Below, piece after piece: positions 1-44,607 of a DNA stretch of 44,607 nucleotides; within the stretch, counting starts at the first letter, position 1, and every line of letters starts with the position of its first letter. Where the stretch lies: positions 1 through 44,607 of the forward strand of contig JAFYAC010000059.1 of NCBI GenBank assembly GCA_017540905.1, in the 5' to 3' direction. Origin of the DNA: Kiritimatiellia bacterium. GTDB taxonomy: Bacteria; Verrucomicrobiota; Kiritimatiellia; CAIQIC01; Lenti-01. The position numbers and the translations under genes were made by a program. Under the pieces are notes generated by a model. That model did no database searches, was not told the origin of the DNA, and worked only from the letters and a program-made list of their open reading frames with translations.

Positions 1-286
1 CATGGGCTCCGTCCTGCTCGCCGCCGGCACCCGCGGCAAGCGCCACTCGCTCCCCTCCTCCCGCATCATGATCCACCAGCCCTGGGGCGGCGCGCAGGGA
101 ACCGCCAGCGACATCAACATCCAGGCCCAGGAAATCCTCCGCCTGAAGTCCTACCTCAACGGCCTCCTCGCCAAGCACTGCGGCAAGTCCGTCGAAGAAC
201 TCGCCAAGGACACCGACCGCGACTTCTTCATGTCCGCGCAGGAAGCCGTCGCCTACGGCCTCGTCGACGACGTCCTCGGCGCCTGA
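1..286 (+). CDS. clpP: ATP-dependent Clp protease proteolytic subunit, C-terminal part (5' end outside window)
   Basis: Serine peptidase subunit that forms the proteolytic barrel and degrades substrates fed in by ClpX. The visible 94 residues match the second half of ClpP: the stretch after the nucleophilic Ser (MGSVLLAAG), the catalytic-His motif MIHQPWGG, the DIxIxAxEIL helix, the [20 protein letters not shown] segment (given in parts: DTDRD contains the catalytic Asp). The codon for the catalytic Ser should end at base 1, so the true start lies upstream and the ATG at 2 is internal. clpX follows 42 nt downstream on the same strand, the usual clpP-clpX operon. The C-terminus stops right after VDDVLGA, a normal end for the family. 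Confidence 0.95.
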
Positions 287-328
287 TTCCGCCCCCCTCC
301 CCCCCCTCCCCTCCCGAAAGGATTCCCC

Positions 329-1792
329 ATGTGCTCGCGACGCCACGACGATTTTGAAGACAAGTGCATGCTCTGCGGCCGCACCAAAACCGACGCCGGC
401 GAACTCTTCAAGGGCCCCGACGGCATCCTCGTCTGCCCCGAATGCGGCCAGTTGCTCGGCGAGCTCATGATGCAGGTCAACGCCTCCTCCCCCTCCATCC
501 GCAAGCGCCGCCGCGCCGAAGGCGCCGCCGCCGACCCCGAGCGCGCCGCCAAGGCCGAAGCCGCCGAGAAGGCCGCCAAACTCGCCCGCTCCCTCAAGGT
601 CCCCAAGCCCAGCGCCATCAAGGCCGCGCTCGACGAGTACGTCGTCGGCCAGGACGAGGTCAAGAAGGTCCTCGCCGTCGCCGTCCACAACCACTACAAG
701 CGCGTCAAGCTCCGCCTCGAAGGCCGCGAAGAGGACGACGACGGCGTCGAGCTCGAGAAGTCCAACATCCTGATGCTCGGCCCCACCGGCTCCGGCAAGA
801 CCCTTCTCGCGCGCACCCTCGCGCGCGTCCTCGACGTCCCCTTCAGCATCTCCGACGCCACCACCGTCACCGAAGCCGGCTACGTCGGCGACGACGTCGA
901 GAACATCCTCCTGCGCCTCATCCACGCCGCCGGCGACGACATCGCCCGCGCCGAGATCGGCATCATCTACATCGACGAAATCGACAAGATCGCCCGCCGC
1001 ATGGAGAACGTCTCCATCACCCGCGACGTCTCCGGCGAAGGCGTCCAGCAGGCCCTCCTCAAGATCCTCGAAGGCACCGTCGCCACCGTCCCCCCCCAGG
1101 GCGGCCGCAAGCACCCCATGCAGGAACTGCTCTCCATCAACACCGAGAACATCCTCTTCATCTGCGGCGGCGCCTTCGTCGGCCTCGGCGACATCCAGAA
1201 GCGCCGCGTCGGCAAGTCCGTCATCGGCTTCCAGACCCCCGCCGAAGCCGCCTCCACCGCGCGCGCCGCCGCCGCCGCGTCCGCCGACACCTCCGTCGGC
1301 GGCTCCCTCCCCGACGCCACCATCGACGTCGAACCCGGCGACCTCGTCAAGTTCGGCCTCATCCCCGAATTCGTCGGCCGCCTCCCCATCGTCGCCTCCC
1401 TGCGGGACCTGACCGAGGACGACCTGGTCCGCATCCTGACCGAGCCCAAGAACTCCATGATCCGCCAGTACCAGAAGCTGCTGCGGATGGAGAACATCGA
1501 CCTCGAATTCACGCCCGACGCCCTCCGCGAGCTGGCGCGCGACGCCCTCTCCCGCAAGACCGGCGCCCGCGGCCTCCGCGCGCTGCTGGAGAAGCTGATG
1601 CTCGACGTCATGTACGAGGCCCCCGACCGCCGCGGCCACGGCGCCTGCGTCGTCACCGGCGACATGGTCCGCGCCCGCCGCACCACGCTCGACCCGCGCA
1701 AATCCTCCTCCACGCCCTCCGTTCCGGCCCAGCCCCCGACGCCCCCCGCCGCCCCGGCCGTTGCCGCGGCCCCCGGCCGCATCCAGGGCTAG
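329..1792 (+). CDS. clpX: ATP-dependent Clp protease ATP-binding subunit ClpX
   Basis: AAA+ unfoldase that recognises substrates (including tmRNA-tagged proteins) and threads them into ClpP. At 487 residues it is somewhat longer than the usual 410-430. Visible parts: N-terminal zinc-binding domain with Cys13, Cys16, Cys36, Cys39; Walker A GPTGSGKT at 151-158; pore loop GYVG at 184-187; Walker B IIYIDE at 212-217; RKH loop at 260-262; IGF loop (ClpP docking) at 299-301; GLIPEFVGRLP in the large domain. An Ala-rich insert follows the IGF loop and the C-terminus has a Pro/Ala-rich tail of about 35 residues, both unusual. The start is supported by gaaagga 8 nt upstream. The TAG stop at 1790-1792 overlaps the first bases of a repeat element, so this element defines the 3' end. 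Confidence 0.97.
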   Translation: MCSRRHDDFEDKCMLCGRTKTDAGELFKGPDGILVCPECGQLLGELMMQVNASSPSIRKRRRAEGAAADPERAAKAEAAEKAAKLARSLKVPKPSAIKAALDEYVVGQDEVKKVLAVAVHNHYKRVKLRLEGREEDDDGVELEKSNILMLGPTGSGKTLLARTLARVLDVPFSISDATTVTEAGYVGDDVENILLRLIHAAGDDIARAEIGIIYIDEIDKIARRMENVSITRDVSGEGVQQALLKILEGTVATVPPQGGRKHPMQELLSINTENILFICGGAFVGLGDIQKRRVGKSVIGFQTPAEAASTARAAAAASADTSVGGSLPDATIDVEPGDLVKFGLIPEFVGRLPIVASLRDLTEDDLVRILTEPKNSMIRQYQKLLRMENIDLEFTPDALRELARDALSRKTGARGLRALLEKLMLDVMYEAPDRRGHGACVVTGDMVRARRTTLDPRKSSSTPSVPAQPPTPPAAPAVAAAPGRIQG

Positions 1793-1928
1793 AGCGGTTT
1801 AAGAAATACTGTAGCCGTTTCGGGAGGGCCGCGCTTTGTCGCGGCCGTGTGCAAGGACGAAAAACAAGGCCCGGACGAAGCCGGGCCCTCCCCCCGGCTT
1901 GCGGCTACACTTTTTCTTAATTTGCTCT
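1791..1928. repeat. Repeat element A1: terminal inverted repeats around a REP doublet
   Basis: Ends are imperfect inverted repeats: AGAGCGGTTTAAGAAA... TGTAGCCG on the left, and its complement (GCTACACTTTTTCTTAA...GCTCT) on the right. Inside lie two REP-like hairpins in inverted orientation: 1822-1846 (head GGGAGGG, stem GGCCGCG, loop CTTTGT) and 1868-1893 (reverse complement: same head, stem GGCCCGG, loop CTTCGT). A closely similar element begins at 44480. There is no ORF in it, so it is MITE-like. It follows clpX immediately and may serve as its transcription end. Confidence 0.8.
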
Positions 1929-2123
1929 GGTACAGCGTAAAGTCACAACATTCGTATTTGACGGGCTGGGGAGGGCGGGCAGTCCCCTGCCCGCCGTGCG
2001 AAAGGGTCGCGCCATGAAGGCAAGTGCAAAGCTTTCCATGCGCTTTACAGGCACACGGCGGCGAAGGGACTCGCCGCCCTACCCCCGAAAACACGCGAAA
2101 AAACAAGCTTTACGCCGTACTGG
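1927..2123. repeat. Repeat element B1: inverted ends around two REP hairpins
   Basis: The ends CTGGTACAGCGTAAAG (left) and, reversed, CCAGTACGGCGTAAAG (right) form an inverted repeat. REP hairpins: 1969-1995 (head GGGAGG, stem GCGGGCAG, loop TCCC) and 2057-2083 (reverse orientation, head GGTAGG, stem GGCGAG). The right half (about 2030-2120) recurs, reverse-complemented, at 43691-43785. Directly abuts elements A1 and A2. Confidence 0.75.
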
Positions 2124-2330
2124 AGCGGTTCTCGTTTTTCTGTAGCTTCCCAGAAGCTTCCCGCCCACAAGGACGCGCGGAAGCGCGACCCCACGGGGAG
2201 GGACGCGCTTCCGCGCGTCCGCGCGCGAATGGGATGTTTCATGCATGCCCCGGCAGCGTCCTGCGGAGACGGCCCGGACAAAGCCGGGTCCTCCCACGAT
2301 ACGGCTATGCTTTTTCTTTGTTTGCTCTGG
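2122..2330. repeat. Repeat element A2: divergent A-type element with REP hairpins
   Basis: Left end GGAGCGGTTCTCG and right end TTTGCTCTGG resemble the A1 ends. Inside are hairpins at 2171-2192 and 2196-2220 (stems of GACGCGC/GCGCGTC type, loop TTCC, heads facing each other) and at 2271-2295 (stem GGCCCGG, loop CTTTGT). No coding potential seen. Confidence 0.65.
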
Positions 2331-2343
2331 CCCTGGGTCCATT

Positions 2344-2475
2344 GGGAGGTGCGGCTTTCAGCCGCGCCTTCGACTTGAACCTGAGGCGCGGCAAGATGCC
2401 GCACCCCCGGAAGTGGCGCAAGACCTTCCGAACAAGCATCGCGCGACTTCCGGAGGTGCGGCTTCCAGCCGCGCC
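2344..2475. repeat. REP doublet plus a third REP copy (GCGGCT-stem family)
   Basis: 2344-2368 (head GGGAGG, stem GCGGCT, loop TTC) and 2385-2408 (inverted) form a doublet. A third copy lies at 2452-2475; together with its 6-base left flank it is identical over 30 bases to the copy inside the U32 peptidase gene (17983-18012). Confidence 0.75.
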
Positions 2476-2487
2476 GCGCCGCTGGAT

Positions 2488-2505
2488 GCGAGATTATGGA
2501 AAACA
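2488..2505 (+). repeat. Interspersed GAGATTAYGG motif, copy 1
   Basis: GCGAGATTATGGAAAACA, first of 13 copies in the window. Here GGAAAA can pair with the ATTTCC that follows 8 nt later. Confidence 0.7.
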
Positions 2506-2546
2506 CGGACATTTCCGGCCGTTTTTCCGCTTGTTTCGCTCCGGGC

Positions 2547-2575
2547 TTGCAGTGGCGCGGGGAACAGGGTATGGT
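2547..2575 (+). promoter_or_regulatory. Predicted sigma70-type promoter for the leader ORF and TSCPD gene
   Basis: TTGCAG (2547-2552), 17-nt spacer, TATGGT (2570-2575), then 6 nt to the ATG at 2582. This geometry puts the transcription start at or next to the ATG, so the mRNA would be leaderless. Confidence 0.55.
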
Positions 2576-2581
2576 GCCGCA

Positions 2582-2653
2582 ATGAACCACGGAACCTGCA
2601 TCGACGAACCGGCGGCCCCGCGCGCGCCGCGCCCCGAAGGAGACTCCCCATGA
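2582..2653 (+). CDS. Short upstream ORF (23 codons), translationally coupled to the TSCPD gene
   Basis: Begins 6 nt after the -10 box TATGGT and ends in TGA at 2651-2653, overlapping the ATG of the next gene (ATGA). It encodes a Pro/Arg/Asp-rich 23-residue peptide starting MNHGTCIDEP, with no recognisable domain and no signal peptide. The overlap suggests it feeds ribosomes to the downstream gene, which also has its own gaaggag Shine-Dalgarno inside this ORF. It could equally be a non-functional stretch of leader whose ATG is not used; ribosome profiling would decide. Confidence 0.4.
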   Translation: MNHGTCIDEPAAPRAPRPEGDSP

Positions 2654-3594
2654 CCACGTATCCCTGCACCGGCACCTGCTCGCGCTCGGTGAGCTTCGAC
2701 ATCGCCCCCGACGGCACGCTCGCCGCCTGCTCCTTCGAGGGCGGATGCCCCGGCAACACTGGCGGGGTCGCCAAGCTCGTCGTCGGGCGGCCCGCCGCCG
2801 AGGTCGCCGCGCTCCTCAAGGGAACCCCGTGCGGGCGGCGCGGGACGTCGTGCCCGGACCAGCTCGCGCGCGCCATCGAGAGCGAGCTCGCGAAGCGGAA
2901 CCCGCAGGGCGGCTTCTCCTACGTCATCCCCGTCGCGCTGCTCCTGGCGGTGGCGGTGTTCGCCTTCGTGGTGTACCGCTACCAGCTGGTGCAGCATCTG
3001 CCGGGCATTTCGGAGCTGCCGGTGAAGCCGGACATTCCGGTGTTCGCCGCGTTCCCCGACGCGGAGCCGTGCGTGTTCCCGGCCGCGGACGCGCGGCCGG
3101 ACCTCGCCCCCTCGCCGCCCGGCAGCGGCGACGTGCGCTGGGAGGCGTCGCCCTCCGAGGTGCGCGCGGCGGAGGGGATTCCGCCGTTCCGGACGTCGCC
3201 GACGGCCATCGTGTATTCGCTCGACGTCCTGAACCAGCCGTGCATGCTGACGTATTTTTTCCGCCGGGAGCGGCTCTACGGGGTCCAGTTCCAGTTCGCC
3301 TCGCCGGGTTCGGGGTTCCTGCCCGACCTCACGCCGCAGCAGGCCCGCAAGCTCTACGACCGCCTCAAGGGCCAGCTCGACGCCCGCTACGGGGACGCGG
3401 TGGAGACGACGACGTCGCATCCGCGCTCGGAGGGGGAGGGCGCGGACCCCGCGGACACGGTCGTCACGCGGCTCCTTTCGCAGTGGACGTCGGGGCCGAT
3501 GGCGGTGACGATGGTGCTCGACCTGTCCACGCCCGCCCCCAGCCTCGAAATCCGCTACAAGGCGACGCCCGCACGCCGCGGCGCGCGGGGGTGA
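2650..3594 (+). CDS. TSCPD-domain protein fused to a membrane-anchored C-terminal domain
   Basis: A 314-residue protein. Residues 1-80 match the small TSCPD family (TIGR03905-like; C6, C10, GGCPGN, then T66-S-C-P-D70), a cysteine-bearing module related to the C-terminal domain of some ribonucleotide reductases; family members normally end at about 80-90 residues. Here it is followed by one membrane segment at about 90-110 (VIPVALLLAVAVFAFVV) and a roughly 200-residue soluble region of unknown type with a Pro-rich linker. The TSCPD part would face the cytoplasm and the rest the periplasm if the basic residue rule holds. Start chosen for gaaggag at 8 nt spacing and the ATGA overlap with the leader ORF. 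No function is established for this fusion. Confidence 0.75.
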   Translation: MTTYPCTGTCSRSVSFDIAPDGTLAACSFEGGCPGNTGGVAKLVVGRPAAEVAALLKGTPCGRRGTSCPDQLARAIESELAKRNPQGGFSYVIPVALLLAVAVFAFVVYRYQLVQHLPGISELPVKPDIPVFAAFPDAEPCVFPAADARPDLAPSPPGSGDVRWEASPSEVRAAEGIPPFRTSPTAIVYSLDVLNQPCMLTYFFRRERLYGVQFQFASPGSGFLPDLTPQQARKLYDRLKGQLDARYGDAVETTTSHPRSEGEGADPADTVVTRLLSQWTSGPMAVTMVLDLSTPAPSLEIRYKATPARRGARG

Positions 3595-3621
3595 GGGGCG
3601 CCCCTGCGTCGCCCGTCCCAG

Positions 3622-3737
3622 GGTAGGGCGGGCAGTCCCCTGCCCGCCGGGCGCATGGGAAGCCATAGGGGAAACGGGACCTTGCGTGCTGATGCACGCC
3701 CCTTTCGCGCGGCGGCGAGGGGACTCGCCGCCCTACC
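3622..3737. repeat. REP doublet (REPIN-like) left of the RAYT gene
   Basis: REP 3622-3648 (head GGTAGG, stem GCGGGCAG, loop TCCC) and inverted REP 3711-3737 (head GGTAGG, stem GGCGAG), separated by about 62 bp. A near-identical doublet in the same orientation lies on the other side of the transposase gene at 4337-4451, including the spacer block TGCTGATGCACGCCCC. Confidence 0.85.
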
Positions 3738-3788
3738 ACTGCGTTGCGCACTCCAGAGGGAAGGGATGGGCAGTCCCCCGCCCGCTGT

Positions 3789-4292
3789 TCATCCGCCGTG
3801 TCTGGGCAACTCCTCGCCCGTGAAGGGATGGAACCCCAGCCAATGCGGCCATTCATCCGCATGCGCGGCCAACCCCTTCCGCACCGGATTGTTCCGGATG
3901 TACGTCCATGTTTCGCTCGTTTCGGCTTCGTTCCGCATGCGGTGCTCGAAGAAATCGCGCTGGAACGCAATGCCCGACGTCCGCGACAGATAATGTTTCC
4001 AGTTGGACACCGTCGCGGCCAAGGATGCATCCCTGGCCACGGAAAGCAGCGCATGGATGTGGTCCGGCATGACGAGAAAAAGGCGCAGGAACCAGACCCC
4101 GCGCTCTTGGCAATGGCGTGCAGCGGCCAACAAGGTGTCGGCCACTGGCAGGAACGGGGCCCCCGTTCGATTCCGCGCACAGACCGTGATGAATTGCACG
4201 GGGTCGGGCAACGAGGGGTAGGGCGCGGCGTCATGCGGCAACCGTGCGCGGACGGGGTAAGGCGGATGGGAGGGAACGGGAAAAATGTGCAT
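3789..4292 (-). CDS. REP-associated tyrosine transposase (RAYT, Y1/HUH family)
   Basis: A 167-residue single-domain HUH endonuclease of the TnpA_REP type, related to IS200/IS605 transposases; family members nick and move REP palindromes. Visible: VQFITVCARNR beta strand at about 32-42, HUH motif MPDHIHALL with His78 and His80, QRDFFEHRMRN at 111-121, and the catalytic Tyr131 in TWTYIRNNPVRKGL. All key residues are intact. The start at 4292 is supported by a promoter-like TTGACA-N17-CATTCT only 7 nt away; a longer frame continues upstream, but it runs through a REP and is unlikely. Flanked on both sides by REP doublets, the typical domesticated REPIN-RAYT layout, so it probably acts on these repeats. 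Confidence 0.9.
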   Translation of the reverse strand: MHIFPVPSHPPYPVRARLPHDAAPYPSLPDPVQFITVCARNRTGAPFLPVADTLLAAARHCQERGVWFLRLFLVMPDHIHALLSVARDASLAATVSNWKHYLSRTSGIAFQRDFFEHRMRNEAETSETWTYIRNNPVRKGLAAHADEWPHWLGFHPFTGEELPRHGG

Positions 4293-4299
4293 GGATGGA

Positions 4300-4328
4300 A
4301 GAATGTACAGGAACGAGTGTTTTGTCAA
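4300..4328 (-). promoter_or_regulatory. Predicted promoter of the RAYT gene
   Basis: On the minus strand: TTGACA (4328-4323), 17-nt spacer, CATTCT (4305-4300), 7 nt, ATG. The same boxes and spacings occur before the gene at 22564. Implies a leaderless transcript. Confidence 0.55.
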
Positions 4329-4336
4329 TGGATTTT

Positions 4337-4496
4337 GGTAGGGCGGGCAGTCCCTGCCCGCTGGATGCATGGGAAGATGCAGGGAACATGGAACCCTGCG
4401 TGCTGATGCACGCCCCTTTCGCACGGCGGCGAGGGGACTCGCCGCCCTACCCTGCGTTGCGCGTTCCACGGGTAGGGCGGGCAGTTCCTGCCCGCC
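4337..4496. repeat. REP doublet plus extra REP, right of the RAYT gene
   Basis: REP 4337-4361, inverted REP 4425-4451, and a further REP 4471-4496 (head GGTAGG, stem GCGGGCAG) ending 9 nt before the gyrA stop codon. The first two repeat the 3622-3737 doublet. The last may act as the 3' hairpin of gyrA mRNA. Confidence 0.85.
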
Positions 4497-4505
4497 GGGA
4501 GGGAG

Positions 4506-7130
<2,625 letters not shown>

Positions 7131-7162
7131 GGTCGATCCTTGCCTTGCAAACTATCCCGGTC

Positions 7163-7190
7163 ATCCTACCAAATCCCCCCCCGGAAACAA
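7163..7190 (-). promoter_or_regulatory. Predicted gyrA promoter
   Basis: Minus strand TTGTTT (7190-7185), 16-nt spacer, TAGGAT (7168-7163), leaving a leader of about 25 nt that carries the Shine-Dalgarno aaggat. Weak -35. Confidence 0.4.
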
Positions 7191-7239
7191 CTGTTTTCGC
7201 GCGCCCGCGCACGCGCGGGACGTGGGCGGAAAGCGTAAG

Positions 7240-7446
7240 TGGGGAGGAGAAGCCTGTCTTTGGTGGTTGGATCGCGCGAAGCTCTTTCCCCCCTTCCGAG
7301 AGGGGGGTGCCGCCCATAGGAAGATGGCTTGTGGATTGCGAGTGTGGAGCGGCAGGAAAGGGCGGCGGGGGGAGTACTGCGGGTGCTGTCGATGCAGGCT
7401 TTCGCATGGTCCATCCGCAGAGAGATGATTCTTTTGTTGGCGCTGG
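7240..7446. repeat. Long interspersed repeat, copy 1 (second copy about 39949-40178)
   Basis: Diverged copy sharing, in the same order, the hairpin CCCCCCTTCCGAGAGGGGGG, GGAAG, GAGCGGCAGG, GGGGGGAGTACTGCG and ATTCTTTTG with 39949-40178. No ORF. It fills most of the gyrA-ssrA gap. Confidence 0.6.
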
Positions 7447-7463
7447 AAAGTCGTGATTGCCGC

Positions 7464-7506
7464 TTTTTCCAATGATTGGAAAAAAGTTTTCCAATGGTTG
7501 GAAAAC
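7464..7506. promoter_or_regulatory. Tandem palindromes, candidate operator upstream of ssrA
   Basis: Two palindromes, TTTTCCAATGATTGGAAAA and TTTTCCAATGGTTGGAAAA, with centres 22 bp apart (two helical turns), ending 30 bp before the ssrA -35 box. The same motif pair occurs before the SGNH gene (31007-31057). Likely a binding site for a dimeric regulator, or a hairpin pair; the regulator is unknown. Confidence 0.5.
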
Positions 7507-7536
7507 CGCGACCTGCTCCCCATTTTGGGAAAAAAC

Positions 7537-7564
7537 TTGCGCGCGGTCCGCGGCGTGGTACATT
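7537..7564 (+). promoter_or_regulatory. Predicted ssrA promoter
   Basis: TTGCGC (7537-7542), 16-nt spacer, TACATT (7559-7564), 10 nt before the mature 5' end of tmRNA. Confidence 0.55.
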
Positions 7565-7574
7565 GCCTGTCCGC

Positions 7575-7931
7575 GGGGGCGACCCGGTTTCGACGTGCCT
7601 GTCGAAGTCACGGTTGCGCGCCGAGGTCCCCGGTTGGCCTCGTTAATCCACCGGGAAAAAACACAAAAGCCAACGACGAATTGGCCCTCGCGGCGTAATC
7701 ATTGCCGCGACGTCCGTCCCTCCTCCGCCTGCGGGAGGTGACGGGCGTCATGAGCAGGCTGGCGACCCCTCCCGGGCATCCGGGGAAGGGAGCGAGAACC
7801 CACAGGATGCTGGCGGTGCCGTTCGCCCGTCCGCGGACAGACGGCATGGCGAGACTCAATCGCGGAATACGCGCGTAGATGCCGTGGCAACGCTCGTGCG
7901 GACGGGAGTTCGACTCTCCCCGCCTCCACCA
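7575..7931 (+). ncRNA. ssrA: Transfer-messenger RNA (tmRNA)
   Basis: One-piece tmRNA that rescues stalled ribosomes and tags the nascent chain for ClpXP. The 5' end GGGGGCGACCCGGTTTCGACG-type tRNA-like half (first 7 nt GGGGGCG) pairs with CGCCTCC near the 3' end, followed by ACCA, so CCA is encoded. The T-arm is GACGGGAGTTCGACTCTCCC-like. The tag frame ends ANDELALAA followed by TAA (7669-7698); the segment before it reads GKNTK, so the tag is probably GKNTKANDELALAA, though the exact resume codon cannot be fixed by eye. 357 nt is a normal length. Confidence 0.95.
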
Positions 7932-7947
7932 GTTTGCCAATCCCGCT

Positions 7948-7981
7948 CCCGCCGGCCCCCCGCCGGCGGGGTCTTTTTTTT
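7948..7981 (+). terminator. Rho-independent terminator of ssrA
   Basis: Perfect 9-bp stem CCCGCCGGC / GCCGGCGGG with a C5 loop, followed by GTC and a run of eight T. Confidence 0.9.
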
Positions 7982-8020
7982 CACGGACGGAATGGGGTCG
8001 GAGAATGGGTTTTTCGCGTG

Positions 8021-8038
8021 TTTTTCCGTAATCTCGCG
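8021..8038 (-). repeat. Interspersed GAGATTAYGG motif, copy 2
   Basis: CGCGAGATTACGGAAAAA on the minus strand, 69 nt downstream of the ygfK stop codon and in the same orientation as that gene. Confidence 0.7.
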
Positions 8039-8106
8039 CGTGGGCCGGGGGGAGTGGAAAAGGCCCGCCGGGGAAGGGCGGGCCGGGGGTGGGATGGAGG
8101 GGGGCG

Positions 8107-11100
8107 TCAGGCGTCGACGGTCGGCACCTGGGCCGGGGCCACGTTCTCGAGGAGGACCTTCATCGCGGCGGCGGGGAGGAGGGTGAGGCGGTCGGCGGGG
8201 GCGGTCAGGGTCGGGGCGGAGAGGGGGGCGAGGGCGGGGGTGAGGTCGATGGTGAAGGTCGGGGTGGTGTAGCGGTAGCCGCCGGGGATGGGAGCGAGGA
8301 TGTGGGTGGCGCCGTTGAAGCGGGCGGAGATGGAGCGGGCGGAGCCGGTGCCGGTGATGCGGTAGGCGTTGTTTTCCTGGGAGAGGAATTCGGATTCGGA
8401 GACGTAGAGGCGGGGTTTGTCGGCGTAGGGGCGTCCGGCGGTCGGGCAGAAGGTGGCGCAGTTGGCGCATTCGTTGCAGAAGTCGGTCAGCACCGCGGTC
8501 TGGGTGGCCTGCGCGACGGCGAAACGTTCGGGGTCGGCGGGGACGGGGGCGCCGTCGGCGACGGTCCAGGAGGGGAGGTCGGCGGCGAAGGGGGCGCAGG
8601 TGTAGGTGAGGAAGGCGTGGTTGGGGCAGACGCTGGTGCAGACGGAGCAGAAAGTGTCGCAGGCCAGGCAGCGGGCGGCTTCCTGGCGGGCGGCGTCCCG
8701 GGTGAGCGGGAGGACGACTTCGGCGAAGTCGCCGCGGGCGTCGAGGGGCGTCTCGGGGATGGGGGTGCGCGGGACGCGGGTGGCGCGTTTGCGGAGGGTG
8801 GCGGGGAAGTCGGCGGGCACCACGGTGGCGGCGGGGGCCGCGTCGGCCGCGGCGCCGAGGATGGCGGCGGCGATCTTCTTGCCGTCGGCCAGGGCCTTGA
8901 CGAGGGTCGAGGGGCCGCCGTTCACGCAGTCGCCGCCGGCGTAGATGCCGGGGACGGCGGTGGCGCCGGTGGCTTCGTCGGCGACGATGTAGCCTTTCTT
9001 GTTGAAGGCGAGGCCGAGGTCGGCCGCGAAGGCGAGGTCGGGTTTCTGGCCGATGGCGGCGATGAGGTGGTCAAGCGGGAGGTCGAAGTCGGAGCCGGGG
9101 ACTTCGACGGGGCGGCGGCGGCCGGAGGCGTCGGGTTCGCCGAGGGTCATCGTGGAGCAGCGGAGGGCGGTGAGTTTGCCGGATTCGGCGAGGATGGCCT
9201 TGGGGGCGGTGAGTTCGCGCAGGGGGATGCCTTCGGAGAGGAGCCCGGCGAGTTCTTCGCGGTGGGCGGGCATTTCTTCGCGGGTGCGGCGGTAGATGAC
9301 GGTGGGCTCGCCGCCGAGGCGCTTGGCGACGCGCGCGCAGTCCATGGCGACGTCGCCGCCGCCGATGATGCCGACGCGTCCGGAAAGCGCCGTGCATTCG
9401 CCGTCGCGGACGCGGCGGAGGAATTCGATGCCGTCGATGACGCCGTCGGCGGTTTCGCCGTCGAGTCCGAGCGGGGCACCGAGCTGGGCCCCGGCGGCGA
9501 TGACGACGATGTGCCCGGCGGCGCGCAGTCCGGCGATGGTGAAGTCGCGTCCGGCGGCCTGGCCGAAGCGGAACGTGACGCCGGCGGCTTCGAGGCGGGC
9601 GGCGTCGCGCTGGATGAGTTCGGGGAGGGCGCGGTAGGCGGGGAGGGTCTTGTTGGCCATGCCGCCGGGGGCGGGACGGGCGTCGTAGACGGTGACGTCG
9701 GCCCCGGCTTCGCGCAGGAAGGCGGCCGCGGAGAGTCCGCAGGGACCGGCGCCGATGATGGCGACGCTCACCGCGGGCGCTCCGCCGGTGCCCGCGGCGA
9801 GGGGGATGTCCTGGCCGTATTCGAGGGCGGCGCGCTTGAGTTCGCGGATGGCGAGGGGGGTGTCGTACTGGCTGCGGATGCAGGTGGTCTCGCAGGCGTG
9901 GTTGCAGGCGCGGCCGAGGGTGGCGGCCATGGCGTTGTCGCGCCGGATGACGGCCGCGGCGCGGTCGAAGTCGCCGGCGGCGATGGCCGCGATGTAGGAG
10001 GGGACGTCCTGGGAGAGGGGGCAGGTGGTGCGGCAGGGGGCCGCGATGCAGTCGAAGGCGCCCAGGGGGCGGGTGGTCTTGGTGGCGCGGCGGTCGTAGG
10101 TGTCGCGCTTGTAGAGGGGGCTCTCCAGGACGGCCTTGGCGTAGGCCTGGAGGTTGGCGAGGGCTGCGGCTTTGGCGTCTCTCCCGGCGGGGGCGCCGGC
10201 CTTGGCGAGGATCCACGCGGGGAGGTCGGCGGCGCCGGCCGCGCGCAGGGCGTCGGCGGCGTTGGCGCAGTACTGGAGGAGGCGCGCGTAGCCGCCCGGA
10301 CGCAGGAGGTCGCTGCTGGCCGTGATGGTCGTGACGCCGCACGCGAGCAGGTCGGCCACGTTGAAGGCGTCCGCGCCGCCCGCGTAGCTGATGGGGAGGT
10401 CGCCGCCGAACTCGGTCTCCAGCTTCGCCGCGAGGTTCACGGTGACGGCCTGGAGGGGGCGGCCGGAGAGGTACATCATCTTTTCGCTGGGGCTGAAGAC
10501 GGTGCGGTGGTTCTCGACTTCGAGAGTGTTCGAGAGCTTGACGCCGAAGGCGACGCCCTTGCGGGCCGCGCGGGCGCGCAGGTCGGTCAGGATGGCGATG
10601 GCGTCGGGATACTTGAGGTCGTGGCCGAACGCGGCGTCGGGCACCGTCACCTGCTTGAAGCCGCACACGCCGTTGAGGATGCCGCGGAGGGCGTCGGGGC
10701 CGAGGAGGGTGGGGTTCAATTTGACGTTGGTGTGCAGTCCGCGCTCCTCGATGAGGTAGGCGGCGATCTTGCCGATTTCGTCGGGCGGGCAGCCGTGCAT
10801 CGTCGAGAGCGTCACGTTGTCGGAGAGGCGGCGCGGGATGTCGAGGTCGCGGACCGCGGGATAGACTTCGGCGACGGCGGCGACCGCTTCGTCGTACTCC
10901 GCGCCGGCGTCCGCCATGCGCGCGAGGAAGCCCTGGACGTTCGGCTTGAGGATGCCTTCGAGGTTGTAGCCGACCGACATGTTGAAAATCATCCCCGGGC
11001 GCCCCGCGCGGCCCAGCTTGTGCTGGAGGGCGTGGATCAGGACCCACGCGATGAGGTACTCGCGGAAGGACTGGTCGATCTTCAGCTCCTGGCTCCATTC

Positions 11101-11427
11101 GACGTTGTAGCCTTCGTCCTGCATGTCGATGCAGGGCTTGCTGACGACCAGCTCGTCGAGGGTCTGGATGGTCTTGAGCTCGATGAAGCGCCCGCCGTGC
11201 AGCCACGCCGCGACGATGTTCTGCGCCATCTGCGAGTGGGGGCCGGCCGCGACGCCGAAGGGCGTGTCGAGGGGCTGGCCGTAGAGGGAGGTGCGGAAGG
11301 GGTCGTCCGCCGCGGGCACGAAGAAGAGCTCCTTCGGGATGCCGAAGACGCTGCCGCGCGCCTCCAGTTCACCGAACACCCACTTGGCCAACGTGCGGAA
11401 ATCCAACGGCTGGAAATGGTCTGACAT
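8107..11427 (-). CDS. ygfK: YgfK-type iron-sulfur flavoprotein (putative selenate reductase subunit family)
   Basis: A 1106-residue cytoplasmic multidomain oxidoreductase. Order: dihydroorotate-dehydrogenase-like barrel (about 1-440), cysteine cluster CRTTCP region at about 460-510 as in glutamate synthase small subunits, FAD site GAGPCG at about 556, NAD(P)H site GGGDVAMD at about 687, and C-terminal [4Fe-4S] motifs CLACDTFCSVCTSVCP at about 918 and CNECANCATFCP at about 980. This matches E. coli YgfK (about 1030 residues), linked there to purine catabolism and selenium-dependent hydroxylases, though its exact reaction is not settled. It stands alone here with none of the usual partners (ssnA, xdh-like, ygfM). 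Start chosen for agaggag 7 nt upstream of ATG 11427. Confidence 0.85.
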   Translation of the reverse strand: MSDHFQPLDFRTLAKWVFGELEARGSVFGIPKELFFVPAADDPFRTSLYGQPLDTPFGVAAGPHSQMAQNIVAAWLHGGRFIELKTIQTLDELVVSKPCIDMQDEGYNVEWSQELKIDQSFREYLIAWVLIHALQHKLGRAGRPGMIFNMSVGYNLEGILKPNVQGFLARMADAGAEYDEAVAAVAEVYPAVRDLDIPRRLSDNVTLSTMHGCPPDEIGKIAAYLIEERGLHTNVKLNPTLLGPDALRGILNGVCGFKQVTVPDAAFGHDLKYPDAIAILTDLRARAARKGVAFGVKLSNTLEVENHRTVFSPSEKMMYLSGRPLQAVTVNLAAKLETEFGGDLPISYAGGADAFNVADLLACGVTTITASSDLLRPGGYARLLQYCANAADALRAAGAADLPAWILAKAGAPAGRDAKAAALANLQAYAKAVLESPLYKRDTYDRRATKTTRPLGAFDCIAAPCRTTCPLSQDVPSYIAAIAAGDFDRAAAVIRRDNAMAATLGRACNHACETTCIRSQYDTPLAIRELKRAALEYGQDIPLAAGTGGAPAVSVAIIGAGPCGLSAAAFLREAGADVTVYDARPAPGGMANKTLPAYRALPELIQRDAARLEAAGVTFRFGQAAGRDFTIAGLRAAGHIVVIAAGAQLGAPLGLDGETADGVIDGIEFLRRVRDGECTALSGRVGIIGGGDVAMDCARVAKRLGGEPTVIYRRTREEMPAHREELAGLLSEGIPLRELTAPKAILAESGKLTALRCSTMTLGEPDASGRRRPVEVPGSDFDLPLDHLIAAIGQKPDLAFAADLGLAFNKKGYIVADEATGATAVPGIYAGGDCVNGGPSTLVKALADGKKIAAAILGAAADAAPAATVVPADFPATLRKRATRVPRTPIPETPLDARGDFAEVVLPLTRDAARQEAARCLACDTFCSVCTSVCPNHAFLTYTCAPFAADLPSWTVADGAPVPADPERFAVAQATQTAVLTDFCNECANCATFCPTAGRPYADKPRLYVSESEFLSQENNAYRITGTGSARSISARFNGATHILAPIPGGYRYTTPTFTIDLTPALAPLSAPTLTAPADRLTLLPAAAMKVLLENVAPAQVPTVDA

Positions 11428-11563
11428 GCTGCTCTCCTCTGTAAGGTATGTCCTCGGCGCCCGCCCCCGACGCCGGGAGCGAAACCGCAAAAGCATTGTG
11501 GCACAAAAAGGACGCCCTGCGCAAGCGCGCATTCTGGCGGTGCGGCGCCCGCGGGAGCAGGAC

Positions 11564-11691
11564 AATCTTTTGCATGGTGCGGCTGGCCGGTAGGGGCCGA
11601 CCTCCGGGCGGCCCGTCATGGGCCATCCTGCCGCACGGGCCCGCCCGGAGGTCGGGCCCTACCGGTGGGAGGGCCCGACAAGAAATCGCAA
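11564..11691. repeat. Repeat element with REP doublet, copy 1 (copy 2 at 40155-40280)
   Basis: Two REP units in inverted orientation, 11589-11613 and 11637-11663 (head GGTAGG, stem GCCCG, loop ACCTC), with conserved flanks CTTTTGCATGG on the left and CGACAAGAAATCGCAA on the right. The second copy differs at only a few positions. It occupies the ygfK-mlaE gap. Confidence 0.8.
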
Positions 11692-11765
11692 GGGCTTCGC
11701 CTGACTCCCCAAAAGTCACTGTTTTGTCCTGCACCCCGGGTCCACCGCCCTTCCGAAAACCGCTA

Positions 11766-11795
11766 TTGCCCCCCACCCCCCTCCCATCGTATGCT
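11766..11795 (+). promoter_or_regulatory. Predicted mlaE promoter
   Basis: TTGCCC (11766-11771), 18-nt spacer, TATGCT (11790-11795), then 7 nt to ATG 11803. No Shine-Dalgarno; leaderless geometry. Confidence 0.45.
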
Positions 11796-11802
11796 CCGCC
11801 CC

Positions 11803-12594
11803 ATGAGCAACTGGATTGGAGCCTTGGGCGGAAGCGTGCTGTCGCGGCTGGGTACGGCCGCGCGCCTCGCGGGCACCCTCTTCGCGGTCGCCTGGAAAAG
11901 CCTCCAGCCGCGCACCTGGACCGTCCCCTTCCGCAATGTCCTGGCCCGCCAGGTGCTGTTTACCGGCTACGAAGCCACCGGATTCGTCTCCCTCATCGCG
12001 CTCCTGTTCGGCGTGCTGGCCGTCGTCCAGGCCCAGATCTGGCTCGCCAAGTTCGGCCAGAGCGACCTCATCGGCCCCGTCCTCGTCGCCGTCGTCATCC
12101 GCGAACTCGGCCCGCTGCTCACGAATTTCGTGGTCATCGCCCGCAGCGGCACCGCCATCTCCACCGAGCTCGCGAACATGAAGGTCAACGGCGAGGTCCG
12201 CTCCCTCGACGCCATGGGCCTCGATCCCTTCGTCTACCTCGTGATGCCCCGCGTCCTCGGCGTGGCCGCCTCGACCTTCTGCCTGACGATCGTCTTCGCC
12301 GCCGTCTCCCTCCTCGGCGGCTACGCCTGCCTCTGGCTCCTGGAATGGGGCGACCTGGACATGGGCCGCTTCTTCTCGAACGTCCTCGGCGCCGTCCGCC
12401 AGGCCGACGTCGCGACGCTGCTGGCCAAGTCCATCCTGCCCGGCATGCTCACCGGCGCTTGCTGCTGCGAGGAAGGCCTGGGCGTCGGCCCCGCCGTCAC
12501 CGAAGTCCCCATCGCGGCCGCCCGCGGCGTCCTCCGCTCCATCGCCTCCCTCTTCATCCTCGCCGTCGTCATCGACCTTGCCGCCTACCTCTGA
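11803..12594 (+). CDS. mlaE: MlaE-family lipid ABC transporter permease
   Basis: Inner-membrane permease of the Mla/YrbE family that moves phospholipids between the membranes with an ATPase (MlaF) and an MCE-domain protein (MlaD). 263 residues, the usual size. Signature stretch ELGPLLTNFVVIARSG, followed by STELANMKVNGEVRSLDAMGLDP region (quoted in part), plus five to six hydrophobic segments. An upstream in-frame ATG at 11791 exists but lies in the -10 box. No mlaF or mlaD neighbour is visible; lgt follows after 15 nt, so the two envelope genes likely share a transcript. Partner subunits must be elsewhere. Confidence 0.85.
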   Translation: MSNWIGALGGSVLSRLGTAARLAGTLFAVAWKSLQPRTWTVPFRNVLARQVLFTGYEATGFVSLIALLFGVLAVVQAQIWLAKFGQSDLIGPVLVAVVIRELGPLLTNFVVIARSGTAISTELANMKVNGEVRSLDAMGLDPFVYLVMPRVLGVAASTFCLTIVFAAVSLLGGYACLWLLEWGDLDMGRFFSNVLGAVRQADVATLLAKSILPGMLTGACCCEEGLGVGPAVTEVPIAAARGVLRSIASLFILAVVIDLAAYL

Positions 12595-12609
12595 CCGCGG
12601 AGCCCCGCC

Positions 12610-13383
12610 ATGCATCCGATCCTCTTCACCGTCTTCCACTTCCCCGTCCGTTCCTACGGCGTGATGGCCGCGCTGGGCTTCCTGGCCGCCGTCGCCACGT
12701 GGACGTGGCTGGCGCGCACCGGCCGCGAACCGGCCTTCACCGCCGAGATGGCGGTCGACCTCGGGGTGTGGCTGATGCTCTCCGGCATCGCCGGCTCCCG
12801 CATCGCCTACGTGGTGGCGAACTGGGACTACTACCGCGCCGTGCCCGCCGAAATCGTCCGCATCGACCAGGGCGGGCTCATCTTCTACGGCGGCCTGATC
12901 CTCGCCTCGCTGGCGCTGGTGGTCTTCGCCCGCCGCAAGCGGATTTCCCTCTGGCGCATGGCCGACGTCGCCATCCCCGGCCTGGCCATCGGCCATGCCC
13001 TCGGACGGATTGGCTGCTTCCTGAACGGTTGCTGCTACGGCCGGGCGGCGACGGCCCATCCCGCATGGGGCGTCGTCTACCCCGCCGGAAGCGAGCCCGG
13101 AAACCTCTTCCCCGGCACCCCCCTCTATCCCGTGCAGCTGATCGAAGCCGCCTGGCTGATTGCCGTATGGGTCCTCCTCCTCCGGGCCTGGCCGCGCAAC
13201 CGGCGTCCCGGATTCCTCTTCGCCCTCTACCTCCTCGCCTACCCCCCCGCCCGCTTCCTCCTCGAATACCTCCGCGGCGATCCCCGGCAGGGCTTCCTCC
13301 ACATCGACGCCGCCCAATGGATCTCCATCGCCCTCTTCCTCTTCGGCGCCGCCCTCGCCGCCCACCTCCGCCGCCGCTCCTGA
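12610..13383 (+). CDS. lgt: Prolipoprotein diacylglyceryl transferase
   Basis: Membrane enzyme that transfers diacylglycerol from phosphatidylglycerol to the lipobox Cys of prolipoproteins, the first step in lipoprotein maturation. 257 residues with about seven hydrophobic segments. The Lgt signature is seen as HALGRIGCFLNGCCYG at about 132-147: the Arg and the general GRxGxFxNG pattern are kept, but the usual Asn-Phe-(Ile/Leu)-Asn-Glu form is replaced by a CFLNGCC variant. GGLIFYGGL at about 93-101 corresponds to the conserved HGG/YGG loop, and LLEYLRGD near 215 carries the second essential Arg. gcggag lies before the ATG. Downstream of mlaE by 15 nt. Confidence 0.9.
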   Translation: MHPILFTVFHFPVRSYGVMAALGFLAAVATWTWLARTGREPAFTAEMAVDLGVWLMLSGIAGSRIAYVVANWDYYRAVPAEIVRIDQGGLIFYGGLILASLALVVFARRKRISLWRMADVAIPGLAIGHALGRIGCFLNGCCYGRAATAHPAWGVVYPAGSEPGNLFPGTPLYPVQLIEAAWLIAVWVLLLRAWPRNRRPGFLFALYLLAYPPARFLLEYLRGDPRQGFLHIDAAQWISIALFLFGAALAAHLRRRS

Positions 13384-13424
13384 CCCGCGCCCTTTCCCCC
13401 CTTTCCCTCCCCCACCCCTCCATA

Positions 13425-13445
13425 TCGTGAGATTATGGAAAACAC
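13425..13445 (+). repeat. Interspersed GAGATTAYGG motif, copy 3
   Basis: TCGTGAGATTATGGAAAAC, 41 nt after the lgt stop codon, same strand. Followed by CATTTCCC, which can pair with GGAAAA. Confidence 0.75.
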
Positions 13446-13500
13446 CCTCATTTCCCATCCGTTTCCCCATCGTCTCCCCCCATGAACACTCCCACCATTT

Positions 13501-13521
13501 GAAATCCAAAATCTGAAATTC
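13501..13521 (+). repeat. Short heptamer repeat, GARATYT type
   Basis: Three 7-bp units (gaaatcc, aaaatct, gaaattc) related to the ten-unit array at 35169-35238. Confidence 0.5.
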
Positions 13522-13563
13522 CCCCTCCTTCTCCGCCCCCTCCCCGCCCGCCGCTTTCCCATG

Positions 13564-13582
13564 TCGTGAGATTACGGAAAAA
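13564..13582 (+). repeat. Interspersed GAGATTAYGG motif, copy 4
   Basis: TCGTGAGATTACGGAAAAA; the following CGTTTCCC can pair with GGAAA. It lies 139 bp after copy 3, in direct orientation. Confidence 0.75.
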
Positions 13583-13650
13583 CCGCGCGTTTCCCATCGT
13601 TTTCCCCCTCTCTGCCACCCATCCACATTCCGCCCGCCATGGCGCCCGCA

Positions 13651-13686
13651 TCTTTTCACTTTTCACTTGTCACTTTTCACTCGTCC
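13651..13686 (+). repeat. Heptamer tandem repeat, CACTTTT type
   Basis: Units cactttt, cacttgt, cactttt, cactcgt, with a partial unit before. The array sits just upstream of the RsbU-like gene; a related array is at 36361-36388. Confidence 0.65.
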
Positions 13687-13703
13687 GCTCCCGCCCCCCG
13701 CGC

Positions 13704-13709
13704 TAGGAT
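13704..13709 (+). promoter_or_regulatory. Predicted -10 box of the RsbU-like gene
   Basis: TAGGAT followed by 7 nt and ATG 13717. No convincing -35. The AGGA within it could alternatively act as a Shine-Dalgarno. Confidence 0.35.
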
Positions 13710-13716
13710 GCCCCGC

Positions 13717-15567
13717 ATGAGCCAGAACCCCCAAGAAGACGCGTCCACCCAATCCCAGGCCACCATGCGGATCGACATCACGCCCGCGATGCTCGAGCAG
13801 CTGCAGCAGGCGCCCGTCGCGACCACGACCGCCCGCATCGCGCGCGGCGGCGCCGGGGCCTCCCCCTACGCCGGGCGGCCCGGCGGGCCCGCCGTCATCC
13901 GCATCCCCTCCGCGGTGGCGCGCCCGCTCGGCGGCGAGGATTTCCAGGTCCTGCTCCAGAGCATCTACGACGCCGTCTTCATCACCGACCCCGCGGGGGC
14001 CATCCAGACGGCCAACGCGCGCGCGGAACAGTTCTTCCACTCCACCCGCGCCGAATTCCGCAAGACGAACATCTTCGACTGGCTCTGCGGCGCCGAACGC
14101 AGCCTGCTCGACACCATCCTGGGGACGCTCCAGAACAACCGCTTTGTGTTGATCCAGGCGCTCTGCCGCCGCACCGACGAGACGATGTTCCCGGCGGAAA
14201 TCTCCGTATCGCACCTCAAGATCGGCGGCCAGCAGCACCTGAGCTTCTTCGTGCGCGACATCACGTTGCGGCGCGAGCGCGAGGAGCGCCTGCAGACCGG
14301 GTTCAACGCCTTGCAGAACGCCGGCGGCGGCATCGCCGTGGCGGACGTCGAAGGCGTCCTCGCCGGCTACGTCAACCCGGCCATGATGCAGCTCCTCGGC
14401 CTCGCCTCCGCCGAAGAGGCGATGCAGCACCGCTTCGACGAATTCATGGCCGAGCCCGCGCTGATGGCCGACATGCTGGAGAGCGCGCAGCAGGGCGGCA
14501 CCTGGGCGGGCGAACTCGAGATGCGCCGCACCGACGAAACCCCGTTCTTCGCGCAGGCGGCCCTCGCGCCCAACCTGAACCCCGACGGCGCGATGACCGG
14601 CATCGTCATCTCCCTCGTGGACGTGACCCCCGCCCGCACCGCCCAGCAGCAGCTGGAGCACTACGCCACGCAGCTGCGCCAGAAGAACGAGGAGATGGAG
14701 GCGGACCTGCGCATGGCGCGCGACCTCCAGTACGCCTTCCTGCCCGCCGGCTACCCCGCCGTCTCGGGTCCCGCCGGAACCCTCTCCTTCGCCCACGTCT
14801 ACCACCCGAGCGGGCTGGTCGGCGGCGACTTCTTCAGCCTCCTGAAACTCTCGCCCAGCCGCGTCATGGTCTTCGTCGCCGACGTCATGGGCCACGGCGT
14901 GCGCGCGTCGCTGGTCGTCGCGACCCTCCGCGGCCTGCTCGAACAGATCGCGAAGGAGACGCAGGAGCCCGGCGAATTCCTGACCCGCCTCAACGCGGCC
15001 TACTGCCGCATCTTCGGCCGCGCCGGCGAACTGATGTTCGCGACGGCCAGCTGCATGCGCATCGATGTCGCGGCCGGGGCCATCGCCTACGCCCACGCCG
15101 GCCACCCGCTCCCCATCGTGATGTCGACCGACGCCCCCGCGCACGAAGCGGCGGTGCCCGAAGACGTCCTCGGCCCGGCCCTCGGCCTCTTCCCCGACGC
15201 CGCCTACACCCAGTTCGCGGCCCCGCTGGCGCCCGGCGCGCAGTACCTCTTCTACACCGACGGCCTGACCGAGACCCGCAACGCCGCCCAGGACGAATTC
15301 TCCGAGGAAGGCCTCATCCATTCCCTCCAGGCGCACGGCGGCACCCCCCTCGACGCGCTCCTCTCCGCCATCGTCTCCGACGCCGCCGAATTCGGCTCCT
15401 GCACCGAATTCGAAGACGACGTCTGCCTTCTCGGCATCCGCTGCACCCCCCCCGCCCCGCCGTCCTGGCCCTCGGCCAGTTCGACGGCATCCACCTCGGG
15501 CACCAGGCCGTCCTTCGCGCCGCGCGCGACCTGGCGCGGGAGCTCGGCGCGAGGGCCCGGTGCCTGA
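13717..15567 (+). CDS. RsbU/SpoIIE-type PP2C phosphatase with two PAS domains
   Basis: A 616-residue soluble regulator. Order: low-complexity N-terminus (1-70), PAS domain (about 74-190, FITDPAGAIQTANARAE), second PAS domain (about 205-310), a short helical linker (LEHYATQLRQKNEEME), and a PP2C-type serine phosphatase (about 340-575) with metal-binding motifs GGDFF, ADVMGHG and YTDGLTE. Such proteins dephosphorylate anti-sigma antagonists in partner-switching pathways; no RsbV or RsbW gene is nearby. The phosphatase ends at about DDVCLLGIRC; the last 40 residues are read in the wrong frame through the start of ribF, after a run of eight C at 15446-15453. So the true end may differ (frameshift, fusion or assembly error). 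Confidence 0.85.
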   Translation: MSQNPQEDASTQSQATMRIDITPAMLEQLQQAPVATTTARIARGGAGASPYAGRPGGPAVIRIPSAVARPLGGEDFQVLLQSIYDAVFITDPAGAIQTANARAEQFFHSTRAEFRKTNIFDWLCGAERSLLDTILGTLQNNRFVLIQALCRRTDETMFPAEISVSHLKIGGQQHLSFFVRDITLRREREERLQTGFNALQNAGGGIAVADVEGVLAGYVNPAMMQLLGLASAEEAMQHRFDEFMAEPALMADMLESAQQGGTWAGELEMRRTDETPFFAQAALAPNLNPDGAMTGIVISLVDVTPARTAQQQLEHYATQLRQKNEEMEADLRMARDLQYAFLPAGYPAVSGPAGTLSFAHVYHPSGLVGGDFFSLLKLSPSRVMVFVADVMGHGVRASLVVATLRGLLEQIAKETQEPGEFLTRLNAAYCRIFGRAGELMFATASCMRIDVAAGAIAYAHAGHPLPIVMSTDAPAHEAAVPEDVLGPALGLFPDAAYTQFAAPLAPGAQYLFYTDGLTETRNAAQDEFSEEGLIHSLQAHGGTPLDALLSAIVSDAAEFGSCTEFEDDVCLLGIRCTPPAPPSWPSASSTASTSGTRPSFAPRATWRGSSARGPGA

Positions 15568-16331
15568 CCTTCGAACCGCATGTCATGCGCGTGCTCGACC
15601 CCGCCCGCGCCCCCCTCGAACTCGCCACGCCCGCCCAGAACGCCGCCCGCATCCGCGACTGCGGCCTCGACGGCACCGTCGTTTTCCCCTTCGACCGCGA
15701 CTGGGCCGCCCGCTCCGCGATGGACTTCCTACGCGCGCTGCCCGGCGCCGTCCGCGCGCCCGTCGCCGGCGTCGTGTCGGGGGCCGACTTCGCGTTCGGG
15801 CGCAACCGCGAAGCCACCGCCGCCGACCTCCCCCGCCTGGCCACCGCCGCCGGAATCCCCCGCGCCGCCATCGTGCCTCCCGTCCTCTGGCGCGGCGCCC
15901 CCGTATCCTCCAGCCGCATCCGCGCCGCCGTCGCCGAAGGCGATGCCGAAGCCGCCGCCGCCATGCTCGGACGCCCCTTCGCCCTCGAAGGCACCGTCGT
16001 CCACGGACGCGCCGTCGGCCGCCAGCACGGCCTCCCCACCGCCAACGTCCGCCCCACCCTCCCCATACGCCCCAAGCCCGGCGTCTACGCCGCCCGCCTC
16101 GACGACCACCCCGCCGCCGCCTTCGTGCCCGACCCCGCCGATCCCGCCCAGACCGCCAAATTCGGCGACGTTGTCGAAGTCCACATCCTCGGCGCCGCCG
16201 GCGACTGGTACGGCCGCCGCGTCGAAGTCCATTTCCTCCACCGCCTCCGCCCCTACCTTCCCTTCCCCGACCAAACCGCCGCCTCCGCCCAGATCCGCCT
16301 CGACTTGGAGGCCATGCGCCCCTGGCTCTGA
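15441..16331 (+). CDS. ribF: Bifunctional riboflavin kinase / FAD synthetase
   Basis: Makes FMN then FAD from riboflavin. The nucleotidyltransferase signature LALGQFDGIHLGHQAVLRAA is encoded from about 15465 in the third frame, and VSSSRIRAAVAEGD (the SSTxIR motif) and the riboflavin kinase domain (GRAVGRQHGLPTANV, FGDVVEVHILG) follow, ending at 16331. An ATG at 15585 exists but would remove the catalytic FDGxHxGH motif, so the gene must start upstream, overlapping the RsbU-like frame. No ATG, GTG or TTG is available in frame before the motif as far back as 15312; the CTG at 15441 is used here only as a placeholder. A -1 shift at the C8 run would join the phosphatase and RibF into one chain. 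Confidence 0.85.
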   Translation: MHPPRPAVLALGQFDGIHLGHQAVLRAARDLARELGARARCLTFEPHVMRVLDPARAPLELATPAQNAARIRDCGLDGTVVFPFDRDWAARSAMDFLRALPGAVRAPVAGVVSGADFAFGRNREATAADLPRLATAAGIPRAAIVPPVLWRGAPVSSSRIRAAVAEGDAEAAAAMLGRPFALEGTVVHGRAVGRQHGLPTANVRPTLPIRPKPGVYAARLDDHPAAAFVPDPADPAQTAKFGDVVEVHILGAAGDWYGRRVEVHFLHRLRPYLPFPDQTAASAQIRLDLEAMRPWL

Positions 16332-16360
16332 CGCCGCCCCCGCTTTCCGATTGCAGTCGA

Positions 16361-16389
16361 TTGCAATCGCCCCCCATTTCCGCTACAAG
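16361..16389 (+). promoter_or_regulatory. Predicted promoter of the U32 family gene
   Basis: TTGCAA (16361-16366), 17-nt spacer, TACAAG (16384-16389), 12 nt to ATG 16402. The -35 overlaps the palindrome CGATTGCAATCG, itself preceded by a near-copy CGATTGCAGTCG, a possible operator. Confidence 0.5.
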
Positions 16390-16401
16390 AGAGCTTGAAC
16401 C

Positions 16402-18798
16402 ATGAAATCCCTCCCCGAACTCCTCGCCCCCGCCGGCGAAAAAGCCGCCGCCTACGCCGCCTTCGCCTTCGGCGCCGACGCCATCTACACCGGCCTCCCC
16501 CGCTTCTCCGCGCGCGCCGAAGCCGTCAACCTGACCCCCGCCGATCTGGCCGAAGTCTGCGCCTACGCCCACGGACAGCCCCGGCCCCGCCGCGTGTACG
16601 TCACCCTCAACACCCTCATCCGCACCGCCGAGACCGCGGACCTCCTGCGCTCCCTGGCCCTCTGCGCCGACTGCGGGGCCGACGCCGTGATCGTGCAGGA
16701 CCTCGGCGTCGCGCGCCTGGCCCGCCGCCACTACCCCGAACTGCGCCTCCACGCCTCCACCCAGCTCGCGATCCACAACCTCGAAGGCTGCCGCGCGGCC
16801 GCCCGCCTCGGCTTCAAGCGCGCCACCCTCGCGCGCGAACTGACCCTCGACGAAATCCGTGCCATCGCCGCCGCCTCCCCCATCGAAGTCGAGACCTTCG
16901 CCCACGGCGCCCTCTGCTACTCCTACTCCGGCCTCTGCCTCTACTCCGCCCTCCTCCGCGGCCGCTCCGGCAACCGCGGCGCCTGCGCCTACCCCTGCCG
17001 CGACGCCTTCACCCCCGTCGACGCCGACGGCGACAACGCTGCCTCCAAGCCCCGCCTCGCCTTCGCCATGAAGGACCTTTGCACCGCCCCCTGCCTCCAC
17101 GACCTCGTCCGTACCGGCGCCGCCTCCCTCAAGATCGAAGGCCGCAAGAAATCCCCGTTGTATGTCGCCGCCGCCGTCCGCCTCTACCGCGGCCTCCTCG
17201 ACGGCACCTTCACCCCCGCCGAACGAGCCGCCGCCGAACGCGACCTCCAGACCGTCTTCTCCCGCCCCACCACCGACCTCCACCTCCGTTCCCGCTGGAA
17301 CCCCTCCGTCCTCTCCCCCGACGCCACCGGCCATCTCGGCGCCCCCCTCGGCCGCGTCGAACTCGCCACCCGCAACTTCCTCCAGTTCCGCACCGAACTG
17401 CCCCTCGAAGTCCACGACGGCATCCAATTCCTCCTCCCCAACCAGACCCGTCCCCACGGCTTCCCCGTCGAAGAAATCACCCTCTCCACCGGCCGCACCG
17501 TCTACGCCGCCCCCGCCGGAACCCTTCTCGAAGTCCCCCTCCCGCCCGGCACCCCCTACATCCCCAAAGGCACCCCCCTCCACCTCGCCTCCTCCCAGAC
17601 CGCCAAACGCCGCCTCCGCTTCGACCTCCCCAACCCCCGCGAATGGCGAAAACGCACCCCCGTCGCCCTCCGCCTCGCCGCCACCCCCGACCAACTCACC
17701 CTCGCCGCCACCGCCGGAACCTCCACCACCACCCACGCCTGGCCTGGACCCTTCCCCGCCGCCAAAGACCCCGGCAAAATGGCCAGCGCCCTCCGCGAAT
17801 CCTTCGCCAAGCTCGGCGACACCCCCTTCGCGCTCGCCACCCTCGACATCGACGGCACCTTGCCCTTCGTTCCCGTCTCCCGCCTCAACGACATGCGCCG
17901 CGAATGGTCCACCGCCCTCGCCGCCGTCCTCCAGTCCGCCGCCGACGCCCGCCTCTCCACCGCCCTCTCCGACCTTGAAATCACTTCCGGAGGTGCGGCT
18001 TCCAGCCGCGCCCACCCCTCCCCAAACAATCCAACACCCACCCCCTTCCTCGTCAAAACCGACGCCCCCTCCGCCTTCCTCGCCGCCTACCCCGACGGCG
18101 ACCTCCCGCCGCGCGTCACCGAACTCTGCATCGAACTCGACGGCCGCCCCGCGACCACCGACGCCATCGCCCGCCTCTCCTCCGTCCTGCCGCCCCGCAT
18201 CGCCCTCCGCCTGGCCCTCCCCATGATCGTCCGCGCCTGGGACCGCGAACCCCTGCTCGCCCAGATCCGCCACCACCTCGACCTCGGCCACCGCCTGTGG
18301 GAAGCCGCGAACATCTCCTCCCTCGACCTCCTTCCAAAGAACCACCCCGACCTCGACCTGTCGGCCGACTGGCCCCTCTACGCCCTGAACCCCCAAGCCG
18401 CCGCCGCCTGGCGCGACCGCGGCATCACCCGCCTGACCATCTCCCCCGAAGACACAGAAGACAACGCCCTCGCCCTCGCCTCCTCCGTCCCCATCCCCGT
18501 GGTCTGGCCCGTCCGCCGCGACTCGCCGTTGTTCATCTCCGAGAACTGCCCCCACGCCGCCGCGACCGGCGCCTGTCCCCATGACGGCCGTTGCGGCTAC
18601 CCCGGCGAAACCCTCCGCAACCGCGCCGGCGAAACCATCCGCATCATCCCCCGCCACTGCCGCTTCTACACCCTCTCCGACGCCCCCACCTACCGCCCCC
18701 TCCCCCCCGACTCCCCCTTCCTCCCCCGCGCCGACTACCTCCTCCGCCCCCTCGCCCCCTCCACCCTCCGCCAAGACCTCTCCTCCCTCGCCCGCTGA
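16402..18798 (+). CDS. U32 peptidase family protein, RlhA-like (with DUF3656-like region)
   Basis: A 798-residue protein. The N-terminal half is the U32 barrel: LLAPAGEKAAAYAAFAFGAD at 7-26, LHASTQLAIHN, then the family hallmark EVETFAHGALCYSYSGLC at about 165-181 and GNRGACAYPCR, which supply the conserved cysteines. The large size with an extra C-terminal region fits the RlhA type, which hydroxylates a 23S rRNA cytidine in E. coli (prephenate-dependent); the tRNA-modifying TrhP type is shorter. More Cys residues appear near the C-terminus (ENCPHAAATGACPHDGRCGY). At 17983-18012 a REP palindrome is embedded in frame, adding about ten residues (SGGAASSRAH). The start has gagag 9 nt upstream. 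Confidence 0.8.
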   Translation: MKSLPELLAPAGEKAAAYAAFAFGADAIYTGLPRFSARAEAVNLTPADLAEVCAYAHGQPRPRRVYVTLNTLIRTAETADLLRSLALCADCGADAVIVQDLGVARLARRHYPELRLHASTQLAIHNLEGCRAAARLGFKRATLARELTLDEIRAIAAASPIEVETFAHGALCYSYSGLCLYSALLRGRSGNRGACAYPCRDAFTPVDADGDNAASKPRLAFAMKDLCTAPCLHDLVRTGAASLKIEGRKKSPLYVAAAVRLYRGLLDGTFTPAERAAAERDLQTVFSRPTTDLHLRSRWNPSVLSPDATGHLGAPLGRVELATRNFLQFRTELPLEVHDGIQFLLPNQTRPHGFPVEEITLSTGRTVYAAPAGTLLEVPLPPGTPYIPKGTPLHLASSQTAKRRLRFDLPNPREWRKRTPVALRLAATPDQLTLAATAGTSTTTHAWPGPFPAAKDPGKMASALRESFAKLGDTPFALATLDIDGTLPFVPVSRLNDMRREWSTALAAVLQSAADARLSTALSDLEITSGGAASSRAHPSPNNPTPTPFLVKTDAPSAFLAAYPDGDLPPRVTELCIELDGRPATTDAIARLSSVLPPRIALRLALPMIVRAWDREPLLAQIRHHLDLGHRLWEAANISSLDLLPKNHPDLDLSADWPLYALNPQAAAAWRDRGITRLTISPEDTEDNALALASSVPIPVVWPVRRDSPLFISENCPHAAATGACPHDGRCGYPGETLRNRAGETIRIIPRHCRFYTLSDAPTYRPLPPDSPFLPRADYLLRPLAPSTLRQDLSSLAR
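17983..18012 (+). repeat. REP palindrome inside the U32 family coding sequence
   Basis: Head CCGGAGG, stem GCGGCT, loop TCC, AGCCGC. Identical over 30 bases to 2446-2475, and read through in frame. Confidence 0.85.
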
Positions 18799-18836
18799 CC
18801 CCGCCTTTTCTTCCCTTCCCCCCCCGTTCCCCCATG

Positions 18837-18856
18837 TCGTGAGATTATGGAAAACA
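18837..18856 (+). repeat. Interspersed GAGATTAYGG motif, copy 5
   Basis: TCGTGAGATTATGGAAAACA, 38 nt after the U32 gene stop, same strand. Confidence 0.75.
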
Positions 18857-19003
18857 CGCGCATTCCCCTCACATTTCCACCATCCTCTCCTTCATGATTA
18901 TCCCCCCCCCATTCCTCCCCTCCCTATCCCGAATGCTGACCAGACAAGCTTCTCCTCACCAGCGAAAAACAAATCCCAACATGGGAACGACTGTTCCAGT
19001 TCA

Positions 19004-19220
19004 TGCCTGCGGCGCAAACTCGGAGCGCGCGGAGGAAGGAGACACGGAGGTTTCCGGGAGAGGACTTCGCTCCGGCGGCATCCATTCTTTCCCTGCCTTG
19101 GCCACCGGAAAGGAGTTTGAAGTGTGTTTTCGGAGCGTGGTCACCCCTCCGGCAAACTCCACCTCCCAAAACCCTCCGTGCCTCCTTCCTCCGTCCCCTC
19201 CGTGTTTCGCGCCGCAAGCC
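19004..19220. repeat. Long inverted repeat (about 70-bp arms) of a CACGGAGG-rich repeat
   Basis: Left arm about 19004-19078 and right arm about 19148-19220 are imperfect reverse complements, each with GCGGCGC-AAACNCGGAG and GGAGGAAGGAG blocks. The right arm matches 43871-43940 in reverse orientation. No ORF is convincing; the 530-bp gap 18799-19330 holds only this and motif copy 5. Confidence 0.65.
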
Positions 19221-19330
19221 CGTGTCCCAAAGGAGAATCCTTGCCTGCGCAGCATTCCTTCCTATCCCCCTTGCCCTTCCCCGCCCAACCCCAGCCGCCA
19301 CGCTTCCCCGCCCGCCTGCCGCCCCGCCCC

Positions 19331-20005
19331 TCAACGGGAGTGCGCCCGGACCAGCGCGTAGAAGCGGTCCTCGTACTCCTGGAACCGCCCCCGCCGCTTG
19401 AGGAGCCCGGCCAGCGCGGAAAGACTCGACTTGTCCCGCGCGGCCAGCCGGAAAGCGGCTTCGATCTCGTGCTTCGACCCGTCCGGATCCGCCCGCAGCT
19501 CCCGCGCATTCAGGGGCGCCGAGTTCCGGGTCATCCCGAAAAGCAGCGTCAGCAGGCTCACCTCCCACGGCTCGTCCACCCCCACCAGCAGCGCCGAATA
19601 CGGATCGTTCCGCGACTCTAAATCCGCCTTGACCCGATCCAGGACGTTCGGCAGCGCATCGTGCACCACCGTCTCGCTCAGCGTCTCCTGGCGGATCTTG
19701 AAGCCGTACTTGAGGATCGAGATATCCTGTTCCTGCAACCACCGAGCGAACGCTTCCGCCTGCTCCGACGCGAACCCCGACTCCAGCGGCGACTCCCGCA
19801 GCGAATCCGGCGTCAGGATTTGCGGGCGGAACGACTGGATACGCCCTTCCCGGATCCGCACCTGCCCCACGCTGTCCATTGGCTCCGCCAGCAGGTGGTA
19901 GCGCACCAGCGTCACCCCGAACGTCTCCAGACGGCCGCGCGGCATCAGCACGATCTGCGTGTTGTGCACGGCGTACCAGAAATCGAATGCCCGGGTTTCT
20001 TCCAT
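19331..20005 (-). CDS. Conserved-looking hypothetical protein
   Basis: A 224-residue soluble protein that I do not recognise. No signal peptide, no membrane segments. It begins MEETRAFDFWYAVHNTQIVL and is rich in charged residues, with an N-terminal beta-rich half and a C-terminal helical half; a TPR-like ending (LLKRRGRFQEYEDRFYALV) is possible. Codon use follows the neighbours, and the frame has a strong promoter at leaderless spacing before ATG 20005 (TTGCAA-N17-TATAGA-N6), which supports it being real and fixes the start. It is convergent with the U32 gene. Next upstream on the same strand is lptA, 177 nt away, with motif copy 6 between. Confidence 0.75.
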   Translation of the reverse strand: MEETRAFDFWYAVHNTQIVLMPRGRLETFGVTLVRYHLLAEPMDSVGQVRIREGRIQSFRPQILTPDSLRESPLESGFASEQAEAFARWLQEQDISILKYGFKIRQETLSETVVHDALPNVLDRVKADLESRNDPYSALLVGVDEPWEVSLLTLLFGMTRNSAPLNARELRADPDGSKHEIEAAFRLAARDKSSLSALAGLLKRRGRFQEYEDRFYALVRAHSR

Positions 20006-20011
20006 GCCCGT

Positions 20012-20040
20012 TCTATACGCCACCGCACCCGCCCTTGCAA
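20012..20040 (-). promoter_or_regulatory. Predicted promoter of the hypothetical gene
   Basis: Minus strand TTGCAA (20040-20035), 17-nt spacer, TATAGA (20017-20012), 6 nt, ATG. One of the clearest leaderless-type promoters in the window. Confidence 0.65.
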
Positions 20041-20071
20041 AGTTGAAAACTCCGCCCCCCTCCTCCCCTGT

Positions 20072-20090
20072 CCGCGAGATTATGGAAAAC
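20072..20090 (+). repeat. Interspersed GAGATTAYGG motif, copy 6
   Basis: CCGCGAGATTATGGAAAAC, between two minus-strand genes and opposite to them in orientation. Confidence 0.75.
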
Positions 20091-20182
20091 CACGCGGAAA
20101 TCCACCGATTCCATGCACGTTCTCCACGAGAAAACCCGCGGATTCCTCCGCGGGCCATCCCCCCTTTTCCCTGCCCCCGCCC

Positions 20183-20734
20183 CTACCGGCTGCCCGGCAA
20201 CAGGAGCCCGTCGGCCCCGTCCGACGACCCTCCGAAGTCCTCGGAATAGATGACCAGCCGCGCCTTCGGCTTGCACTCGACCCGCTGCTGGTCGCGCCAG
20301 AAGGTGATGACCTCGCCTTCCATGATGTTCCGCCCCTGCATCACCTGCGGCGGCCCGCCCGCCAGCACGATCCGCCCGGTCGGCACGTCGTACGTCGCGA
20401 CCTCGGAGCGCGCCTTCTTGTCCCCCTGCGTCAGCAGCACGCGGCCCTCGGCCTTGACGGTCTGGGCCCCGCCGTGCTCGGTGAAGACGATGGTCAGCCG
20501 CTGGGCGCTCAGCTGCATCCGCGGGTCGTTGACCATCACGTTGCCGTCGAACAGCGCGAACTTCTGCGTGTAGTCGAACGTCAGCTTGTCCGCCGTGACG
20601 ATGGTGGCGTCGTCGCTGGCCTCGAGGCTGCGCCCGTCGTCGTCGAGGGCGCTCGCCGCGCGCGCGGCCGGCGGGGCGAATGCCAGCACGGCGAGGGCGA
20701 GGGCGGGAAGGATGCATGTCAGGATGCTTTTCAT
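20183..20734 (-). CDS. lptA: LptA/OstA-like periplasmic LPS transport protein
   Basis: A 183-residue secreted protein with a signal peptide (MKSILTCILPALALAVLAFA, cleavage after ARA at about 26). The OstA-fold repeat pattern is seen in TIVTADKLTFDYTQKFALFDGNV, ARSEVATYDVPTGRIVLAGG and MEGEVITFWRDQQRVECK segments (each quoted in part), as in LptA, which bridges LPS from inner to outer membrane. Start with gaggt 6 nt upstream. It begins 8 nt after the LptC-like gene, so the two are co-transcribed; no lptB, kdsC or kdsD is beside them. The size and single OstA domain fit LptA rather than LptD. Confidence 0.8.
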   Translation of the reverse strand: MKSILTCILPALALAVLAFAPPAARAASALDDDGRSLEASDDATIVTADKLTFDYTQKFALFDGNVMVNDPRMQLSAQRLTIVFTEHGGAQTVKAEGRVLLTQGDKKARSEVATYDVPTGRIVLAGGPPQVMQGRNIMEGEVITFWRDQQRVECKPKARLVIYSEDFGGSSDGADGLLLPGSR

Positions 20735-20742
20735 GTTGGACC

Positions 20743-21252
20743 TCACGGGTTTTGGGCTTCTGGCGGAACGGCGATGTCCTCGAGCGGCTCGCTGGCCGCG
20801 GGCTCGGAGAGCGCGTCGTCGAGCGACGAGTCGAGGATGACCTTGGCGTTGTGGAAAATCTGGAACTGCGCGTTCTCGCCGTTCCAGGCAAAACCGTCGC
20901 CGGTCACGATCCCCCGCCCGGTGACGATCCGGATGTGGTCCTTGGACGCGGCCTTCTTCTGGGTCGGGGCGTACGCGCATTCCGGCGAGAACACCCGCGC
21001 CACCACTTCCCCCTCGTTGAAGATTTCAATCTTCAGGCCGGTCAGCTGGATGATGTTGTCGGCCAGGAAGGTCGCGGTCTCGCCGTACAGCTGGTGCTGC
21101 AGGCGCCCGTCGGAGCCGTATTCGGGCAACCGGAAATTCTTGATGGTCTGCCCCTGCATCTGGGCAAGCGCGGCGGGCGCGGCGGCCAGCGCGGCCGCCA
21201 GCGCGAGGGCCGCGGCCGCGGGACGGAACCGGGGTGTTGCGAACGGATTCAT
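20743..21252 (-). CDS. LptC-like / LPS-assembly-related periplasmic protein
   Basis: A 169-residue protein with an Ala-rich N-terminal signal or anchor (about 10-30, ending AALAQ) and a beta-strand pattern (GRLQHQLYGETATFLADN, IIQLTGLKIEIFNEGEVVARVFS, RIVTGRGIVTGDGFAWNGE in parts) typical of LptC, which passes LPS from the LptBFG transporter to LptA. The position directly before lptA with an 8-nt gap supports this. It has an unusual acidic C-terminal tail of about 35 residues. The start is fixed by a leaderless-type promoter 7 nt away. It could instead be a second OstA-fold protein. Confidence 0.7.
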   Translation of the reverse strand: MNPFATPRFRPAAAALALAAALAAAPAALAQMQGQTIKNFRLPEYGSDGRLQHQLYGETATFLADNIIQLTGLKIEIFNEGEVVARVFSPECAYAPTQKKAASKDHIRIVTGRGIVTGDGFAWNGENAQFQIFHNAKVILDSSLDDALSEPAASEPLEDIAVPPEAQNP

Positions 21253-21259
21253 GCGTGCA

Positions 21260-21288
21260 ACTTAATGCGTCTGCCGGGAAAAAGGCAA
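21260..21288 (-). promoter_or_regulatory. Predicted promoter of the lptC-lptA pair
   Basis: Minus strand TTGCCT (21288-21283), 17-nt spacer, TTAAGT (21265-21260), 7 nt to ATG. No Shine-Dalgarno, leaderless geometry. Confidence 0.5.
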
Positions 21289-21308
21289 TCCCAAACCGCG
21301 CCGCCGCC

Positions 21309-22415
21309 TCAGCGGCGGTTCGGCCGCGACGGCACCCACTCCCGGATTCTGTCCAGCTCCCCCGTCCAGCGCCGGCGGTTCGCCCGCAGCTCCGCGAAGG
21401 CCCCGTACAGGTCGCAGAAGATCTCCCGGAACTGCTCCAGGTAGATCATGCGTTCCTGGAAGCGGCTCGCCGCATCCATCGGGCCCTCCCCCTGCGGCAC
21501 CTTCAGCGACCGCACCGCGAACGTGTCCGCATCCAGCTGGAACCGCCACTGCGTCGCCTCGTCCAGCGCGAACGTCACCGTCGCCGCCTTGAGCTTCTTG
21601 CCCGCCTTCAGGCACGTCTTGGCCTCCGCGCTCCGTTCCGGCAGCCCCTTGCGCAGCACCGTCACGTGCGCCCCGTCCCCCTCGTGGGCGAACGTCAGCG
21701 GCCCCTCGATCAGCACGTCCAGCGACCGGCCGTCCGCCAGCGCCACCCGCCCGTTCTGGCTCTCCGCCTTGAACCACAGCCACGTCAGGAACTCCCGCCC
21801 CGGCAGCATCTCCATCGCCGTGTCGGCCGTTTCCCTCGAGAACCCGTCCCCGTGCAGGTCCGCCAAATCCACGTTCTTCAGCCGCAGCGCCATCGCCTCC
21901 GGCTCCTCCGGCGCGCCCGAAAAGCCGAGCGCCTCCCGTAGCGCCCCGCAGAACGTGTCGATCAGCGTGTCCGACAGCGCCGTCGCGAACAGATGGTGCG
22001 TCCCCGGCTGGTACACGAACGGCAGCGCCTGGATTGACGGCGGCATCTTCGGCGTCAGCCGCTCCTTCACCTCCTTGCGGATTTCCGCGCGGTCCTTCGC
22101 CTTGAGGAACGCCACCCCCTCCGCCGCCGCGCGCGCGATTTCCTCCATCCGGCACTCCGCCTTCAGCAGCGCGCCAGGGACCTTCCGCGTCGCCGTGCGC
22201 CACGTCAGCCGCACGTAGCCGGCGTACTGCGCCGACTCCTCCGTCAGGTTCGTGTCCAGCAGGTGGCGGCCCGTCACCCAGCCCGACTGCGACTCCAGGT
22301 CGGACGCATCCAGCGACCCGGCGTGCTTCGCCGCGAACTTTTCCAGCCAGTTCTTCGGGAATGGCCGCGGCAGCGCCACCACCCTGAAACTCATCGATCC
22401 ACTTTCGAAAGCCAT
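21309..22415 (-). CDS. rdgC: RdgC-like recombination-associated protein
   Basis: A 368-residue protein whose layout resembles RdgC, a ring-shaped DNA-binding protein that modulates RecA: an N-terminal segment with SQSGWVTGRHLLDT (compare the MGWVPP-type motif), an A-rich helix EIARAAAEGVAFLKAK followed by EIRKEVKERLTPKMPPSIQA, then a core where HHLFATALSDTLIDTFCGAL matches the RdgC segment before the KSLG helix (here REALGFSG). It is longer than E. coli RdgC (303). Start at 22415 with aggagg 6 nt upstream, the best Shine-Dalgarno in the window. It is divergent from the unknown gene at 22564. Identification is from motif order only. Confidence 0.65.
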   Translation of the reverse strand: MAFESGSMSFRVVALPRPFPKNWLEKFAAKHAGSLDASDLESQSGWVTGRHLLDTNLTEESAQYAGYVRLTWRTATRKVPGALLKAECRMEEIARAAAEGVAFLKAKDRAEIRKEVKERLTPKMPPSIQALPFVYQPGTHHLFATALSDTLIDTFCGALREALGFSGAPEEPEAMALRLKNVDLADLHGDGFSRETADTAMEMLPGREFLTWLWFKAESQNGRVALADGRSLDVLIEGPLTFAHEGDGAHVTVLRKGLPERSAEAKTCLKAGKKLKAATVTFALDEATQWRFQLDADTFAVRSLKVPQGEGPMDAASRFQERMIYLEQFREIFCDLYGAFAELRANRRRWTGELDRIREWVPSRPNRR

Positions 22416-22506
22416 GTATCCTCCTGTCGCGGTCCCACGGACCGCATGTCCCGCCACGATGCCACGCCCCCGCCCCCCCTGCAAGCCGTAATCTCCCCGC
22501 CCCATG

Positions 22507-22526
22507 CCGCGAGATTATGGAAAACA
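22507..22526 (+). repeat. Interspersed GAGATTAYGG motif, copy 7
   Basis: CCGCGAGATTATGGAAAACA immediately upstream (2 nt) of the -35 box of the next gene, so it could influence that promoter. Confidence 0.75.
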
Positions 22527-22527
22527 C

Positions 22528-22556
22528 TTGACATCCCCCCGCGCCCGCCCCATTCT
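22528..22556 (+). promoter_or_regulatory. Predicted promoter of the unknown gene at 22564
   Basis: TTGACA (22528-22533), 17-nt spacer, CATTCT (22551-22556), 7 nt to ATG. Same boxes and spacing as the RAYT promoter. Confidence 0.55.
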
Positions 22557-22563
22557 CGCGCCC

Positions 22564-23484
22564 ATGAAAACGCAACTCCTCAACGCCCTCCGCAACACCG
22601 GCCGCGTCCTCGACGGCCTCGACCGCATCAACCGCCAGGATGTCGGCCGCATCCACGCCGACCGCTGCATCCCCATTCTCATGGCCCTCGCGCCGCCGGT
22701 CTTCGCCGCGTTCGTCCTCGGCGAAGTCGGCATGTGGGCCATCGACGAAATCCGCCACCAGGTCCGCATCCGCGAAAAGCGCCCCGCCTCCCCCTCCCTG
22801 CGCGGCACCCCCACGCCCAAGGAAATCGCCGCCGACTGGGCCGACCGCCCCCGTTCCCTCGCCACCTGCCTGCGCCTCGCCTCCCGGCTGGCCGACCTCG
22901 ACCCCACGCTCGACCACACGCTCGTCCTCCGCGAACTCCCCAGCGGCAAGAAACTCATCCGCGCCCGGAAGGGCGGCATGAAAGGCTGGCTGGAAGACCA
23001 CCGCGTGGCCGTCTCCTATCCCACCGTCATGCGCTACAAGAAGCTCGCCCAGCGCCTCCGCCGCGTGCTGGAGCTCGACGACCGCCTCCCGCTCGAATGG
23101 GCAATGTCCGGCCTCCCCGAAAACCAATTCCTAGATCCCGACCTCGCCGCACAGCTCGCGGCCGCGTCCCGCCGCCTGGCCAAAATCCTCCGCGACAATT
23201 CCTCCCTGGCCGCCCTCACCCGCGAAGTCGAACGCAAGCTTGGCATCCTCCGTCTCGTGACCGTGCGGAAGAGCCGCGGTCCGAGATGCGGAAAAGGACG
23301 GAAAAACAATGGGTTTTCCGTAATCTCGCGAGGACGGCGGGCGAACGTCTCCCCGGGGCGCGTCGAAGCGACGAAGACCGCGATGGCGAGGCTGCTCAAG
23401 GCCCGCAACCTGTCCGGTCCGGCCCTGCATCTCCAAAACCGCCTGGCCATCTGGCTGTCCGGGCTGCCCCCGGCCGCCCCTTGA
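22564..23484 (+). CDS. Uncharacterised protein with HTH-like segment
   Basis: A 306-residue protein I do not recognise. A hydrophobic stretch near 39-57 (PILMALAPPVFAAFVLGEVG) may be a membrane or buried helix. The middle contains VAVSYPTVMRYKKLAQRLRR, which looks like a helix-turn-helix recognition helix as in phage or plasmid DNA-binding proteins; this is weak. About residues 236-262 are encoded by, and around, a copy of the GAGATTAYGG motif (23313-23331), with the local sequence GKGRKNNGFSVISRG having a different character from the rest, so the gene has absorbed a repeat. It is transcribed towards the AlkD-like gene, 4 nt tail to tail. Confidence 0.65.
   Translation: MKTQLLNALRNTGRVLDGLDRINRQDVGRIHADRCIPILMALAPPVFAAFVLGEVGMWAIDEIRHQVRIREKRPASPSLRGTPTPKEIAADWADRPRSLATCLRLASRLADLDPTLDHTLVLRELPSGKKLIRARKGGMKGWLEDHRVAVSYPTVMRYKKLAQRLRRVLELDDRLPLEWAMSGLPENQFLDPDLAAQLAAASRRLAKILRDNSSLAALTREVERKLGILRLVTVRKSRGPRCGKGRKNNGFSVISRGRRANVSPGRVEATKTAMARLLKARNLSGPALHLQNRLAIWLSGLPPAAP
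23313..23331 (-). repeat. Interspersed GAGATTAYGG motif, copy 8, inside a coding sequence
   Basis: TCGCGAGATTACGGAAAAC on the minus strand within the gene at 22564-23484. On that strand GGAAAAC and a downstream GTTTTTCC can pair. Confidence 0.8.
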
Positions 23485-23488
23485 TGCC

Positions 23489-24223
23489 TCAGCGGGCGGT
23501 CCGCCCCCGCGGCCGCCCCGCCGCCAGCCACTTCCCCTTCCGTTCCGCCTCCGGGAATTTCTCGATGGCGTACCGCAGCATCGTCCGCGGCATCTCCGCG
23601 CACCGCGGCTCCAGGAACGCCCGCAACGCGCCGGCGTCCCGCTTGCCGGCCTCCCGGAGAAGCCAGCCGACGGCCTTGTGGATGAGGTCGTGCGGGTGGT
23701 GCAGCAGGATGTCGGCGATCGCGAACGTATCCCCCAGCTCCCCGCACCGCACGAACGCCATCGTGCTGACAATCCCGATCCGCCGCTCCCAAACGCTCCT
23801 CCCCTCCCGCGCCAGCCGGTACAGCACGCCCCGGTCCCTGTCCACAAGCCATTCCCCCAGCAGGGCATAGCACGACAGATCCACGAGGTCCCAATTGTTG
23901 ATGCGTTCCGTGTGCGCGAGATAGAAATCGGCGCACGCCGCGCGTCGCCCCGGGTCCTTCCGGGCGTGCGCGAACATTTCGACCAGGGCCAGCAGCCCGG
24001 CCAGCCGCACCTCGTGGTAGGGGCTCGCGAGGCACTCACCGATTTCGCCGAACCCGACCTCCCGCCACCTCCGCCGCACCGCCTCCCGGACGGCCGGCAC
24101 CTTGACGCCGAGGAACACGTCCCCCTCCCCGTACTCCCCCGGACCCGTCCGGAAAAATCTCGCCATGCCCGGCACCGCCGCCGGATTTGCGCGCCCGAGG
24201 ATGTCTTCGCCCAGTATGTTCAC
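23489..24223 (-). CDS. DNA alkylation repair protein (AlkD-like, HEAT repeats)
   Basis: A 244-residue helical protein of the DNA alkylation repair family (AlkD/AlkC-like glycosylases that remove alkylated bases). Family-like segments: MARFFRTGPGEYGEGDVFLG then VKVPAVREAVRR near the N-terminus, the HEAT-repeat run SPYHEVRLAGLLALVEMF, NNWDLVDLSCYALLG, ERRIGIVSTMAFVRCGE and HDLIHKAVGWLLREAGKRD, and a Trp/Asp set usual for AlkD. A GTG start at 24223 is chosen because ggagg lies 8-9 nt before it and the upstream reading frame continues into the next gene without other support. Motif copy 9 lies just upstream. Confidence 0.85.
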   Translation of the reverse strand: MNILGEDILGRANPAAVPGMARFFRTGPGEYGEGDVFLGVKVPAVREAVRRRWREVGFGEIGECLASPYHEVRLAGLLALVEMFAHARKDPGRRAACADFYLAHTERINNWDLVDLSCYALLGEWLVDRDRGVLYRLAREGRSVWERRIGIVSTMAFVRCGELGDTFAIADILLHHPHDLIHKAVGWLLREAGKRDAGALRAFLEPRCAEMPRTMLRYAIEKFPEAERKGKWLAAGRPRGRTAR

Positions 24224-24250
24224 GACGCGTTTTCCTCCGTATTCAACCGC

Positions 24251-24269
24251 ATTTTCTGTAATCTCACGC
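24251..24269 (-). repeat. Interspersed GAGATTAYGG motif, copy 9
   Basis: GCGTGAGATTACAGAAAAT on the minus strand, 46 nt after the antiporter stop and 27 nt before the AlkD-like start. Confidence 0.7.
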
Positions 24270-24315
24270 CGATTCCCGTTCCGGGGGGGCGGCCAATCCG
24301 CAAGCTCGCGGACAC

Positions 24316-25632
24316 TCAGTGTTCCTTCCCGGCCGTCCCGTCCGCGCCCGACAGGCCCAGCGCGCGCAGGATCGGCTTGATGGTGGTCCCCTGGAGGAGC
24401 AACGTGAACAGCACCGTGCCGACGGTCAGCTGCACCAGCAGCTTGCGCTCCTCGGGGGATACCAGCGTCGTGGGCACGGACACGGCCAGCGCGACGGGGA
24501 GGGCGCCGCGCAGGCCGCTCCACGCCATGACGGCCTGCATGCGGGGCGGGATGCGGTCGCCGGGCCGTTTCCTCCAGCGGGCGAGCAGGTTGCAGAACGC
24601 GCCGGTGCCGCCGACGATCAGCGCGCGCGTCGCAAGCACCAGCGCGATGGCCACGGCCAGCGGCGCGGCGACGGACGCCAGGCGGCCCATGTCGCGGATG
24701 AGGTACGACTCGGTCAGCCCCAGCATCAGGAAGATCACGCTGTTGGCCATGTAGGAGGCGAAGCCCCAGAAATCGTGGAGGTAGTGTCGGGTTTCCGTGG
24801 AGAGCCATTCGCGCGTCGCCTTGACGGCGAGGCCGGCGCCGCACGCGGCCATGACGCCGGAGAGGCCGAGGTAGCTGTTGGCGAGGGTGAAGGCGGCGTA
24901 GGCGACCACGGTCGTCAGCGCGATCTCCGTCAGCGCGTCGTTGCGCGTCCAGCGGATGAGCAGCATCACGGCCAGTCCGACCGCGGCCCCGACGACGGCG
25001 CTCCCGCAGAAAATCCACAGGAAGTCGATTGGCACGTGCGCGAGGGTGTGCAGGTTCCACGTGGCGGCGGGATCGGGCAGCAGCAGGCTGGAGGCGACGA
25101 TGGCCGAGACGAGGTCGAACATGACGATGGCCGTCGCGTCGTTGAACAGGCTTTCCGCGTCGACCAGGAGCGTCAGGCGGGGCGGGGCGCCGATTTCGTT
25201 GAAGAGGGCGATGCAGGCGACGGGGTCGGTCGTCGAGATGAGCGCGCCGAAGAGCATGGCGGCGTTCAGGCCGAGGGGGGTCCAGCGGGCGAGGCCGAGC
25301 CCGGCGAGGGCGGTGACGGCCATGACGCCGGGGATGGCCAGCAGCAGGATGGGCAGCGCATTGCGGAGGATGCCGCGGACGTCGAGGTGGAGGGCGGCGT
25401 CGAAGATGAGCGTCGGCAGGAGGATGTAGAGCGTGAAGTTCGGCGTCAGGTGCAGGGTGTCGAGCACGGCGAGGCGCGGCACGTGTTCGCCGAGGTCGTT
25501 GAGGAGCATGCCGGTGAGCACGAGCGCGATGGTGTAGGGGAAACGGATGCGCCGGCAGACGTTGGACAGCAGCATCGCGACCATCACCAGCACCGTGCCG
25601 CACGCCACCCATACCACGGGAAAATCGTTCAT
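24316..25632 (-). CDS. CPA1-family Na+/H+ (or K+/H+) antiporter
   Basis: A 438-residue inner-membrane cation/proton exchanger with about 12 hydrophobic segments. Family motifs: LLPTLIFDAALHLD at about 71-84, LFGALISTTDPVA at about 127-139 (the TDP of the unwound helix), and LVDAESLFNDATAIV at about 155-169 with the ion-binding Asn-Asp pair, which is typical of electroneutral/CPA1 exchangers. Used for pH and Na+ homeostasis. Perfect aaggaggt Shine-Dalgarno 8 nt before ATG 25632. It follows a PII-like gene by 37 nt in the same direction. Confidence 0.9.
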   Translation of the reverse strand: MNDFPVVWVACGTVLVMVAMLLSNVCRRIRFPYTIALVLTGMLLNDLGEHVPRLAVLDTLHLTPNFTLYILLPTLIFDAALHLDVRGILRNALPILLLAIPGVMAVTALAGLGLARWTPLGLNAAMLFGALISTTDPVACIALFNEIGAPPRLTLLVDAESLFNDATAIVMFDLVSAIVASSLLLPDPAATWNLHTLAHVPIDFLWIFCGSAVVGAAVGLAVMLLIRWTRNDALTEIALTTVVAYAAFTLANSYLGLSGVMAACGAGLAVKATREWLSTETRHYLHDFWGFASYMANSVIFLMLGLTESYLIRDMGRLASVAAPLAVAIALVLATRALIVGGTGAFCNLLARWRKRPGDRIPPRMQAVMAWSGLRGALPVALAVSVPTTLVSPEERKLLVQLTVGTVLFTLLLQGTTIKPILRALGLSGADGTAGKEH

Positions 25633-25669
25633 CGTTCAACCTCCTTGCAACCGGCCGCGGGCCGGAACC

Positions 25670-25966
25670 TCACTTCAGCGCCTCCAGCACTGGCGTCGCG
25701 AAAGCCCACACGCCGGTCAACGTCCCCACCTCGTCCCGCAGCGCCTGCAACCGCGCCATCAGCGCCGCGGCGGCCGCGTCCCCGCGCACCGCCAGGATGG
25801 CGGCGTTCGCGCCGGGCCACACCGAATTGTCGAGGCGGGGGCCGCTCTGCGGGCCGTCGCCGGTGAGGCGGGGCCAGCGCGTGTAGCCGCCCGGCGCGGC
25901 CTCCCGGAGGGCGGCGAGGATGTCGGAGTCGATCACGATGTCGTAAAGGATCCAAACGGCTTTCAT
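25670..25966 (-). CDS. PII-like signalling protein, next to the antiporter
   Basis: A 98-residue protein, MKAVWILYDIVIDSDILAAL at the start, then GGYTRWPRLTGDGP..., a Trp-Pro-Gly-Ala-Asn-Ala-Ala-Ile-Leu stretch and a final helix. This pattern (KA-hhhhY, G-h-TRW, NxAIL) recalls small PII-superfamily trimers that sense nucleotides or metals and often sit beside transporters; the classic T-loop tyrosine is not obvious. Start 25966 has aggaga 9 nt upstream. A second ATG at 25984 lies exactly 6 nt after a TATCGT -10-like box and could be used by a leaderless transcript, adding MQETLE. Likely co-transcribed with the antiporter, so it may regulate it. Confidence 0.6.
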   Translation of the reverse strand: MKAVWILYDIVIDSDILAALREAAPGGYTRWPRLTGDGPQSGPRLDNSVWPGANAAILAVRGDAAAAALMARLQALRDEVGTLTGVWAFATPVLEALK

Positions 25967-26083
25967 CTCCAAAGTCTCCTGCATTGCATGCCGCCACGAT
26001 AGCACACCCCCGCCTCCTTGCCTACGGGTTTCGCCAATCCGCAGCCCGCGGCCTTTCCGCCTCCCCGCCCGCAACCGTCCCGG

Positions 26084-26278
26084 CCCGCGAGATTATGGAA
26101 AATAGGGCTTTTCCGTCGATTTCGCCCCGCGGCCGGCGGGCCGGAGGGTTCACGGTCCGCGGCGGGGGGGGGCGGCCGCGCGCCGCCGCCGGGGGGCGGA
26201 TGGCCGGCCCGTGTTTGGAAGGGGAGAAGGATGGGTGGTAATATGTGGAAAATGGAAGGGTTTTCAATAATCTCGCGA
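26084..26278. repeat. Inverted pair of GAGATTAYGG motifs (copies 10 and 11)
   Basis: Copy 10 (+ strand, 26084-26101, CGCGAGATTATGGAAAAT) has a perfect GGAAAA-N6-TTTTCC hairpin (26097-26114). Copy 11 (- strand, 26259-26278) faces it, about 150 bp away. Together they form a doublet like the REP pairs. They fill the 380-bp gap between the PII-like gene and the SH3 gene; between them is a Pro/Gly-codon-like GC-rich stretch with no convincing ORF. Confidence 0.7.
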
Positions 26279-26310
26279 TATGGATGGGGAGGGCGGCGGG
26301 AGGTTTGGCC

Positions 26311-26340
26311 TTGCGGGGAGGGCGGGGGGCGGGATAGAGT
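26311..26340 (+). promoter_or_regulatory. Predicted promoter of the SH3/nadD/rsfS operon
   Basis: TTGCGG (26311-26316), 18-nt spacer to TAGAGT (26335-26340), 6 nt to ATG 26347; an alternative -10 is GATAGA (26333-26338, spacer 16). Leaderless geometry, no Shine-Dalgarno. Confidence 0.45.
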
Positions 26341-26346
26341 GCGGGC

Positions 26347-27615
26347 ATGAAGAAAACGATTTTGATTGTTGCATTGGTTGCGGCGGCGGTGGCCGGCTCG
26401 CAGGCGGAGGAACGGCGCATGCAGGTGCGCTCGCCCGGCGCCAAGGTACACTCCCGTCCGGAGGCGTCCGCGCCCCAGCTGGGCACGGTGCCGGGGGGCG
26501 ACATCGTGTTCGTCTCGCGCACCGAGGGCGGCTGGGCGGCCATATCGCCCCCGACCAGCGTCGGCGTGTGGATCAACACGGTGTTCGTCGAGGACGGGCA
26601 CGTGGTGGCCAAGAGCATCCAGGTGCGCTCGGGCCCCGGCATCGAGCACGACATCGTGGGCACTCTCCAGCGCGGCGCCCCGGTGCTGCCGCTCGAGGAA
26701 TCGGGCGAGTGGTGCAAGATATCGCCGCCGTCGTCGATGACGGTCTGGGTGCAGGAGAGCACGCTGTCGGCGGTCCCGGAGCAGACGGAGCCCATCCGCG
26801 AAGTGGCCCCGCCCGCGGCCCCGGCCCCCGCACCCGCCCCGGCCCCAGCTCCCGCGCCCGCCCCCGAACCGGCGCCCGTGGTGGCCCCCGCACCGGCCCC
26901 AGCGCCGGCCCCGGCGCCGGCCCCCGCACCGGCGCCCGCTCCCGCCCCAGTCAAGGTCGAACCGTCGAAACCCGCGCCCGCGCCGAAACCGGCGGCCCAG
27001 CCCAAGCCCGCCGTGCAGGCCAAGCCGCTGGCCGTGCAACCGAAACCCCTGGCCGTGCAACCCAGGCCGGTGGCCCAGCCGCCCCGTCCGGCGGCCCAGC
27101 CGTCCAAGCCGGTACTGAAGCCGGTGGCCCCGTCGCGGCCGATGACGCAGACGCCGCCGGCGTCCTCCCCCTCCTCCTCCTCCGTCGTGTTCCCGGCCGG
27201 GCCGGTGGAGCCGCATCCGCAGCCGGCGGCCGGCGGATTCCAGCCGATGGTCGCCCCCTTCCCGGCCGCCCCGCGGCCGCGCCCGGGCCTTGACGCGATG
27301 ACCGACGAACCGGTGGACCCGGAGCTGGTGGACGCCCTGAACCTGCGCGACGACGCCCCGTACCAGGGGCATTCCTGCCGCGTCACCGGGCAGCTGCGCA
27401 ACGCCCCGCTGGCATCGGCCACCCCGTCCCGCTACCGTCTCCTCGTCCGCAAGGACGGCCAGGTGCTGACGCGCTGCTACGTCCACGGCGACACCGGCCT
27501 CCTGCGCCCCTACACGGGCAAGAACGTCAGCATCCGCGGCAAGGAATACTGGGTGGACGAGGACGCGGAGATTCCCGTCGTCGTGGTCGGCCAGATCGCC
27601 CCCGCCGGCGAATGA
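26347..27615 (+). CDS. Secreted protein with two SH3-like domains and a long Pro/Ala linker
   Basis: A 422-residue periplasmic protein. Signal peptide MKKTILIVALVAAAVAGSQA. Two bacterial SH3-like repeats (about 24-85 and 86-142; VRSPGAKVHSRPEASAPQLG, and VRSGPGIEHDIVGTLQRGAP with WCKISPPSSMTVWV), then an extended linker (about 148-275) of repeated AP and KP units, and a C-terminal beta-rich domain (about 320-422; RYRLLVRKDGQVLTRCYVHG) that may bind a ligand. SH3b domains usually bind cell-wall peptides. The alternating Ala-Pro run suits spanning the periplasm. It overlaps nadD by four bases, an odd partnership. Confidence 0.8.
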   Translation: MKKTILIVALVAAAVAGSQAEERRMQVRSPGAKVHSRPEASAPQLGTVPGGDIVFVSRTEGGWAAISPPTSVGVWINTVFVEDGHVVAKSIQVRSGPGIEHDIVGTLQRGAPVLPLEESGEWCKISPPSSMTVWVQESTLSAVPEQTEPIREVAPPAAPAPAPAPAPAPAPAPEPAPVVAPAPAPAPAPAPAPAPAPAPAPVKVEPSKPAPAPKPAAQPKPAVQAKPLAVQPKPLAVQPRPVAQPPRPAAQPSKPVLKPVAPSRPMTQTPPASSPSSSSVVFPAGPVEPHPQPAAGGFQPMVAPFPAAPRPRPGLDAMTDEPVDPELVDALNLRDDAPYQGHSCRVTGQLRNAPLASATPSRYRLLVRKDGQVLTRCYVHGDTGLLRPYTGKNVSIRGKEYWVDEDAEIPVVVVGQIAPAGE

Positions 27616-28280
27616 GAAAAACTGCAATCCCGGCCACTTGCAAGGCACAAGGGGGGCGGCACTCCCCTGCCCCAGCCTGCACCGGTCTCCTCGGAGGCAC
27701 CTTCAACCCCGTCCACCTCGGCCACCTCGCGCTCGCCCGCGCCGCGCGCCGCGCGTTCGGCCTGGACGAAGTCTGGCTGATCCCCTGCGCCGTGCCGCCG
27801 CACAAGACCACCGTCGGGCTGGCCGGCAACGCCGACCGCCTGGCGATGCTGCGCCTGGCGGCCGCGGGCGAACCGGGCGGCTGGCTGAAGGTATCGGACA
27901 TCGAGATGCGGCTCCCCCCGCCCTCGTGGACCCTCCGCACGCTCGACGCGCTCCGCGCGGAGCATCCCGGCCGCCGCTTCGCGTTCATCATCGGCGGCGA
28001 CACCCTGCTGCAGCTGCACACGTGGCACGAGCCGCTGGAAGTCCTCGCCCGGGCCCGCTTCGTCACGCTGGCGCGCGCGGGCTTCGGGAAGCCGGCGCCC
28101 GACGGCATCCGCCTGCCGCCCCCGTGGCCGGAGCGCCTGCTGGCGGACTACCGCGAGGCCGCGCTCCCCGACGTCTCCTCCAGCGGCGTCCGCGCGAGGC
28201 TGGCCCGGGGGGAAAGCATCGATGGCCTTGTCCCGGAGCCCGCAATCCTGTATATTCGCTCCCATCAGGTATACCCATGA
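27612..28280 (+). CDS. nadD: Nicotinate-nucleotide adenylyltransferase
   Basis: Converts nicotinate mononucleotide plus ATP to deamido-NAD in NAD synthesis. Nucleotidyltransferase motifs GLLGGTFNPVHLGHLALA at about 25-42 and SSSGVRARL near the end are intact, and FIIGGDTLLQLHTWH matches the family. 222 residues. The N-terminus has about 20 residues more than usual, encoded by a REP-like sequence (27639-27677), so the gene has been extended by a repeat. It starts within the stop codon of the SH3 gene (ATGA, 27612-27615), and its own stop overlaps rsfS in the same way. The pairing nadD-rsfS is widespread in bacteria. Confidence 0.9.
   Translation: MRKTAIPATCKAQGGRHSPAPACTGLLGGTFNPVHLGHLALARAARRAFGLDEVWLIPCAVPPHKTTVGLAGNADRLAMLRLAAAGEPGGWLKVSDIEMRLPPPSWTLRTLDALRAEHPGRRFAFIIGGDTLLQLHTWHEPLEVLARARFVTLARAGFGKPAPDGIRLPPPWPERLLADYREAALPDVSSSGVRARLARGESIDGLVPEPAILYIRSHQVYP
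27639..27677 (+). repeat. REP-like sequence inside the 5' end of nadD
   Basis: TGCAAGGCACAAGGGGGGCG followed by GCACTCCCCTGCCCCAGCC. The right part matches the stem-loop of the GCGGGCAG-TCCC REP family; the left part matches 39950-39969 (TGCAAGGCACAAGGAGGGCG). Confidence 0.65.
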
Positions 28281-28789
28281 AAAAGACGACTCCCGAAAAA
28301 CCCGCGGCGGCCGCCCCCCGCGCCGCAAAAAAAGTTGCGGTTAAGAAACCCGCTGCCGCCAAGAAGCCCGCCGCCAGGAAGCCCGCCGCCGCCGCGAAGC
28401 CGGCCACGGCGAAGAAGCCCCGCGCCCCGCGCAAGTCCAAGGCGCCCGCCGACCCGCTCCTCGCGCTGGTCCAGCGCGTGCGCGGCATCCTCGACGCCAA
28501 GAAGGGCGAGGACATCCGCATCTTCGACGTGCGCGGCATCAGCGGCGTGACGGACTTCATGGTCCTCTGCTCCGGCATCAGCGCGCCGCACCTGCGCGCC
28601 CTTTCCGAGGCGGTGGCGAAGGAGCTGCGCGCCTCCGACCCGCCGCTGGCCCCGCACCGCACGGCCGGCACCACCGAGAGCGGCTGGATGGTCCTCGACT
28701 ACTACCAGTTCGTGGTCCACCTTTTCTCCCCCGAAATGAGGGCCTACTACGCCCTGGAACGCCTATGGAAGGACGCACCGGAATCATGA
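28277..28789 (+). CDS. rsfS: Ribosome silencing factor RsfS with a basic N-terminal tail
   Basis: RsfS binds uL14 on the 50S subunit and blocks subunit joining in starvation. Residues 62-170 are a normal RsfS domain (LVQRVRGILDAKKGEDIRIF, DVRGISGVTDFMVLCSGIS, TTESGWMVLDYYQFVVHLFS, RAYYALERLW). Residues 1-58 are an extra tail of Lys, Ala and Pro repeats (KKPAAAKKPAARKPAAAAKP) like histone-H1-type tails; RsfS is usually only about 105-130 residues. ATGA overlap with nadD upstream and with the next gene downstream. The tail could bind RNA or the nucleoid; this is inference. Confidence 0.9.
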   Translation: MKKTTPEKPAAAAPRAAKKVAVKKPAAAKKPAARKPAAAAKPATAKKPRAPRKSKAPADPLLALVQRVRGILDAKKGEDIRIFDVRGISGVTDFMVLCSGISAPHLRALSEAVAKELRASDPPLAPHRTAGTTESGWMVLDYYQFVVHLFSPEMRAYYALERLWKDAPES

Positions 28790-30990
28790 AAGTCGGGATC
28801 ATCGGCGCCGGCATGGCCGGCTTGGCGGCCGCGCACTTTCTGCACAAGCGCGGCGTGGAAGTCGAACTCGTGGAAGCGGGCCCCATCGCGGGCGGCTCGG
28901 CGCACAGTTTCGTCTGGAACGGCCACACCTGCGACTGGGCGGCGCACCGCCTCTTCACGCGCGACGAGCACATTTTGCAACTCATCCAGTCGCTGACCCC
29001 GCTGCGCACGCTCGACCGCGTGTCCGCCGTCCGACTCGCCGGCAAGTGGCTGAAGGACCCGGTGGACGCCGTGCAGCTGTGCGGCCGCTTCTTCCCGCAC
29101 AACACCTTCACCGTCCCGTGGACCTACCTCACCCGCCTGCGCCACCTCCCCGAGACCTCCTTCCGCAACTACTGCCTCGCGAAGTACGGCTCCCGCCTCG
29201 AGCAATTCCTCTTCTCCCCCTACACCGAAAAAATGTTCGGCATCGATGCCGACCATATCTCCGTCGAATGGGCGCGCAAGAAGACCCGCCTTTCCGGCCC
29301 GCTCGACGTCATCCGGCAGGGCTCCAAGACCAAGTTCAACTACTTCTACTACCCCCAGAAGGGCGCATTCGGCGCCATCGGCGACGCCCTCCTCGCGCCC
29401 GTCAAGGACTTCGTCAAGTACAACACCCGCGCCACCGGCATCGACCTCGACCCGACCGGCACCCGCGTACTGCGCGTCCGCTGCGAGCGCGACGGCCAGC
29501 CCTGCGAACTCGTCGCCGACACCTACATCTCGACGCTCCCCCTGACCGAGCTCTGCCGCATGACCGGCTTCGAGTCCCCCCTGACCTACCGCTCCGTGGC
29601 CGCCGTCTACGTCCACCTCGACAAGCCGCGCGCGACGCCGAACCACTGGATCTACTGCATGGACGGCAAATCCATGCCCGTCAACCGCGTCTGCGAAGTC
29701 AAGAACATGTGGCCCGGCTGCGGCCCCGAGGACACCACCGTCCTCTGCGCCGAAGTCACCGAATGCCACACCGCCGGCTTCGAGGAGGCGGCCGTCCGCG
29801 GAATGGCCGACGCCGGCATCTACCGCATGGAAGACGTCCTCGACACCACCGTCGTCCGCCGCGACTACTCCTATCCCGTCTACTGCTGCGACTACGAAAA
29901 GGACGTCGACGCCGCCCTCGCCCACCTCTCCAAGTTCGCCAACCTCCGCTCCGTCGGCCGCGCCGCCCAGTTCGAGCACATGGAGATCGACAACTGCCTC
30001 GAGTCCGCCCTCCACTGCGTCCGCGAACTCACCGCCGGGCAGACCGCCGAGGCCACCGCCTCCGCCGCCGCCGCGCAGCGCTCTTCGCTCGCCGTCGAGC
30101 CGCGCGTCGCCTGCGTCGTCGCCGACACCGGCGACGGCGAAGCCCTCCTCCGCTGCCTCGACTCCTTCCGCGCGGCCGCCTACTCCCGCCTCCGCCTCCT
30201 CGCCGTCACCCCGGACGCCTCCCGCATCCCCAGCCTGCGCGCCGCCTACCCCGGGCTCGAAGTCCTCCACGACGCCTCCGGCCACGGCCTCCCCTCCATG
30301 TACAACAAAGGCATCGTCGCCGCCCTGCGCGGCGACGACCCCGCCGACTTCGTCATGCTCGCGCAGAGCTGCGTCACCACCGAACCCGACGCCCTGGCGC
30401 GGCTGGTGTCCGTCGCCCAGCGCGACCCCGAAGCGGGCATCCTCGCCCCGCAGCTGCTGCTGGCCTCGGCCCCCGCGCGCCTCTGGAGCATCGGCCTGAG
30501 CTTCCGCCGCTTCCCGCCGTCCAGCAAGAACATCGGACGCGGCTGCCCGGCCGCCGACTACCCCAAGAGCCGCGAAGTCGACTACGCCGTCTCCGCCGCC
30601 CTCCTCGTCTCCCGGGCCGCCATCGAGGCGGCGGGGCTCTTCGACCCCGGCTTCTCCTGCTACTACGAAGACATGGATTTCTCCCGCCGCGTCCGCGCCC
30701 GCGACTACCGCATCCGCTACGTCCCCGAGGCCCGTTTGTTCCACCACGACGACGCCCCGGCCGTCTCCCCCTCCGCCTTCCACGAAGCCTGGGGCGAGAG
30801 CTTCACCCGCTTCTACCGCCGCCACATGCGCACCGGCCTCCTGCCCCTGCACTTCGCCTACCTCCTCGCGCGCGAATCCCTCACCGGCAACCTCCCGCGC
30901 ATCCCGGCGCTCGTCCGCGGCATGCGCCGCGGCCTCCAGAAATCCCTCGGCGACCCGCCCTCCATCGACTCCGCCGACATCCTCGGATGA
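28786..30990 (+). CDS. FAD-dependent oxidoreductase fused to a family-2 glycosyltransferase
   Basis: A 734-residue two-part protein. Residues 1-425: amine-oxidase/UDP-galactopyranose-mutase-like flavin fold, with the dinucleotide-binding motif KVGIIGAGMAGLAAAHFLHK and YGSRLEQFLFSPYTEKMFG as in protoporphyrinogen-oxidase-like proteins of surface-sugar loci. Residues about 440-734: GT-A glycosyltransferase, with LPSMYNKGIVAALRGDDP and the C-terminal motif CYYEDMDFSRRVRARDYRIR (EDxDF, about 628). The likely role is making or attaching a modified sugar of a surface glycan at the cytoplasmic face. ATGA overlap with rsfS. An alternative start at 28765 would overlap rsfS by 25 nt, so 28786 is preferred. 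Confidence 0.8.
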   Translation: MKVGIIGAGMAGLAAAHFLHKRGVEVELVEAGPIAGGSAHSFVWNGHTCDWAAHRLFTRDEHILQLIQSLTPLRTLDRVSAVRLAGKWLKDPVDAVQLCGRFFPHNTFTVPWTYLTRLRHLPETSFRNYCLAKYGSRLEQFLFSPYTEKMFGIDADHISVEWARKKTRLSGPLDVIRQGSKTKFNYFYYPQKGAFGAIGDALLAPVKDFVKYNTRATGIDLDPTGTRVLRVRCERDGQPCELVADTYISTLPLTELCRMTGFESPLTYRSVAAVYVHLDKPRATPNHWIYCMDGKSMPVNRVCEVKNMWPGCGPEDTTVLCAEVTECHTAGFEEAAVRGMADAGIYRMEDVLDTTVVRRDYSYPVYCCDYEKDVDAALAHLSKFANLRSVGRAAQFEHMEIDNCLESALHCVRELTAGQTAEATASAAAAQRSSLAVEPRVACVVADTGDGEALLRCLDSFRAAAYSRLRLLAVTPDASRIPSLRAAYPGLEVLHDASGHGLPSMYNKGIVAALRGDDPADFVMLAQSCVTTEPDALARLVSVAQRDPEAGILAPQLLLASAPARLWSIGLSFRRFPPSSKNIGRGCPAADYPKSREVDYAVSAALLVSRAAIEAAGLFDPGFSCYYEDMDFSRRVRARDYRIRYVPEARLFHHDDAPAVSPSAFHEAWGESFTRFYRRHMRTGLLPLHFAYLLARESLTGNLPRIPALVRGMRRGLQKSLGDPPSIDSADILG

Positions 30991-31006
30991 CCCGCCCCCG
31001 CCCAAA

Positions 31007-31057
31007 GTTTTCCAACCATTGGAAAACTGACGAAAATTTTTTCCAATCGCTGGAAAA
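31007..31057. promoter_or_regulatory. Tandem palindromes, candidate operator upstream of the SGNH gene
   Basis: TTTTCCAACCATTGGAAAA and TTTTCCAATCGCTGGAAAA with centres 31 bp apart (three helical turns), followed by GGAAAACTTTTCC. The same motif pair precedes ssrA. It lies 25 bp before ATG 31082, so binding would affect expression of this gene. Confidence 0.5.
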
Positions 31058-31081
31058 CTTTTCCATCCCCCTCCCCTCCCC

Positions 31082-34000
31082 ATGAAACCCGCCCTCCGCA
31101 AACCCCTCCGCCTCGCCCTCTGGCTTCTCGCCATCGTCCTCCTGCTGGCCGCCGCCGAGTGGGCCAGCGCCCTCTGGCTCGGGCACCGCTCCACCCGCTA
31201 CCTCGTCCCCGGCGAAACCAACGGCTCCCCCGCGTGGGTGGACAACCCGTCGTTCCCCCTCCGCTTCGCCCTCCCGCGCGCCGCCGGACTCCCCCCGCCC
31301 ATGGCCGCCGTGCGCGACTCCGAGGACCGCGCCTACCGCGTCTGCGTCCTCACCGACTCCACCCCCCTCGGCCCCGCCCCCCACTCCGCCGACTTCGCCT
31401 TCCCGCGCCAGCTCGAAGCCCTCCTCCGCGCACGCTTCCCGGACATCCCCGTCGAAGTCCACCACATGACCTGCCCCGGCGCCAACTCCCACGTCCTGCG
31501 CGAAATCGCCCGCGACCTCCGCAAACTCCGCCCCGACGCCGTCGTCGTCGTCTGCGGCAACGACGAACTCGCGGGCCCCTTCGGCCCCGTCGCCGCCCCC
31601 GCCTTCTTCCCCGCCCCCTTCCGCTTCCGGATCGGCACCGCCTTCGCGCGGCCCTTCGTCCTGCTCACCCGCTTCCGCCTCGCGCAGGCCCTCCGCGAAC
31701 TCCTCGCCCGCCGCGCCCCCGACGCCGCCGACCGCGCCGTCTGGACCTCCCGCGAGCCCCTGCTCGCCCCCGGCTGGCTCCGCCCCGGCGACCCCGGCCT
31801 CGCCGACGCCCGCGAAGCCTACTCCGACAACCTCGACGCCATCCTCTCCCTCGCCGCCGCCTCCTCCCCCGCCGTCCTCGCCTGCACCACCCCCGTCAAC
31901 CTCCGCGACTGCGCCCCCTTCGCCACCGCATGGTCCACCGACTCCGAAACCTCGCAGCTCGACCGCGAAGACCTCTTCCGCGCCATCGCCAACGAAGCCA
32001 CCCTCCCCGACGAATCCGCCCGCCTCTACGACGCCATCCTCGCCCGCTCCCCCGCCCACGCCGAAGCCCTCTACCGCTCCGGCCTCCTCGCCCTCCGCCG
32101 CGGCCACCCCGACCTCGCCGCCACCCGCCTCTCCGCCGCGCGCGACGCCGACGCCTTCCGCATGCGCTGCGACTCCACCTTCAACCTCCTGATGGCCAAC
32201 GCCGCCGACCGCGCCGAAGTCGAATTCCTCGACGCCGCCGCCATCTTCGCCGACCGCTCCGAAGCCCACTCCCCCGGGCACGAACTCTTCCTCGACCCCG
32301 TCCACATGACCTTCGAGGGCCACTACCTCCTCGCCACCTCCATCCTCGACGCCCTTTCCGCCCTCGGCGCCCTCCCCGACGGCCCCACCGCCGACCTCCC
32401 CGGCGGGGACGACCCGGACCGCCCCGCCCCGCCCCGCCCCGACGCCGGTGCCCTCGCCGACACCCTCCTCTACTCCCCCTGGGGCCGCGCCGACGACCTC
32501 GCCGCCGTCCTCGCCGCCCTCCGCGAGCCCCCCTACCGCAACCAGCCCGGCCGCGACGGCGCCATCGCCCGCCTCCGGGAAGAAAAGAAGCACGCCGACG
32601 CCCAGGCCCAGGCCCTGGACGCCGTCGCCTCCGCCATCCACGCCCGCCGCCTCGCCGCCGCCCCCGGCGACCCCGCCCTCGCCGCACTCGCCGCCCGCAG
32701 CTTCCTCGCCGCCGGCGACTTCCCCGCCGCCGCGGACGCCGCCCGCACCGCCCTCTCCGCCTGGCCCCACCGCCCCGACATCCGCGCCCTCCCCATCCTC
32801 GCCGACCTCCTCGCGCGCGACCCCGACGCCGAAGCCGACGACGCCCTCCGCGCCTCCCTCAGCGCCTCCCTCCCCGACCTCGACGCCGACCCCATCGGCG
32901 AGCGCGTCGCCAACCACTACTACCTCCTCGACATCGAAATGAAGCGCCCCTCCAGGGAAGTCCCCGGCGACGCCAAGAACTTCGACAACGAATTCCGCGA
33001 CGCCATCAACGACGGCCTCTCCGCCTGGGTCGCCAACCTCCCCGAAGCCGACCTCGCCCTCGCCCTCCCCGCCAACCCAGACGACCCCTCCGACCCCGCC
33101 CTCGCCGACAACCCCGACACCCCCTGGCCCGACGACCTCGTCGTCGGCGCCCGCCGGGCCCTCCGCTACCTCGACGACGCCACCGCCGCCAACGCCTCCG
33201 CCTCCGACGCCCTCGCCGCCGCCAACGCCGAACTGGAAAAAACCCGCGCCGACCTCGACAAGGCCTCCAAGACCGCCGAAACCACCGCCGCCGATCTCCA
33301 GGAAGCCCAGGACGCCCTCTCCAAGGCCCGCATCTCCTACTCCCGCGACCCCCTCGCCGCCACCCAGAACATCTCCGACCTCATCCGCAAGACCAACCAG
33401 CTCCAGACCCGCGAACTCGCCGCACGCGCCGCCGTCCAGAAGCTCGAAAAACGCATCGGCCCCGCCGAGGAAAAGGTCCAAACCTGCTCCGCCGCCGCCG
33501 CCGAAGCCGCCGCCACGCTCGAGGACGCCGAATACGAGTCCGGCGTGGCCATCCGCCGCATCCGCGACGTCTGGCTCGCCGACCGCGACAAACTCGTCGC
33601 CGAAACCACCGCCGCCGGCGCCGCCGACGACCGCATCGAATGCCTGGACATCCCCGGCCTCTGGGGCCCGCCCTTCCCCGAAGTCCAGGCCCTCCGCGCC
33701 TTCGCCTCCAGCCGGGCCGCCGAAGGCGCCGTGAAGGCCTTCGAATTCTCCCACGCCGAACTCATGCGCATCGATGGCCTCCGCAAGGATCGCCACCGCG
33801 AGTTCCGCAAGACCACCTGCGACCGGGCCTTCGCCGAAAAACTCCCCGCCCTCGTCCCCCCCCGCGGCAACAAGCCCCCCGCCCCCACCCCCGCCGACCT
33901 CGATGCCGCCCAATCCATCGGCGCCACCCTCTCCGCCGCGCGCCTCTACCCCTTCGCCCTCCCCTGGCACCGCTACGTCCTCGACTCCGACCCCGCCCGC

Positions 34001-34423
34001 CCCGCCGCCGCCATCGCCCTGGCCAAATGCCTCCGCGAACTCGGCTACCCGGACGAGGCCCCCGCCCCCCTCCAAGCCGCCTCCGGCCTCCTCCCCTCCA
34101 ACCCCGGCCTCCTCGAAGCCCTCGGCTTCCACCTGTGCCTCCTCGAAGACCCCGAACCCGCCGCCGCCGCGTGGGAGCGCTCCGACCGCATCGCCCCCTA
34201 CCGCTACGTCCGCCACTTCCGGCGCGCCGACGCCCTCCACGAAGTCCGCCTCGAACCGGAAGCCTGGCACAACATCGCCCGCTACCTCGAATTCTACCCC
34301 GACGACCCCGCGGCCGTCTCCCTCCGCGCCGCCATCGAACGCCGCCTGCCCGACGACTTCGACCCCACGGCAAAACCCGCCTCCGCCCCCAGGGCCTCCC
34401 TGCTCGACGCCCTGAAAGAATAA
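31082..34423 (+). CDS. Large SGNH-hydrolase-like protein with TPR and coiled-coil regions
   Basis: A 1113-residue protein with an N-terminal membrane anchor (about 9-26, LRLALWLLAIVLLLAAAEWA). SGNH/GDSL-type motifs: CVLTDSTPLG with Ser93 (nucleophile block), GNDE at 159-162, and DPVH at 405-408 with the catalytic His. A TPR-like region follows (ARLYDAILARSPAHAEALYRS), then a helical coiled-coil part (about 716-830, ELEKTRADLDKASKTAETTA) and a C-terminal TPR-like half. SGNH proteins often modify acyl or sugar esters of glycans, but the substrate is unknown. No Shine-Dalgarno; a candidate operator lies just upstream. It is followed after 2 nt by a sugar nucleotidyltransferase. Confidence 0.75.
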   Translation: MKPALRKPLRLALWLLAIVLLLAAAEWASALWLGHRSTRYLVPGETNGSPAWVDNPSFPLRFALPRAAGLPPPMAAVRDSEDRAYRVCVLTDSTPLGPAPHSADFAFPRQLEALLRARFPDIPVEVHHMTCPGANSHVLREIARDLRKLRPDAVVVVCGNDELAGPFGPVAAPAFFPAPFRFRIGTAFARPFVLLTRFRLAQALRELLARRAPDAADRAVWTSREPLLAPGWLRPGDPGLADAREAYSDNLDAILSLAAASSPAVLACTTPVNLRDCAPFATAWSTDSETSQLDREDLFRAIANEATLPDESARLYDAILARSPAHAEALYRSGLLALRRGHPDLAATRLSAARDADAFRMRCDSTFNLLMANAADRAEVEFLDAAAIFADRSEAHSPGHELFLDPVHMTFEGHYLLATSILDALSALGALPDGPTADLPGGDDPDRPAPPRPDAGALADTLLYSPWGRADDLAAVLAALREPPYRNQPGRDGAIARLREEKKHADAQAQALDAVASAIHARRLAAAPGDPALAALAARSFLAAGDFPAAADAARTALSAWPHRPDIRALPILADLLARDPDAEADDALRASLSASLPDLDADPIGERVANHYYLLDIEMKRPSREVPGDAKNFDNEFRDAINDGLSAWVANLPEADLALALPANPDDPSDPALADNPDTPWPDDLVVGARRALRYLDDATAANASASDALAAANAELEKTRADLDKASKTAETTAADLQEAQDALSKARISYSRDPLAATQNISDLIRKTNQLQTRELAARAAVQKLEKRIGPAEEKVQTCSAAAAEAAATLEDAEYESGVAIRRIRDVWLADRDKLVAETTAAGAADDRIECLDIPGLWGPPFPEVQALRAFASSRAAEGAVKAFEFSHAELMRIDGLRKDRHREFRKTTCDRAFAEKLPALVPPRGNKPPAPTPADLDAAQSIGATLSAARLYPFALPWHRYVLDSDPARPAAAIALAKCLRELGYPDEAPAPLQAASGLLPSNPGLLEALGFHLCLLEDPEPAAAAWERSDRIAPYRYVRHFRRADALHEVRLEPEAWHNIARYLEFYPDDPAAVSLRAAIERRLPDDFDPTAKPASAPRASLLDALKE

Positions 34424-34425
34424 CC

Positions 34426-35184
34426 ATGCCGCCACCCCTCCCCGCCATCCTCCTCCTCGGCGGCGCCGGCACCCGCATCGCCGCCCTCTACCCCGGCCTC
34501 CCCAAGGCCCTCGTCCCCGTCGCCGGACGCCCCTTCCTCGAGCACCAGCTCCTCTGGCTCGCCCGCAACGGCCTCCGCCGCGTCCACCTCGCCGCCGGCA
34601 TCAAGGCCGGCCCCCTCGAAGACTGGCTCGCCGCCCCCCGCCCCGCCGACCTCCGCGACCTCGACATCACCCTCTCCCGCGAACCCACCCCCCTGGGCAC
34701 CGGCGGCGCCCTCCGCCACCTCCTCCCCATCCTCCCCGACGCCCCCGCCTTCCTCTCCTTCAACGGCGACACCCTCACCCCCAACCTCTCCCTTGACCTC
34801 TCCGAACTTCTTCCTTCTTCCTTCTCCCTTCCTACTTCCCCTTCCACCGCCCACCTCTGGGCCATCCCCGTCCCCGACGCCACCCGCTACGGCACCCTCG
34901 ACTTCGACCCCGCCACCCGCCGCGTCACCGCCTTCCGCGAAAAAGCCGCCACCGCCTCCGGCCACGTCAACGCCGGCATCTACCTCATCCCCCGCCCCCT
35001 CCTCGAAACCATCCCCGCCGACCGCCCCGTCTCCCTCGAAACTGAATGCCTCCCCCGCTGGGCCGCCGCCTCCCTCCTCCTCGCCCACCCCGCCCCCCCT
35101 CCCCTCCTCGACATGGGCACCCCCGACGGCCTCGCCCAAATGACCCACTTCCTGCAATCCGCCCCCCCGAAATCTGAAATCTGA
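34426..35184 (+). CDS. Sugar-phosphate nucleotidyltransferase
   Basis: A 252-residue enzyme of the NTP_transferase fold: LLGGAGTRIAALYPGLPKAL at 11-30 (nucleotide-binding loop), FLSFNGDTLTPNLSLDL (NGD metal site), VNAGIYLI, and a C-terminal LLDMGTPDGLAQM. Closest in look to D-glycero-D-manno-heptose-phosphate guanylyltransferases (HddC) or hexose-1-phosphate transferases; the sugar is not determined. It probably serves surface glycan synthesis together with the adjacent genes. Two oddities: a heptamer repeat of CCTTCTT type is embedded in frame (34806-34847), adding Ser/Pro-rich SELLPSSFSLPTSPSTA, and the last residues with the TGA stop come from another heptamer array (35169-35238), so the natural C-terminus may have been trimmed. 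Confidence 0.85.
   Translation: MPPPLPAILLLGGAGTRIAALYPGLPKALVPVAGRPFLEHQLLWLARNGLRRVHLAAGIKAGPLEDWLAAPRPADLRDLDITLSREPTPLGTGGALRHLLPILPDAPAFLSFNGDTLTPNLSLDLSELLPSSFSLPTSPSTAHLWAIPVPDATRYGTLDFDPATRRVTAFREKAATASGHVNAGIYLIPRPLLETIPADRPVSLETECLPRWAAASLLLAHPAPPPLLDMGTPDGLAQMTHFLQSAPPKSEI
34806..34847 (+). repeat. Heptamer tandem repeat, CCTTCTT type, inside a coding sequence
   Basis: Units acttctt, ccttctt, ccttctc, ccttcct, acttccc, cttccac: six 7-bp units, 42 bp, in frame. Confidence 0.75.
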
Positions 35185-35238
35185 GATTTGAAATTTGAGA
35201 TCTGAGATTTGAAATATGAGATTTGAGATTTGAACTCT
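35169..35238 (+). repeat. Heptamer tandem repeat, GARATYT type, ten units
   Basis: Exactly ten 7-bp units (gaaatct, gaaatct, gagattt, gaaattt, gagatct, gagattt, gaaatat, gagattt, gagattt, gaactct). AT-rich in a GC-rich window. It supplies the stop codon of the nucleotidyltransferase gene and lies 18 bp before the PAP2 start. Confidence 0.9.
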
Positions 35239-35255
35239 AAACCCCGAACTCCCCC

Positions 35256-36158
35256 ATGCCCCTCCTCCACTACCTCGCCGCCCACCGCACCCCCGCCCTC
35301 GACGCCTTCTTCCAGGCCGTCTCCGAGATTGGCCACGGCTACATCCTCCTCGCCCTCGGCGCCGCCCTCCTCTGGCTCGCCAGCCCACGCCTCGGCTACC
35401 GCGCCTTCTTCGGCACCCTGGCCGCCGACACCCTCGGCGACATCGTCAAAGCCCTCGCCCGCGTCCCCCGCCCGTGGATCCTCGACCCCACCCTCGTCCC
35501 CGTCCCGTCCGCCCAGGCCGCCGCCACCTCCTACTCCTTTCCGAGCGGCCACGTCACCCTCTTCAGCGCCTTCCTCCTGATCCTGGCCGCCTCCCTCCCT
35601 GCCCCCTGGCGCCGACGCGCCCTCCCGGCGGCGATCGCCCTCTCCCTCCTCATGGCCCTGAGCCGCATGTACCTCGGCGTCCACACCCCCTGGGACGTCT
35701 CCGCCGGCTTCCTCCTCGCCGCCGCCGTCGCCTTCGCGACCGTCCGCCTCGCCCCCCGCATCGAAACCTCCCCGCGCGCCCGCGCCGCCGCCGCCCTCGC
35801 CCTCCTCCTGGCCGTCGCCGCCGTCTGGATCGCCTTCGCCCTCCTCCCGCCCCCCGAAGACAACCCCCAGTACGCCAAGAGCGTCTACCGCGACCTCTGC
35901 GCCCTCCTCGCCCTCCTCCCCGCGGCCCTCCTCGAACGCCGCTTCGTCAAGCACTCCCCCTCCGCCCTTCCGCCCGCCTACCGCCTCCCCGCCCTCCTCC
36001 TGGGCCTCTGGGGACTCCTCTTCACCGTCAACAACCTTCCCCTCCTCCTCCGCCCCTCCCTCGGCCCCATCCTGGCCGGCAACCTCTCCGCCGCCGCCAA
36101 CCCCCTCTGGACCGCCCTCCTCTTCCCCCTCCTCCTCCTCCCCCTCCGCCGCCCCTGA
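35256..36158 (+). CDS. PAP2-family membrane phosphatase
   Basis: A 300-residue integral membrane phosphatase of the PAP2 superfamily, which removes phosphate from lipid substrates such as phosphatidic acid or undecaprenyl pyrophosphate. The three motifs are intact: K66-x6-RP (KALARVPRP), PSGH at 95-98 and SRMYLGVHTPWD at 136-147. About six hydrophobic segments plus a C-terminal half with no known motif but more membrane helices (LLALLPAALLERRF, ALLLGLWGLLFTVNNLPLLL). No clear Shine-Dalgarno; the heptamer array is directly upstream. It probably belongs to the surface-glycan transcript before it. Confidence 0.9.
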   Translation: MPLLHYLAAHRTPALDAFFQAVSEIGHGYILLALGAALLWLASPRLGYRAFFGTLAADTLGDIVKALARVPRPWILDPTLVPVPSAQAAATSYSFPSGHVTLFSAFLLILAASLPAPWRRRALPAAIALSLLMALSRMYLGVHTPWDVSAGFLLAAAVAFATVRLAPRIETSPRARAAAALALLLAVAAVWIAFALLPPPEDNPQYAKSVYRDLCALLALLPAALLERRFVKHSPSALPPAYRLPALLLGLWGLLFTVNNLPLLLRPSLGPILAGNLSAAANPLWTALLFPLLLLPLRRP

Positions 36159-36207
36159 GCCCCCCAACCCTTCCTCCCTGCCCCCTCTCGCCCCTCTTCC
36201 TCCCATC

Positions 36208-36228
36208 GCGTGAGATTACAGAAAACAC
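36208..36228 (+). repeat. Interspersed GAGATTAYGG motif, copy 12
   Basis: CGTGAGATTACAGAAAAC and flanks, 49 nt after the PAP2 stop, same strand. Following bases AAATTCC weakly pair with GAAAA. Confidence 0.7.
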
Positions 36229-36297
36229 ACACAAATTCCACACACATTCACAAACATCACCCTCATAAAAACATCCGCCCCCGGCGTGCGCCGCTTC

Positions 36298-36322
36298 CGG
36301 CGATGCGGCTTTCCGCCGCGCC
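36298..36322 (+). repeat. Degenerate REP palindrome
   Basis: GATGCGGCTTTCCGCCGC: GCGGC-stem type with a diverged head; a second small inverted repeat (GATGCCGCGGCC / GGCCGCCTCGCATC) follows to 36362. Confidence 0.4.
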
Positions 36323-36360
36323 CAAACGGAGATGCCGCGGCCGCAGGCCGCCTCGCATCT

Positions 36361-36388
36361 CGTCACCCGTCACTCGTCACTTGTCGCG
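36361..36388 (+). repeat. Heptamer tandem repeat, CGTCACT type, at the end of a gene
   Basis: Units cgtcacc, cgtcact, cgtcact, tgtcgcg; on the minus strand it encodes the last residues (QVTSDG) and stop of the gene 36363-37202. Confidence 0.7.
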
Positions 36389-37202
36389 CCGAAGGCGCGC
36401 CCGCGAACAGCTCCGCCTGGTACCCCGCCTTCAACCCGTACACGCCGGGCCCCTTTCGCTCCGCCGCGGGGTCCCCGAGCACCCACTGGCGGACCTTGCC
36501 CACGCCCCGCTGGCATTCCGGGAACGCCGCCGCGTTGTACGCCGCCGCCAGCGCCTCCAGCCGCAACTCCCCGCGCGCGAGCAGAATCTCCCGCAGCACC
36601 CGGGGCGCGTCCCGTTCCAGCAGCCCCGCCCGGCCATCCCGGAGCACCAGCGCGTCCGGCATCGACCTGGCCAACCGCTCCAGGAGCCGCGCATCCCCGA
36701 CGCTCCCCGAGAGCGTCCCCAGCTGCACCGCCGCGCCCGCCCGGCGGAGTGCATCCCTGAGCCGCCCGTCCACCGCATCGGCCTGTTCCTCCCCCAGGAC
36801 CGTGAACACGCCCCGGTGCAACCCAATCCTCCCCGGCGCCGCGTCGTGCAACACCAGCAGCGCCCCCGTGGGCGAGACCCCGTCCCATAGCGGATTCCCC
36901 CCGGCGGCGGCGGTCCATTCCCCGGGCATCATGGCCCCGCCGGCCGCCTCCAGGGCCGCCCGCGCCACCCCGTACAACCCGTCCGCCGCCCGCTGCGCCG
37001 CCTCCCCCGAAAGCGCCTCCCGGGCCCGTTCCAGGATTTGCCGTGCCCGCTCCCGCGTGACGCCGAGTTCCTTGCCCACCTTCGCGAGCGTCGCCTCGTG
37101 GAGGGCCACCCCGTACCCTTCCCCGTCGAGCGCCCGCCGCGCCCATACCGCCTCCCTCCATCTCCCCGGCAGCGCCCCCTCCAACCATGCCGCGAACTTC
37201 AT
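36363..37202 (-). CDS. Sigma70-region-4-like DNA-binding protein
   Basis: A 279-residue protein. At residues about 37-64, TLAKVGKELGVTRERARQIL then ERAREAL is the typical helix-turn-helix of sigma factor region 4 (compare the -35-recognising helix with TRERxRQI). No regions 1-3 are visible, so it is not a sigma factor by itself. The rest is helical with winged-helix-like parts (GVFTVLGEEQADAVDGRLRD). It may be an RNA polymerase-binding or transcription regulator; function unknown. Start 37202 has aaggaggg upstream at 5-8 nt. The C-terminal residues come from a heptamer repeat, so its original end has been replaced. Confidence 0.75.
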   Translation of the reverse strand: MKFAAWLEGALPGRWREAVWARRALDGEGYGVALHEATLAKVGKELGVTRERARQILERAREALSGEAAQRAADGLYGVARAALEAAGGAMMPGEWTAAAGGNPLWDGVSPTGALLVLHDAAPGRIGLHRGVFTVLGEEQADAVDGRLRDALRRAGAAVQLGTLSGSVGDARLLERLARSMPDALVLRDGRAGLLERDAPRVLREILLARGELRLEALAAAYNAAAFPECQRGVGKVRQWVLGDPAAERKGPGVYGLKAGYQAELFAGAPSARQVTSDG

Positions 37203-37258
37203 CCCTCCCTCCTTCCCGATGGACTCTTTCCGCCTCCCGCCACTCGCCCCCTGCACGC

Positions 37259-37340
37259 GGCCGCGACGGAGCGCGGCCCTCCCCATGCGCCCCCTTTCCG
37301 GACGGCTACCCAGGCGGGAGGGCCGTGCTTCGTCACGGCC
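37259..37340. repeat. REP doublet, heads facing inward
   Basis: 37259-37284 (reverse: head GGGAGGG, stem GGCCGCG, loop CTCCGT) and 37316-37340 (head GGGAGGG, stem GGCCGTG, loop CTTCGT). Stems differ between the two units, but the head is the same. Located between the fumarase-family gene and the sigma-4-like gene, both minus-strand. Confidence 0.85.
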
Positions 37341-37405
37341 GCAACGGAATCACGGCGCATGGGCAGCGACATCTCTCTCCCCAAGCACGCCATCGCCCAC
37401 CCCGC

Positions 37406-38800
37406 TCAGAGGTTCGGCCCCGTCGACTCCGCCACCAGCTTTCCGTACTCCGCCTCCGTCAGCAAGCCCTTCTCCAGCGCGAGCTCCTTCAGCGTCATCC
37501 CCCGCGCCAGTCCCTCCTTGACGAGGCCCGCGACCCGGTCGTAACCCAGCCGCGGATTCAGGATCGTCGCCAACCCCGCGCTACGTTCCAGGTTCGCCCG
37601 GCACCGTTCCTCCCGCGCCTCGATGCCCTCCACGCACTTCTCCGCCAGCAGCCCCGCCGCCCGTTCCAGCAACTCCAGCTCCCGCAGCACGTCGGCGGCG
37701 ACCAGCGGCATGTGGGTGTTCAGCTCCAGCTGTCCCGCGCCGCACGCGAGCGCCACCGCGTGGTCCAGCCCCTGAATCTGCATCATCGCCATGTTGACCG
37801 CCTCGCAGATGGACGGATTCACCTTTCCCGGCATGATGCTCGACCCCGGCTCCACCGCCGGCAACGATATCTCCCCGATCCCCGTGTTCGGGCCCGACGC
37901 CAGCAACCGCAGGTTGTTCGCAATCTGCTGGATGTCCAGCGCCGCGCACCGCACCGCGCCCGAAAGCGCCGCGAAGTCCGTCAGAAACTGCGTGGCCTGC
38001 AAGCCATCCTCCGCCACCCGGAACCGCACCCCCGTACGCCGGTTCAGGGCCGCGATCAAATCCTTACGGAAAGCCTTCCCCGTGTTGACGCCGGTCCCCA
38101 CCGCGTTCCCGCCCGCCCCGAGTTCGAGCAGCGGCTCCCCGCCCCGCCGGAGCCGGGCCGCCGCCTTGGCGACGGCCACGCCCCACGCGGCGAACTCCTG
38201 GCCGAGCGTGACCGGCACCGCGTCCTGCAAATGCGTGCGCCCCGACTTGACCACCCCGGCGAACTCCTTCCCCTTCGCTTTGAGGGCGTCCGCGAGCCCG
38301 TCCAGCGCATCCGCCACGCCCGGCAGCGCCAGCACGGCCGCGACCTTCGCGCCGGAGGGGAACGTGTTGTTGGTGGACTGCCCCATGTTCACGTCGTCGT
38401 TCGGGTGCACGGGCGACTTGCTCCCCTTCTTGCCCCCGAGCCGCACGTTGGCGAGGTTCGCGACCACCTCGTTGAGGTTCATGTGCGACGACGTACCCGA
38501 GCCCGCCTGGTACACCGGCAGCGCGAACTCCCCGTCCATCCGCCCCGACACCACCTCCCCGCAGGCCCACGCGATCGCCTCCGCCTTTTCCTCCGGGAGC
38601 CGCCCCTCCGCGAGGTTCGCGTCCGCGGCGGCGGCCTTGAGCAGCGCCATGCCCCGGACCACCTCCATCGGCAGGCGCTCCCCGTCCCCGAAGGGGAAAT
38701 TCTCGATCGACCGCGACGTCTGCGCCCCGTACCACGCCGCGTCCGGCACCATGCGTTCCCCCATCGAATCCCGTTCCAGCCTGCATTTCGTCTTTTTCAT
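37406..38800 (-). CDS. fumC: Fumarase/aspartase superfamily lyase, probable class II fumarate hydratase
   Basis: A 464-residue protein, the usual size of FumC, which interconverts fumarate and malate in the citrate cycle. Signature GSSIMPGKVNP at about 316-326 and THLQDAVPVTLGQE at about 187-200 are intact, as are YQAGSGTSSHMNLNEVVAN and HPNDDVNMGQSTNNTF. The last motif is STNN rather than the usual SSND, and the region after the signature (GAGQLELNTHMPLVAADVL) has aspartase-like features, so aspartate ammonia-lyase is an alternative. Start 38800: a TATGGT box lies 6 nt upstream, matching the leaderless pattern. Divergent from the LRR gene at 38905. Confidence 0.8.
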   Translation of the reverse strand: MKKTKCRLERDSMGERMVPDAAWYGAQTSRSIENFPFGDGERLPMEVVRGMALLKAAAADANLAEGRLPEEKAEAIAWACGEVVSGRMDGEFALPVYQAGSGTSSHMNLNEVVANLANVRLGGKKGSKSPVHPNDDVNMGQSTNNTFPSGAKVAAVLALPGVADALDGLADALKAKGKEFAGVVKSGRTHLQDAVPVTLGQEFAAWGVAVAKAAARLRRGGEPLLELGAGGNAVGTGVNTGKAFRKDLIAALNRRTGVRFRVAEDGLQATQFLTDFAALSGAVRCAALDIQQIANNLRLLASGPNTGIGEISLPAVEPGSSIMPGKVNPSICEAVNMAMMQIQGLDHAVALACGAGQLELNTHMPLVAADVLRELELLERAAGLLAEKCVEGIEAREERCRANLERSAGLATILNPRLGYDRVAGLVKEGLARGMTLKELALEKGLLTEAEYGKLVAESTGPNL

Positions 38801-38806
38801 GCCCCC

Positions 38807-38812
38807 ACCATA
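38807..38812 (-). promoter_or_regulatory. Predicted -10 box of the fumarase-family gene
   Basis: Minus strand TATGGT, 6 nt before ATG 38800. No clear -35 at the right distance. Confidence 0.35.
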
Positions 38813-38869
38813 CCCGCTCCCCCGCCCCCCGTCCATCCCGAACCCGCGCGCCCGCCCGTCAAATCGCGC

Positions 38870-38898
38870 TTGCACCCCGGGCGCGGGCAGGCGATAGT
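38870..38898 (+). promoter_or_regulatory. Predicted promoter of the LRR gene
   Basis: TTGCAC (38870-38875), 17-nt spacer, GATAGT (38893-38898), 6 nt to ATG 38905. Leaderless geometry. Confidence 0.55.
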
Positions 38899-38904
38899 GT
38901 CCCC

Positions 38905-39777
38905 ATGCAGAAAAACCATTCGACGAAACACGCCCTGCCCCTTTTGCAAACCGCCCTGGCGGCCGCCTGCGCGGCCCTGTGGCTTGCGGCGGCCGCCCCG
39001 CGTCCGGCCCTGGCCGACCACGAAGTGGTCGACGGCATCAAGTGGGTCTACGAGACCGACGACGGAAAGGCTTCCCTCGGTGCCATGGCCGTCCCGCGCT
39101 CCACCGAAGGCACCGTCACGGTTCCCGCCCGCCTGGGCGGCTGCCCGGTCGAGGAAATCGGCGACTATGCCTTCTACGACTGCGCCCGCATCACCCGGAT
39201 CGTCCTCCCCAAGGGCGTCAAGCGGCTCGGCGAGCACGCCTTCCAGAACTGCACCTCCCTCGAAAGCGTGGAGCTGCCGGATTCGGTGGACGACATGGAC
39301 GGCTACTACATCTTCATGGACTGCACCGCCCTGAAGTCGGTCACCCTCCCGCGCAAGGTGGCGGCGGTGGGGGCCTACGCGTTCTTCGGCTGCAGCGCGC
39401 TGGAGACGGTGGAGTGGCCGGCCGCGCTGGAGGAAATCGGCCTGAGCGCCTTCTCCCACTGCCGGTCGCTCAAGGAAATCCATTTCCCCCGCAAGCTGGA
39501 CCGGATCCGCCCGTACGCCTTCTGCGAATGCGACTCGCTCCGCACGCTGGTGTTTCCGGAATCGCTGTCCGTCATCCAGGAAAGCGCCTTCTACAGCTGC
39601 CGCGCCCTCCGCGAACTGGTGCTCCCCAAGAACCTGGAAGGCATCGGCGACAACGCCTTCCTCAACACCGGCTTGGAGCGCGTGACGGTCCTCGGCAACC
39701 CTGAAGGCGACCGCACCGACTGGGGCCGCATCTGGGGCCTCCCCAAGGATTGCGAGCTCTCCGTCCCCGGACAGTAG
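38905..39777 (+). CDS. Secreted leucine-rich repeat protein (BspA/LRR_5 type)
   Basis: A 290-residue exported protein with a signal-like N-terminus (about 10-36, ending PALA). Residues 72-260 are at least seven LRR_5-type repeats of about 23 residues with the consensus pattern IGDYAFYDCARITRIVLPKG, LGEHAFQNCTSLESVELPDS, VGAYAFFGCSALETVEWPAA, each with the Phe-x-x-Cys step. BspA-type LRRs bind surface or host proteins and are abundant in gut and rumen bacteria. It has no anchor at the C-terminus, so it is secreted or loosely bound. REP doublet and repeats follow directly. Confidence 0.9.
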   Translation: MQKNHSTKHALPLLQTALAAACAALWLAAAAPRPALADHEVVDGIKWVYETDDGKASLGAMAVPRSTEGTVTVPARLGGCPVEEIGDYAFYDCARITRIVLPKGVKRLGEHAFQNCTSLESVELPDSVDDMDGYYIFMDCTALKSVTLPRKVAAVGAYAFFGCSALETVEWPAALEEIGLSAFSHCRSLKEIHFPRKLDRIRPYAFCECDSLRTLVFPESLSVIQESAFYSCRALRELVLPKNLEGIGDNAFLNTGLERVTVLGNPEGDRTDWGRIWGLPKDCELSVPGQ

Positions 39778-39814
39778 CGCACCGTCCGCCCCCTCTCCCG
39801 TTGCGCTCTCCACG

Positions 39815-39912
39815 GGGAGGGCCGCGCTTTGTCGCGGCCGCGCGGATGGGGTGTTGAAGGCATGTCCCTGAATCGCCCTGTGGACTCGGCCCGGACGAAG
39901 CCGGGCCCTCCC
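39815..39912. repeat. REP doublet downstream of the LRR gene
   Basis: 39815-39839 (head GGGAGGG, stem GGCCGCG, loop CTTTGT) and 39888-39912 (inverted, stem GGCCCGG, loop CTTCGT): the same two hairpin types as in element A1, but without its terminal repeats. Preceded by GTTGCGCTCTCCACGG, shared with 44005-44018 in reverse. Confidence 0.85.
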
Positions 39913-39948
39913 AGGATACGCCTGGTGGCCCCCCCTGGAATCCCACGA

Positions 39949-40178
39949 ATGCAAGGCACAAGGAGGGCGACAGGCCCCGCCCCCCTCCGAGAGGGGGGTG
40001 GCGCGGCCATGAATGGAAGGCGGATGCATGGCAAAAGACAAGCGGCAGGGGCCGCGACGGGGGGAGTACTGCGCTTGGCCGTCGTGCGTCCGCGGAGGGA
40101 AAACGGGCCGTGTCCACACGATTCCGGAATCCGCCCCACTGCATCGTGGATCTCATTCTTTTGCATGGAGCGGCTCCC
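39949..40178. repeat. Long interspersed repeat, copy 2 (copy 1 at 7240-7446)
   Basis: Includes CCCCCCTCCGAGAGGGGGG hairpin, GGGGGGAGTACTGCG and ATTCTTTTGCATGG. Its start (TGCAAGGCACAAGGAGGGCG) also matches the insert in nadD. Confidence 0.6.
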
Positions 40179-40280
40179 CGGTAGGGGCCGACCTCCGGGC
40201 GGCCCGCCATGGACCATCCTGCCGCACGGCCCGCCCGGAGGTCGGGCCCTACCGGAGGACGCGCCCGACAAGAAATCGCA
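40155..40280. repeat. Repeat element with REP doublet, copy 2 (copy 1 at 11564-11691)
   Basis: REPs at 40180-40204 and 40227-40253 (head GGTAGG, stem GCCCG, loop ACCTC), flanked by CTTTTGCATGG and CGACAAGAAATCGCAA. Overlaps the end of the longer repeat. The remaining gap to 40524 holds motif copy 13 and the OMP terminator; no gene is seen in 39778-40523. Confidence 0.8.
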
Positions 40281-40385
40281 ATGTTCCGTAGGGCGATGCC
40301 CCCCTCGCCGCCGCCAAACGTCCGGGTGGCGGACGGCGAGTGTTTTCAAGAAGGGATCATGGCATTGCAACCGCATGTTTTCTGC

Positions 40386-40408
40386 GTGTTTTCCATAATC
40401 TCGCGACA
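40386..40408 (-). repeat. Interspersed GAGATTAYGG motif, copy 13
   Basis: Minus strand CGCGAGATTATGGAAAAC, 116 nt downstream of the outer-membrane protein stop. Confidence 0.75.
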
Positions 40409-40468
40409 TGAACGGGGATGTGGCTTTTCTTGCGAGCCCGGCGGCGGGGGCCAACGCCCCGGGCAACG

Positions 40469-40499
40469 AAAAAGGCGCCCCCACGGTGGGGAGCGCCTT
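40469..40499 (-). terminator. Rho-independent terminator of the outer-membrane protein gene
   Basis: On the minus strand: GGCGCTCCCCAC / GTGGGGGCGCC stem (one mismatch or bulge) followed by TTTTT, 25-55 nt after the stop codon at 40524. Confidence 0.85.
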
Positions 40500-40523
40500 G
40501 CACGGTTTGCGTTTTCGCGGGAA

Positions 40524-41378
40524 TCAGAACGTGTAGCCGCAGCCGACGCCGCCGTAGAAGATTTCGCAGTCGATGTCGTCGTACATGTCCTCGACGCCGT
40601 CGCGGATGTCGCCGTCGATCAGCGTGCTGAAGCTGGCCTTGGCGTGGACTTCGAAGGCGTCCGTCACCGCATAGCCGAGCTTGGCGTCGAACTGGGCGTG
40701 CGAGAAGGCCGCGCCGTCGTCGGAGTTGTAGCGTTCGGCGAAGTCGTCGCCGACGAAGCCGACGGTGGCACCGAGGTGCAGGCCGAGGAGGTCGGTCAGC
40801 TCGAAGTCGTGGCCGATCTTGCCGAGGAAGTACCAGTCGCTGCCGGACTGGCAGTCGTGGTAGAACTCGAGGGTGGGCTGGAGGATGCAATCCACGCCGG
40901 CCTTGACGAACAGTTCGTAGTCGCCGTCGGCGGGGGCGCCGGCCTTGACGTTCTCGGCCTCTTCTTCGGTGGCGACGATGACATCGCCCGTGGCCTGCGG
41001 GTACACGAAGTACGTGCCGCCGACGGTGACGGAGACGGGGCCTTCGATCGGGGCCGTCCACTCGAGGCTCAGGTCGAACTCGGACCACTTGCCGCCGGTC
41101 TTGGGATCCCAGTTGCAGTTGGCGTCGGTGATGTTCATGTTGGCCCAGACGTCGAAGCCGAAGCCGTACGGCATCTCGACGTACACCTCGGGCTGGAACA
41201 CGGGCTCGTCGTTGCCGGTCACGCCCTTGGAAACGTAGGCGCTGAGGATGTCGGCGCTGGCGCTCACGGTGTAGTTGGGCTGTTCTTCCTGCACGACTTC
41301 GTCGGCCGCAAGGGCGGGCAGCGCGGCCATGGACGCGGCCAGGGCGGCCAGCATCAGGGCGGTCATCATCTTCTTCAT
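40524..41378 (-). CDS. Outer-membrane beta-barrel protein (Gcw_chp/TIGR02001-like)
   Basis: A 284-residue exported protein: signal peptide MKKMMTALMLAALAASMAAL ending PALA, then alternating beta strands (NYTVSASADILSAYVSKGVT, FGFDVWANMNITDAN, YELFVKAGVDCILQPTLEFY) and a C-terminal Phe (GVGCGYTF), the usual barrel-insertion signal. The start with SADILSAYVSKGV resembles the Gcw_chp family, whose function is unknown, probably a small porin. aaggag lies 7-10 nt before ATG 41378, so this gene is not leaderless, unlike many neighbours. Acidic composition. Has its own terminator. Confidence 0.85.
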   Translation of the reverse strand: MKKMMTALMLAALAASMAALPALAADEVVQEEQPNYTVSASADILSAYVSKGVTGNDEPVFQPEVYVEMPYGFGFDVWANMNITDANCNWDPKTGGKWSEFDLSLEWTAPIEGPVSVTVGGTYFVYPQATGDVIVATEEEAENVKAGAPADGDYELFVKAGVDCILQPTLEFYHDCQSGSDWYFLGKIGHDFELTDLLGLHLGATVGFVGDDFAERYNSDDGAAFSHAQFDAKLGYAVTDAFEVHAKASFSTLIDGDIRDGVEDMYDDIDCEIFYGGVGCGYTF

Positions 41379-41527
41379 GTATTCTTTCTCCTTGTTGGTT
41401 TGGTTTGCCGCTTGCATCGGCTTTGAACGCGCGGAAATGTCGGTGTTTTTTGCCGGAATGTCAATCCGTTTCGCATTGGGGCGGCCGACCCGCCCCAAAA
41501 ACGGCGCGCCCGGCGGGGAAAAACGGA

Positions 41528-41554
41528 TTGCAAAGAAGGGGGGGATGATATAAA
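41528..41554 (+). promoter_or_regulatory. Predicted promoter of tRNA-Ser
   Basis: TTGCAA (41528-41533), 15-nt spacer, TATAAA (41549-41554), 16 nt before the tRNA 5' end. The spacer is short. Confidence 0.4.
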
Positions 41555-41570
41555 AGGGCGGGCGTCTTGC

Positions 41571-41661
41571 GGAGAGATGGCTGAGCGGCCTAAGGCACCT
41601 GACTCGAAATCAGGCGATCGTGTTGAGCGGTCCGTGGGTTCAAATCCCACTCTCTCCGCCA
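41571..41661 (+). tRNA. tRNA-Ser (anticodon CGA)
   Basis: Acceptor stem GGAGAGA/TCTCTCC, anticodon stem-loop CCTGA-CTCGAAA-TCAGG giving anticodon CGA, a long variable arm (class II, serine), T-arm GTGGGTTCAAATCCCAC, and encoded CCA. 91 nt. Reads UCG codons, which fit this GC-rich genome. A protein gene begins 22 nt after it. Confidence 0.97.
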
Positions 41662-41683
41662 TTTTTGTGCAAACGGGAACGAC

Positions 41684-42742
41684 ATGAGCGCACCAGGCGG
41701 AAAACTGAACTTGGACGAGGCGATGGGCCGCAGGCCCAACGTCGAGCCGGAAATCAAGCCGACCCTCCGCATCAAGCGGTCGGACCTGAAGGTCCTGCGG
41801 CGGAAACCGGAGCCGAAGAAGCGCACGATGGCGTTCGGGATCGGGGCCGCCGCCGTGGCGGTCGTCCTGGGCGTGGCGCTGTGGTTCTCCCGGGGGGCCT
41901 GGCTGCCGTTCTGGCAATCGATGGTCCCGTCGCCGGAAAGCGCGGAAACGGCGGAGTCCGCGGGGACGGACGGGGAGGAAGGCGTGGCGCTTGGGGAGGA
42001 CGCGGGCGGGGACGCGGAGGCGGCGCGGGCGGCGGAGCCGGAGGCGCTCCCGTTCGAGGGCGGGTCGCTGCCGCCGCCGGAGACGCTGTCGTACTTTTCC
42101 GCCGCCGGCTGGGACAACGAGTCCTTCAAGCAGGCGGTGCGGCACTTCAACGCGGGCTTCGACGCGTACAAGGCGTTCCTGGCGGACGACACGTCCTCCC
42201 GCCCGCTCGCGGTGGCCGAGACGGAGGCCATCGAAACGCTGAAGCTGCTGAAGGAAGCGGCCGGCGACATCCCGCCGGGCATGCGCACCGAGGTGGCGTT
42301 CGACGTGCTGGAAGCGCGGTCGCTGCTGGCGGAAGTGCGGCGGCTGGCCCGCGACCCGTCGGCCCGCGCCGGGGCGGCGGCCGCCCGCAAGCCGGAGACG
42401 CCGGCCGCGCAGGACAACCTCTCCAGCCGGCCGAAGGTCTGGAAGAACCCCGACTACCTGGAGGCGGCGCGCACCTTCAACCGGGCCGTCGCGAAGTACA
42501 GGGAGTTCCTGGCCGACAAGGCCGGGAAGCAGGCGCTCCTGAAGGAAATCGAGGACGACGCGTTCGCCGCGGCCAAGAAGTTCGAGTCGCTGAAGGGGCA
42601 GGCCCCGTCCGGCATCCCCCTCCAGGACCACATCACGCAGTGCTACAAGCTGATTTCCGACTGCCGCCGCCAGCAGCTCGGGAGCCCGGCGCCGCAGGCC
42701 CCCCGCGGGCGGGCGCACCCGGCCCGGCGGCCGGCCCCCTGA
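41684..42742 (+). CDS. Membrane-anchored protein with a duplicated helical domain
   Basis: A 352-residue protein I do not recognise. A basic cytoplasmic N-terminus (1-48) precedes one membrane segment (about 50-67, AFGIGAAAVAVVLGVALWF), then an acidic linker and two copies of one helical module: WDNESFKQAVRHFNAGFDAY-KAFLAD at about 143-168, and WKNPDYLEAARTFNRAVAKY-REFLAD at about 247-272, each followed by a helix and a conserved P-x-G/S segment (DIPPGMRTEVAFDVLEAR and GIPLQDHITQCYKLIS). The second half is therefore a duplication. Periplasmic or extracytoplasmic side presumed. It follows tRNA-Ser by 22 nt and may share its transcript. No clear Shine-Dalgarno. Confidence 0.7.
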   Translation: MSAPGGKLNLDEAMGRRPNVEPEIKPTLRIKRSDLKVLRRKPEPKKRTMAFGIGAAAVAVVLGVALWFSRGAWLPFWQSMVPSPESAETAESAGTDGEEGVALGEDAGGDAEAARAAEPEALPFEGGSLPPPETLSYFSAAGWDNESFKQAVRHFNAGFDAYKAFLADDTSSRPLAVAETEAIETLKLLKEAAGDIPPGMRTEVAFDVLEARSLLAEVRRLARDPSARAGAAAARKPETPAAQDNLSSRPKVWKNPDYLEAARTFNRAVAKYREFLADKAGKQALLKEIEDDAFAAAKKFESLKGQAPSGIPLQDHITQCYKLISDCRRQQLGSPAPQAPRGRAHPARRPAP

Positions 42743-42753
42743 AGAAGAAGACT

Positions 42754-42781
42754 TTGCGGCGGGCGCCGGGCGTGGTATAGG
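42754..42781 (+). promoter_or_regulatory. Predicted promoter of the second nucleotidyltransferase
   Basis: TTGCGG (42754-42759), 16-nt spacer, TATAGG (42776-42781), 6 nt to ATG 42788. GGGGGG could also serve as a Shine-Dalgarno, so leaderless use is uncertain. Confidence 0.4.
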
Positions 42782-42787
42782 GGGGAC

Positions 42788-43690
42788 ATGAAACCGACTT
42801 TGCTGATCTTGGCCGCCGGCATGGGAAGCCGTTATGGCGGGCTGAAACAGATGGACTCCGTCGGCCCCTCCGGCGAAATCGTCATGGACTACTCCATCCA
42901 CGACGCCATCCGCGCGGGCTTCGGCCGCGTGGTGTTCGTGATCCGGCGCGACATCGAGGAAGCCTTCCGCAAGGTGGTCGCCGCGAAATGGGAGGACCGC
43001 ATCCCCTGCGCCTACGTCTTCCAGGAGCTCGCCGACCTGCCGCCCGGCCGCGCGGTGCCCGCGGAGCGCGCCAAGCCCTGGGGCACGGCGCACGCGATCC
43101 GGGCCGGGCGCACGGCCGTCGACGGCCCCTTCGCCGCAATCAACGCCGACGATTTCTACGGGTCGGACTCCTTCCGCGCGCTCGCCAAACGCCTCTCGGA
43201 ACCGGTCGGGGACACGGCCCACTGCATGGTGGCGTTCCGGCTCGGCCAGACGCTCTCGGAAAACGGGACCGTCAGCCGCGGCGTCTGCCTGCGCGACGCC
43301 GCCGGACGGCTCGCCGGCATCCGCGAATACACCAAGGTCGCCCGCGGGCCGGACGGCGTCCTGCGCAACACCCCCGACGGCGCGCCCGCGGACATCCTGA
43401 CCGGCGACGAACCGGTGAGCATGAACTGCTGGGGCTTCATGCCCTCGTTCTTCGGCGAGCTGGAACGGGGCTTTGCGGAGTTCCTGGACAGCGGCCGCGC
43501 GGCGGACCCCAAGGCCGAGTACACGATTCCCTCGGTGGTCGATGCCTGCATCCGCAATGGCCGCGGCACGGTGGACGTGCTGGAAACCTCCTCCCGCTGG
43601 TTCGGCGTGACTTACCGCGAGGACAAGGCCGGCGTCCAGGCCTCCATCCGCGCGCTGGTGGACCGGGGCGAGTACCCGGCGAAGCTGTAG
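42788..43690 (+). CDS. NDP-sugar pyrophosphorylase-like nucleotidyltransferase
   Basis: A 300-residue NTP_transferase-fold protein. Signature LILAAGMGSRYGGLKQMDSV at 5-24 (nucleotide loop), INADDFYGSDSFRALA (metal-binding Asp in NADDFYG), and SMNCWGFMPSFFGEL. The loop motif GMGSRYGGLKQ is characteristic of a subfamily often found beside sugar kinases, whose substrate is not known. No lipid anchor or repeats. Independent of the SGNH-linked nucleotidyltransferase at 34426, to which it has only fold-level resemblance. Repeat elements begin directly after its stop codon. Confidence 0.85.
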   Translation: MKPTLLILAAGMGSRYGGLKQMDSVGPSGEIVMDYSIHDAIRAGFGRVVFVIRRDIEEAFRKVVAAKWEDRIPCAYVFQELADLPPGRAVPAERAKPWGTAHAIRAGRTAVDGPFAAINADDFYGSDSFRALAKRLSEPVGDTAHCMVAFRLGQTLSENGTVSRGVCLRDAAGRLAGIREYTKVARGPDGVLRNTPDGAPADILTGDEPVSMNCWGFMPSFFGELERGFAEFLDSGRAADPKAEYTIPSVVDACIRNGRGTVDVLETSSRWFGVTYREDKAGVQASIRALVDRGEYPAKL

Positions 43691-43785
43691 TGCAGCGCAA
43701 AGCTTGTCCTTTCGCGCGTTTTCGGGGGTAGGGCGGCGAGTCCCTTCGCTGCCGTGCACCTGCAAGGCGCATGGAAAGCTTTGCA
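43691..43785. repeat. Partial repeat element B2 (reverse of the B1 right half)
   Basis: TGCAGCGCAAAGCTTGTCCT, GGTAGGGCGGCGAG and CATGGAAAGCTTTGCA match the reverse complement of about 2030-2120. It starts right after the stop codon of the preceding gene. Confidence 0.75.
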
Positions 43786-44093
43786 GCGGTTCAAGAAATA
43801 ACGTATCCGCTTTTGGGAGGTGCGGCTTTCAGCCGCGCCCGGACAAAGACCCTTGCCTTTTTGGCCGGGCTCGCGGCGCGAAACACGGAGGGGGCGGAGG
43901 AAGGAGGCACGGAGAGGTTGTGGAGGGGGAGTTTGCCGGAGCCTTCAAGCCGTTGCCTCACCAGCCAATTCCCACTGCGGACGCGCAGAAGCGCGTCCCT
44001 CCCCGTGGAGAGCGCAATGGGAGGGTCGCGCTTCCGCGCGACCTTGTGCTGGGAAAACGTCTGGGAAGCCACAGAAAAACTTAAACCGCTCTA
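43785..44093. repeat. Repeat element A3 with REP hairpins and a CACGGAGG block
   Basis: Ends CAGCGGTTCAAGAAATAACG (left) and ACTTAAACCGCTCT (right, reverse of AGAGCGGTTTAAGT) are inverted. Inside: REP 43815-43839 (GCGGCT stem), the GCGGCGCGAAACACGGAGG block 43871-43940 (also in the 19004-19220 repeat), and an inverted REP pair 43979-44004 / 44019-44043 (GCGCGTC stem, loop TTCC/TTCT). Confidence 0.75.
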
Positions 44094-44479
44094 ACGCTCC
44101 GGCAAAGCTTCCCAATGGCCTGTTCCATGGCTTTCAACAACGCGGAAGCGTGAAAGGAGTTTTCCAACGTTTCGCTTCCCGGAATCGGAAAAATTCTTCG
44201 CCGTGTGCGCAGCGACGGATGCCCCACATCCGGGGCATCCGTCGGTGCGCACATTGAAGTGCAGTTGAAGAAGCGATTGGAACGCATCGCCGGAGCGTTA
44301 GCGGAGGCATCGGACAAATCGGAGTTTGCCTGCTCTGGAACGCGGAAGGGAAAAGAGGCAACCTGGACAACTCGGGACAACTCTTCCAAGGTGCGCCGCC
44401 CCAATTGGGCGGCGGATGGAAAACGGATGGGGAAGCCGCTCCTCCCAAAAGGCGGACACCCCATTCCTTGAACCGCTCT
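44094..44479. repeat. Repeat-flanked noncoding segment with a 21-bp hairpin
   Basis: Ends in TTGAACCGCTCT, an A-type terminus. It contains a hairpin 44205-44252: 21-nt arms GTGCGCAGCGACGGATGCCCC (given in two halves: GTGCGCAGCG, ACGGATGCCCC) with one mismatch and a 6-nt loop ACATCC. A short ORF in this stretch (44205-44471) is not convincing. Confidence 0.5.
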
Positions 44480-44607
44480 AGAGCGGGTTAAGAAATGGTG
44501 TAGCTGTTTCGGGAGGGCCGCGCTTTGTCGCGGCCGCGTGCAAGGACGAAAAACCAGGCCCGGACGAAGCCGGGCCCTCCCCGACTTGCGGCCACACTTT
44601 TTCTTAA
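44480..44607. repeat. Repeat element A4, cut off by the window end
   Basis: AGAGCGGGTTAAGAAATGGT start, REPs at 44511-44535 and 44557-44581 with the same stems and loops as A1. Nearly identical to A1 (1791-1928) over its length, differing at about a dozen positions. Confidence 0.85.

Follow-up and report, generated by a model that had tools for sequence, protein, structure and literature searches.

Leaderless genes are already known in several phyla, and coupled leaderless small ORFs are known in mycobacteria. Akkermansia shares a phylum with Kiritimatiellae in GTDB terms and belongs to a different class. The passages of the literature cited here describe five systems close to the one analysed below. 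Zheng et al. (2011) (PMC3160421) described TA-led leaderless genes, in which TANNNT precedes the start by about 12 bp. In Deinococcus-Thermus, a -35 element raises the output from an ORF-adjacent -10 (PMC12340547), and Cappable-seq of Akkermansia muciniphila showed that 10% of TSSs fall at the annotated starts of genes (PMC4782308). Among the leaderless small ORFs of mycobacteria, 23/220 are coupled (Shell et al. 2015, PMC4633059). In Escherichia coli 5'-uAUG mRNAs, expression of the gene downstream can be influenced by the uORF (Beck et al. 2016, PMC4965119).

In this study, we analysed a 44,607-nt stretch of DNA (the window), which is part of a 3.51-Mb Kiritimatiellae MAG from an uncultured rumen bacterium. 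An earlier note had listed 11 ATGs in the window as starts with a leaderless promoter architecture, and each of the 11 proved to be an ATG with a -10-like hexamer 6-7 nt ahead of it (Table 1). From the upstream sequences, we consider it highly probable that housekeeping-type promoters in this genome are set for leaderless or near-leaderless starts, with an additional mini-ORF form, alongside Shine-Dalgarno (SD) initiation.

Table 1. Promoter-like elements, associated starts and mini-ORFs of the window
Feature	Position	Strand	Remarks
TTGCAG-17-TATGGT, 6 nt, mini-ORF ATG 2582	2547..2584	+	Same promoter and ATG in G104/RUG11196 (probably one genome)
23-codon mini-ORF, TGA overlaps ATG 2650 (ATGA)	2582..2653	+	Length and coupling kept in G104/RUG11196
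TSCPD-domain gene, 314 aa, SD GAAGGAG, coupled to mini-ORF	2650..3594	+	PF12637, E=9.6e-20
TTGACA-17-CATTCT, 7 nt, ATG 4292, 167-aa Y1_Tnp-like protein	4290..4328	-	Weak -10; alternative TACATT at 9 nt; PF01797 E=2.3e-4, under Pfam cut-off
TTGCCC-18-TATGCT, 7 nt, ATG 11803, MlaE permease	11766..11805	+	TANNNT at 5-10 nt in 12/12 family orthologues with a usable start, among matches listed
TAGGAT, 7 nt, ATG 13717, PAS/SpoIIE phosphatase	13704..13719	+	Family orthologues 14/17 among matches listed; no recognisable -35 at this site, TTGC present in most relatives
TTGCAA-17-TATAGA, 6 nt, ATG 20005, 224-aa protein	20003..20040	-	Promoter spacing; no Pfam match for the protein
TTGCCT-18-TAAGTT, 6 nt, ATG 21252, LptC-like protein	21250..21288	-	Strict pattern match
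TTGACA-17-CATTCT, 7 nt, ATG 22564, 306-aa multicopy orphan family	22528..22566	+	Weak -10
Possible coupled mini-ORF, ATG 25989, 8 codons, TANNNT at 6 nt	25963..25991	-	TGA overlaps SD-led ATG 25966 (by arithmetic); not among scored promoters, outside filtered mini-ORF list
TTGCGG-18-TAGAGT, 6 nt, ATG 26347, SH3-domain protein	26311..26349	+	Strict pattern match
TATGGT, 6 nt, ATG 38800, fumarase/aspartase-like lyase	38798..38812	-	Weak -35; family orthologues 11/12 among matches listed
TTGCAC-17-GATAGT, 6 nt, ATG 38905, LRR_5 protein	38870..38907	+	Promoter spacing; TAGTGT at 4 nt besides GATAGT
TTGCGG-16-TATAGG, 6 nt, ATG 42788, NTP-transferase-like	42754..42790	+	Family orthologues 13/16 among matches listed; PF12804 E=6.4e-5, under cut-off

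The promoter pattern proposed for these sites lies far above chance as a set, but the list itself is uneven, and strict TANNNT at 5-10 nt was found at only 7/11 sites. It stands at 6-7 nt before ATGs 2582, 11803, 13717, 21252, 26347 and 38800, and at 9 nt before 4292. At the claimed spacing, one conserved base is missing at 20005, 38905 and 42788, and the -10 shared by 4292 and 22564 scores 1.97. The weight-matrix score was at least 6 at 9/11 sites, with 5.7 at 13717 and 5.8 at 42788. At ATG 2582 the promoter stands as described; the ATG, however, opens a mini-ORF, and the main gene starts at the SD-led ATG 2650.

We counted TTGM-N16-18-TANNNT-N6-ATG genome-wide and found 45 matches against 1 for the reversed pattern, and 11 with N12 in place of N6 as a spacing-shifted control. 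The N6-7 version gave 102 matches against 5 reversed, and the 18 family genomes together gave 1182 against 92 in reversed controls. We regard the pattern as real, its frequency being well beyond chance expectation. A -35/-10 weight matrix, hand-set with the genome's own matches in view, was then applied to gene starts from a home-made gene finder; score-6 genes in the sample numbered 11, 7 and 3 at distances (d) of 6, 7 and 8 nt, compared with a mean of about 1 and a maximum of 5 (at d=25) over the other 41 distances tried. TANNNT at d=6-7 preceded 3/213 out-of-frame ATGs near predicted starts and 9/401 in-frame ATGs. Taken alone, this control gives no separation and is not decisive, in part because the start of a mini-ORF is inherently out of frame: five out-of-frame cases occurred at d=5-8, of which three are filtered mini-ORFs, that at 25989 is mini-ORF-like and that at L091 is unexplained. 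In-frame GTG and TTG codons in the sample had almost no such promoter spacing.

When 43 own-genome matches were checked, 26 headed an ORF that had 60 codons or more and a coding score above 10; in the sample the base rate for such ORFs is 22% over all ATGs and 12% over those lying outside predicted genes; some of the 17 that missed this criterion are mini-ORFs or short proteins. C occupied position -1 in 34/43 unique matches, compared with 34% of all ATGs. C at -1 was rejected as an initiator signature for its poor discrimination, with C at 41/68 SD-gene ATGs (p=0.06). In same-genus stretches (171 kb, 111 predicted genes) the strict peak was small, with three in-frame ATGs at d=7, two at d=8 and none at d=6. 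Phylum-wide, d6/d12 ratios ranged from 1.02 (f40, 9 genomes) to 4.38 (f10, 5 genomes) and were at least 1.70 in 13/14 groups, in sums covering 147/288 genomes picked by family or genus.

In the 400-kb sample, 21/245 predicted genes had a promoter 5-10 nt before the ATG, against 5 at control distances. The net share after controls is about 6.5% of predicted genes, which is not the major share implied when the earlier note called the architecture widespread. Score-6 genes were denser in the window (6/31) than in the rest of the sample (15/214; Fisher p=0.034), so the genome-wide rate cannot be read from the window. Leaderless-type genes tended to be first in their unit (16/19 against 111/203; p=0.015). 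An SD-like 4-mer preceded the leaderless ATG in 2/21 predicted cases, at least one of the two lying within the -10; at the coding-best start it was found in 1/21 leaderless-type genes, against 87/245 genes overall. With the search interval shifted upstream, the 4-mer was found in 22-38 genes at 10/11 shifts and in 72 at the nearest (3 nt), compared with 87/240 in the true interval. These results support the claim that two modes of initiation coexist, and the SD sites reported for gyrA (7130), ygfK (11427), rdgC (22415) and the antiporter (25632) were confirmed. The listed starts had also been said to lack an SD; this is right as a statement of scarcity and too strong for 13717, which has AGGA inside its own -10. 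Since SDs are not rare in the genome, it does not show SD-scarce translation of the Bacteroidia type. No 16S match for an anti-SD check was found in the MAG; the part of PMC10783764 cited here, a table, appears to list Kiritimatiellae under CCUCCUUU (16S anti-SD state).

The mini-ORF form recurs beyond ATG 2582. All seven mini-ORFs in a small set filtered by promoter score and an SD before the next gene (six independent, two being near-duplicates) were coupled to that gene by stop-start overlap, as TTGA at L278 and as TTGA or TGATG at L082:3845. A possible though somewhat doubtful alternative is that an ATG such as 2582 falls at +1 incidentally, on an SD-leadered mRNA with a short 5' UTR and an untranslated mini-ORF. 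This would suit the divergence of the 2582 mini-ORF amino acids between the window and G104/RUG11196 (judged by eye), the finding that 30% of arbitrary upstream frames are coupled in this way, and the leaderless-type short ORF at L285, outside the filtered list, which stops, uncoupled, about 30 nt short of the next ATG. Against it, six of six independent couplings have P of about 7.5e-4 under the 30% null (P=3.9e-2 with a frame-matched, partly circular null), and G104/RUG11196 retain the +1 ATG, the ATGA overlap and a mini-ORF of 23 codons. The coupling thus exceeds chance and would fit a coupled leaderless small ORF of the mycobacterial type. Purifying selection on the 2582 peptide was considered and rejected, as amino-acid-changing codon differences outnumber silent ones in the same comparison by eye.

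We compared the starts of four window genes (MlaE, NTP transferase, SpoIIE and lyase) with their orthologues, taking up to the best 30 loci per search for MlaE, NTP transferase and lyase and up to the best 20 for SpoIIE. The window's own copies were excluded, as were L202 (start cut off) and two loci that lacked a usable start, namely L129 and a lyase locus from outside the family. Among the matches listed, TANNNT lay 5-10 nt before the ATG in 50/57 family starts and an SD-like 4-mer was present in 5/57, whereas in other Kiritimatiellae (three genes, matches listed) the numbers were 4/44 and 28/44, indicating that orthologous genes have apparently changed their mode of initiation between SD-led on the one hand and leaderless or ultra-short-leader on the other. 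This conservation is the best evidence for the pattern. With TANNNT enriched over controls, SDs scarce and the spacing kept in orthologues, these genes would qualify as TA-led leaderless genes.

By the usual rule, +1 falls 7-8 nt past the -10. The distances in the family, among the matches listed, were 7 nt (18), 9 nt (12), 10 nt (10), 8 nt (6), 6 nt (5) and 5 nt (1), with two starts counted twice, so that leader length could lie anywhere from 0 to about 4 nt; this spread suggests that many leaders are 1-4 nt rather than zero. An unlikely but tenable reading goes further, holding that the promoters are real and the genes are ultra-short-leadered, with leaders of 1-10 nt, instead of leaderless. 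The 5-10 nt distances agree with it, as do several MlaE orthologues with ACG or AAG at the position of the window's ATG and their start one codon later, but the peak at 6-7 nt in the genome itself puts +1 at the A of the ATG. Transcription starting at the ATG, as the earlier note proposed, is the best-supported reading given the spacing kept in the family, though not with a strictly zero leader throughout. Leaderless mRNAs and ultra-short leaders alike have no space for an SD.

It is very improbable that translation really starts at other, SD-led codons and that the -10 boxes are those of leadered transcripts. Start prediction is uncertain, and ATG 26419, downstream of 26347, has an SD-like 4-mer; nevertheless, protein alignments with family members begin no more than 5 residues from the window's ATG in the close orthologues of MlaE and no more than 3 from it in the NTP transferase, and in the 50/57 family orthologues the -10 is carried by the ATG nearest the aligned start. 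Chance occurrence in GC-rich intergenic DNA combined with selective listing, to which the denser window, the relaxed -10 boxes (CATTCT, TATAGA) and the indecisive out-of-frame control might point, is refuted for the whole set by the reversed and spacing-shifted controls and the orthologue conservation and has almost no credit left, although it may apply at single sites such as 4292.

Leaderless or near-leaderless initiation, our preferred reading, is suggested by promoter spacing and its conservation, SD scarcity, unit position and stop-start overlap. The promoter would consist of a -35 TTGC/TTGA, a 16-18 nt spacer and a -10 TANNNT, from which RNA polymerase would start at the A of the ATG or at most about 4 nt upstream. 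The resulting mRNA would have no SD, and a ribosome would have to engage the 5'-terminal AUG, possibly as fMet-tRNA-charged 30S or as 70S with IF2, by analogy with other bacteria. This mode would serve a minority of promoter-proximal genes, with SD initiation for many others. In the second form, the 5'-terminal AUG would open a mini-ORF of 6-31 codons; its stop overlaps an SD-led gene's start, where the terminating ribosome could reinitiate. A wider proposal, which we regard as speculative and rather improbable, is family-wide entry at 5'-terminal AUGs that feeds leaderless genes directly and SD-led genes via mini-ORFs, some SDs serving reinitiation, with the orthologue set having switched together from SD-led to leaderless at the origin of the family.

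A dispersed element, TTTTCC(A/G)TAATCTC, was found within 200 nt upstream of 7/26 leaderless-type starts and of 7/220 other genes. It was rejected as a cause of the promoters and treated as separate, since it occurs in either orientation and is found past 3' ends and inside genes as well.

Leaderless initiation is frequently regarded as a phylum-level trait. In the present case, orthologues of the same genes appear to be leaderless or almost leaderless inside one family and SD-led for the most part outside it, which would offer a natural series for studying what drives and what permits the change and would make evolutionary switching of initiation mode unusually visible in rumen Kiritimatiellae. 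Gene callers trained on SDs may misplace starts in uncultured genomes of this group.

We compared these features with the cited parts of the reports on known systems. The genome resembles those with TA-led genes in the distance of TANNNT from the start, in its high GC content and in the uninformative middle positions of TANNNT, and differs in belonging to a Kiritimatiellae family, in the clear -35 at many sites and in the apparent orthologue switching; the main text of Zheng et al. (PMC3160421) contains no word beginning Verrucomicrob, Akkermansia or Opitutus. As in Deinococcus-Thermus (PMC12340547), a TANNNT -10 directly precedes the ORF and classical SD genes coexist; the average there is about 30% of ORFs, against about 6.5% net here by another method in another phylum. 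The Akkermansia TSSs are experimental and that report, as cited, has no orthologue comparison (PMC4782308), whereas our data are sequence alone. The mini-ORFs resemble those of mycobacteria (PMC4633059) in that the small-ORF TGA overlaps the next start and in that the architecture is kept and the peptide is not; 23/220 are coupled there and 7/7 here, in a small set chosen by promoter score and SD. They also resemble the E. coli 5'-uAUG mRNAs (PMC4965119), in which a 5'-terminal AUG lies on an mRNA that also bears an SD-led gene; those were studied by experiment, whereas the present cases show stop-start overlap in every filtered example.

We scored ATGs genome-wide for a close -10, a check that the earlier note had proposed, and the pattern was more frequent than expected by chance. 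In the window's own genome, the strict pattern TTGM-N16-18-TANNNT-N6-ATG gave 45 matches versus 1 reversed, and 11 when N12 replaced N6; with N6-7, there were 102 matches versus 5 in reversed controls, and 1182 versus 92 across 18 genomes of the same Kiritimatiellae family. We also applied a promoter score (hand-set -35/-10 weight matrix) to a sample of 400.6 kb, comprising the window and 20 stretches with 245 predicted genes. Scores of at least 6 were obtained for 11, 7 and 3 genes at 6, 7 and 8 nt between -10 and ATG, against a mean of about 1 gene over 41 other distances tried (maximum 5, at 25 nt). A promoter lay at 5-10 nt in 21 genes and at 14-19 nt in 5, and the net share of leaderless-type promoters was about 6.5% of predicted genes after subtraction of control distances. 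At 6-7 nt, in-frame starts scored 9/401 for ATG, 0/314 for GTG and 1/147 for TTG; out-of-frame ATGs in the same regions scored 3/213, so the frame control by itself gives no separation. Of the five out-of-frame cases at 5-8 nt, three were coupled mini-ORFs (short ORFs upstream of an SD-led gene) and 25989(-) is probably a fourth, leaving one without explanation.

Within the window, the claimed -10-like hexamer 6-7 nt before the ATG was found at all 11 listed sites. Strict TANNNT at 5-10 nt was present at seven of them (4292 at 9 nt) and absent from four; 4292 and 22564, taken at the spacing claimed for them, depend on TTGACA with a weak CATTCT as -10. ATG 2582 is not the main gene start: it opens a 23-codon ORF terminating in ATGA, which overlaps the ATG at 2650 where the actual TSCPD gene, led by an SD, begins.

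An SD-like 4-mer preceded 2 of 21 leaderless ATGs, and the coding-best start of 1/21 leaderless-type genes versus 87/245 of all genes. Among those with a known upstream neighbour, 16/19 leaderless-type genes were first in their unit versus 111/203 others (P = 0.015). In 26 of 43 own-genome strict matches (40 of 42 outside the window, two duplicates being dropped, plus 3 inside), the ATG opened an ORF that was 60 codons or longer and had a coding score exceeding 10, against base rates of 2133/9609 for sample ATGs and 339/2779 for ATGs outside predicted genes. The same held for 18 of 30 family-search loci (19 at a score threshold of 5), a set that includes two own-genome loci and on which the codon table was trained. 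In another genome (G090, contig C59), the stretch TTGATGCTCTTTGAGAATGGGATACACT is identical in three neighbouring leaderless-type promoters at 78445, 79430 and 80086, which points to duplication or co-regulation of this set. The repeat GAGCGGTTTAAGAAAT occurs in intergenic DNA at about 1792-1807 of the window and in stretches L276 and L281; in L281, one strict match falls inside it.

The strongest single result came from the upstream DNA of fetched orthologues of four genes (MlaE, NTP transferase, SpoIIE phosphatase and fumarase/aspartase-like lyase). In the family, TANNNT stood 5-10 nt before the ATG in 50 of 57 starts (non-independent rows, several genomes being of one genus), with 11 matches at all remaining distances within 0-40 nt together, and an SD-like 4-mer occurred in 5/57. 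In other Kiritimatiellae (three of the four genes), the corresponding counts were reversed, at 4/44 and 28/44, showing an apparent switch of initiation mode at the same genes. Family distances were 7 nt (18), 9 (12), 10 (10), 8 (6), 6 (5) and 5 (1), so it is safer to speak of leaders of 0 to about 4 nt; the transcription starts and translation of leaderless-type genes are inferred. By eye, a near-palindrome, GGAAAAG-TTTTCC, spans the -35 region in many family NTP-transferase orthologues (most of loci L152-L164, and L179) and may be an operator; it is not clearly discernible in the window's own copy (42700-42790).

Mini-ORFs were taken as ATGs with a promoter score of at least 6.5, no more than 110 nt before the start of a gene that has an SD-like 4-mer. 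Seven passed, two being near-duplicates on one contig, and in all seven the stop overlaps a start of the downstream gene. Arbitrary upstream frames couple in 30%, giving P(6 of 6) = 7.5e-4; a frame-matched, partly circular null gave P = 0.039. Outside this list, 25989(-) in the window looks coupled to ATG 25966, and a leaderless-type 30-codon ORF in L285 is uncoupled, its stop lying about 30 nt short of the following ATG. In G104 and RUG11196, which are probably one genome, the 2582 mini-ORF has the same promoter, length and overlap but different amino acids; RGIG6649 and G090 (probably one genome) have a TSCPD gene 98% alike in another context, without the mini-ORF leader.

The window is contig C86 of a 3.51-Mb MAG (178 contigs, 84% complete; 69.6% GC). 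On the basis of gyrA, the closest relatives with a name are Kiritimatiellae bacterium RGIG6649, from sheep rumen, and uncultured bacterium RUG11196, each at 99%. Identity to same-genus genomes is very uneven, and SpoIIE homology in both relatives breaks off near residue 580; this points to recombination or mixed bins. The window also contains a dispersed element built around TTTTCC(A/G)TAATCTC, mainly intergenic and in either orientation, with GGAAAA repeats upstream in many copies. Exact copies numbered 96 in the own genome (reversed controls 0); two same-genus genomes had 74 and 53, one further genus of the family had 21, and the remaining 53 genomes searched had 0-3 each. An orphan family of 306-aa proteins, without Pfam match, has five copies in 400 kb. 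Three copies carry the motif near the 3' end in the same reading frame and two have it inverted about 47 nt before the start; this may be a mobile unit.

Features located in the window (or, where an L-number is given, in other stretches examined)
Feature	Position	Strand	Remark
TSCPD gene	2650-3594		98% identity in G090, 79% in G104
gyrA	4509-7130		99% identity to same-genus genomes
tmRNA gene	7575-7931	+	tag ANDELALAA; between gyrA and ygfK
MlaE	11803-12594		75% identity to same-genus genomes
SpoIIE	13717-15567		98-99% identity to same-genus genomes
306-aa orphan	22564-23484	+	
306-aa orphan, other copies	L084:2290, L085:16548, L087:10982, L094:15833		45-64% identical to the window's
Dispersed element	2490-2503, 13429-13442, 13568-13581, 18841-18854, 20076-20089, 22511-22524, 26089-26102, 36225	-	36225 deviates from the motif
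Dispersed element	8022, 23314, 24252, 26261, 40389	+	24252 and 26261 deviate from the motif

Across the phylum sample, 13 of 14 summed groups had a ratio of pattern counts with N6 to those with N12 of at least 1.70; the remaining group had 1.02. The sums covered 147 of 288 genomes, picked by family or genus. The coexistence of two initiation modes claimed earlier is real: leaderless or ultra-short-leader genes stand beside SD genes, a feature ordinary in kind. Of the TSSs mapped in Akkermansia muciniphila, 10% coincide with annotated starts (PMC4782308). Among the papers listed in literature searches on leaderless genes and TSSs of Verrucomicrobia, Verrucomicrobiota, Akkermansia and Kiritimatiellae, none was recognised as treating leaderless genes in Kiritimatiellae. 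The evolutionary switching is unusually clear here, and a coupled mini-ORF form accompanies it. The same arrangement of mini-ORF and downstream gene is found in mycobacteria (PMC4633059), and 5'-uAUG messages are known in E. coli (PMC4965119).
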